This document shows, piece after piece, positions 1 through 36,807 of a stretch of 36,807 bases of DNA; position 1 is the stretch's first letter, and each line of letters starts with the position of its first letter. The notes under the pieces were generated by a model, which searched no databases, was not told the origin of the DNA, and saw only the letters and a program-made list of their open reading frames with translations. This stretch comes from a virus. The position numbers were made by a program, and so were the translations under genes. The stretch is from the IMG/VR virus record IMGVR_UViG_3300047564_004503, positions 1-36,807 of that record. One strand, given 5' to 3'.

Positions 1-21
1 CTCAGGGCACTGGGGACCCCT

Positions 22-27
22 TATAAT
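22..27 (+). promoter_or_regulatory. -10 element of first gene
   Basis: TATAAT lies 27 nt before the ATG at 54. The leader after it contains GGTAATCAAC, also found in the leaders after the -10 elements at 1958 and 3005. Any upstream operator would fall outside the window. Confidence 0.6.
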
Positions 28-53
28 ATGTGGGTAATCAACAAACGCCCTCA

Positions 54-482
54 ATGGCAACCCGCTCTCGCATTGGTCTTGAACTCTCTGACGGTTCTGT
101 TCTCTCTGCCTATCATCACTGGGATGGTTATCCTGAATGGTTGGGTCGTATTCTGAACACTCATTACAACAGCAAAGATGCTGTTGCCGAACTGATTGAC
201 GGTGGTGATATGTCCTGCTGCTGGACTGATGAAGTTTGGGACGCAAAACGTGATGCGAATGATGATTGCACCGTGAAGAAGTACGGTCCGATGTATTACT
301 CTCAGCGTGGCGAAGATTGTCCTCCTCGCCTTGATAACAACATTGGTGAATACCTTTGTGATGGTGAAGAGTATGCTTATCTCTTCCGCAATGGTGAATG
401 GGTGTGCTACAATATGAATCAGTTTGAAGATGACAAACTGCCTGAAATCGTTGAAATCCCCAAAGGAGCACTTGCGGTGTGA
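54..482 (+). CDS. Conserved phage protein of unknown function (142 aa)
   Basis: The ATG at 54 is preferred over an in-frame GTG at 30 because the -10 element at 22-27 would put the transcript start beyond that GTG. The N-terminal part (SRIGLELSDGSVLSAYHHWDGYPE, about residues 4-27, shown here only as a landmark split: SRIGLELSDG then YHHWDGYP) resembles small proteins common in cyanophages. It is acidic and rich in Cys, Trp and Tyr, with no signal peptide or membrane segment. The TGA stop lies inside the operator palindrome of the next promoter. I know no function for it; it is probably an early host-interaction protein, by inference from location only. Confidence 0.85.
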   Translation: MATRSRIGLELSDGSVLSAYHHWDGYPEWLGRILNTHYNSKDAVAELIDGGDMSCCWTDEVWDAKRDANDDCTVKKYGPMYYSQRGEDCPPRLDNNIGEYLCDGEEYAYLFRNGEWVCYNMNQFEDDKLPEIVEIPKGALAV

Positions 483-536
483 CACTCTGACAACTGGCAC
501 ACAGGGCATCCCAGACCCCTCTGGATGCCCTATAAT
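478..536 (+). promoter_or_regulatory. Operator palindrome plus -10 (site A)
   Basis: TGTGACA (478-484), a 10-nt gap and TGGCACA (495-501) are followed after 29 nt by TATAAT (531-536). The gap before the -10 contains a perfect 8-bp inverted repeat, GGGCATCC/GGATGCCC. The upstream gene's TGA stop is inside TGTGACA. It drives the gene at 559. Confidence 0.75.
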
Positions 537-558
537 ACATTCATAAGCAACAAACCCG

Positions 559-1014
559 ATGACTTCTGCTTTTCTCACCAAGGACTTCAGTGACTTCTGT
601 GCTCAACGTGATGCACAGAATACCATCCAACTGAACGTTGTCAAGTATTGTTGGCAACTGTGTGAAGCACTGCGTCAGAACTACATTGATTATAGCATTC
701 GGTCTCACAAGCGTGGTGTAGAACTGGGTGAGAATGCCCACTATCATATTGCCTGCATTCAGGATTTGCGGAATGGTAAGTGTGATTATGATTTCACCTT
801 TGAGTCTGGTAAGAAGTATCACAAAATCATTATGAATGCGAATGGTTCTCGTTCGGTTCACGCCTTTATAGATAAGAAGACTGGTGAAGTTTATAAGTCT
901 GCCAGTTGGAAATCTCCTGCCAAAGGTGTTCGTTATGACCTTCGCATCATTGAGCAGCGTGAATGGTTGTTTGAGAATGCCGATTGGAGCGGTTCTTATC
1001 TTTACGCAAAATGA
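559..1014 (+). CDS. Conserved cyanophage protein of unknown function (151 aa)
   Basis: The ATG lies 28 nt after the start of the -10 at 531, behind an A/C-rich leader (AGCAACAAACCCG) without a Shine-Dalgarno sequence. The C-terminal half has a pattern I recognise from cyanophage small proteins: a lysine-rich stretch with NANGSRSVHAFIDKKTGEVY, then SWKSPAKGVRY, ending in WSGSYLYAK. This suggests a compact conserved domain, but I cannot name a function. The stop overlaps the start of the next gene (ATGA), so the two are probably translated together. Confidence 0.85.
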   Translation: MTSAFLTKDFSDFCAQRDAQNTIQLNVVKYCWQLCEALRQNYIDYSIRSHKRGVELGENAHYHIACIQDLRNGKCDYDFTFESGKKYHKIIMNANGSRSVHAFIDKKTGEVYKSASWKSPAKGVRYDLRIIEQREWLFENADWSGSYLYAK

Positions 1015-1421
1015 AAAAACTTTTTCTACTCTCTGCACTTCTGTTTGCTCCGATGCCTGTGATGGCACAGCAAGTGAATCAGTTTGGAGTCTGTACTCAA
1101 TATCAGGAAGTATATGTTCCCGGAGGTTATGATGAGTACGGGAATTACTATCCGGGTGGAGTACAGACTCAATCCTATAATGTTCCTTGCAATCAGGTTT
1201 CTGGTGGTAGTTGGAATGGTAATCAGGGGTACTATGGTGGAGGAAATGGTTATTATGGTCGGGCAACAAATCCTAACTGCAATCCAACCAGAACTCTTCT
1301 TGGTGCTGTTTTAGGTGGAGCAATCGGACGATCTATGACTAGCACTCCCAACAATCGTAATAATCGTGGTTGGGCAACTGCACTTGGAGCATCACTTGGA
1401 GGACTTGCATTCGTCTGCTGA
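1011..1421 (+). CDS. Secreted or membrane glycine-zipper protein (136 aa)
   Basis: The start codon overlaps the previous stop (ATGA at 1011). Residues 1-19 form a clear signal peptide: MKK, a Leu/Phe/Ala core and a VMA cleavage site before QQ. The middle is Gly/Tyr/Asn-rich with Cys residues at intervals. Residues about 100-136 (GAVLGGAIGRS, later ALGASLGGLAF) look like a glycine-zipper two-pass hairpin of the 17-kDa surface-antigen type. It probably inserts in the host envelope. A role in lysis, superinfection exclusion or surface change is possible but not shown by the sequence. Confidence 0.8.
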   Translation: MKKLFLLSALLFAPMPVMAQQVNQFGVCTQYQEVYVPGGYDEYGNYYPGGVQTQSYNVPCNQVSGGSWNGNQGYYGGGNGYYGRATNPNCNPTRTLLGAVLGGAIGRSMTSTPNNRNNRGWATALGASLGGLAFVC

Positions 1422-1425
1422 TTAT

Positions 1426-1558
1426 GACTGCTAAAGACAAACTTATTTTTGTTTCTTCGTTCATTTGGTTTTTGCACTGGGGTCAATGTCTTACGTCACG
1501 TATTCTGGATACGGTTATTCTAAACGCCTCTGTGAGGACGTTACCTTTTGGTTTCTGA
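1426..1558 (+). CDS. Possible small membrane peptide (44 aa), overlapping
   Basis: The ATG follows the preceding TGA by 4 nt, in the same TGATTATG stop-start arrangement found before the genes at 2584 and 9804. Residues 6-20 are hydrophobic and aromatic (KLIFVSSFIWFLHWG). Its last 72 nt overlap the metallopeptidase start in another frame, so the C-terminal half is suspect. It is either a real short membrane peptide or only the spacer before the next gene. Confidence 0.35.
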
Positions 1559-1962
1559 ATAAGTTTCTTCCACGCCATAAGATTGATGTGGAAATCCTAC
1601 ATCGTGGTCTGAAGCGTGAGGGTGCTTATGGATATTGTGATGTATCTGGAGAGACTCAACGCCCCCGTGAGTTCCTGATTGAACTTGACACTCATATGCC
1701 CAAAGAGTTGTATATACAAACTCTTTTGCACGAACTGACTCATCTGCGGCAATGGGTGGCAGGTTCGCTGCGGATGCGTTACGGGAAATTGTGTTATTCT
1801 AAAGAACCCGTTGAAAATTATGAGTATTGGCATCAACCACACGAAATAGAGGCACGGGAACAGGAAGAGACACTATATCTGGAGTACCTACAGGAGAAAG
1901 AGGGTGTGCCAGTCCAAGAGGTGGCACACTACTTCCCGAACCGCCTGATGCAGGCAGTATAA
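1486..1962 (+). CDS. SprT-like zinc metallopeptidase (158 aa)
   Basis: The sequence LLHELTHLRQW contains the zinc-binding HExxH motif at residues 82-86. The later HEIEAREQEE supplies a plausible third ligand. This arrangement is typical of the minigluzincin/SprT-like peptidases common in cyanophages. I chose ATG 1486 because the upstream in-frame start gives an unrelated N-terminus, whereas MSYVTYSGYGYSK fits the family. The substrate is unknown. The C-terminal codons contain a perfect copy of the operator palindrome (1905-1928), and its TAA stop overlaps the -10 of the next gene. Confidence 0.8.
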   Translation: MSYVTYSGYGYSKRLCEDVTFWFLNKFLPRHKIDVEILHRGLKREGAYGYCDVSGETQRPREFLIELDTHMPKELYIQTLLHELTHLRQWVAGSLRMRYGKLCYSKEPVENYEYWHQPHEIEAREQEETLYLEYLQEKEGVPVQEVAHYFPNRLMQAV

Positions 1963-1963
1963 T
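1905..1963 (+). promoter_or_regulatory. Operator palindrome plus -10 inside a coding sequence (site M)
   Basis: TGTGCCA (1905-1911), N10 and TGGCACA (1922-1928) lie entirely inside the metallopeptidase gene. With one flanking base on each side the palindrome is 8 bp per arm. After 29 nt comes TATAAT (1958-1963), which overlaps the TAA stop. It drives the operon starting at 1991. Confidence 0.7.
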
Positions 1964-1981
1964 TACAAGGTAATCAACGGA
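1958..1981 (+). repeat. Leader repeat, copy 1
   Basis: A 24-nt stretch starting TATAATTACAAGG and ending CAACGGA is identical to 3005-3028. It covers the -10 element and the start of the 5' leader of the gene at 1991. Confidence 0.8.
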
Positions 1982-1990
1982 ACCCCGACC

Positions 1991-2206
1991 GTGACTCTCC
2001 CCTCCTACAACGCCATTCAGTTTCGTTCTAAAGAGGAGCACCAGGCAGCACTGTATGATGCCTGCCTGCTGATTGTCAACACCTACAATCAATCCGAACT
2101 GCTTGATGGTTATTGCTTCGATCACGGTAAAACTGAAACTGTAACTTCATACGACTTTATGAAGTTTGCCCGCCGCATTCTCAACGACATCGCTGAAGGT
2201 AACTGA
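1991..2206 (+). CDS. Small protein of unknown function (71 aa)
   Basis: It is read from a GTG at 1991. The GTG start is supported by the duplicated leader: in the second copy the ATG at 3036 lies at nearly the same distance from the -10 (31 against 33 nt). The protein is an acidic, mostly helical-looking small protein (MTLPSYNAIQFRSK, then an Ala/Cys/Leu-rich stretch). No motif is recognised. It is the first gene of a tightly packed operon. Confidence 0.7.
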   Translation: MTLPSYNAIQFRSKEEHQAALYDACLLIVNTYNQSELLDGYCFDHGKTETVTSYDFMKFARRILNDIAEGN

Positions 2207-2207
2207 A

Positions 2208-2417
2208 ATGACTGAATTCTACGATTACGTTCTTTCTTTCTACGGCAAGGATGGCATCTATCCGATGGGTGCTACTCTGACTCTTGTTCGCAAGGCAACT
2301 CAGGACCTGATTCGCATTCTTAAAATCAAAGGTGAAGAGTTCTGTGGTGATAGTATTGATCGTGAACTTGTCCGTGACCTTCTGATTTCCAAGTACAATC
2401 TGCAACTCTCCAAATGA
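2208..2417 (+). CDS. Conserved cyanophage small protein (69 aa)
   Basis: The ATG is at 2208, 1 nt after the previous TGA. The pattern MTEFYDYVLSFYGKDGIYPMG followed by TLVRKAT and CGDSIDRELVRDLL (each a separate piece) is one I recognise from several cyanophage small proteins without an assigned function. It looks helical, with no membrane segment. The stop overlaps the next start. Confidence 0.8.
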   Translation: MTEFYDYVLSFYGKDGIYPMGATLTLVRKATQDLIRILKIKGEEFCGDSIDRELVRDLLISKYNLQLSK

Positions 2418-2581
2418 AGAACTATCGCATGGTGATTGAGTATTGGGATTTTGATGAGAATGGGAAACTATTTGAGGAAAGGTTTGTTCGCTCACGTTCA
2501 TCCTGTGGTAAGATTGCTGATGATTACCTAGCACAAGACCGCACTAATCTCATTCGCTCTGTAGAAGTCACTCCTCTCTGA
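2414..2581 (+). CDS. Small protein of unknown function (55 aa)
   Basis: The ATGA overlap with the previous gene sets the start. The predicted protein begins MKNYRMVIEYWDFDENGK and then has an Arg/Ser-rich centre. The short alternating beginning suggests a beta-hairpin. No motif is recognised. It is followed by TGATTATG, the stop-start junction used repeatedly in this region. Confidence 0.7.
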   Translation: MKNYRMVIEYWDFDENGKLFEERFVRSRSSCGKIADDYLAQDRTNLIRSVEVTPL

Positions 2582-2583
2582 TT

Positions 2584-2793
2584 ATGGCACTCTCTAACAA
2601 CACAATCATCAAACTGTCCGAGGCACTTTCTAAGGATGTTGCCGATTATATTATGGATGATGAGCGGTTCTTTGAACTGCTGGCAGAATTGATTCCTGAT
2701 GCAATTCATGCTAAACTTGGTGATGTGGATATGCAAGTATCCGCCGAACTGACGATGTGTTTGTCCGAACGTCTTATTCTAAAAGGTGTATGA
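2584..2793 (+). CDS. Small helical protein of unknown function (69 aa)
   Basis: The ATG lies 2 nt after the upstream TGA. It is an acidic all-helical protein (MALSNNTIIKLSEALSK at the N-terminus) with DERFFELLAELIPDAI in the middle. Similar small proteins occur in cyanophages, but I know no function. The stop overlaps the next start in an ATGA, suggesting translational coupling. Confidence 0.75.
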   Translation: MALSNNTIIKLSEALSKDVADYIMDDERFFELLAELIPDAIHAKLGDVDMQVSAELTMCLSERLILKGV

Positions 2794-3002
2794 ATAAAAA
2801 AGTAGAAATTAGTGTAAATCTAAATGCACATGAGTTAGGTATTCTCCTGTCTGCACTTCAAAAACTTGAAAATATTGACGAAATTTATCTTGCAAAAGAC
2901 TACGGAAGTGTTCCGGCACTGTATGATAAACTTCATGCCCTCTGGGAGCAGGTGGACACTTCGCAAACTGGTCTAAGGTACGATGTCGTGCCGTCTTTCT
3001 GA
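2790..3002 (+). CDS. Small protein of unknown function (70 aa)
   Basis: It begins in an ATGA overlap and reads MNKKVEISVNLNAHELG, then SALQKLENIDEIYL. It looks like a mixed beta/helical small domain. It is more AT-rich than its neighbours, so it may have a separate origin. It ends just before the second copy of the duplicated leader. Confidence 0.7.
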   Translation: MNKKVEISVNLNAHELGILLSALQKLENIDEIYLAKDYGSVPALYDKLHALWEQVDTSQTGLRYDVVPSF

Positions 3003-3004
3003 CC

Positions 3005-3028
3005 TATAATTACAAGGTAATCAACGGA
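3005..3028 (+). promoter_or_regulatory. -10 and leader repeat, copy 2
   Basis: TATAAT (3005-3010) begins a 24-nt stretch identical to 1958-1981. Unlike copy 1, no TGGCACA lies 28-30 nt upstream, so this promoter lacks the operator. Confidence 0.65.
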
Positions 3029-3035
3029 GCGCCCC

Positions 3036-3284
3036 ATGCAACTGTCTGCAATCTCTCAAATCGACGGCAAACCTTCGATGACTGTTGACTACTATCCCAT
3101 CAAAGACAGCACTCAGTTTATGTTCAAGGTGCTGAAGTTTCGTGGTGTTGACACCATGAGCACCAAGTGTATCACCATTCATGACTTTGAGAGTGAGATG
3201 GAAGAGCGTATTGGTATGGGTTGGGAAGTGACCAACTTTAACACCGAAGTCAAGAATGTCAATCCTATGAATGGTGCCTGCTGA
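3036..3284 (+). CDS. Small protein of unknown function (82 aa)
   Basis: The ATG is at 3036, 31 nt after the start of the -10 element. It has MQLSAISQIDGKPSM at the N-terminus and a beta-rich middle (FMFKVLKFRGVDTM). The C-terminal part has GMGWEVTNFNTEVKNV. No motif is recognised. The TGA overlaps the ATG of the next gene. Confidence 0.75.
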   Translation: MQLSAISQIDGKPSMTVDYYPIKDSTQFMFKVLKFRGVDTMSTKCITIHDFESEMEERIGMGWEVTNFNTEVKNVNPMNGAC

Positions 3285-3442
3285 TGAAATCTAAAGAAGT
3301 TACCTGCATCTTTTTTGCGTTCATTGCCATTCTGATGTGGAATGGTATTCTCATCAAACGTGACAAAGAGTTATTCAAGGCATATGATCAAGCATGTGCC
3401 GCACTTCCCCAACCTCATCCCGATTGCCGTTATTCCAAATGA
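3284..3442 (+). CDS. Small single-pass membrane protein (52 aa)
   Basis: TGATG overlap sets the start. Residues 6-24 (VTCIFFAFIAILMWNGILI) form one hydrophobic segment, flanked by MKSKE and KRDKE, with a Pro/Cys-containing tail. It may insert in the host cytoplasmic or thylakoid membrane. No family is recognised. Confidence 0.65.
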   Translation: MKSKEVTCIFFAFIAILMWNGILIKRDKELFKAYDQACAALPQPHPDCRYSK

Positions 3443-3582
3443 ATCAAGTTCCTTCTCTTCTCTGGTATCAGTATCTGAATGTTCTGAAGCGGGATGCTCC
3501 TGAACTGATTGATGAATATATTGAGAACACTGCCGCAAAATTAGAACTGACTGTTGATTACTTTGTTGCAGAGTTTCTATGA
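3439..3582 (+). CDS. Small protein of unknown function (47 aa)
   Basis: The start is in an ATGA overlap, and its own stop overlaps the next start in the same way. It is acidic and helical (LLWYQYLNVLKRDAPELIDEY). No motif is recognised. The unbroken coupling on both sides is the main support for it being translated. Confidence 0.65.
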   Translation: MNQVPSLLWYQYLNVLKRDAPELIDEYIENTAAKLELTVDYFVAEFL

Positions 3583-3761
3583 ACAATAACATTAAGATTC
3601 TACTTGCTCTGGAGCAATTGGAAAATGTGATGACACTGCTTGAGGGTAATCAGTGGGAAATGTTTGTCTCACATCATCTGATTCCAGTTCAGTATGAATT
3701 AAGACGCCAGTTGACAAATCTCTCACATTCAACTAAAATTAAGGAGTCCAAAACAAATTGA
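3579..3761 (+). CDS. Small helical protein of unknown function (60 aa)
   Basis: It starts in an ATGA overlap. Residues 5-25 form a Leu-rich amphipathic helix and the C-terminal tail is Lys/Ser-rich. AAGGAGT before its end is a good Shine-Dalgarno for the next gene at 3763. No function can be assigned. Confidence 0.65.
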   Translation: MNNNIKILLALEQLENVMTLLEGNQWEMFVSHHLIPVQYELRRQLTNLSHSTKIKESKTN

Positions 3762-3762
3762 A

Positions 3763-3996
3763 ATGAAAAATCTGTATATTGTCGATTATTGGGTTCCGTT
3801 TCCTTCATCTGAATATGGTGGAGTCATTAATGTTGTCGCAGAGAATGAAAATGAATGCCATGACATTTTGCTGAACTGGAGAGATGATTATAACTCTTCA
3901 CACGATAGTCGAATTATGGAAAATGTTCAAAAGTCTGTACGCTTCGCTCTCTCTGAAGATGCAGATTCACAAGTCGTCGATGCATTTATCACCTGA
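3763..3996 (+). CDS. Small protein of unknown function (77 aa)
   Basis: Preceded by AAGGAG about 18 nt upstream, inside the previous gene. It has MKNLYIVDYWVPFPSSEYGG, then VINVVAENENECHDILL: a beta strand, then a helix, as in small ferredoxin-like folds. No motif is recognised. The TGA overlaps the next ATG. Confidence 0.7.
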   Translation: MKNLYIVDYWVPFPSSEYGGVINVVAENENECHDILLNWRDDYNSSHDSRIMENVQKSVRFALSEDADSQVVDAFIT

Positions 3997-4160
3997 TGGA
4001 AAAACTTTATCGTATTGAAGGGTTCTCTACAACTGGATGGGGACCAATGGCAGAAACCGATTTCAAACTTACCAAAGAGCAAGCAAAGCAAAGATTAGAG
4101 CACTATCTTTCTGAAGGTATTTCACCTGATCGTCTTCGGGCAGTTCCTGATAATGGTTGA
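3996..4160 (+). CDS. Conserved cyanophage small protein (54 aa)
   Basis: It starts in a TGATG overlap. The beginning (KLYRIEGFSTTGW) and the end (KLTKEQAKQRLEHYL, then DRLRAVPDN) follow a pattern I recognise from many cyanophage small proteins of unknown function. Overlaps the next gene by 8 nt. Confidence 0.75.
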   Translation: MEKLYRIEGFSTTGWGPMAETDFKLTKEQAKQRLEHYLSEGISPDRLRAVPDNG

Positions 4161-4431
4161 CTTTCCACATTTGCCACCACAAGGTTATTCTTATGAGAGC
4201 GAATCCTTCAAGCGCAATGTCATTGCAATTTGGATTCGCAATCATCATGAGTTTAGTTACAATGGTGGCAATTCTGTTCGCAGCATCTGGGGATTCTACA
4301 ACTCAAAGACAAAAGAATACTTCGCTCCTGTCAACTCTAAGACAGTCGGCAAGTGTGTAAAGATTGAGAGCACGACTCCCTATACTGCGATGCAATTAAA
4401 ACAGACTCCTCTGACTGCGGCATTTTTATGA
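4153..4431 (+). CDS. Small protein of unknown function (92 aa)
   Basis: The ATG lies in the end of the previous gene. It is a mixed beta/helix protein with SFKRNVIAIWIRNHHEFSY and SVRSIWGFYNSKTKEYFAPV. The second part looks like a beta meander that could bind a ligand or nucleic acid. No family is recognised. The stop overlaps the next start (ATGA). Confidence 0.75.
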   Translation: MVDFPHLPPQGYSYESESFKRNVIAIWIRNHHEFSYNGGNSVRSIWGFYNSKTKEYFAPVNSKTVGKCVKIESTTPYTAMQLKQTPLTAAFL

Positions 4432-4694
4432 GTTACAATCCAAAGGTCAATGATTATGTAAAATGGTCAAAAGGTGCCGAAGGATGGGTCTATTTTAAGT
4501 GCTCAGAATACATCACCATTGAGACTGATATACGTCCTAAAGAATGTGAAAATGGATGTCCACTTCACTCCAATTATCATGTTTTGATTCTTTGCTATCG
4601 TGACCAATGGAAAGATCTTACTTATATCAAATCAAGGCAATCAGTACATGAAACAGAAAACAATCTGGAGACTCTGGGCGAAGGCAATCGGTGA
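4428..4694 (+). CDS. Conserved cyanophage small protein (88 aa)
   Basis: It starts in an ATGA overlap. The N-terminal MSYNPKVNDYVKWSKGAEGW and the later YITIETDIRPKECENG look like an SH3-like beta barrel. Four Cys lie in the central part, perhaps a metal or disulfide site. The last 15 residues overlap the next gene and may be a recent extension, since they have no hydrophobic pattern. Confidence 0.75.
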   Translation: MSYNPKVNDYVKWSKGAEGWVYFKCSEYITIETDIRPKECENGCPLHSNYHVLILCYRDQWKDLTYIKSRQSVHETENNLETLGEGNR

Positions 4695-4884
4695 GAAAGC
4701 ATCCAAGTGTGATAAAGAGTCCGATTCAATTGCTCTCATTCGCACATTTATATTCACTACATATCTGATTACAAATTTGTTTATTATTGCCGGAGTTGTT
4801 AGGCATTGGAATGATGAAGTACCAAGTCACATACATCAGGAAGAAAAAGAACAAAGAATCGAAGCAAACGGCAGTTTTCTATAA
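4648..4884 (+). CDS. Small single-pass membrane protein (78 aa)
   Basis: I chose ATG 4648 (MKQKTIWRLWAKAIGEKASK) over upstream starts because the shorter form matches the cyanophage pattern. Residues 31-51 (IRTFIFTTYLITNLFIIAGVV, the core from IRT to AGV) are a clear membrane segment, with a charged N-terminal region. It overlaps both neighbours, by 47 nt upstream and 71 nt downstream, so its C-terminal tail may be an extension. Confidence 0.7.
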   Translation: MKQKTIWRLWAKAIGEKASKCDKESDSIALIRTFIFTTYLITNLFIIAGVVRHWNDEVPSHIHQEEKEQRIEANGSFL

Positions 4885-4966
4885 GATTGAAGATGCTATT
4901 CAATGGGAGAATTATGTTCTTTCACAAGGGTACAAGGACTCTGAAATCATTCCATTATTCTCTTAG
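4814..4966 (+). CDS. Small basic protein of unknown function (50 aa)
   Basis: It begins MKYQVTYIRKKKNKESK and then has AVFYKIEDAIQWENYV, a beta-basic loop-helix layout I recognise from cyanophage small proteins. An in-frame ATG one codon earlier (4811) is possible. The first 71 nt overlap the previous gene. It is the last plus-strand gene before the minus-strand endonuclease. Confidence 0.65.
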   Translation: MKYQVTYIRKKKNKESKQTAVFYKIEDAIQWENYVLSQGYKDSEIIPLFS

Positions 4967-5045
4967 TACGAGACTGTGAGCAACATAAGACTTAAGGACC
5001 AATTGGATTATGTGTATATTACATTCAAAGAGGTGCTGAAGATAC

Positions 5046-5795
5046 TCATCCATAAAACCAATAGAAACCCCTCCAACTATACTTACCTGGATTCTTCAGA
5101 CTCTTAAGAATCGGATTCTTATCGGCACTTTCAAAAGAACGTACTGCTTCTGAGATAGACTCACACCGAGGACCAATTAATCCTGTCTTTTTATCGACAC
5201 CAAATACCGATCTCTTTTTATTCTTCTCTTCTAATAACTGCCATTTATATCCGTATGCAGTTCTACCTGTACGGGCAGCAAGTAGAATGTTAGAATTGTT
5301 TTTCGGATTACCTGTCACTTGCTCTGCTGCTACTCTTGCAGATTCATAGTCTTTACATAATCCAGTTTCTAAATTCTTTCCACGTATCTTTAGTCCAAAG
5401 TGTTTACCATCTCCTCTTGTAGTTTCATTCCATGGTTGTAGGTGTGGTGATGGTGGTTTCTTTTTAACCTTTTTAGGAGGAGAGATAGGTTGTTCTTTGA
5501 TGACTGGTACAGGAGTGATAGGTTTCTCAATGAGAGTATTGTATTCAGGTTTATATTTCTCTATCCAGTAGTTTGTTCTGGATTCTATTTCATTCTCATG
5601 ACATTCATCAAGTTCTCTTATCATGAAGTTATGAGTACCATATTCACGAAATGCTTTATGTAAGGGTTCAGAAGACATTCTCTTTGAGCGTTCAATGTGA
5701 TTCACCCATTCCTTATTCATTGCAAGTGATGTGTTTCCGATGTATTTGTGCTCGTTTTGTTTGTTGAGAATAAGGTAGATGATTCCTCTTGACAT
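5046..5795 (-). CDS. GIY-YIG homing-type endonuclease with NUMOD-like repeats (249 aa)
   Basis: This is the only minus-strand gene. Residues 1-90 form a GIY-YIG nuclease domain: GIIYLILNK, then KYIGNTSL, the HIERSKR helix and the helix with the catalytic Glu (SRTNYWIEKYKPEYN). A Pro/Lys-rich linker (about 92-118) follows. The C-terminal part has two repeats of about 50 residues with the NUMOD1/IENR1 pattern (YESARVAAEQV...GYKWQLL and SISEAVRSF...WRGFYWFYG), which bind DNA in homing endonucleases. There is no intron sign, so it is probably free-standing, like T4 Seg proteins. Its start lies 2 nt from the iteron at 5797, so its transcription begins in the origin-like region. Confidence 0.85.
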   Translation of the reverse strand: MSRGIIYLILNKQNEHKYIGNTSLAMNKEWVNHIERSKRMSSEPLHKAFREYGTHNFMIRELDECHENEIESRTNYWIEKYKPEYNTLIEKPITPVPVIKEQPISPPKKVKKKPPSPHLQPWNETTRGDGKHFGLKIRGKNLETGLCKDYESARVAAEQVTGNPKNNSNILLAARTGRTAYGYKWQLLEEKNKKRSVFGVDKKTGLIGPRCESISEAVRSFESADKNPILKSLKNPGKYSWRGFYWFYG

Positions 5796-5796
5796 A

Positions 5797-5856
5797 ATGT
5801 ATTGTATGGTGATATAATAGTGTATATAGTATGGTATATGTGATGTATTGTATGGT
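5797..5856 (+). repeat. 14-bp direct repeats (iterons)
   Basis: ATGTATTGTATGGT occurs at 5797-5810 and, identical, at 5843-5856. A partial copy (GTATGGT) lies between them at 5829-5835. The copies start 46 bp apart, and the first sits 2 nt upstream of the endonuclease start codon on the other strand. Confidence 0.8.
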
Positions 5857-5864
5857 ATTTTGAT

Positions 5865-5913
5865 TGTGGAAAAAGGTGTGGAAAACTTGGTGATTTGTGG
5901 AAACTGTGGAAAA
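5865..5913 (-). promoter_or_regulatory. Four tandem DnaA-type boxes
   Basis: TGTGGAAAA is at 5865-5873, 5877-5885 and 5905-5913, with TGTGGAAAC at 5896-5904, all in one orientation. The complement, TTTTCCACA, is the DnaA box form described for cyanobacteria. Four boxes in 49 bp are unlikely by chance in AT-rich DNA. Binding by host DnaA is an inference. Confidence 0.6.
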
Positions 5914-6096
5914 ATATATGTGAGCGTTTTATAACAAAGTTAATATTGTGTAATAATTGAGTATTGTGAGTAAATGCTGGTTCTTATAATTAAATGGTCG
6001 TTCTTATAGCAACCTAAGCAGGTATAGCATAAGACACGCAGTTTGTCAACCCCCACGCCGCCCGAAAAACTATGAGACCCACACAGACTCATGAAT

Positions 6097-6314
6097 CTCG
6101 TCGAGACATATCACAAGGTCTTATATCAGTATATCTTAACATTCTCGACGAGATTGCATATATACTCTTATGAAACTCGTCGAGATACGCCTTGCAACTC
6201 GTCGAGATTCATGCTATAATAACGAAGTATTCAAAGTTCTCGACGAGTTTTATGTACGACGATTACGATCTCGACTATACATACGCCAACGATTATGGAC
6301 AAGATCTCGACGAG
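6097..6314. repeat. Cluster of six CTCGWCGAG palindromes
   Basis: The 9-mer CTCGTCGAG (or its complement form CTCGACGAG) is at 6097-6105, 6144-6152, 6176-6184, 6198-6206, 6239-6247 and 6306-6314. The first two extend to an 11-bp TCTCG-W-CGAGA. Spacings are irregular. Sites 3, 4 and 5 surround the promoter at 6192-6220 and site 6 lies in the coding sequence, as expected for a multi-site operator. Confidence 0.8.
6192..6220 (+). promoter_or_regulatory. Promoter of the Asp/Tyr-rich gene
   Basis: TTGCAA (6192-6197), a 17-nt spacer and TATAAT (6215-6220). A CTCGTCGAG palindrome fills the start of the spacer, another lies just upstream of the -35, and a third lies about 20 nt after the -10. This layout suggests repression by a protein bound to the palindrome. 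Confidence 0.65.
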
Positions 6315-6401
6315 TATTACACACATGATTTAGATCTCGATGAAGATTATGCACGAGATGGGCAAGATTATCAAGATCTTGCATATCGCCACTATGCATG
6401 A
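6252..6401 (+). CDS. Extremely acidic Asp/Tyr-rich protein (49 aa), possible DNA mimic
   Basis: The ATG at 6252 is 32 nt after the -10, and the upstream in-frame part has a different composition. Of 49 residues, 14 are Asp, 2 Glu and 11 Tyr, with only 2 Arg and no Lys. A short unit (YDLDYTY, QDLDEYY, HDLDLDEDY) repeats three times, and its coding DNA uses GATCTCGA, so it carries the operator-like motif itself. No family is recognised. The charge suggests a DNA mimic or protein inhibitor; this is inference. It could also be a metal-binding or disordered peptide. Confidence 0.65.
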   Translation: MYDDYDLDYTYANDYGQDLDEYYTHDLDLDEDYARDGQDYQDLAYRHYA

Positions 6402-6407
6402 TATAAT
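6379..6407 (+). promoter_or_regulatory. Promoter of the gene at 6434
   Basis: TTGCAT (6379-6384), a 17-nt spacer and TATAAT (6402-6407), overlapping the end of the upstream gene. No operator palindrome is present. Confidence 0.5.
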
Positions 6408-6433
6408 ACTCACACACATCACACGAGATTCTT

Positions 6434-6589
6434 ATGCCTGTCACTAACAAGCGTCTAGTACGTGTAACACTAGATATTGAATGCTATGATGATCTAGATC
6501 TAGAAGAACTAGATTGGAATGATATCTTAGGTCTAGAAGGGGATGAATCTGTGCATTCTAGCGTCAAAGAATTGGGGGACATCTATTAA
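6434..6589 (+). CDS. Small acidic protein of unknown function (51 aa)
   Basis: The ATG lies 27 nt after the -10. It begins MPVTNKRLVRVTLDIECYDD and has repeated LDLEELDW-type acidic units. Six of its eight leucines use the codon CTA, and the tetranucleotide CTAG occurs seven times in 156 nt, unlike its neighbours. No Shine-Dalgarno is seen. No function can be assigned. Confidence 0.65.
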   Translation: MPVTNKRLVRVTLDIECYDDLDLEELDWNDILGLEGDESVHSSVKELGDIY

Positions 6590-6649
6590 TGTGACAGTTT
6601 GAGAAGTGGCACAAGACCCCTTGCGAGCTCATGCGCTAGGGGTTATAGT
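6590..6649 (+). promoter_or_regulatory. Operator palindrome plus -10 (site B)
   Basis: TGTGACA (6590-6596), N10, TGGCACA (6607-6613), then 30 nt to TATAGT (6644-6649). The gap holds a CCCCT/AGGGG hairpin. It drives the gene at 6703. Confidence 0.7.
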
Positions 6650-6702
6650 ACTTTCGTGGTTGAGGAATTCTCTACACTAACCCTCCCACCCCATTTATTA
6701 TC

Positions 6703-6960
6703 ATGAAAACCGCTAATTCTTTCTACTGGTCCTTCGTTAATACTCTGATTCTGAATGTTGCTACCATCGCCGCAATCGTTGTGGGAATTGTGCAATTTTT
6801 GGTTCGTGCTTATAAAGAAAACAACGGCGCACAAAAGACTCGCAAGGTGATTCAAACCGTGCTGCAGTTCGTTGATACTATTGTGGGCAAATTGCTGCCG
6901 CTGGTTGATACCGATGTGCCAGTTGTGAAAGTGGCACAGAAAACTATCAAACGCCGCTGA
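6703..6960 (+). CDS. Small membrane protein (85 aa)
   Basis: It begins MKTANSFYWSFVN and has one clear hydrophobic segment (about residues 12-35, with a VATIAAIVVGIVQFLV core). The C-terminal part is basic and helical, and the last residues are KTIKRR. It is probably anchored in a host membrane. The codons for residues about 72-79 contain a perfect copy of the operator palindrome (6915-6938), which serves the next gene. Confidence 0.7.
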   Translation: MKTANSFYWSFVNTLILNVATIAAIVVGIVQFLVRAYKENNGAQKTRKVIQTVLQFVDTIVGKLLPLVDTDVPVVKVAQKTIKRR

Positions 6961-6973
6961 TTGCTGGTATATT
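6915..6973 (+). promoter_or_regulatory. Operator palindrome plus -10 inside a coding sequence (site N)
   Basis: TGTGCCA (6915-6921), N10, TGGCACA (6932-6938), fully within the preceding gene, then 29 nt to TATATT (6968-6973). It drives the gene at 6995. Confidence 0.65.
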
Positions 6974-6994
6974 ACATACATCGCTGAGGAATTC

Positions 6995-7207
6995 GTGATT
7001 TTCGCCATCTCTCAAATTAATGGTTGCACTTATACTCTGGACCCTGACAATGACCGGGTTCTGATGTATGCTCCGCTGCTGTCTGATGGTTCATACGAAA
7101 CGACCTATTCTGCCTATGATTGGGTGGAATGGGACCGTCTAGATGATGATGTTCTAGAGGAGGCAGACCGTATTCACAAACTGTTGCTCGCTGATGTGAC
7201 AGTCTAG
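6995..7207 (+). CDS. Small acidic protein of unknown function (70 aa)
   Basis: Read from a GTG, supported by GAGGA 6 nt upstream. The N-terminus (MIFAISQINGCTYTLDPDND) is a beta hairpin and the C-terminus is an acidic helix (WDRLDDDVLEEADRIHKLLL). The TAG stop falls inside the next operator palindrome. No family is recognised. Confidence 0.65.
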   Translation: MIFAISQINGCTYTLDPDNDRVLMYAPLLSDGSYETTYSAYDWVEWDRLDDDVLEEADRIHKLLLADVTV

Positions 7208-7252
7208 GAACTGGCACAAAGGGGGTTGATTAATCCCCCAATCCCTGATAAA
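7195..7252 (+). promoter_or_regulatory. Operator palindrome plus -10 (site C)
   Basis: TGTGACA (7195-7201), N10, TGGCACA (7212-7218), then 28 nt to GATAAA (7247-7252). The gap has a hairpin of GGGGGTT with AATCCCC. The stop of the upstream gene is between the two half-sites. It drives the gene at 7278. Confidence 0.65.
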
Positions 7253-7277
7253 TTACATTCGTTCCTGAGAAATTTCA

Positions 7278-7499
7278 ATGTTCAACTGGATTCTTGACAA
7301 TCTGCCCTTGTTCGTTAATGTTAACTGCTCTGGTAGTAAATCTCTTGATGCATTGATTCTCTCTCCTGTGCATGGAGTTGCAATTGCCAAGATGACTTCG
7401 GGTGCCGTTTATAGCGTACCTGTGAGTCGGTTTGATATGCTGAAAGTTCGCCAATATGATAATGCTGGCGAATGGTTGGATGCTCACCGTATGATGTGA
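7278..7499 (+). CDS. Small protein of unknown function (73 aa)
   Basis: It begins MFNWILDNLPLFVNVNCSG and then has a beta-rich stretch (ILSPVHGVAIAKMTSGAVYSV). CTGAGAAA about 10 nt upstream is a poor Shine-Dalgarno. The TGA lies within the next operator. No motif is recognised. Confidence 0.7.
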   Translation: MFNWILDNLPLFVNVNCSGSKSLDALILSPVHGVAIAKMTSGAVYSVPVSRFDMLKVRQYDNAGEWLDAHRMM

Positions 7500-7552
7500 C
7501 AGTCACCAAACTGGCACACACCCCCTAGACTTCCGCCTCAATCCCTGATAAT
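7495..7552 (+). promoter_or_regulatory. Operator palindrome plus -10 (site D)
   Basis: TGTGACA (7495-7501), N10, TGGCACA (7512-7518), then 28 nt to GATAAT (7547-7552). No hairpin is evident in the gap. It shares CAATCCCTGATAA with site C. It drives the ArdA-like gene. Confidence 0.7.
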
Positions 7553-7580
7553 CTACATTCATACCAAACAAATCCACCAA

Positions 7581-7997
7581 ATGTCCGTCACTCTGACCGT
7601 GAACTACAAAGAAATCTTCGCTGCTGAAACTGTAGAGAAGATCGATCAATTGCTGGAAGACAACTATTTCATTGATGATATCCTGGAGTTCATCGACAAC
7701 AACAATGAAGATGATTTCGTTGCATTCTATGAAGAGTACGTGACTCACGGTGAGGACCTTGGTTATGATGTTGTGGATGCATTTGTAGGTTATCACGGCA
7801 TCTCCTATGTTGAGCACGTTCGTGATGCCTACCGTGGTGCTTATGATTCTGGTGCTGACTTTGCCGAAGAATTCTATAATGATGTCTACGGCGATGTTCC
7901 TTCCTTTCTTGTCGTTGATTGGGAAGCAACTTGGGAGCAAAGTATGAAGTATGATTTCGATTTCGTGGATGGTTACATCTTTGACAGCAACTTCTGA
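7581..7997 (+). CDS. ardA: ArdA-like antirestriction protein (138 aa)
   Basis: The C-terminal two thirds match the ArdA pattern in order: DAFVGYHG, then a DAYRGAYDSGADFAEEF block, then a VDWEATWEQ block and finally DFDFVDGYIF. ArdA proteins are acidic dimers that mimic DNA and block type I restriction-modification enzymes. At 138 residues it is shorter than the usual 160-170, mainly at the N-terminus. It is strongly acidic. The ATG lies behind the leader CATACCAAACAAATCC. The -35 element of the downstream RNA promoter lies in its last codons. It probably protects incoming phage DNA from the host. Confidence 0.75.
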   Translation: MSVTLTVNYKEIFAAETVEKIDQLLEDNYFIDDILEFIDNNNEDDFVAFYEEYVTHGEDLGYDVVDAFVGYHGISYVEHVRDAYRGAYDSGADFAEEFYNDVYGDVPSFLVVDWEATWEQSMKYDFDFVDGYIFDSNF

Positions 7998-8010
7998 AGT
8001 ATGATATAAT
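7981..8010 (+). promoter_or_regulatory. Consensus sigma70 promoter
   Basis: TTGACA (7981-7986), an 18-nt spacer and TATAAT (8005-8010): both hexamers are perfect. It starts inside the ArdA-like gene. This differs from the operator-type promoters around it and no gene follows. Confidence 0.75.
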
Positions 8011-8016
8011 ACAGAG

Positions 8017-8126
8017 AGGAATGAGTTTGCCTCTCTCAACGTCAAAAGTTACTCCTGTGGTGATATCATAACAGATAAAGTGGGTAGTGAGGTTATAAGG
8101 AAAGGGGTGGTGCCCTTTCCTTTTTT
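8017..8126 (+). ncRNA. Candidate small noncoding RNA (about 110 nt)
   Basis: A transcript from the promoter at 7981-8010 would start near 8017 and end at the terminator at 8126. It contains no convincing gene; the longest frame starting at ATG 8021 has 16 codons. An inverted repeat AGAGAGG/CCTCTCT (8013-8036) would fall at its 5' end, although the predicted start could cut the first arm. A regulatory RNA is the simplest reading; a tiny peptide gene is the alternative. Confidence 0.5.
8097..8126 (+). terminator. Intrinsic terminator
   Basis: A perfect 10-bp stem AAGGAAAGGG/CCCTTTCCTT with a 6-nt loop (GTGGTG), followed by a T run. It is the clearest intrinsic terminator in the window. Confidence 0.9.
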
Positions 8127-8249
8127 CTTATATTTTATAACTATTTCAAAGCTGCCCCGGTGGCGATGGTTGGCGTCATCAGGGCTACCCCGCCCCTCTC
8201 TCCCTTGTCCCCGTATTATAAAGCCGCAGAGAGGCACCGGAAGGGGTCC
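8127..8249. other. Noncoding GC-rich segment
   Basis: I see no gene in this stretch between the terminator and site E. It contains short inverted repeats and a TATTAT at 8214-8219, without an operator. It might be a decayed gene. Confidence 0.5.
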
Positions 8250-8309
8250 TGTGCCACTTCGTGAACTGGCACCCACCCGCTTGCGGTTCGCCGGAATCCA
8301 TGCAATACT
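8250..8309 (+). promoter_or_regulatory. Operator palindrome plus -10 (site E)
   Basis: TGTGCCA (8250-8256), N10, TGGCACC (8267-8273), then 30 nt to AATACT (8304-8309). The gap contains CCCGCTTGCGGTTC, identical to that of site G. It drives the nucleotidyltransferase gene, whose ATG lies 6 nt after the -10, giving little or no leader. Confidence 0.65.
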
Positions 8310-8315
8310 AACAGT

Positions 8316-9233
8316 ATGAAAAACATTCACCTCGACCACCCCGAAGATACCATCCTGACCGGTGATCTTTCCGTTCTGGATTGGTTCATTGAACCTGGCA
8401 CTTTGAGTGTCAAGATTGATGGTGCTCCTGCAATCGTATGGGGAATTGATCCTGCTAATGGTGAGTTCTTTGTAGGAACCAAGGCAGTATTCAACAAGAA
8501 AAAGATTCGTATCGCTCACAATCATGAGGAGATTGATCTCTTCTATCAGGGCGAAGTTGCACAGATTCTGCACTGCTGCTTTGATCATCTGCCCCGTTTG
8601 GAGACAATCTATCAGGCAGACTTCATCGGTTTCGGTGGATTGAATGAGTACCAATCCAACCTGATTACGTATCAGTTCGGTGACATCGTAACTCAGAACA
8701 TTATCATCGCTCCTCACACTTGCTATTATGCTGAGAGCGATCTTCGTGATGCTGAGGCATTCCCTGACCGTAGCATCTGGACTGATACTGAAACGGTCAA
8801 GTTTGTCAAACCCGAAGGATACATTCTGCACGATCCTTGGACTACCAGCAACGGAACCGTGTGCTTTGATGATGTAGAGGACGTGGTAAAGTTTGCCCGC
8901 CAAATGGCAACTGCTGTACAGTTTGTGACTGCAAAGAAAGCAGAAGAGATTAAGCGACAAATCAATGCTCGCATTCGTGAGAATTACCGTGTGCATGAGG
9001 ATGATTTTGAGTGTGATCCTAACCTGATTCGTTTGTGGGCACTGGTGAAATCTATTAAGGATGATTGCCTGCATCTGTGCCGCAATGATGGTCCTGCAGC
9101 ATACATCAACGGCAACCGTATTGATGCTGAGGGTTACGTGCTCTCCAATCGGTTTGGTATGTTCAAACTGGTGAATCGTGAGGTATTCTCTTATGCAAAC
9201 TTCAACAGCGGACGCTTTCAGTGTGCCAGCTGA
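8316..9233 (+). CDS. Ligase-like nucleotidyltransferase (305 aa)
   Basis: SVKIDGAPAIVWG at residues 31-43 fits the KxDG motif I of the covalent nucleotidyltransferase (RNA/DNA ligase and capping enzyme) superfamily, with Lys33 as the presumed AMP-accepting residue. FVGTKAVFNKK (52-62) resembles motif Ia, ADFIGFGG (101-108) motif III, EGYV (272-275) motif IV, and FKLVNR (283-288) is a degenerate motif V. It could be an RNA ligase that repairs host-cut RNA, or an uncharacterised relative found in cyanophages. The weak motif V makes activity uncertain. The -10 to ATG distance is very short. Confidence 0.65.
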   Translation: MKNIHLDHPEDTILTGDLSVLDWFIEPGTLSVKIDGAPAIVWGIDPANGEFFVGTKAVFNKKKIRIAHNHEEIDLFYQGEVAQILHCCFDHLPRLETIYQADFIGFGGLNEYQSNLITYQFGDIVTQNIIIAPHTCYYAESDLRDAEAFPDRSIWTDTETVKFVKPEGYILHDPWTTSNGTVCFDDVEDVVKFARQMATAVQFVTAKKAEEIKRQINARIRENYRVHEDDFECDPNLIRLWALVKSIKDDCLHLCRNDGPAAYINGNRIDAEGYVLSNRFGMFKLVNREVFSYANFNSGRFQCAS

Positions 9234-9281
9234 GGGAGTGGCACACGGTGCCCGCCGGGGTGCCCGCTGACCCCCTATAAT
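9222..9281 (+). promoter_or_regulatory. Operator palindrome plus -10 (site F)
   Basis: TGTGCCA (9222-9228), N10, TGGCACA (9239-9245); flanking bases extend the arms to 8 bp. After 30 nt comes TATAAT (9276-9281). The upstream TGA is between the half-sites. The leader is TTCATACCAAACAAACC. Confidence 0.75.
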
Positions 9282-9307
9282 TGATTCATACCAAACAAAC
9301 CAAACAA

Positions 9308-9469
9308 ATGCGTTTCCAAGTCTACGTTCCTTCCGCCCCTTACGAGTCTGAGAGCACCTCTGATGAGGGCCGGGCGTGGGATCTCTGCCTGGATCTCTCT
9401 GAGGAGTTTGGATACGCTGAGGTCCGCCGGGATGGCATGATCCTGGGTTCCTACCAGGACGGTCACTGA
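9308..9469 (+). CDS. Small acidic protein of unknown function (53 aa)
   Basis: ATG 9308 follows the -10 by 26 nt behind an A/C-rich leader without a Shine-Dalgarno sequence. It begins MRFQVYVPSAPYESE and has an acidic middle (DEGRAWDLCLDLSEEFGY). It may be a beta-alpha-beta mini-domain. No function is recognised. Confidence 0.65.
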   Translation: MRFQVYVPSAPYESESTSDEGRAWDLCLDLSEEFGYAEVRRDGMILGSYQDGH

Positions 9470-9471
9470 AC

Positions 9472-9514
9472 TGTCACACGGGGGGTTGAGATGCCCCCCA
9501 TCCCGTGCCATACT
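9472..9514 (+). promoter_or_regulatory. Operator half-site plus -10 (site L)
   Basis: TGTCACA (9472-9478) is a variant right half-site with no clear left half. After 30 nt comes CATACT (9509-9514). The gap contains a GGGGGG/CCCCCC hairpin. It drives the operon starting at 9540. Confidence 0.5.
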
Positions 9515-9539
9515 ACATCTGTTGAGAGGAAATCCCACA

Positions 9540-9662
9540 ATGTTTGACGAACTCTGGTCTGAGATTCAAGATGCTCCCGGTGAGATTTTCGACATTCCGG
9601 AGATGCAGGACAGCAAAGACTTCAACCTTGATGAATACCTGAAAGGTGATTATGATTACTGA
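9540..9662 (+). CDS. Very acidic 40-residue protein
   Basis: The ATG follows AGAGGA about 10 nt upstream, a rare Shine-Dalgarno in this region. Of 40 residues 13 are Asp or Glu, with only two Lys. No motif is recognised. Its end overlaps the next start (9652). Confidence 0.6.
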   Translation: MFDELWSEIQDAPGEIFDIPEMQDSKDFNLDEYLKGDYDY

Positions 9663-9801
9663 AACTCTCTACCCTGAACTCAAAGAACCCACTATGTCAT
9701 TCGCTGAAATCGTTGCCCTGTTAGTGTCACTCTCCGAAGATGAGTTGGAGACACTGGACGAAGACAAGTTTGCCGCTGCCCTTATCACTCTTCACCACTG
9801 A
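9652..9801 (+). CDS. Small acidic helical protein (49 aa)
   Basis: It starts at ATG 9652 within the end of the previous gene; an in-frame ATG at 9694 is the alternative. The protein has a FAEIVALLVSLSEDELETL helix and a DEDKFAAAL helix. The pattern is familiar from cyanophage small proteins. TGATTATG joins it to the next gene. Confidence 0.6.
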   Translation: MITETLYPELKEPTMSFAEIVALLVSLSEDELETLDEDKFAAALITLHH

Positions 9802-9803
9802 TT

Positions 9804-10073
9804 ATGTACCGCACACTTTCTGAACTTCGTGACTCTATCAATTCAATGATTGAGAGTCAAGGTGAGAACGCTCCCTGTGCTGCGTTTGTATTCACTCAAC
9901 ACGATGTTGTTGAGTTTAATGAGGAAACGAATCAGGATGATTATTTTCCCACTCTTTTCACTCAAGATGTGCTCGCTGATGTAGGCGGTTCTTCCTACAT
10001 TTACGAAGAAGTTGGTCAAATGATTGATGATTCAATTCGTGACCGTAAGAAACTGCCCCTCTACGCTAACTGA
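9804..10073 (+). CDS. Small protein of unknown function (89 aa)
   Basis: The ATG lies 2 nt after the upstream TGA. It begins MYRTLSELRDSINSMIESQG and continues with CAAFVFTQHDVV and SYIYEEVGQMIDDSI. This helix-beta-helix layout is without a known family. It is co-transcribed from site L. Confidence 0.75.
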   Translation: MYRTLSELRDSINSMIESQGENAPCAAFVFTQHDVVEFNEETNQDDYFPTLFTQDVLADVGGSSYIYEEVGQMIDDSIRDRKKLPLYAN

Positions 10074-10075
10074 AA

Positions 10076-10279
10076 ATGACTAACAACATTAAATCCTGGA
10101 CTGACAATCGTAGCACTCTGATTGAGAGTTACGCCGAACAGATTATGGATGGAATGGACATGAAAACGATGGAGCAGTTTGTATTTGATACATTGGTAGA
10201 TAATCTCAATAGCTATACTGAAGAGGAACTGATTGCAGAGATTACCGAATACAATCCCGAACTGCTGGAGGGCGTGTGA
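10076..10279 (+). CDS. Small acidic helical protein (67 aa)
   Basis: The ATG is 2 nt after the previous stop. The sequence (SWTDNRSTLIESYAEQIMDG, then YTEEELIAEITEYNPELL) is familiar from cyanophages and marine Synechococcus genomes, with no assigned function. It is acidic and all-helical. The TGA stop is inside the next operator. Confidence 0.75.
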   Translation: MTNNIKSWTDNRSTLIESYAEQIMDGMDMKTMEQFVFDTLVDNLNSYTEEELIAEITEYNPELLEGV

Positions 10280-10334
10280 CAGTTGAATAGGTGGCACAAC
10301 CCCGCTTGCGGTTCCCCCCATTTGCTGCAATACT
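10275..10334 (+). promoter_or_regulatory. Operator palindrome plus -10 (site G)
   Basis: TGTGACA (10275-10281), N10, TGGCACA (10292-10298), then 30 nt to AATACT (10329-10334). The whole operator including the N10 is identical to site J, while the gap matches site E over 14 nt. Confidence 0.7.
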
Positions 10335-10362
10335 AAGGCATACCAAACGAAACGGAAATCAA

Positions 10363-10602
10363 ATGACCGACACGCCCCGTGCCTACGCTGTCATCGGCGG
10401 ATGGGATTATGAAGGCGAAGATTTCAACTCTCTGCGCCTGTTCGATTATCACTCCGCTGCCGTGGCATACGCTAAGGACCTGACCGAAGAACAGGGTTAC
10501 GATTACTCTAAGTGTGAGTTTCGTTTGATTGAACAAATCCCCGCACTTTCTGAGATTCAAGAGAAAGCCCGCCGTGCTGAGCGTCTGGCGGTGCTGCCCT
10601 GA
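10363..10602 (+). CDS. Small protein of unknown function (79 aa)
   Basis: ATG 10363 lies behind the leader CATACCAAACGAAACGG. It begins MTDTPRAYAVIGGWDYEGED and then has LRLFDYHSAAVAYAKDL. A beta strand, helix, beta strand order suggests a small open-faced sandwich domain. No function is recognised. Confidence 0.75.
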   Translation: MTDTPRAYAVIGGWDYEGEDFNSLRLFDYHSAAVAYAKDLTEEQGYDYSKCEFRLIEQIPALSEIQEKARRAERLAVLP

Positions 10603-10615
10603 CCAATCGGCAAGG

Positions 10616-10658
10616 TGGCACACGGCACCCCCGCTGGTGCCCTTCCACCCCTTATAAT
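10616..10658 (+). promoter_or_regulatory. Operator half-site plus -10 (site H)
   Basis: TGGCACA (10616-10622), then 30 nt to TATAAT (10653-10658). The left half-site is degenerate (CTGACCA). The gap has a perfect GGCACC/GGTGCC hairpin. The leader is TTCATACCAAACAAACC. Confidence 0.6.
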
Positions 10659-10680
10659 TGATTCATACCAAACAAACCAA

Positions 10681-10953
10681 ATGAAAGACCTCACCCTCAG
10701 CACCTACAACGGTTGGGCAACTTACGAAACCTGGAATGCTGCCCTGTGGATTCAGAATGATGATTTCCTCTACAATACTGCTAAGGCATGTGTAGAGTTT
10801 TGTGGAGAGAATGAGACCCCTTGGGACAAGTTTGTGCGCTGCATGATGGAGGGTCAGATTGGGCGTATGCTTGGCAAAACTGGTGACGGTGTTGCATGGG
10901 ACAGCGTAGCAATCGATGCCGATGAGATGAACGAAATGCTGGCCGATTTCTAA
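10681..10953 (+). CDS. Conserved phage protein with YNGWATYETWN motif (90 aa)
   Basis: ATG 10681 lies behind the CATACCAAACAAACCAAA leader. STYNGWATYETWNAALWIQND near the N-terminus (shown as YNGW...YETWN...ALWI) is a pattern I recognise from many small phage proteins of unknown function. The rest is helical with an acidic end. Its function is not known to me. Confidence 0.75.
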   Translation: MKDLTLSTYNGWATYETWNAALWIQNDDFLYNTAKACVEFCGENETPWDKFVRCMMEGQIGRMLGKTGDGVAWDSVAIDADEMNEMLADF

Positions 10954-10955
10954 AC

Positions 10956-10997
10956 TGGCACAAAGGACCTGGGCACGTCCCTAAACTGCCCTATAAT
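10956..10997 (+). promoter_or_regulatory. Operator half-site plus -10 (site I)
   Basis: TGGCACA (10956-10962), then 29 nt to TATAAT (10992-10997). No left half-site is present. The leader is again CATACCAAACAAACCAAA. Confidence 0.6.
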
Positions 10998-11023
10998 TCA
11001 CTCATACCAAACAAACCAAACAA

Positions 11024-11200
11024 ATGCGCTACAACTGCAAAGCACTCTACACTCTGGAAGAAATTGCTGAACAGTGCCGGAATGCAATCATGAAGGCAGA
11101 GCAACCTAAAGTTGATGACAATCTGTACGATGAGATTCTCACCTTCTACCGTTGGGAGGATGACATCCTGCGCCTGATTCCCGAACCTGTCGCTGCCTGA
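11024..11200 (+). CDS. Small helical protein of unknown function (58 aa)
   Basis: It starts at ATG 11024 at the end of an A/C-rich leader. It is helical (LYTLEEIAEQCRNAIMKAE, then DEILTFYRWEDDILRL) and acidic. No motif is recognised. It shares its promoter with the gene at 11223. Confidence 0.65.
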   Translation: MRYNCKALYTLEEIAEQCRNAIMKAEQPKVDDNLYDEILTFYRWEDDILRLIPEPVAA

Positions 11201-11222
11201 TTCACACTTTACTAATACAATC

Positions 11223-11372
11223 ATGACCCGTAACGTTCTTGTTTCACTTCTGCGCCAAGGTTCTAATGGTGAACAAATTCTCCAAATTCTTGAGAGTATT
11301 TCTTCTGGCGTGGGTGATAATTCAAGCAGCGCCAATGCTGGCGAACCTACCATCAATCCAATCGAATTCTGA
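11223..11372 (+). CDS. Conserved small protein (49 aa)
   Basis: ATG 11223 lies 22 nt after the previous stop. The sequence LVSLLRQGSNGEQILQILES followed by a Ser/Ala/Asn-rich linker and EPTINPIEF is a pattern I recognise from small proteins of cyanophages and marine Synechococcus. It has one helix and a short C-terminal motif. Its function is unknown. Confidence 0.7.
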   Translation: MTRNVLVSLLRQGSNGEQILQILESISSGVGDNSSSANAGEPTINPIEF

Positions 11373-11378
11373 TTATAG

Positions 11379-11438
11379 TGTGACAGTTGAATAGGTGGCA
11401 CAGCGGAGGGTTCCCCCCTCCCCTTTGCCCCTTATAAT
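11379..11438 (+). promoter_or_regulatory. Operator palindrome plus -10 (site J)
   Basis: TGTGACA (11379-11385), N10, TGGCACA (11396-11402), then 30 nt to TATAAT (11433-11438). The gap has a GGAGGG/CCCTCC hairpin. The operator is identical to that of site G. Confidence 0.75.
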
Positions 11439-11460
11439 TGATTCATCAGCAACCCACCCA

Positions 11461-12054
11461 ATGCCCGCCAAACTCTCCGTCTCCGAAGTTCACGGCAAAC
11501 TCACCACCTTCAACTTCACTAACGTTGCCAAACCCGGTCGCAATAAGGGTGAGCGTGGGCAACTGATTGAAGTCGCCCTGGGCATTCCTAACACCTCCAA
11601 CCTTACCGACCTGGTAGACGGCGAACTGAAAACTTTCACTCAGGGTGAATCAATCGCTGTAACCCAGTTGAAGCATTGCCTCTCTGAAATCATCGAAGAC
11701 GGTGTTAACTTCGCTGATAGTAAGGTCGGAGAAAAACTCAATCAAACCATCTACGTTGGTTTCACCCGCACCAATCAATACCTGGGTTCGGTTGTACTGA
11801 ATGCCAAATCTGATCCTGTTCACTATCAGCAACTGGAGCAGGATTACAACTTCATTTGTGATGCCATCCGCCATGCATTTGCTGCTGGTGAACAACTCAA
11901 AACCATCACCGGTCCTAACAAACTCCTGCAGATTCGGACCAAAGCATCTAAAACTAACGGCGCTTATGTTCCTCTGACCTTTGCAGGTTGCACTCTGAAG
12001 GATAAGGGAATGGCGTTCTATCTGTGCGGCAAATTCGGTAAGGAAGTCCTGTGA
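11461..12054 (+). CDS. PD-(D/E)XK nuclease, MutH/Sau3AI/MvaI-like (197 aa)
   Basis: ERGQLIEVALGIP (31-43) with Glu37, then TDLVDGELKTF (49-59) with Asp50 or Asp53 and Glu55-x-Lys57, match the catalytic core E...D...ExK of the MutH/Sau3AI and MvaI/BcnI endonuclease group. The length fits a single nuclease domain. These enzymes nick or cut short DNA sites. In a phage it could act in host DNA breakdown, repair or site-specific nicking. No methyltransferase is seen next to it, which argues against a classic restriction-modification pair. It is the best expressed candidate by its full promoter (site J). Confidence 0.6.
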   Translation: MPAKLSVSEVHGKLTTFNFTNVAKPGRNKGERGQLIEVALGIPNTSNLTDLVDGELKTFTQGESIAVTQLKHCLSEIIEDGVNFADSKVGEKLNQTIYVGFTRTNQYLGSVVLNAKSDPVHYQQLEQDYNFICDAIRHAFAAGEQLKTITGPNKLLQIRTKASKTNGAYVPLTFAGCTLKDKGMAFYLCGKFGKEVL

Positions 12055-12109
12055 CGGTCGGGGCACTGGCACACTCCCGGAGGGAGCGGCACCGCTGACC
12101 CTGTAGAAT
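12050..12109 (+). promoter_or_regulatory. Operator palindrome plus -10 (site K)
   Basis: TGTGACG (12050-12056), N10, TGGCACA (12067-12073), then 30 nt to TAGAAT (12104-12109). The gap has two hairpins, CTCCC/GGGAG and AGCGG/CCGCT. The upstream TGA is inside the left half-site. Confidence 0.65.
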
Positions 12110-12137
12110 TATCCCATACCAAACGACACCGGAACCG

Positions 12138-12314
12138 ATGACCTACAACCCTGAGACCCTCACCACCGTGACCCTGCCCGAAGGTAAGTGGCACACCATC
12201 CGGACTGCCGTGCTCTGCTTTGCCTGTGATGAGAGCACACGGGGCAACCGTGCCGACTCGGCGTACTGGATGGCAGCATACAACGACCTGAAGGAGGCAC
12301 TGGGGATGGACTGA
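12138..12314 (+). CDS. Small protein of unknown function (58 aa)
   Basis: ATG 12138 lies after the CATACCAAACGACACC leader. It begins MTYNPETLTTVTLPEGKWHT and has two Cys in LCFACDESTRG. Its G+C is among the highest in the window. No family is recognised. Confidence 0.65.
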   Translation: MTYNPETLTTVTLPEGKWHTIRTAVLCFACDESTRGNRADSAYWMAAYNDLKEALGMD

Positions 12315-12334
12315 CCCCCTCCCCCCGTTCGTGC

Positions 12335-12340
12335 TACAAT
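12335..12340 (+). promoter_or_regulatory. Possible -10 element
   Basis: TACAAT, 28 nt before the ATG at 12368, without a full operator. It is preceded by CGTTCGTG, which recurs twice at 12593-12634. Confidence 0.35.
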
Positions 12341-12367
12341 TCTCTCAGTTCACACCTCTCCCCTCTC

Positions 12368-12574
12368 ATGCGCTTCCCCCTCTCCCCCTGCTCTGACCTG
12401 CAGACCCGCCAAATCAAGTGGATCTCCCGTGCTGACCAGTTGAAGAACGGGTCCCGCCCCTCCGCCTACATTCACTGGGGACTGCCTGCCACCGTGCTGG
12501 CGGCACAGTACTCTGAGACCCACGCTACCAATCACCGCTGCCCCGTGAGTGGGTGGGTCAGTCTGCAGGGGTGA
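12368..12574 (+). CDS. Small protein of unknown function (68 aa), very GC-rich gene
   Basis: It begins MRFPLSPCSDLQTRQIKW and ends CPVSGWVSLQG. Its G+C is extreme, unlike the AT-rich DNA starting 100 nt later. No motif is recognised; it is the last gene of the small-gene part. The start is the first ATG after a plausible -10. Confidence 0.55.
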   Translation: MRFPLSPCSDLQTRQIKWISRADQLKNGSRPSAYIHWGLPATVLAAQYSETHATNHRCPVSGWVSLQG

Positions 12575-12580
12575 GTCCCC

Positions 12581-12670
12581 CGCCCTCTGGGGCGTTCGTG
12601 ATGGCAGTCCCTGCCCTTCGTTCGTGATTGCAGTTAAGGGGGCGTCCCGCCCCGCCCCCCTGCGGGGGCG
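12581..12670 (+). terminator. Array of four GC hairpins, probable terminator block
   Basis: Four consecutive hairpins: CGCCC/GGGCG (12581-12594), GGCAG/CTGCC (12603-12615), GGGGCG/CGCCCC (12639-12653) and CGCCCCC/GGGGGCG (12653-12670). The last two share one base, so they may compete. Only a short T run follows (TGGTTT). The array is at the composition boundary. Confidence 0.5.
12593..12634 (+). repeat. 16-bp direct repeat, 26-bp period
   Basis: CGTTCGTGATGGCAGT (12593-12608) and CGTTCGTGATTGCAGT (12619-12634) differ at one base. The CGTTCGTG part also occurs at 12326-12333. Confidence 0.75.
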
Positions 12671-12756
12671 TGGTTTAAAAACGCAACACTACCCTAACCT
12701 ACAAAGTGTTACCCAAGCGAATAAAATATAACACTCAAAAATAAAAAAATTCCGCC

Positions 12757-12787
12757 AGTAAAAAAATATCAAAAAACCTTTTTTACT
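12757..12787. repeat. AT-rich inverted repeat
   Basis: AGTAAAAAA (12757-12765) pairs perfectly with TTTTTTACT (12779-12787) over 9 bp with a 13-nt loop. It could be a weak bidirectional terminator, just before the first AT-rich gene. Confidence 0.5.
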
Positions 12788-12819
12788 ATATAAGTTTAAA
12801 AAGTTTTGTATTTTTGCCG

Positions 12820-12996
12820 ATGAGAAAAAATTTTGACCACGATGTTCGTTCAATACAGGTCGATCATATCACAGGAGAGTATTATATCACTTTGCCAGAG
12901 AGCATGGTAAATGAATTGTATTGGTATGAAGATACTGAGATTGAATTTAATTTAGATGGGAAAGAAATCATTCTTTCTGAACACAAGGAGGATTGA
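12820..12996 (+). CDS. AbrB/MazE-like small DNA-binding protein (58 aa)
   Basis: I start at ATG 12820, not the in-frame TTG two codons earlier. The stretch GEYYITLPESMVNELYW followed by a DTEIEFNLDGKEIILSEH part fits the swapped-hairpin AbrB/SpoVT fold: a beta strand, an IPxxxxxxL-like turn, then an acidic-to-basic hairpin. Such proteins are transcription regulators or antitoxins. No toxin partner is adjacent. It is a possible phage regulator, and at the boundary between the two promoter classes it is worth noting. Confidence 0.6.
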   Translation: MRKNFDHDVRSIQVDHITGEYYITLPESMVNELYWYEDTEIEFNLDGKEIILSEHKED

Positions 12997-13021
12997 CAAC
13001 CTCTATATAATACGTTATGAT
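12993..13021 (+). promoter_or_regulatory. Near-consensus sigma70 promoter
   Basis: TTGACA (12993-12998), 17 nt, TATGAT (13016-13021). A second TATAAT is within the spacer (13006-13011). It overlaps the stop of the AbrB-like gene and drives the glycosyltransferase gene. Confidence 0.7.
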
Positions 13022-13043
13022 ATTGAAGTAATTACAATCAATT

Positions 13044-13802
13044 ATGGCTAAAGGATTTACTGTTAAAGCAAAAGCGCCAGTTGCCAAACCCCAGAATGAA
13101 GAATGGGATTATGAAAAGGCGAAGGAGATGATTAGAGGAAAATCAATCGTCTTCTGTTTACCTGGTAGAAACGTTTCATATACATTTTTAAAGAACTTTG
13201 TTCAGATGTGCTTTGATCTGGTTCAGACCGGAGCAAGCATTCAAATCTCTCAAGACTACTCTTCAATGGTGAACTTTGCCAGATGTAAGTGTCTTGGTGC
13301 AAATGTTCTAAGAGGTCCGGACCAGATTCCTTGGGATGGAAAACTAAAGTATGATTGGCAACTTTGGATTGACTCTGACATCGTATTCAGCACACAGCAA
13401 CTTCTGCAACTAGTTCTGATGGAAAAGGACATTGCTGCAGGATGGTATTGTACCGAAGATGGTATGACAACATCGGTTGCTCACTGGTTAGAAGAAGATG
13501 ATTTCAGAAACAATGGTGGAGTTATGAATCATGAAACGCTTGAGACTATGAGCAGGCGTAAAAAACCATTTACTGTAGACTACACTGGATTTGGATGGCT
13601 TCTGATTAAGAACGGTGTCTTTGAACATTCGGAAATGAAGTATCCATGGTTTGCTCCTAAGATGCAGGTCTTTGAATCTGGAGAGGTTCAGGACATGTGT
13701 GGAGAAGACGTATCATTCTGTTTGGATGCTAAGGAAGCAGGATTTGAAATCTGGTGTGATCCACGGGTACGAGTCGGTCACGAAAAGACAAGAATTATCT
13801 GA
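13044..13802 (+). CDS. GT-A type glycosyltransferase (252 aa)
   Basis: After a Lys/Ala-rich N-terminus, residues 33-130 have the GT-A nucleotide-binding order: SIVFCLPGRN, then the LWIDSDIVF segment with the DxD motif at residues 110-112, which binds metal and sugar nucleotide. GEDVSFCLDAKEAG (about 219-232) is the typical acceptor-site Glu/Asp and helix of GT2-like enzymes. It may glycosylate virion proteins, DNA or host surface sugars; the sequence does not say which. Confidence 0.7.
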   Translation: MAKGFTVKAKAPVAKPQNEEWDYEKAKEMIRGKSIVFCLPGRNVSYTFLKNFVQMCFDLVQTGASIQISQDYSSMVNFARCKCLGANVLRGPDQIPWDGKLKYDWQLWIDSDIVFSTQQLLQLVLMEKDIAAGWYCTEDGMTTSVAHWLEEDDFRNNGGVMNHETLETMSRRKKPFTVDYTGFGWLLIKNGVFEHSEMKYPWFAPKMQVFESGEVQDMCGEDVSFCLDAKEAGFEIWCDPRVRVGHEKTRII

Positions 13803-13806
13803 TAGA

Positions 13807-13971
13807 ATGGCTAACGAGCGTTATAATATCCTCTGTAAGGGAAGAAAGATTTATTCAAATCTTACAGAGGAAGAATATTTCGACACAATGGAGGATTTGG
13901 CATTTAAGTTTTATGACAGTGGTGATCCAAATCCTGAAGAACTAGAAACTGAAATTATTGAAGGAGATTAA
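13807..13971 (+). CDS. Small acidic protein of unknown function (54 aa)
   Basis: ATG 13807 is 4 nt after the previous stop. It begins MANERYNILCKGRKIYSNLT and then has an acidic helix (EEYFDTMEDLAFKFYDSG). It is conserved-looking and in the same operon as the glycosyltransferase. Its function is not recognised. Confidence 0.7.
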   Translation: MANERYNILCKGRKIYSNLTEEEYFDTMEDLAFKFYDSGDPNPEELETEIIEGD

Positions 13972-13976
13972 AGAAC

Positions 13977-14126
13977 ATGGCAGTGAAAGCAAAAGTTGGT
14001 CTGAACAAGAGCTCTTATATTCCCGGACCTCCTAAGAGAACTCTTCAAGGTGATGGTGGTGGAACTAAATATGCCGCTACTTCTCGTAATAAAGCTCGTA
14101 AAAAGTACAGAGGACAAGGTAAGTAA
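13977..14126 (+). CDS. Small basic protein (49 aa)
   Basis: ATG 13977 follows AAGGAG about 10 nt upstream. It is strongly basic, with the C-terminus SRNKARKKYRGQGK, and a Gly/Pro/Ser-rich middle (IPGPPKRTLQGDGGG). It may bind nucleic acid or the capsid interior. Its stop overlaps the next start by 1 nt. Confidence 0.7.
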   Translation: MAVKAKVGLNKSSYIPGPPKRTLQGDGGGTKYAATSRNKARKKYRGQGK

Positions 14127-14491
14127 TGCTTCTGGTTGAAACATACTTAGAAAAAAGTTCAATACATGGATTTGGATTATTTGCATCCAAATCCATTCCT
14201 AAAGGAACAAAGGTTTGGGAATTTACTCCAGGATTAGATAGAGAATGGAGTATTGAAGAATTTAATTTACTACCAGAAAAGGCTAAAAATTATATACTTC
14301 ACTATGGATGGTTAGATCCTATACTTAATAAGTATAGATTTCCATTCGACCATGATCGTTTTATTAATTGGAGTAAAAATCCAAATGTCTCTGGGACAAG
14401 TGATGAAATCTTTGCAATAGTAGATATTCAAAAAGATGAAGAACTAACTTTTCCCTTTGAAGAAGATGCTCTTTCTATGAAATATAGGTAA
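14126..14491 (+). CDS. SET-domain protein, lysine methyltransferase-like (121 aa)
   Basis: It shows SET-domain motifs in order: GFGLFASKSIPKGT (15-28), then RFINWSKNPN (78-87, matching the NHS-type knot region) and EELTFPFEE (105-113, matching the ELTYDY motif). The protein is minimal, lacking a cysteine-rich post-SET part. Family members methylate protein lysines with S-adenosylmethionine. In a phage it may modify host or virion proteins. It overlaps the previous gene by 1 nt and shares its operon; SpeD, also S-adenosylmethionine dependent, lies two genes on. Confidence 0.75.
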   Translation: MLLVETYLEKSSIHGFGLFASKSIPKGTKVWEFTPGLDREWSIEEFNLLPEKAKNYILHYGWLDPILNKYRFPFDHDRFINWSKNPNVSGTSDEIFAIVDIQKDEELTFPFEEDALSMKYR

Positions 14492-14492
14492 A

Positions 14493-14702
14493 ATGTTACA
14501 GCTAAACCCAAATATCCCAGTAGTGACCCCAAAAGGAACCGGCTGGGCATTTTTTTTAATTGATCGATCTCAAGAACATGACTTGGAATGGGTTGTTTTT
14601 CTTGATGATGGTGGTATTTGTTGGACTTTTCGCAATAAAGACATAAGAATTCAGAAAAATAGCACGTTTTCTCGTAAAAATATTACAACTTTTAATGAAT
14701 AA
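14493..14702 (+). CDS. Conserved small protein (69 aa)
   Basis: ATG 14493 lies 1 nt after the previous stop. It is beta-rich (GTGWAFFLIDRSQEHDLEW, then WVVFLDDGGICWTFRNKD), consistent with a small barrel. Similar proteins are found in cyanophages next to structural genes. Its function is unknown. Confidence 0.7.
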   Translation: MLQLNPNIPVVTPKGTGWAFFLIDRSQEHDLEWVVFLDDGGICWTFRNKDIRIQKNSTFSRKNITTFNE

Positions 14703-14741
14703 ATAAATTTTTACAATTTTTAGATATTGGAACAGTTTTCG

Positions 14742-15068
14742 ATGGGTAAACACCTACTATTGGAGGTGTATGATGTTGACTTTAACCTTATTAATGACGT
14801 AAATTCTCTTCAGAACGTCATGATAAAGGGTATTGAACGTGCAAAAATGACGATTTTGAATACATTTTCACATTGTTTCTTACCACAAGGTTGTACAGTC
14901 GTCATCGCACTCGCAGAAAGTCATGTTTCATGCCACACTTGGCCAGAAAATGGATGTTTGGCAGTAGATGTTTATACATGTGGTGAAGGAAATCCTAAAT
15001 TAATTGCTCTTGAGATACTCAAGTACCTTAATTCTTACTCATATTCTCTACGAGAACTAGATCGTTAA
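14742..15068 (+). CDS. speD: S-adenosylmethionine decarboxylase proenzyme (108 aa)
   Basis: It converts S-adenosylmethionine to decarboxylated S-adenosylmethionine for spermidine synthesis. The ESHVSCHTWPENG segment has the self-cleavage bond Glu59-Ser60, which yields the pyruvoyl group, and the conserved His65. Cys80 in VDVYTCGEG matches the third catalytic residue. I chose ATG 14742; the in-frame TTG at 14727 is less likely. Length fits the compact bacterial type. SpeD is a common host-derived metabolic gene in cyanomyoviruses. ATAAATAA at about 14698 may be a weak late -10 element. Confidence 0.9.
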   Translation: MGKHLLLEVYDVDFNLINDVNSLQNVMIKGIERAKMTILNTFSHCFLPQGCTVVIALAESHVSCHTWPENGCLAVDVYTCGEGNPKLIALEILKYLNSYSYSLRELDR

Positions 15069-15076
15069 ATAGAAGT

Positions 15077-15096
15077 AAGGAGATAGCAACCTCCTT
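15077..15096 (+). other. Small hairpin after speD
   Basis: AAGGAG (15077-15082) pairs with CTCCTT (15091-15096) across an 8-nt loop; it is followed by TATAAAAG. It could be a weak terminator or a sequestered Shine-Dalgarno. Confidence 0.45.
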
Positions 15097-15106
15097 TATA
15101 AAAGTT

Positions 15107-15128
15107 CTGTTTTATTTTATTAAAACAG
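15107..15128 (+). other. Hairpin before the gene at 15137
   Basis: CTGTTTTA and TAAAACAG form a perfect 8-bp stem with a 6-nt loop. The 3' arm runs into the Shine-Dalgarno (AGGAG at about 15127), so folding could control translation. Confidence 0.5.
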
Positions 15129-15136
15129 GAGCTAAA

Positions 15137-15391
15137 ATGTCTAATTTACCAGTCGATAGAGATTCAAACTACATGAGAGAAATGTGGGGAACCACAAAAC
15201 TTACCACAGATTATCAAAGTTTTGAGGAGCAATCTAAAAAAAGAGTCCTTCAAGAAGTAGTTCATGACAAATCACCAGTTCATGACTTTTCAAAGCAAGA
15301 AGAGATTCATCAGAAAATCAGAAATGATGAAGATTATGATGATTGGGAGTATGGAACTGAGCCAACATACGGTCCATTCTGGAAAAAATAA
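15137..15391 (+). CDS. Conserved cyanophage protein of unknown function (84 aa)
   Basis: It follows AGGAG, with a hairpin just before it. It begins MSNLPVDRDSNYMREMWGTT and ends EYGTEPTYGPFWKK, with a charged, probably disordered middle. Proteins of this kind sit upstream of the baseplate genes in cyanophages. No function is recognised; it may be a structural or assembly factor. Confidence 0.75.
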   Translation: MSNLPVDRDSNYMREMWGTTKLTTDYQSFEEQSKKRVLQEVVHDKSPVHDFSKQEEIHQKIRNDEDYDDWEYGTEPTYGPFWKK

Positions 15392-15392
15392 C

Positions 15393-15400
15393 TATAAATA
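15393..15400 (+). promoter_or_regulatory. T4-type late promoter
   Basis: TATAAATA is a perfect match to the T4 late -10 consensus recognised by the gp55 sigma factor. It lies 22 nt before the gp25 ATG and starts the baseplate gene block. Confidence 0.8.
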
Positions 15401-15422
15401 ACATCAAGAAGTTTTTTGTTCG

Positions 15423-15824
15423 ATGGCAGTAACAAGGATATCTAGATCGTTTAAAGATATTAGTTTATCCTTTGAGCCCCATCCGGTGACTAAGGATCTA
15501 CCAATCATTAAAAATGAAACAGCGATAATAAGATCGGTAAGAAATCTAATTCAAACAGTTGTAACAGAAAAGTTTTTTAACTCTCTTCTGGGAACTCAAA
15601 TACGTTCCACATTGTTTGAATTCTGTGATTATGCAACTGCGTCTACGATTCAGTTGCAAATTGAAACAACTCTTACCAATTTTGAACCAAGAATTGAAAA
15701 CATTCAGGTGTTGGTAGATCCTAGACCAGATGAAAATGCATTTTTGATTACCCTTATTTTTGATATTATTGGACAAGAAATTCCCAGACAAGAATTTTCA
15801 TTCCTTCTAGAGGCAACCAGATAA
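15423..15824 (+). CDS. 25: Baseplate wedge protein gp25 (133 aa)
   Basis: Length is nearly that of T4 gp25 (132). The pattern of an N-terminal basic region, a helix (IIRSVRNLIQTVVTEKFFNSL), then TLFEF and a C-terminal beta region (NIQVLVDPRPDENAFLITLI) fits the gp25-like/GPW family, which belongs to the contractile sheath baseplate wedge core. It forms the wedge with gp6, gp7 and gp53 in T4. It follows a late promoter and precedes gp6 by 1 nt. Confidence 0.85.
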   Translation: MAVTRISRSFKDISLSFEPHPVTKDLPIIKNETAIIRSVRNLIQTVVTEKFFNSLLGTQIRSTLFEFCDYATASTIQLQIETTLTNFEPRIENIQVLVDPRPDENAFLITLIFDIIGQEIPRQEFSFLLEATR

Positions 15825-15825
15825 A

Positions 15826-17754
15826 ATGCCTTTTACAAAATTTACCAATTTAGACTTCGACCAGATTAAGACTTCAATCAAAGACTATCTCCGTGCAAAT
15901 AGCAATTTCACGGATTTTGATTTTGATGGGTCTAATTTTTCTGTCTTAATCGATACCCTTGCCTACAATACTTATATTACAGCATTTAACTCTAATATGA
16001 TTGTAAATGAATCCTTCTTGGATTCAGCAACTCTTAGAGAAAATGTTGTTTCTCTTGCAAGAAATATTGGATATGTCCCAAGATCTAGAAAATCTTCAGA
16101 GGCAGTAGTTTCTTTTGACGTTACGATTCCAGAGGGAACTACAAGCCCGACAATTACTTTAAAATCTGGTTTAGTTTGTGTTGGTAAAGCATCAAACTCT
16201 TCATATGTTTTTTCAGTTCCAGATGATATAACTGTACCAATTAAAAATAATCAGGCACAGTTTACCGATACAACAATATATCAAGGAACATTTTTAAGAA
16301 AAGAGTTCACTGTTGACGGATCTATAAATCAGAGATTCATTATAGAAAACTCATTTATTGATAGTTCTACAATTAGAGTTTATGTAAAAGGACCTAGTGA
16401 TGATGGATTGGGGATACAATATCAACAGATTGATAATATCTTAAACATAGGAGATGAATCAAAAATTTATCTCATACAAGAAGTTCAAGATGAAAAATAT
16501 GAAATTGTATTCGGTGATGGAATACTTGGTAAAAAGTTAGATAACAGTTCAGTAATTACAGTAACTTATATTATTACCGATGGTGAAGAGGGTAATGGTG
16601 CAAGTGAATTTTCTTTTGCGGGCAATTTCAGAGACTCTAAAAATGCACCACTTATAAGTGATGCAATTTCAATAAGCACAGTCCAATCTTCTCAAAATGG
16701 ATCTGAAATCGAATCTATAAACTCAATAAAATATTTTGCTCCTAGATTGTACTCGTCACAATACAGAGCAGTTACAAGTAGAGATTATGAGGCTATCATA
16801 AAAAACATATATCCAGATACAGAATCTGTTTCTGTTGTGGGTGGAGAAGAATTAGATCCTCCTGAATATGGATCAGTTTCTATAAGTATAAAACCAAAAA
16901 ATGGAACTTTTGTTTCCGACTTTAATAAGGAACAAATTTTAACAAAATTAAAGCAATATTCAATATCTGGAGTTAATCAGAAAATTATAGATTTAAAAGT
17001 ACTATATGTCGAAATTGATTCATCTGTTTACTATAACTATTCATTGGTTTCTTCAGTAGACAGTCTTAAATCAAAAATTTTAAAAACTCTAACTGATTAT
17101 TCCAATTCTATAGATCTTAACAAATTTGGTGGAAGATTCAAGTATAGTAAAGTTCAACAAATTATTGATAACTCAGATAATTCAATTACATCTAATATTA
17201 CAAAGGTAAGAATTAGAAGAGATTTAAAAGTAATCCCAAGTTCACCAGTTACATATGAATTGTGCTTCGGAAACAGATTTCATATAGTCAATGTTGGTGG
17301 GTACAATATAAAAAGTACAGGGTTTAAAGTATTTGGGCAGAAAGATACAGTTTACTTAACTGACGAGCCATATAAAAAAGCAGACGGTACTCTAGATGGT
17401 AGTAAAAGGGGAAATATCTTTTTGTTTAGATTTAATGTCGATAATCAACCAGTAAAAGTTTCCAATTCAATTGGTTATGTGGATTATGAAAAAGGTGAAA
17501 TATTTTTAGGAGCACCAGAACCTATAATTATAGAATCTACAGTAAAACCATCGAATGTGATTGAGATTCAAGCTTTTCCAGATTCAAATGATATAGTTGG
17601 ATTAAAAGACTTGTATATTTATTTTGACATTTCTGCAAGTGAAATAAATATGGTTAGAGATGTAATTGCATCCGGAGATAATATATCTGGTGTTACATTT
17701 GTAAAAGATTTTTACACTTCAAGTTATTCAAACGGGAATTTAACGAGGTCATGA
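15826..17754 (+). CDS. 6: Baseplate wedge protein gp6 (642 aa)
   Basis: Length is close to T4 gp6 (660). The N-terminal half (FTNLDFDQIKTSIKDYLRAN, then FTDFDFDGSNFSVLIDTLAYNT) matches the baseplate J/gp6 core fold, and the FRDSKNAPLIS...SSQYRAVTSRDYEAIIKNIYP region is characteristic of the family. gp6 dimers link wedges into the baseplate ring. ATG 15826 is 1 nt after the gp25 stop. It is followed by a good Shine-Dalgarno (GAGG) for the next gene. Confidence 0.9.
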   Translation: MPFTKFTNLDFDQIKTSIKDYLRANSNFTDFDFDGSNFSVLIDTLAYNTYITAFNSNMIVNESFLDSATLRENVVSLARNIGYVPRSRKSSEAVVSFDVTIPEGTTSPTITLKSGLVCVGKASNSSYVFSVPDDITVPIKNNQAQFTDTTIYQGTFLRKEFTVDGSINQRFIIENSFIDSSTIRVYVKGPSDDGLGIQYQQIDNILNIGDESKIYLIQEVQDEKYEIVFGDGILGKKLDNSSVITVTYIITDGEEGNGASEFSFAGNFRDSKNAPLISDAISISTVQSSQNGSEIESINSIKYFAPRLYSSQYRAVTSRDYEAIIKNIYPDTESVSVVGGEELDPPEYGSVSISIKPKNGTFVSDFNKEQILTKLKQYSISGVNQKIIDLKVLYVEIDSSVYYNYSLVSSVDSLKSKILKTLTDYSNSIDLNKFGGRFKYSKVQQIIDNSDNSITSNITKVRIRRDLKVIPSSPVTYELCFGNRFHIVNVGGYNIKSTGFKVFGQKDTVYLTDEPYKKADGTLDGSKRGNIFLFRFNVDNQPVKVSNSIGYVDYEKGEIFLGAPEPIIIESTVKPSNVIEIQAFPDSNDIVGLKDLYIYFDISASEINMVRDVIASGDNISGVTFVKDFYTSSYSNGNLTRS

Positions 17755-17755
17755 T

Positions 17756-20700
17756 ATGATACAGACTGGTTTTGATACTAGGATTAAAATTCAACAAATA
17801 GTTGAAAATCAGTTACCTGAATTTATTTTAGATGAAAGTCCTAAAACAGTAGATTTTCTAAAACAATACTATATTTCTCAGGAATATCAATCCGGTCCAG
17901 TAGATATTGGTGAGAATTTAGATAAGTATATAAAAGTTGAACTCTTAGACCCAGAAATAATTGGAACAAATACTAAATTAACTGCCGATATTACTTCCGA
18001 AAGTGATGTAATATCTGTTGAAAGTACCAAAGGATATCCAAATACTTATGGACTTTTTAAGATAGATAATGAAATTATTACATATACAGGTATTACTACA
18101 AATTCCTTCACAGGTTGTGTTAGAGGATTTAGTGGAATATCTAGTTATCATGATTCATTAGACCAAGGTGAATTAGTTTTTGAAACAACCTCCTCAGATT
18201 CTCATGTTCAAAATTCTACGGTTGTCAATCTTAGTAAACTATTTTTAACAGAATTTTATAACAAATTAAGATATACTTTTACACCCGGATTAGAAAATTA
18301 TAATTTTGTCCCTGAGTTAAATTCAGGAACTTTTATAAGTAGAGCAAAGGACTTTTATAAGTCAAAAGGAACTGAAGCATCATTTGATATTTTATTTAAA
18401 ATCTTATATAATGAAAAACCTAAAATTGTTAACTTAGAGCAATATGTAATCAAACCTTCTTCTGCAAATTATATAAAAAGAAAAATTGTTGTAATAAGTC
18501 CCATATCTGGAAATCCAGTAAACTTAATTGGTCAAGGTATTAAAAAGTCTACTAATGATCAAGCAACAGGATCAGTTTCAAATGTAGAAGCAATATCTAG
18601 AAATGGACAGTTATATTACAAATTAGATTTATATATTGATAATGAGGGTGATAGTGGTGTTGACGGTGTATTTTCAGTTACACCTCAAACAAGAACGATT
18701 GAAAAAGTTTCTATAGGTTCTTCAGTTATTACTGTAGATTCCACTATTTCTTTTGGAGAAACTGGAAAATTAGTAGTTGATGATAATACTATTACATATG
18801 AGTATAAAACTATTAATCAATTTTTAGGTTGTGTAGGTGTAGACCCTGAGATAGAAATTGGTAGTAATATCACCAGTGATGAATACTATTATGGATATGA
18901 AAACGGTGATAAAAATAAAGAAGTTAGATTTAGATTAACTAGCATTATTTCAAAGTTTGTACCTAAAAATACTTTTATTCTTGCAAACGTTGGAGAACTT
19001 ATTTCTGTTGGTGGAGTTGGTAAAGAAATCAAAAATCCTCCAGTAAACAAAAAATATAGTGAAATTTTTTCTAATTCATTAATCTATAATACAACATCCA
19101 GATATTTTGTTAAGTATGTAGGATCAAATACATTTGATACTCAAACTATTGTTGATAAGTCTAGTTTGAAAGTTGGAGATGAAGTAGAAATTCTAATCAG
19201 AGGAACTCAAAATATTGTTTCTTCCGAAGGGTGTACTGTAAGTAGCATTCCAACATTAAATAGAATAATTTTAACAAATTTATTAGATAAAGATGGTTTA
19301 GCATTTAACCCCGGAGACCCATCAAAATCTTATTTCAATTTAGATTTAGATATTAGAAGAAAATTAAAAAAAGCTTCTAGTTCGGGAACAAATATTGAAT
19401 TTGGCAATAATGTTTTATGTAATATACAAAATGTCTATACTGATGATAATAATGATTTGTATATTGCATCGAACTCTCTTCCAGAATATCCCATAACAAA
19501 TAGTATATTTGAATTAACCATTCCTGAAATTAGTAGTCAATATATTACAAATAGGGACACAGTAAAGGAGCAATATACTTCAATTACTTTTGATTTTTCT
19601 CCTGGTTCTGAAAATTTTTCAAAAGGATTTTCATCAGTTCCATTTTTAACTGGTGATAAAATTTATTATACTCCAGGAAATTCACCAATAGTTGGATTGA
19701 AGGAGGGTGAGTATTACATAAAAGTTCTCGATAGTAGTACTATTAGACTCTACGATTCACTTTCTTTTGTTGATATTGATGATTATATTGAGATTGACAT
19801 TCCAATAAATCCTCAAGATTGCCTTGGTGCTCACACATTTTCCCTTTCTATTCAAAAAGGTAAAAAAATATTCCCACAAAAAATACTTAAAAAATTTCCC
19901 AATAATCAAACATCTAGATTAAATCCAGGTAAAGAAACAGTTTCGGGTGCAACTGGAATTTTAATAAACGGTGTTGAAATTTTAAATTATAAATTTGTAG
20001 ATAAAGTTTATTATGGACCTATCAAGTCTGCAAAAATAGTTAGTGGAGGTGAAGGATATGATGTAATAAATCCTCCAGAAATTAATATATCAAATGAAGT
20101 TGGAAACGGAGCCAAGATTCAACCAGTAGTTTCTGGTTCATTTAAAGATGTTTTAATTGATTTACAAGAGTTTGATTTAGATAAAATAGTTTCTATAGGT
20201 GTAAGTGGTGGAAATGGTTCTGGTGCTGTTTTTGAACCTATAATTGAGGCAAGAAGTAGAAAAGTTTATTTTAAAGGTAATAATATAGATTTAATAAATG
20301 AAGTAGTTCTTTTTGATAGTCCTCACTACTTTTTTGATGGCGAACCTATCGTATATTCGTCAAATTCAAATTCACCTCTAGGAATTGGTAATTTTAAGGG
20401 AAGTAATGCTTCAAGTGGTAAATTTTTAAAAAATTCAAACATATATTATCCAAAAGTAATTAATTCAAAATCAATTATATTATATCCTTCATTACTAGAT
20501 TATAATTCTGGAATTAATACTGTAGGATTTACAACAATCAATGCATTTGGAACTCATTTATTCCAAACATTAAACAATAAAAAATATCTAACAAAAATTA
20601 AAGTAGTTGATAGTGGTTCTGGATACACTAATAGAAAACTGATTGTTAAACCTGCAGGAATATCTACGGAAAATCACACCATCAGTTTTAAAAATCATGG

Positions 20701-23700
20701 ATTTAAAACTGGAGAAACTGTAATTTATAATTATCAATCCACTCCAATTGTAGGATTATCATCAAATACTGAATATAAAGTTTTGGTTTTAGATAACGAT
20801 TCTTTTAGATTATCTGATTGTGGGATAGGATGCACAAATTTAGAAAATTTTAATTTAGAAAAGTATTCTAAAATTTATTCAAAAGGAACTGGGTATCAGT
20901 ATTTTAGTTACCCCGAAATAAAAGTAAACATTTCAATTAACAGTGGAATAGTAACTTTTAGAGAAGTTGTTGGTGTTATAACTGCTACTCCAGTGGTTAG
21001 AGGTGAAATAATAGATGCTTATGTTTATGAAGAAGGACAAAATTATGGTTCAGATGTTATCAATTTAAACAAAAAACCAATAATTAAAGTAATACCAGGA
21101 AATGGTGCAGAGATTGTACCAGTTTTATCTCTTGGATCTATCATAAACACACAAATTAATTTTGGAGGTATTAATTATAGTTCCGTTCCAGATTTAGTTG
21201 TTGAGGGTGATGGATCGGGTGCTTCACTAAGAGCAGTTGTTAAAAATAAAAGAATAGTTGAAGTGAGAATTTTAAATCCTGGAATTGGATACTCTTATGC
21301 AAAAATAAAAATAGTTTCTCCAGGAAAAAATGCTATTATCGATGTTTTTCTGAGAGATTTGACTGTAAATCTAACGAGTAGATTTGGTAATGATTTAATA
21401 TATGGAGACAATAGTTTACAATATTTTACACTAGGATACAATTCTCAAGTTAGATCTTCTTTAGGTGATGATTCTGAGACTACTTTAGCTCATTCTCCAA
21501 TAATTGGATGGGCTTATGATGGAAATCCAATATATGGATCTTTTGGACTTTCAGATCCCAATGATTCTGCATCTTCACCAAAAAGATTAGTTTCTAGTTA
21601 TCAGTTAGATGCTAGTTCAGTTACTAACAGACCATCTATATTTCCGGAAGGATTTTTTGTTGAAGATTATGTCTACACTAATTCCGGTGATTTAGATGAA
21701 TGCAATGGTAGATATACCAAAACTCCAGAATTTCCTGATGGCATATATGCATACTTTACAACCACAAAAAGTGCTGGATCACAAATTATACCATCTTTCC
21801 CATATTTTATAGGAAATAGATATAGAAACGAATATGTTGAAGAAAATAAAACATTAAATCAATCATTTGATTTTAATAATTCATCACTTTTGAGGAACAC
21901 TTTTCCATATAAAGCAAATGATTTATATGCATCCAATGATGGATTTATAGAATCTTTTGAAAATACAAATCAATCGTCCATAATTGAATCAACACTTAAA
22001 GGTGTGATTGATGGATTTGAAATCCTAAATGCAGGTACAGATTATAGAGTTGGTGATTCTGTAGTGTTTAAAGAAGATGTAACCGGTTCTGGTCTAGATG
22101 TAAAAGTAAATACTGTAGATGGAAAGGAAATTTTAGATATTAAAACAACATTAAATTCATATGACAACGTTGTATTAAAGAAAACTAATAAGGATGAAAT
22201 TCAAATTAAAGTTTCACCTTATCATAATTTTGATAATGCTGATTATGTTAATATCTCTGGTTTAACTAGTGGACTTAATATTTTAAATAAAACTTATCAA
22301 ATAGGAGTCACATCTTTTAGAACTGTTATATCTAAAGATATCTTATCTAATTCTCAACCAGGAATTATTACCGATATATATGTATCAAATATCCCAGAAA
22401 CTGTCTCTATAGGAAGTAGTATTAAAATTAATTCTGAAATATTTGGAATAATTGATATCATAAAAAATCAAAATATACTCAGAGTAAGAAGATCTCAATC
22501 TGATAATTCTTATGTTGGAGTCAATACGGTTGTAGTTGATTATCTTCCAGATACATTTACAATTAAAGAAACAGTAGATGATTTTGATTCATCATTTACT
22601 AAACAATTCTTCTTCAATCCACAGGAATCTGTTGGTGTAAGTACAATTGTAGGTGCTGCTGTAACTTCATTGTATTCTATATCTGGAAAAACTTCTGTTG
22701 GAATTGGAACAACTAGTTCTACTCCATTAATTAGAAATCTTGTCGGATCTAGCATATATTTACAAAATCATAAGATAAAGACAGGAGATTTAATAAGATT
22801 TTCAAAACCAATTAATGCAGATTATTTTTCTGTTGAAAGTGGGATAGTTACTACTGGTATTTCTACATTTAGAATACCGTTATCTGAATCTGATATAAAT
22901 TCTCAAACTTTCTATGCAATTAATAATGGTGGAGATTTTATTGGATTATCTACAGAATATGGTCCTGTTGGACAAAATTTATTATTAGGACTCTATGGTA
23001 AAAAATATACAGGATATTTTGCAGATTCACTAACATTTTTCAACTCATCCAACGATACTGGTATAACGACAAATATTCACCAGTTAGATAGTTATGGATT
23101 ATCCGATACTAACTTTAGTTGGCAATTCTTTGGATATTATAAATCTACAAATACTGGCATTAATACAATTACAGTTACTTCGACTGGATCTGCATACTTG
23201 TGGTTAGGTAGTTCCGCAATATCAGGATTCACCACAAACAATGCTTTAGTATCAGCACCTGGAACTGGAACAAAGACAGCAGTTGGATCCACATCTCTCA
23301 TAAAAGATAAGTATTACCCAATCAGAATAGTATCAGGAAGAAATGCTGCAGGAACTTTAACAGTCAAAGCAGAATCTGTTGGAATTGGAAGTACAACTTC
23401 TTTCATTTTCTATAATACTCAAGAGGTACTAACATTATCTACAGAACCAAAACCACTAGTATTTTTAAATAGAGGAAGTTCAAACGTTTTTGACTATCAA
23501 ATTCAAACAGTAGATAATCAAGTATTAGGAAAAGTTAATAGAATAGAAGCAAAAGTATCAGTTTCTACCGATCATGGATTGAAAATTGGAGACACAGTAA
23601 CACTGACTGTTGAACCAAATAAATCTATAGGAATAGGAACTACAAGTCCTCTTGCTATAAAACTTGATTCATTTACTAACAAAATTATTAATCAAACTAC

Positions 23701-26700
23701 AAATATTGAACCATCTGGAATAAACACAAACAATAATATTATTCAAGTTCCAAATCATATATTCAAAACTGGCGATAAAGTTTTATATAATAGTACAACA
23801 ACCGTAGCATCAGGTTTAAGTACCGGAACATATTTTGTTTTGGTAGTAGATAAAGACAACATTCAATTATCAGAAACATATAAATCTTTAGAAATTAATC
23901 CACCCAAAGTCGTGAGTTTTGGGGGGACTATTGGTGGAAGTGGTCAAACAATTTCAAAAATTAATCCAGAACTAAATCCAATCATTGGTAATAATTTAAG
24001 CATAGATTTGTCTGATGATTCTTTGAGAGGATATAATTTCAAATTATTCTCAGATAAAGAATTTCAAAGAGAATTTATTTCGATAGCAAATACAAATAGT
24101 TTTAGCGTATCTGGTGTTGGTAGTGTAGGATATTCTGGTTCACAATTAACTTTAAAATATAGTAATGATTTACCTAAAACTTTATTTTACAGTTTAGAAA
24201 AGTCTGGAGAAGTGATATCTCCAGATAACAGCGTTAAAAATGCCTCCCAAATTAATTATATTAAGAGCTCTTACAGTGGTGAATATAAAGTTTCTGAAAT
24301 TGGAATAAACACGGTATCTTCATCTAGCACCACATTTACAGTTAATCTTTTAGAAACTCCGGAATCCTTATCATATGATAATGAGGATTGTTCAACGATA
24401 AAATATTCAACATCATCAAAAACTGCTCTTGGTCCAATAAACAATGTTAAAGTTTTATCAACTGGTTCAAATTATACCAATCTTCCATCATTTGAAACAG
24501 TAGATTCTCAAACTGGAGTGGGGGCTTTTATTTCCCCAACAACTTCTACTATAGGAAAAATAGTAGAAACTAAGTTATTTAACCAAGGATATGAATATTC
24601 TTCAGATAAAACTTTAAGACCATTTTCAAAAAAAATATTTAAATGTTCTATTAAAAATTATCAATATTTGGAAGATGTCACTGTAACATCCGGCGGAAGT
24701 GGATATTTAGGAGCTCCTGATATTATTTTTGCAGATAAAACAGGTGAAATTAGATTAACTGAAAGTTTGCTGGAAGCTAAATATGAGCCAAATACTGTTA
24801 CTGACGTTAATATAATTAATAAGCCATATGGAACTTCTAGTAATCCATTAGACTTTGTTGTTGCAGCAGTAAATAATACAAATGGGGTATCAGTAGATAC
24901 TGCACAAGCCTCTTCAGTAGGAATTGTAACATGTACGTTAACGACTCCTGTTTTGGGTTTCAGTCAAAACGTGTTTAATGTTGGGGAAAAAGTATTTGTT
25001 GAAGGAATTAAAAGAGATGATGACAGTGGAACTGGAATAAATTCAGTAGAACTAGGATTTAACTTCTTTGAAGTAGTTTCATACTCAAATACAATACCTG
25101 CAGTAGTTGAATTAGATATTTCAAACTATACAAATGACCCTGGAAGCATATCATTTATTCAAGATTCTTTCGCAAGTATAATAAAAGCTTCAAGTTATCC
25201 AACATTTTCAATAACCTTGAGTCCAGTTAATTTATCACCATTTGTAGACGGTGAGAAATTAAAAATATTAGTAAATAATAACTTTATTGATTCAGATTTA
25301 ATATTAAAGTCTTTTGACAGTGGAATTGTTTTAATTGAAGGTAATGATGATTTACGTAAAGGTACAATAGTCCGTGGTTCTTCATCAGGAGCTCTGGCAA
25401 CTATTAGTGAAATTTTTACCAGAGATGGTATTTTTGAAACTGATTACTCTACTGAGATTGTATATAATTGGGTTGATGATATTGGAAAATTAAGTGATAA
25501 TGTTCAATTTATTTTTGATAGTGATTATTATCAAAATCTATCATATTCAATTAGAAGTTCTTTGCAGTATGAAAATTTAAATGCAGAGGTAAATTCTTTA
25601 TTACATCCCGCAGGATTTAAAAACTTTGCAGATACACAAATTGAAATGTCTGCAGAATCTGGAGATAGAATTAACGGTCTTGATCAGTCAACTTTTATAT
25701 ATGATTTGCAAGAAGAAAAAAGAGTTGATACAATCAACAACTATGTATTTGGAATTGATTATAGCGTTAATACTACATTAAATGCATCTAAATTTATAAA
25801 ATTAAAAAATAAAAAATTAAGTAGTTACATTAAGTGTATTACTAACAGAGCTTTACAAATAGATGATATTTCTACACAATTTACAAATAATGATACTCCA
25901 GCTCCTGGATACGCTGATTTGTTCATCACCGACTCAACAGATAATTATGGGCAATATTTAATTCAAATTACAAACTCAGTTGGAGCCGTAGCTCAACTGA
26001 CTGATGTTGTAATTATTGTTAATAATAATAATGATGTATTTACTTTACAAAAAGCTAGTCTAACTAATGCCGTACCAAAAATTGGTGAAATTGATGGATT
26101 TATTGATGATTTTCAAAATTTTAGAGTGAGATTTGATCCAATCGATCCATTCAATGAAGATTATGATATCAAAACTATAAAAACAAGTGTTCCAAATACA
26201 TCATCTACAGGTATAGGAAGTACTTCGATTGGATTTGTAAATATTCAAACCTCTTCCAAATTTGTATCGTCAGGAATAACAACTTCTATTCTTGAATTTG
26301 ATGCAAATTATCGGAATATAGTTGCTACTGTTCAATTAACCGATTTAACTACTAATACTATTTGTTTTGCAGAAGCATATATTGTTTATGATGGTACAGA
26401 CACTTACATTACACGTTATGATTATGAAACTTATTCTAGAACAACAAATTTCTCAAATGAATTTCTTGGAGATTTAATTCCCTCGGTTGATGATGGTGTT
26501 CTTCGTCTAAATTATTTAAATGATACAGATAATTCAATTAGAATTAACACCAGAGCTACTGTTTTTGGGCCAACATCTTTAGGAATAGGTACATTTTACT
26601 TTGTTGATAATGGACAACCATTTGACTCAGTAAGAAGTGCTCGTTATGAATCTAAATTCACCCAAACTTCCGCATCTTCATCTGTTGGTATTGTCACATA

Positions 26701-29700
26701 TTCTAGACAAGAAATATCATCTTTTAGAGCAAAAGTATGCGTTAGTGTAGGATCGAGTAGTGAGTTACATCAGTTTTTAGTTTTAGATGTCTATGAAGGA
26801 TTTGGAGCTACATATACTACACAATATCCTTTACTATCCATCAATGATTATGCAACTGGTATTGGAACTTTTGGTATAGAAAAGGATGATTTTAACTATA
26901 CATTTAAATTTTATAAAAATCCACAACTGGGAACAGCAAATGTTGAAATAAAATATTTTGCAGAAGCATTTTATAACCTATATGAAACCATAAACATTCC
27001 AGAACCTCTTGTTTTGGGACCATCGATAGACACTTTTGTTTTGGATTTTTATAATGGAGCTCAGGCAAATAGAATTAATAGGTTAGATTATGATGCAAAT
27101 TATGAAGGAATACCAATTTTTGAAAAAAGATTTAACCCAGCGAATGAAACTCGTGTCAATTATGCTAATGGAACTATTACCATCCCAAATCATTTTTATC
27201 AAACTGGTGAAGAATTAAGGTATACTCCAGATACATCATTTGTTGGATTTGCAGTAACTGCAATGGGAATCGGTGCTACTGCTAACTATGTTGGAGTAGT
27301 AACAAATAAATTACCTTCCGTAGTATATCCAATAAGACTTGATAATAACAACTTCAAACTTTCAACCAGAAGAGATTATGCACAAGCTGGAATTTTTGTA
27401 ACTTTTACAGATCCAGGATTAGGAAATTATCATTCCTTATCAATGACTGAGCAGTTAACAAAAACTCTATTAGTTATTGATACTGTTGTTCAATCCCCAG
27501 TAACATATTGTTTAGTTGATCATAGGTTGAAGTACAATACTAATATTGTATCTGGTGGTTTAGGTATAGGTGCAGGTAATACCGCATTTGCTCTTAGTGG
27601 AATTTCTTCAGTAAAACCAACAGATTTACTTAAAATAGATGATGAACTTATTAGAGTAAACATCGTCGGTGTAGGTGAAACATCTGGAGCATTAGTTACT
27701 GGTTTAGGAACATTTTATATTGTACAAGCAACAAGAGGTTATGCGGGAACTTTAGCAACTTCTCATACGAATGAATCTTTGGCTTCTCTTTACAGGGGTT
27801 CATATAATGTTGTTGGTAATAAAATATGGTTTACTGAACCTCCCAGGGGTAATGCTGTCACTGAAAGAGATAGTGCAAATCTATTACAACCAAAATCATC
27901 TTTTTCTGGTAGAGTCTTTTTAAGACAAGATTATACTTCTAACGCACTCTATGATGATATTTCAGAAACTTTTACTGGCACAGATGAGAGATATGTATTA
28001 ACTAGTCTTGGTGTCAATACTACTGGAATTGGATCGACTGGAGGAAATGGATTGATTTTTATCAATAGTATTTTCCAAGCACCGATTACAGATAATAATT
28101 CATTAGGTAATTTTGAAGTTGAAGATAATGCTGCTGTTGGCATTACAAGTATTATTTTTACAGGAATAACATCCAGTAATGGATCGTTAATAATAAGTGA
28201 TTCTGATGTTACTCAAAATCAACTTCCTAGAGGTGGTTTAATTGTTTCTTTAGGTTCCTCTTTAGGAATTGGATATGCTTTACCTGTTGGTATTGGAAGT
28301 ACCTCTGTTGATGTAAAAGTAACTTCTGGTAGTATTTCTTCAATAGGATTCACAACATCATTTATTGTTGGATTTGCGTTTACTGGAACTATAGGTATAA
28401 CCTCAACAATAATTACTGGAGTTACAACAAACTCCATTAAAGTAGGACAAGAAATTAGAGCAGTCGGTGTAGTTACAACTGGAATTACCAGAGTATCTTC
28501 AATAGGAATAGGAACAGTAACACTTAATCAACGTTCATTAAATCTCACCGGTCTTTCGACTACTTTTGAAGTAAGAGCAGGTGTAGAATATGGTTCCGGA
28601 TATTTTGGCACAGTTTCAATTGGATTTTCCGACTCAACAGGATCTGGAGCAATAGTATATGGAACAATTGGTGCTGGTGGAAGCATCTCCGGATTTGTCA
28701 TAGAGAATGGTGGAACCGGATATACGAATCCAACTCCAATTATCCCAGAACCATCTTATTCAAATCTTCCGGTTATTGGAGTAAGTAGGTTAAGCACTGG
28801 ATCTACAACTGAAACAGGAACTGGATTATTATTAGACATTGCTGTTACAGGTCAAAGAGAACCTACACCTTTGTCAGGAAGACTTGCTGATGCCTCTAGA
28901 TTGATAGAAGGTAATAAAGAGTTAATTGCTGAGGAAAGTGTTGGAAGAATGTTAGATCAGTTCCCTGGATTTAGCGTTCCTAATGGAAATCAAAACTGTG
29001 TTGACGACATTGTAGATGTTTTGGAGGCAATCTCTTATAACCTTCAATATGGTGGAAATAATCAGGTTTATGATGCTGCAAAAATTTATATTGATAATGA
29101 TTACCTATCAGGTGAAGAAACTCAATCAGTATTTGCTTTCGTACAGGCTAGAGACATTGCGATTCAAGCCATGCGTAATGTTGGAATTGGTACTACAAAG
29201 TCAGGTACAGTTGGAATAACAACTACAATAATTACTGGTATTAATACAATTGGCATTTCAACTGGTAGACAGGTTAGATTTATACCAGGAATTATTACAA
29301 ATGGAACAACTATTACTAGAATAGGTGTTGGATCTATCTTTATAACGCCGACATCAGTAAACACTGTAGGTATTGCTACAACAGTTACAATATCACAATA
29401 TTCCAATATTCAACAGTTTGTAGATTATACTGTCGAGGGAGATATTTCTGGATTACCCGGTGCTTATACTTCCGGAGACTGTGCTGATGTTGCTTCTGCT
29501 ATTGGTTCTTTTGTTGGAATTATTACTGCAGCAATATCTTCAGACACATTACCAACTAATAAAGTAGGAATAGTTTCTGCATATGGGGAGGTCACTTCAT
29601 TCTCTATTAAGAGACCTGGATATGGATTCCAAGTTGGTGATGTATTCAAACCTGTTGGATTGGTTACTGCTAAAGGTTTAAGTAAACCAGTTTATGAATT

Positions 29701-31294
29701 TACATTAACTGTTTTAGATACTTTTACTGATTCATTCTCAGCTTGGCAGTTCGGTGAAATGGACTATATCGATTCAGTTAAATCTCTTCAAGATGGATCT
29801 AGAACTAGATTCCCATTATTTTACAATGGGGAGTTACTTAGTTTTGAAACAGATAGTGAAGATCAACAGTCTGTTGAAATTGATTTAGGTCCAATTCTGA
29901 TCATTTTTGTAAATGGAGTTCCATTGACACATGGCGACACATACTTCTTTGAGGGAGGATCCTCATTTAGATTTAGTAGCCCACCATTACCTGAAGATAA
30001 TATTTCAATATTCTTCTACAGAGGAAGTAAGGACATTGACAGTAAATTATTCACTGTTTTTGAGTCAATAAAACCAGGTGATGACTTGCAAATTTTTGAG
30101 AACGAAGCTTCTGCTTCAATAACAACGACACAGAGTACTAGAACAGTTTTTAGTATTTCTTCATCTGATAGACTTGAAACTAATTTATATTCTGATCTTG
30201 GTATTGATGATTTAAATTATAAACCAATTAGTTGGTCTAAACAAAAAACTGACTTAGTTATTTCTGGAGATATAGTTTATAAGTCAAGGGATAGTTTAAT
30301 TGGTCAAATTTATCCAACAGCAAAAGTAATAAGAGACGTTAAAAATAACGATAACCAAATATTTGTTGACGATGCACAGTTCTTTAAATATGAAGAGAAT
30401 ACGACTTCTGGTTATGTTTTACCTCTTGAGCCAATTATTAATCAAGAATTTGATTTCATACTGGTAGACTCAATTGATCCGGTTTCTGCAGCAATAACTG
30501 CTACAGTATCATCTGGTTCTACAATTGTAAATAATTTAACTATTACCAATTCAGGTTCTGGGTATATATCGACTGCATCAATAAAAATTGCAGCACCATC
30601 AGACATTACTCCAGGAATTGGTTCAACTGCAAGAGCTACTGTTTCAATTAATAATGGTTCAATATCTTCAGTAACAATAATTAGTGCAGGATATGGATAT
30701 ACTGAAACAAATCCACCAAAAGTAATTGTTTCATATCCTAATCCAATATATGAAATTTTCAATACTGCAACTTTTGTTGAGGGATTTTCTGGAATTATTA
30801 CTGGGATAGGAACAACTACAGGAACTTCTGGGCATCCACTAGCAATTAAATTTGATTTAAATGTTTCAAGTCCATACTTCTTCCCATCTGGAATAAGCAC
30901 ACAATATCCAATTTACATCTATGATACTTTTGTTGGTAAAGGTGTAACTTCTGTTTATCAAAATAATTCCAACGTTGTTGGTGTTGGAACAACCTATATT
31001 GACAATATTTACAATATAGGACAACTAAACTATGTTTCTATTGGAGATACGAGTGCATCTATCCTATGTAATGTAAATTCAAATACAAACATTGTTGGAA
31101 TAAGTACAAAGGGTGATTTTTGTGGAAGATTTTCATGGGGAAGAATTTTTGGTTTTTCTAGAGTTCCAGAAGATAGTGTTTCAATAGGTGTAAGTGGTAA
31201 AACTGTCAATTCAGGTTTAACAACATTCCCAACGATTCAAAGGAGAGGTTATGGAATTAGAGAAACTGGTGGTTTACTAGACGACCTAGGATAG
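17756..31294 (+). CDS. Giant baseplate structural protein at the gp7 position (4512 aa)
   Basis: It lies between gp6 and gp8, where T4 has gp7 (1032 aa), and starts 1 nt after gp6. The first 250 residues look unique (for example YKSKGTEASFDILFKILYNEKP near 205). The rest is built of repeats: at least 13 copies of a GxGY beta unit (near residues 761, 949, 1136, 1173, 1424, 2233, 2275, 2311, 3650, 3952, 4263 and 4309), at least four TGDxVxY...VGL...Y.V..D..F.L units (about 626, 977, 1997, 3141), and many VGIGSTT motifs. It is probably an elongated baseplate or fibre protein built of beta domains. It is about four times longer than T4 gp7, and uninterrupted over 13.5 kb. Confidence 0.75.
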   Translation: MIQTGFDTRIKIQQIVENQLPEFILDESPKTVDFLKQYYISQEYQSGPVDIGENLDKYIKVELLDPEIIGTNTKLTADITSESDVISVESTKGYPNTYGLFKIDNEIITYTGITTNSFTGCVRGFSGISSYHDSLDQGELVFETTSSDSHVQNSTVVNLSKLFLTEFYNKLRYTFTPGLENYNFVPELNSGTFISRAKDFYKSKGTEASFDILFKILYNEKPKIVNLEQYVIKPSSANYIKRKIVVISPISGNPVNLIGQGIKKSTNDQATGSVSNVEAISRNGQLYYKLDLYIDNEGDSGVDGVFSVTPQTRTIEKVSIGSSVITVDSTISFGETGKLVVDDNTITYEYKTINQFLGCVGVDPEIEIGSNITSDEYYYGYENGDKNKEVRFRLTSIISKFVPKNTFILANVGELISVGGVGKEIKNPPVNKKYSEIFSNSLIYNTTSRYFVKYVGSNTFDTQTIVDKSSLKVGDEVEILIRGTQNIVSSEGCTVSSIPTLNRIILTNLLDKDGLAFNPGDPSKSYFNLDLDIRRKLKKASSSGTNIEFGNNVLCNIQNVYTDDNNDLYIASNSLPEYPITNSIFELTIPEISSQYITNRDTVKEQYTSITFDFSPGSENFSKGFSSVPFLTGDKIYYTPGNSPIVGLKEGEYYIKVLDSSTIRLYDSLSFVDIDDYIEIDIPINPQDCLGAHTFSLSIQKGKKIFPQKILKKFPNNQTSRLNPGKETVSGATGILINGVEILNYKFVDKVYYGPIKSAKIVSGGEGYDVINPPEINISNEVGNGAKIQPVVSGSFKDVLIDLQEFDLDKIVSIGVSGGNGSGAVFEPIIEARSRKVYFKGNNIDLINEVVLFDSPHYFFDGEPIVYSSNSNSPLGIGNFKGSNASSGKFLKNSNIYYPKVINSKSIILYPSLLDYNSGINTVGFTTINAFGTHLFQTLNNKKYLTKIKVVDSGSGYTNRKLIVKPAGISTENHTISFKNHGFKTGETVIYNYQSTPIVGLSSNTEYKVLVLDNDSFRLSDCGIGCTNLENFNLEKYSKIYSKGTGYQYFSYPEIKVNISINSGIVTFREVVGVITATPVVRGEIIDAYVYEEGQNYGSDVINLNKKPIIKVIPGNGAEIVPVLSLGSIINTQINFGGINYSSVPDLVVEGDGSGASLRAVVKNKRIVEVRILNPGIGYSYAKIKIVSPGKNAIIDVFLRDLTVNLTSRFGNDLIYGDNSLQYFTLGYNSQVRSSLGDDSETTLAHSPIIGWAYDGNPIYGSFGLSDPNDSASSPKRLVSSYQLDASSVTNRPSIFPEGFFVEDYVYTNSGDLDECNGRYTKTPEFPDGIYAYFTTTKSAGSQIIPSFPYFIGNRYRNEYVEENKTLNQSFDFNNSSLLRNTFPYKANDLYASNDGFIESFENTNQSSIIESTLKGVIDGFEILNAGTDYRVGDSVVFKEDVTGSGLDVKVNTVDGKEILDIKTTLNSYDNVVLKKTNKDEIQIKVSPYHNFDNADYVNISGLTSGLNILNKTYQIGVTSFRTVISKDILSNSQPGIITDIYVSNIPETVSIGSSIKINSEIFGIIDIIKNQNILRVRRSQSDNSYVGVNTVVVDYLPDTFTIKETVDDFDSSFTKQFFFNPQESVGVSTIVGAAVTSLYSISGKTSVGIGTTSSTPLIRNLVGSSIYLQNHKIKTGDLIRFSKPINADYFSVESGIVTTGISTFRIPLSESDINSQTFYAINNGGDFIGLSTEYGPVGQNLLLGLYGKKYTGYFADSLTFFNSSNDTGITTNIHQLDSYGLSDTNFSWQFFGYYKSTNTGINTITVTSTGSAYLWLGSSAISGFTTNNALVSAPGTGTKTAVGSTSLIKDKYYPIRIVSGRNAAGTLTVKAESVGIGSTTSFIFYNTQEVLTLSTEPKPLVFLNRGSSNVFDYQIQTVDNQVLGKVNRIEAKVSVSTDHGLKIGDTVTLTVEPNKSIGIGTTSPLAIKLDSFTNKIINQTTNIEPSGINTNNNIIQVPNHIFKTGDKVLYNSTTTVASGLSTGTYFVLVVDKDNIQLSETYKSLEINPPKVVSFGGTIGGSGQTISKINPELNPIIGNNLSIDLSDDSLRGYNFKLFSDKEFQREFISIANTNSFSVSGVGSVGYSGSQLTLKYSNDLPKTLFYSLEKSGEVISPDNSVKNASQINYIKSSYSGEYKVSEIGINTVSSSSTTFTVNLLETPESLSYDNEDCSTIKYSTSSKTALGPINNVKVLSTGSNYTNLPSFETVDSQTGVGAFISPTTSTIGKIVETKLFNQGYEYSSDKTLRPFSKKIFKCSIKNYQYLEDVTVTSGGSGYLGAPDIIFADKTGEIRLTESLLEAKYEPNTVTDVNIINKPYGTSSNPLDFVVAAVNNTNGVSVDTAQASSVGIVTCTLTTPVLGFSQNVFNVGEKVFVEGIKRDDDSGTGINSVELGFNFFEVVSYSNTIPAVVELDISNYTNDPGSISFIQDSFASIIKASSYPTFSITLSPVNLSPFVDGEKLKILVNNNFIDSDLILKSFDSGIVLIEGNDDLRKGTIVRGSSSGALATISEIFTRDGIFETDYSTEIVYNWVDDIGKLSDNVQFIFDSDYYQNLSYSIRSSLQYENLNAEVNSLLHPAGFKNFADTQIEMSAESGDRINGLDQSTFIYDLQEEKRVDTINNYVFGIDYSVNTTLNASKFIKLKNKKLSSYIKCITNRALQIDDISTQFTNNDTPAPGYADLFITDSTDNYGQYLIQITNSVGAVAQLTDVVIIVNNNNDVFTLQKASLTNAVPKIGEIDGFIDDFQNFRVRFDPIDPFNEDYDIKTIKTSVPNTSSTGIGSTSIGFVNIQTSSKFVSSGITTSILEFDANYRNIVATVQLTDLTTNTICFAEAYIVYDGTDTYITRYDYETYSRTTNFSNEFLGDLIPSVDDGVLRLNYLNDTDNSIRINTRATVFGPTSLGIGTFYFVDNGQPFDSVRSARYESKFTQTSASSSVGIVTYSRQEISSFRAKVCVSVGSSSELHQFLVLDVYEGFGATYTTQYPLLSINDYATGIGTFGIEKDDFNYTFKFYKNPQLGTANVEIKYFAEAFYNLYETINIPEPLVLGPSIDTFVLDFYNGAQANRINRLDYDANYEGIPIFEKRFNPANETRVNYANGTITIPNHFYQTGEELRYTPDTSFVGFAVTAMGIGATANYVGVVTNKLPSVVYPIRLDNNNFKLSTRRDYAQAGIFVTFTDPGLGNYHSLSMTEQLTKTLLVIDTVVQSPVTYCLVDHRLKYNTNIVSGGLGIGAGNTAFALSGISSVKPTDLLKIDDELIRVNIVGVGETSGALVTGLGTFYIVQATRGYAGTLATSHTNESLASLYRGSYNVVGNKIWFTEPPRGNAVTERDSANLLQPKSSFSGRVFLRQDYTSNALYDDISETFTGTDERYVLTSLGVNTTGIGSTGGNGLIFINSIFQAPITDNNSLGNFEVEDNAAVGITSIIFTGITSSNGSLIISDSDVTQNQLPRGGLIVSLGSSLGIGYALPVGIGSTSVDVKVTSGSISSIGFTTSFIVGFAFTGTIGITSTIITGVTTNSIKVGQEIRAVGVVTTGITRVSSIGIGTVTLNQRSLNLTGLSTTFEVRAGVEYGSGYFGTVSIGFSDSTGSGAIVYGTIGAGGSISGFVIENGGTGYTNPTPIIPEPSYSNLPVIGVSRLSTGSTTETGTGLLLDIAVTGQREPTPLSGRLADASRLIEGNKELIAEESVGRMLDQFPGFSVPNGNQNCVDDIVDVLEAISYNLQYGGNNQVYDAAKIYIDNDYLSGEETQSVFAFVQARDIAIQAMRNVGIGTTKSGTVGITTTIITGINTIGISTGRQVRFIPGIITNGTTITRIGVGSIFITPTSVNTVGIATTVTISQYSNIQQFVDYTVEGDISGLPGAYTSGDCADVASAIGSFVGIITAAISSDTLPTNKVGIVSAYGEVTSFSIKRPGYGFQVGDVFKPVGLVTAKGLSKPVYEFTLTVLDTFTDSFSAWQFGEMDYIDSVKSLQDGSRTRFPLFYNGELLSFETDSEDQQSVEIDLGPILIIFVNGVPLTHGDTYFFEGGSSFRFSSPPLPEDNISIFFYRGSKDIDSKLFTVFESIKPGDDLQIFENEASASITTTQSTRTVFSISSSDRLETNLYSDLGIDDLNYKPISWSKQKTDLVISGDIVYKSRDSLIGQIYPTAKVIRDVKNNDNQIFVDDAQFFKYEENTTSGYVLPLEPIINQEFDFILVDSIDPVSAAITATVSSGSTIVNNLTITNSGSGYISTASIKIAAPSDITPGIGSTARATVSINNGSISSVTIISAGYGYTETNPPKVIVSYPNPIYEIFNTATFVEGFSGIITGIGTTTGTSGHPLAIKFDLNVSSPYFFPSGISTQYPIYIYDTFVGKGVTSVYQNNSNVVGVGTTYIDNIYNIGQLNYVSIGDTSASILCNVNSNTNIVGISTKGDFCGRFSWGRIFGFSRVPEDSVSIGVSGKTVNSGLTTFPTIQRRGYGIRETGGLLDDLG

Positions 31295-31302
31295 TATAAA
31301 TA
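31295..31302 (+). promoter_or_regulatory. T4-type late promoter
   Basis: TATAAATA directly after the stop of the giant gene and 35 nt before the gp8 ATG. It matches the late promoter at 15393. Confidence 0.75.
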
Positions 31303-31337
31303 TAGATAAGTAAAATTAAAGTTATTACTATAATAGA

Positions 31338-32912
31338 ATGGCAGCTCTTGTAACAGACCAATTTAGAATTTTTAACGCAGGTAACTTTGTAAATTCTATT
31401 GCCGACCCTTCAAATTCATATTATCTTTTTGTTGGTCTTCCAAATCCAGATATAGTAGGATTTGGAAGAACATCTGACTGGGATGTTAATACTCCCAGTC
31501 CTATAGACTCATTTAACAATTTAAATCATAATAAGAGCACTATTCTTTTTGGAAAAAAACTTACTAGTGAAAATGTAAGAAGAGTCATTAGAAGAATTGA
31601 TTGGGTGAGAGGAACAAAATATGAGATGTATAGGCATGATTATAACATTTTTAACCAAACTCCTATTTCACAGTCTCCCAGATTATATGCAGCAAATTAT
31701 TATGTAATAAACTCCGACTACAAGGTTTACATATGCATAAGTAATGGATCATCTGGAATAACAACTGGAGGAAATGCTTCTCAGGATGAGCCAACTTTTA
31801 CTGATTTAGAACCATCTCCCGCTGGAGAAAGTGGTGATGGATACTTATGGAAATATCTGTTTAGCGTATCTCCATCGGATATTGTTAAATTTGATTCAAC
31901 TGAATATATTACAGTTCCGAATGATTGGGAATCTACAACAGACCCACAAATTTCATTAGTTCGTGACAATGGAGACTCATCAATTAATCAAAATCAAATT
32001 AAAAAAGTTTATTTAGATTCTCCAGGATTTGGGTATGCCGGTGGAGAAGCACAAAAATTTAACATTTATGGTGATGGTACGGGAGGTTCTGTCATACTTG
32101 ATGTTGACTCTTTGGGTCAAATTGGTAATGTGAGAGTTGCCTCTGGTGGGAAAGATTACAGTTATGGAATAGTTGATTTATCGACTATTAATGCATCTGC
32201 AACAAAATCTGCAAGACTAATTCCAATAATACCCCCATCTAAGGGGCATGGATATGACATTTATCAGGAGTTAGGAACAGATAAAGTATTAGTTTATGCA
32301 AGATTTGATAATTCGACTAAAGACTTTCCAGTAGATACTAAATTTGCTCAGGTTGGAATAATTAAAAATCCAGTTTCATTTGGGTCTACTTTTGTATATA
32401 CTAGTAATGATTTTTCTGGAACATATTCATTAAAATTAGATAAAAATTCAGTAACAGGTACAGTACAAGTTGGTGATGTAATAAGACAGACTGTATTTCA
32501 GGGTGGAGGGTTTGCAATTGGAACTGCATTTGGATATGTTGCTTCATATGATGTGGAAACCGGTGTTTTAAAGTATATTCAAGATAGAAATCTTTATTTT
32601 AATCCAACCTTAAATGATCAAACAGATTGGAAAGAATTTAGTACAAATTCAAATGTATTAGAATTTGAATCAACTACAAACACAATAACTACACCTGGTG
32701 GTTTTAGTGGAACAATAGACATTGGATATAGTGGAATTACAACAGCACTCAGTACTGGAAAAATAGTTAATCTATCAGTACAGTTTGATAAAGGTTTGGC
32801 AAATCCTGAGATAAATAAAACATCGGGTGACATAATTTACCTAGATAATAGGCCAATAGTTTCTAGAAACTCTAGACAAAAAGAAGACATCAAAATTATC
32901 CTGGAATTTTAA
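31338..32912 (+). CDS. 8: Baseplate wedge protein gp8 (524 aa)
   Basis: It has the gp8 hallmarks: FRIFNAGNFVNSI and NSYYLFVGLPNP at the N-terminus, YYVINSDYKVYICISNGSSG, then EPTFTDLEPSP and DGYLWKYLFSV. At 524 residues it is longer than T4 gp8 (334). The extra C-terminal part contains the same GxGY unit as the giant protein (PGFGYAGGEAQKF, then VASGGKDYSYGIVDL), so the two may share a module. It has its own late promoter. No Shine-Dalgarno is evident. Confidence 0.85.
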   Translation: MAALVTDQFRIFNAGNFVNSIADPSNSYYLFVGLPNPDIVGFGRTSDWDVNTPSPIDSFNNLNHNKSTILFGKKLTSENVRRVIRRIDWVRGTKYEMYRHDYNIFNQTPISQSPRLYAANYYVINSDYKVYICISNGSSGITTGGNASQDEPTFTDLEPSPAGESGDGYLWKYLFSVSPSDIVKFDSTEYITVPNDWESTTDPQISLVRDNGDSSINQNQIKKVYLDSPGFGYAGGEAQKFNIYGDGTGGSVILDVDSLGQIGNVRVASGGKDYSYGIVDLSTINASATKSARLIPIIPPSKGHGYDIYQELGTDKVLVYARFDNSTKDFPVDTKFAQVGIIKNPVSFGSTFVYTSNDFSGTYSLKLDKNSVTGTVQVGDVIRQTVFQGGGFAIGTAFGYVASYDVETGVLKYIQDRNLYFNPTLNDQTDWKEFSTNSNVLEFESTTNTITTPGGFSGTIDIGYSGITTALSTGKIVNLSVQFDKGLANPEINKTSGDIIYLDNRPIVSRNSRQKEDIKIILEF

Positions 32913-32915
32913 AAA

Positions 32916-35900
32916 ATGGCTCAAAAAACTAATTTAAATGTTAGTCCTTATTATGACGATTTTGATTCGGATAAAGACTTTTATAAAGTCCTATTTAATC
33001 CAGGAAGACCAATACAGGCTAGAGAATTAAGTACATTACAATCTATTCTCCAAAACCAAATTGAAAGTTTTGGTAAAAATATTTTCAAAGATGGGAGCAT
33101 GGTTGTTCCTGGAAATATTGTTTATGATGGAGAGTTTTTTGCAGTAAAATTAAATCAAATAAATTTTGGTGCGGATATTCAATTATATTTGGATAAGGTA
33201 GTTGGTAAAAAAATTAGAGGATTAACATCTGGAATTAGTGCTACAGTACAAAAAGTCATATACCCAGAATTTGGAACTGATATAGAAGATATTACAATTT
33301 TTGTAAAATATCAATCATCTGGATTTGATTTTACAAATGCACCATTTACACAGGGTGAAGAGTTATCTTGTGACGATGATATATTATTCAATGTTACAAC
33401 CATATCTGCGGGAACTCCTTTTGCATCAGTAAAGTCAGAAAATGCATTATTTACGGGTTCTGCAGTTTCTATTGATGAGGGAATTTATTTTATAAGAGGA
33501 TTTTTTGCTAGAGTTGGAAGACAGACAATTATTTTAGATCCATATACTAACACCCCAACATACAGAGTTGGATTAAGAATATCTGAAGATATAGTTACTG
33601 CAAAAGATGATCCATCCCTTTTTGATAATGCAAAAGGATTTTCTAATTTTGCAGCTCCAGGATCTGATAGATTTAGAATTTCTTTAACTCTTACAAAAAA
33701 AGAAATAGATGATTTTAACGACACCGACTTTGTAGAATTAGTTAGAGTTAGAAATGGATCTATTGAAAAAATAGAGACAAAGACAAATTATAATGTTATC
33801 AAAGATTACATTGCACAAAGAACTTATGATGAGTCTGGTAACTATTCATTAGAACCTTTTCAAGTAACGGTACATAATTCATTAAATGATAGGTTAGGTA
33901 GTGATGGATTATTCTTTTCAGATGAAAAAACAAACGATGGAAATACTCCATCATCAGATTTAATGTGTTTGAAGGTATCTCCAGGAAAGGCATATGTTCG
34001 TGGTTATGATATTGAAAAACCAGGAACAACTATAATTGATGTACCAAAACCTAGAGAAACAAAAAAATCTGAAGTAACAAACACTTCATTTTTAGTTGGA
34101 AACATTGTGAGAGTAAACAATGTTTCCGGAGCTCCAAGGAACAGAGCAACAATAGAATTTTATAATCAAAGAAAAAATTCTACTACGGCATCAACTGGAA
34201 CAAAAATAGGTGACGCAAGAATTTATTCATGTTCCTTAACTGATTCCACATACAGTGGAGCATCTTCTACATTTGATTTGTCCCTATTCGATGTACAAAC
34301 ATATACAGAAATAACTTTAAATCAACCTTTAAGTTCTACAGAGTTACCATCTACTTCATTTATCAAAGGGCAGAGTAGCGCCGCAAGTGGATATGCAGTT
34401 AATGCAGGTGGAAATTCTTCTGTTATTATGCTTCGCCAAACATCAGGTTCATTCCAGTTAAATGAACAAATTACTATCAATGGATTGGATAGGGTTTCCA
34501 GAACAATAACCAGAATTAAAGTTTATTCATTTTCTGATATTCGTTCAGTTTTTCAAGGAACTTCAACTGGTTTTCCAATTGCTTTCGTAGCAGATGCAGT
34601 ATTAACACCTTCCATCCCAAGTGGATTTACTTCGGATGATCTTTTTACTATCAACACAAATGGACTTATCCAATCATCAGGTAAGTTTTTTACAGGAATA
34701 AAAACAGATTCTATTATAAGATATCAAAGAGTTGGTTTTAATACTGATGTATATAATAGGGTAACCGCAGTTTCTGCGGATAGTAGAACAATAACTGTTG
34801 GAACTGTTCCAAACGTTTCTGGAGTTTCTGTAGGTGAATTACCAACTTCACAAATTCAAGTTCCAATCACATTGGCAGAACCATCTATTCGTAATACAGA
34901 TACTGGATTATTTGTGAAATTGCCGAATGATAATATCTCTTCAGTAGATTTTAGTGATTCATCTTTATCTGTTATTGATCAAATAACGGGTGAAACTACG
35001 GATGCTAGTGGAATAATGACTTTTAATATCAGTAATATCAGTGCTGGTATTAGTAGTGCATTTTTCAAATCATTTGAAAATAGAAGATATACTGTTTACT
35101 ATTCTGATGGTACAATAGAACCACTAACATCAGATCAATTCAGTTTAAGTGGAAATACAGTAACCATTAGCGGTTTGAATGCCAACCAGACTAATGTTGT
35201 TGTAAACATAGCATTAACCAAAAATGGTGTCGTCAATAAAATTAAAAAGTATACTAAAAGTACAACTATTTCAGTAAACTTATCAAAATATCCAGAGTCT
35301 GGAGTAGGACTTAGCACTTCAGTTGTTGATGGATTAGAATTTAACCCATATTATGGATTAAGAGTTCAAGATGAAGAAATTTCACTGAGATATCCAGATG
35401 TAGAAGATGTAATTGCAATATACGAATCTCTTGATGAGAATGAACCAATATTAGATAATCTGTCATTTAGTTCTATAACTAATATTGAGGCAAATTCAAT
35501 CATCGGTGAAAATATTATAGGAAAAGAAAGTAAAACCGTTGCCAGAATTGTCTCCAAACCAGACTCAAATTCTGTTAGAGTTGTTTACTTGAATCCATCT
35601 AGATTTAATTTATTTGAAAAAGTAACTTTTGAAGATTCCAATATTGAAGCAGAAATTACAGCAATAACTGTTGGGTCTTATAAAGATATAACGCAAAGGT
35701 ACATATTAGACAGAGGGCAAACTGCTAATTATTATGATTATTCTAAAATAATTAGAATTTCTGGATCTCAACCAGCTAGAAAACTACTTGTTGTTTTTGA
35801 TCATTATACAATTCCAACTTCAGATTTTGGAGACTTGTTTAGTGTTTCAAGTTATCCAGAAGAAAATTATGAGAATTATATTCCATATCTTCCTAATAAT

Positions 35901-36807
35901 GTAAGAGCAACTGATGTTCTAGATTTTAGACCATATCCAACTCCCTTTACTGGAACATCAGCATCACCATTTGATTTTAGTCAGAGATCATTTGGCACAA
36001 ATCCAAAATTAATTTTAGGTTCAAACGAAACTAGTTTGTTATCATACGAGTATTACTTAGGAAGAGTTGATAAACTTTCCTTAGACAAAAATGGTAACTT
36101 CGTAGTTACTCAAGGAATTTCTGCAGAAAGACCAAGAGAACCCCAGTCACCAAATGAGTCGATGGATATTGCTACATTTACATATCCTCCATATTTCTAT
36201 AATGCTCGTGGGGCAGCTATTGTTTTAAAGGACAATAGAAGATATACAATGAGAGATATTGGTGAAATTGAAGATAGAGTAGAAACTTTAGAGATACAAA
36301 CTTCATTATCACTATTAGAAGTTCAAACTCAATCTCTGCAAACACAAGATGCACTTGGATTTGATAGATTTAAATCTGGATTTTTTGTCGATAATTTCAA
36401 TGATACTAATTACATTGATTTAAGAAGCTCTTCAATACAAGTAAATCGTAATGCATCTGAATTATCACCAATCGTTGCTAGAAATAGTTTAAAGAGTCAA
36501 TTAGCACCATCCGTAGCACTTAGTCCAGAAACTTTAGATTTTGGTACTGACTTTGAATTATCAGATCCTAATGTTAAGAAAACTGGGAATGCCGTAACTC
36601 TAGCATACACAGAAACTCCTTGGATTGAGCAAAAATTTGCAACTAGAGTTGAAAATATCAATCCATTCCACGTAGTTAATTACACTGCAGTTATTGAACT
36701 AACTCCAAAAACCGATACGTGGATTAGAACTATTCAATTAGCAGATAGAAATGTTGAGAGAAGAACTCAAGTTAACGCTGCTTTTGCAAATGAAACTGTG
36801 TGGACAC
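32916..36807 (+). CDS. Baseplate/tail structural protein, DUF4815-like, 3' end outside the window (at least 1297 aa)
   Basis: ATG 32916 is 3 nt after the gp8 stop. No stop is seen to the window end. The N-terminus (YYDDFDSDKDFYKVLFNPG, then RPIQARELSTLQSILQNQIES) is the typical start of DUF4815 phage structural proteins, often found downstream of gp8 in cyanophages. The middle has beta-rich modules and RRYTMRDIGEIEDRVETLE (near residue 1110) suggests a coiled coil. It may attach fibres or link the baseplate to them, as gp10 does in T4. That role is inferred. Confidence 0.8.
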   Translation, partial: MAQKTNLNVSPYYDDFDSDKDFYKVLFNPGRPIQARELSTLQSILQNQIESFGKNIFKDGSMVVPGNIVYDGEFFAVKLNQINFGADIQLYLDKVVGKKIRGLTSGISATVQKVIYPEFGTDIEDITIFVKYQSSGFDFTNAPFTQGEELSCDDDILFNVTTISAGTPFASVKSENALFTGSAVSIDEGIYFIRGFFARVGRQTIILDPYTNTPTYRVGLRISEDIVTAKDDPSLFDNAKGFSNFAAPGSDRFRISLTLTKKEIDDFNDTDFVELVRVRNGSIEKIETKTNYNVIKDYIAQRTYDESGNYSLEPFQVTVHNSLNDRLGSDGLFFSDEKTNDGNTPSSDLMCLKVSPGKAYVRGYDIEKPGTTIIDVPKPRETKKSEVTNTSFLVGNIVRVNNVSGAPRNRATIEFYNQRKNSTTASTGTKIGDARIYSCSLTDSTYSGASSTFDLSLFDVQTYTEITLNQPLSSTELPSTSFIKGQSSAASGYAVNAGGNSSVIMLRQTSGSFQLNEQITINGLDRVSRTITRIKVYSFSDIRSVFQGTSTGFPIAFVADAVLTPSIPSGFTSDDLFTINTNGLIQSSGKFFTGIKTDSIIRYQRVGFNTDVYNRVTAVSADSRTITVGTVPNVSGVSVGELPTSQIQVPITLAEPSIRNTDTGLFVKLPNDNISSVDFSDSSLSVIDQITGETTDASGIMTFNISNISAGISSAFFKSFENRRYTVYYSDGTIEPLTSDQFSLSGNTVTISGLNANQTNVVVNIALTKNGVVNKIKKYTKSTTISVNLSKYPESGVGLSTSVVDGLEFNPYYGLRVQDEEISLRYPDVEDVIAIYESLDENEPILDNLSFSSITNIEANSIIGENIIGKESKTVARIVSKPDSNSVRVVYLNPSRFNLFEKVTFEDSNIEAEITAITVGSYKDITQRYILDRGQTANYYDYSKIIRISGSQPARKLLVVFDHYTIPTSDFGDLFSVSSYPEENYENYIPYLPNNVRATDVLDFRPYPTPFTGTSASPFDFSQRSFGTNPKLILGSNETSLLSYEYYLGRVDKLSLDKNGNFVVTQGISAERPREPQSPNESMDIATFTYPPYFYNARGAAIVLKDNRRYTMRDIGEIEDRVETLEIQTSLSLLEVQTQSLQTQDALGFDRFKSGFFVDNFNDTNYIDLRSSSIQVNRNASELSPIVARNSLKSQLAPSVALSPETLDFGTDFELSDPNVKKTGNAVTLAYTETPWIEQKFATRVENINPFHVVNYTAVIELTPKTDTWIRTIQLADRNVERRTQVNAAFANETVWT

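Follow-up and report, generated by a model that had tools for sequence, protein, structure and literature searches.

Promoter units without a -35 element in T4-like cyanophages share operator and spacing with host yfr2 promoters and are probably switched on by a borrowed host regulator

Within the 36,807 nt of viral DNA analysed here (the window), we re-located fourteen sites at the coordinates where a sequence-only reading had placed a family of near-identical operator-promoters, eleven of them 24 bp inverted repeats and three half-sites. Nine of the eleven repeats match TGTGMCA-N10-TGGCACA exactly, while those at 8250 (ending in CACC) and 12050 (TGTGACG), also counted as copies in that reading, have one mismatch each; the half-sites read TGTCACA (9472) and TGGCACA (10616 and 10956). 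The near-identity holds for the repeat, but not for the spacer that follows it. The best -10-like hexamer was found 28–30 nt past the site in 14/14 cases, as had been claimed, and its quality varied, with an exact TATAAT at 478, 1905, 9222, 10616, 10956 and 11379, one mismatch at 6590, 6915, 7495 and 12050, and two mismatches in the plus-strand hexamers at 7195, 8250, 9472 and 10275.

The first repeat (478–501, plus strand) is followed at 29 nt by TATAAT (531–536) and then by ORF 559–1014 (DUF7717), while the second (1905–1928, plus) lies within the 3′ end of ORF 1465–1962 and precedes TATAAT (1958–1963) and ORF 1991–2206. Repeat 3 (6590–6613, plus) has the -10 sequence TATAGT (6644–6649) and is followed by ORF 6703–6960, which itself contains repeat 4 (6915–6938, plus), with TATATT at 6968–6973 and ORF 6995–7207 behind it. 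Repeat 5 (7195–7218, plus) is separated by a spacer hairpin (GGGGGttgattaatCCCCC) from a weak -10 (TAAATT, 7249–7254) and ORF 7278–7499, and repeat 6 (7495–7518, plus) is connected to GATAAT (7547–7552) and ORF 7581–7997. The seventh repeat (8250–8273, minus; one mismatch) had been read on the plus strand, where there is indeed a weak -10 (AATACT, 8304–8309) before ORF 8316–9233 (DUF6267), but an exact TATAAT is located on the minus strand at 8215–8220, 29 nt away, and the unit is therefore probably a minus-strand or divergent promoter, judging by these hexamers. Repeat 8 (9222–9245, plus) overlaps the stop codon of ORF 8316–9233 and precedes TATAAT at 9276–9281.

Further downstream, the half-site at 9472–9478 (plus) is part of a degenerate 24-mer (9455–9478), with a GGGGGG...CCCCCC hairpin in the spacer and a weak -10 (CATACT, 9509–9514), and repeat 9 (10275–10298, plus) also has a weak -10 (AATACT, 10329–10334). 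The half-site at 10616–10622 (plus; degenerate 24-mer 10599–10622) is followed by a GGCACC...GGTGCC hairpin, TATAAT (10653–10658) and a DUF7249 ORF (10681–10953), and the half-site at 10956–10962 (plus; degenerate 24-mer 10939–10962) by TATAAT (10992–10997) and ORF 11024–11200. Repeat 10 (11379–11402, plus), an inverted repeat identical to that at 10275, precedes a GGAGGG...CCCTCC hairpin, TATAAT (11433–11438) and an ORF ending at 12054. Repeat 11 (12050–12073, plus; one mismatch) lies over the upstream stop codon, with TAGAAT (12104–12109) and ORF 12138–12314 behind it. Overall, 8/14 spacers contain a hairpin stem of at least 5 bp; an Rfam search of the window gave zero matches.

Allowing up to three mismatches, the repeat has 24 strand-matches in the window versus 4.7 expected, with at most 18 in any of 100 dinucleotide shuffles. 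A scan with a matrix derived solely from other contigs detected 11 combinations of inverted repeat and -10 in the window and 0 in shuffled sequence. Full copies are confined to the small-gene region, and none was detected in the structural-gene part of the window (12.2–36.8 kb). The expectation that the motif would precede small genes only was borne out in part: in several phages the sites cluster in the small-gene region, while a small number stand before genes of other kinds, among them a peptidase gene and cobS.

The operator consensus is TGTGMCASTY-N4-RASTGKCACA (24 bp), which agrees with the earlier distinction from NtcA (GTA-N8-TAC) and CRP sites and rules out both boxes. It is located 28–31 nt (mostly 29–30 nt) from a σ70-type -10 sequence, which puts its centre at about -54, the placement given before for the window. 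In 120 IMG/VR loci picked by the repeat alone, an exact TATAAT was present at 28, 29, 30 and 31 nt in 5, 43, 20 and 1 cases, respectively, over a background of about 1 per position, and at 29–30 nt in 63/86 cases. The corresponding numbers for 1155 pooled sites were 27, 218, 107 and 21, in a pool containing one scan that required a spacing of 26–31 nt. There was no sign of a conserved -35 element in 497 non-redundant promoters, which extends the same observation from the window: information content was ≤~0.14 bits at every position of the -35 hexamer region, and only 13–16% of promoters with a 29–30 nt spacing had a TTGACA-type sequence (at least 5/6 match) 16–18 bp from the -10. A second spacing peak at 40 nt consists partly of TATA-rich leader sequence, but also includes a small real class that does have a -35, with the operator 11 nt (about one helical turn) farther upstream.

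Distantly related phages keep the operator although their spacers are unlike. Of the spacers between operator and -10, 16.7% had a stem of 6 bp or more, compared with 3.0% of shuffled spacers. Free of the need for a -35, the 29 nt spacer is often occupied by a GC-rich hairpin, which could terminate the upstream transcript. Between the two halves of the operator, positions 8/17 favour G/G and C/C (Fisher p = 8e-13), and positions 5/20 are independent.

The search for this pattern in related phages, also proposed with the sequence-only reading, gave a total of 76 units of half-site and -10 in 17/19 T4-like cyanophage records, against 2 units for the reversed pattern and 0 in the controls T4, KVP40, RB49, P-SSP7, Syn5 and Ma-LMM01; the matrix scan was also run on cyanophage isolates versus shuffles. 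T4-like cyanophages contain from one to about twenty units, mostly before small genes of variable regions. S-SCSM2R and S-SM2 had zero strict units, Syn9 had approximately two sites, barely over background, and copy number differs between phages of one host strain (S-PM2 and S-SCSM2R). Unsupervised k-mer analysis upstream of TATAAT recovered the half-site at the same gap in P-SSM2 and S-SRM01, as well as AACTG in S-PM2, with a TTGAC class alongside the half-site class. A GntR domain was not found in 25 phage records, nor was the Yfr2 (Cyano-1) RNA in 28 phage records.

In cyanobacterial chromosomes, the same unit of operator and -10 is located at the promoter of the small RNA Yfr2 (Rfam RF01701, Cyano-1). 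The strict repeat matched only 9 times in 257 Gb of chromosomal sequence, with an estimated ~7 expected; apart from the cyanobacterial matches this is chance level, and a host-wide regulon motif of this form was thus rejected. Three of these nine matches precede a Cyano-1 RNA at the phage spacing, and a fourth genome has a site with one mismatch in this arrangement; five others of the nine (L135, L136, L138, L139 and L142) look like chance. Of 50 non-redundant yfr2 promoters, 35 had their highest-scoring phage-matrix match at the phage distance, with ~5 expected and ≤10 in shuffles. The yfr2 promoters of marine picocyanobacteria also carry the half-sites in opposite order, AACTGKCACA-(T)GTGMCAGTT, a pair that is essentially absent from phages and may be the published CGRE1, an element reportedly due to Lambrecht (2018). 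The proximal half of the operator has decayed in Prochlorococcus yfr2 promoters, while in phages it is the stronger one. PMM1637, a GntR-family regulator present in all cyanobacteria, binds those yfr2 promoters that contain CGRE1, and it has been described as mediating the induction of Yfr2 in high light and late in nitrogen starvation (PMC6778093). A review names PlmA as regulator of Yfr2 (PMC7344720), and PlmA is universal in cyanobacteria, at about 200 dimers per cell (PMC5083789).

The viral genes are probably switched on by a borrowed host regulator, since a small regulatory RNA of the host is controlled by this motif at an equal distance. We consider it reasonably likely that the units are yfr2-type promoters without a -35, read by host RNA polymerase together with host PlmA. 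The operator would most likely be bound by this GntR-family protein (PMM1637 in Prochlorococcus), which would recruit host RNA polymerase to the -10 without a -35, so that phage genes would be turned on, presumably early in infection, by a protein already in the cell. The phage unit thus resembles a yfr2 promoter in the way it works, without being a yfr2 gene: a phage-borne Yfr2 was found neither among the 28 phage records searched for Cyano-1 RNA nor, by Rfam, in the window. More tentatively, T4-like cyanophages may have appropriated the PlmA-dependent promoter of host yfr2 and multiplied it into a promoter class of their own, coupling transcription to the signals received by PlmA (PII-PipX, thioredoxin), with multiplying phage DNA soaking up the ~200 PlmA dimers and starving yfr2.

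That some shared DNA-binding factor is involved, as the sequence-only reading supposed, is well supported by conserved halves without RNA-type covariation and by the fixed -10 spacing; whether phage or host encodes it was left undecided there, and the yfr2 operator match, the published GntR regulator and the absence of GntR domains from 25 phage records now make a host factor the more likely. A non-GntR protein of the phage might nevertheless bind the repeat and control the genes, with the likeness to yfr2 being ancestral operator capture or mimicry, which would suit a strict repeat that is rare in chromosomes and abundant in cyanophages, as well as the unequal copy number in S-PM2 and S-SCSM2R. 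This is unlikely, as the operator also stands before host yfr2 genes, with its spacing unchanged, and a host factor must therefore read it there; moreover, a DNA-binding gene common to the phages was not identified, GntR factors are excluded for the 25 phage records, and genes used before phage proteins build up would require a ready-made factor. About as improbable is a host factor other than PlmA reading the yfr2 operator and hence the phage copies: the published CGRE1 could be the abutted, opposite-order pair and not the 24 bp repeat, but both arrangements are made up of the same half-site AACTGKCACA, and PlmA/PMM1637 is the sole regulator given for yfr2 promoters in PMC6778093 and PMC7344720.

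The sign of regulation is a separate matter, since a repeat beside a core promoter allows either, and PlmA could repress the phage units instead of activating them. GntR proteins are often repressors, although none of the present results points directly to repression. We nevertheless think it rather improbable that the bound protein silences promoters in some host states or after replication, with a -10 that works without the repeat, since the lack of a conserved -35-region element is what activator-dependent promoters would show, the -35 of the class with the operator 11 nt farther upstream would suit an activator bound to one face of the helix, and PMM1637 is said to mediate Yfr2 induction (PMC6778093). 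The excess of spacer stems and the location between small variable genes recall the promoter-early stem-loop (PeSL) cassettes that have been described in T4-type phages (cited in PMC4503421). The units may in addition serve dispersal by recombination, but mainly mobile boundary cassettes spread between hyperplastic regions, with a repeat lacking its own regulator, are very unlikely, as the repeat is conserved across distant phages with differing spacers and is common to host yfr2 promoters. Practically no weight is given to the repeat acting as a hairpin within the mRNA of the upstream gene: it does lie close to the 3′ end of that gene, but no T-tract follows directly, and covariation is absent, with 29% Watson-Crick pairs at positions 8/17 versus 43% expected if independent.

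How T4-like cyanophages begin early transcription has been described as unclear (PMC2984593), and the PlmA regulon as undefined (PMC6243067). An operator common to phage and host would connect these two questions, naming a host activator for phage genes, supplying hundreds of candidate PlmA sites, and letting the carbon/nitrogen and redox state of the host feed into infection.

T4 has its own GTTTAC-type -35, as seen by k-mer analysis, and no such operator. The middle (MotA) promoters of T4 likewise have an activator site in place of the -35, but that site lies near -30, whereas the operator centre of the phage units is near -54. Doron et al. (2016) are said to have found a novel element controlling early transcription in Syn9 and conserved among T4-like cyanophages; of the sites described here, Syn9 has no more than about two. 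That study and the PeSL cassettes may be earlier reports overlapping these units. Cyanomyoviruses lack motA and asiA (PMC2984593). In promoters with an NtcA box, too, phage genes are preceded by a binding site for a host regulator, but sequence, half-site spacing and position differ. PeSL cassettes may be similar in pairing a promoter of early type with a stem-loop amid the small genes of hyperplastic regions, whereas the phage units have the 24 bp operator in place of the -35 and the stem between operator and -10. Closest is the yfr2 promoter (Cyano-1, PMM1637/PlmA, CGRE1): marine hosts add the abutted opposite-order pair, which phages do without, and phages have one to about twenty copies of the operator, placed in front of small protein-coding genes and without the sRNA, but the 24 bp operator and its distance to the -10 and the RNA 5′ end are the same, in several lineages.

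The window, an IMG/VR virus record of 36,807 bases, is a fragment of a T4-like cyanophage, with Synechococcus phage S-SRM01 as the closest relative listed, and a pattern check recovered all fourteen sites that the sequence-only reading had placed at 478-12109. Eleven of these had been described as full copies of TGTGMCA-N10-TGGCACA, of which nine are exact inverted repeats but two carry one mismatch, while the three half-sites were as described. A -10-like hexamer is located 28-30 nt 3′ of each of the 14 sites, and this is an exact TATAAT in 6/14, with one mismatch in 4/14 and two mismatches in 4/14. The repeat at 8250 is present, but the exact TATAAT was found on the minus strand, and hence its main promoter probably points left. 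This minus-strand promoter (8250/8215-8220) would transcribe approximately 100 nt of apparently non-coding DNA toward a GC-rich inverted repeat near 8100, making a small RNA from 8092-8250 possible; this candidate folds only slightly better than shuffled sequences (z -1.96), and an Rfam search of the region gave no match. Several of the repeats are contained within the upstream gene or extend across its stop codon, and thus their position is set by the -10 of the next gene rather than by the gene boundary.

Elsewhere in the window, a weak Pfam match on the minus strand at 5046-5795, amid plus-strand small genes, probably represents a homing endonuclease of the GIY-YIG-like type. Positions 6100-6520 contain many CTCGACGAG-type copies and the related palindromic words ATCTCGACGAG and CTAGATCTAG, with similar words also present in S-SRM01 near 88.2 kb. 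Downstream of gp6, a single open frame of 4512 codons covers 17756-31294, and its S-SRM01 counterpart is annotated as baseplate wedge initiator.

Pattern scans detected the repeat in many IMG/VR contigs. In 120 IMG/VR loci selected by the repeat alone, exact TATAAT was found at 28, 29, 30 and 31 nt in 5, 43, 20 and 1 cases, respectively, against about one per position elsewhere. The consensus from 497 non-redundant promoters was TGTGMCASTY-N4-RASTGKCACA, followed after 28-31 nt by TATAAT; the -10 conservation in this set is partly built in because the promoters were chosen for having a -10, a selection from which the spacing peak of the repeat-only loci is free. There was no conserved sequence in the -35 region of the 497 promoters, in agreement with the absence of a -35 noted earlier. 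T4-type capsid protein gp23 was found in 15/50 sampled IMG/VR records, with many of the remainder being short fragments.

A search of related cyanophages, as suggested by the sequence-only reading, gave 76 units in 17/19 T4-like cyanophage records using a strict half-site plus -10 pattern, which had two matches in its reversed control and none in T4, KVP40, RB49, P-SSP7, Syn5 and Ma-LMM01. A matrix built from the IMG/VR copies detected 14 units in S-PM2, 20 in P-SSM2, 22 in S-SRM01 and 7 in S-SKS1 (≤0.3 in shuffled genomes), and sites are concentrated in the small-gene region of P-SSM2, S-PM2 and S-SRM01. In several cyanophages, unsupervised k-mer counts upstream of TATAAT separated promoters with TTGAC at -35 from a second class that has the half-site at a gap of ~29; the count in T4 returned GTTTA instead. 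A unit precedes a peptidase-annotated gene in both P-SSM2 and Syn9; in the latter the -10 (127544-127549) almost abuts the annotated start at 127552, and therefore the transcript may lack a leader, or the start may be wrongly annotated. Head-to-tail repeat arrays with ~57-63 bp spacing and TTGACA after every repeat, reaching 34 copies within 21 kb, were seen in IMGVR_UViG_3300031784_003461 (195-2811) and IMGVR_UViG_3300008113_001711, and may be tandem promoters or a decoy array.

The alternative that the repeat forms an RNA stem was rejected, since only 29% of sites have a Watson-Crick pair at positions 8/17, compared with an expected 43%, G/G and C/C being favoured there (Fisher p 8e-13), and positions 5/20 vary independently; the repeat is a DNA site. 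It is palindromic in the IMG/VR promoters apart from position 8, where the half-sites favour unlike bases (one TGTGMCAG, one TGTGMCAC) in a strongly non-random manner, a preference that is real.

A scan of bacterial and archaeal genomes totalling 257 Gb gave nine matches to a strict form of the repeat, close to the chance number by our own estimate, and four of the nine were in cyanobacteria. In three of these (loci L137, L140 and L141) the repeat lies directly 5′ of the sRNA Cyano-1 (RF01701), assigned to Yfr2 by sequence features described in PMC2662882. A one-mismatch repeat also precedes Cyano-1 in a fourth genome, with a TATAAT-type -10 ~30 nt downstream. Among 50 non-redundant yfr2 promoters, taken from upstream of Cyano-1 genes across the cyanobacterial phylum, the best phage-matrix match fell 44-52 nt upstream of the RNA's conserved GGA in 35 (~5 expected, shuffles ≤10); many of these matches score weakly, and the consistency is in their position. 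Prochlorococcus yfr2 promoters retain an intact distal half of the repeat but show decay of the proximal half. Marine yfr2 promoters (e.g. L461, L466, L468 and L482) have a second element, AACTGKCACA-(T)GTGMCAGTT, with the same half-sites abutted in opposite order, which is essentially missing from phages and is a candidate that might correspond to the published CGRE1.

According to PMC6778093, all cyanobacteria share the GntR-family regulator PMM1637, which binds to yfr2 promoters with the CGRE1 motif. Within the MED4 genome this motif is confined to these promoters, and Yfr2 is induced through PMM1637 under high light and late in nitrogen starvation. This regulator is named PlmA and is reduced by thioredoxin (PMC7344720); it is universal in and exclusive to cyanobacteria, forms a dimer of which a cell has ~200, and comes into contact with PII-PipX (PMC5083789). 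No GntR domain was found among 25 phage records and no Cyano-1 RNA among 28, and therefore the phages seem to possess the promoter but neither the sRNA gene behind it nor the protein that regulates it. We infer that PlmA probably binds the phage repeat, with the caveat that CGRE1 might be the abutted half-site pair. PlmA on the operator near -54 would then recruit host RNA polymerase to a -10 that lacks a -35. In a small second class the distance between operator and -10 is 40 nt, approximately one helical turn more, and a -35 is often present (5/6 matches or better in 5/11), which fits an activator working from one DNA face. As no -35 is needed in the spacer, it can house other elements, and 16.7% of spacers contain a stem of ≥6 bp, a few with a T-rich tail, compared with 3.0% of shuffled ones; in the window, 8/14 spacers contain a stem of ≥5 bp. 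Units with such stems resemble the PeSL cassettes of T4-type phages, as cited in PMC4503421.

In a partial coverage of the literature, no link was found between cyanophage promoters and Yfr2 or PlmA. Doron et al. (2016) reportedly described a novel early-gene regulatory element in Syn9, conserved among T4-like cyanophages, which may overlap with the present unit; Syn9 has only about two sites of the kind described here. The units would be phage promoters that use a host regulator, as is known elsewhere, with a specific, testable counterpart in the host.
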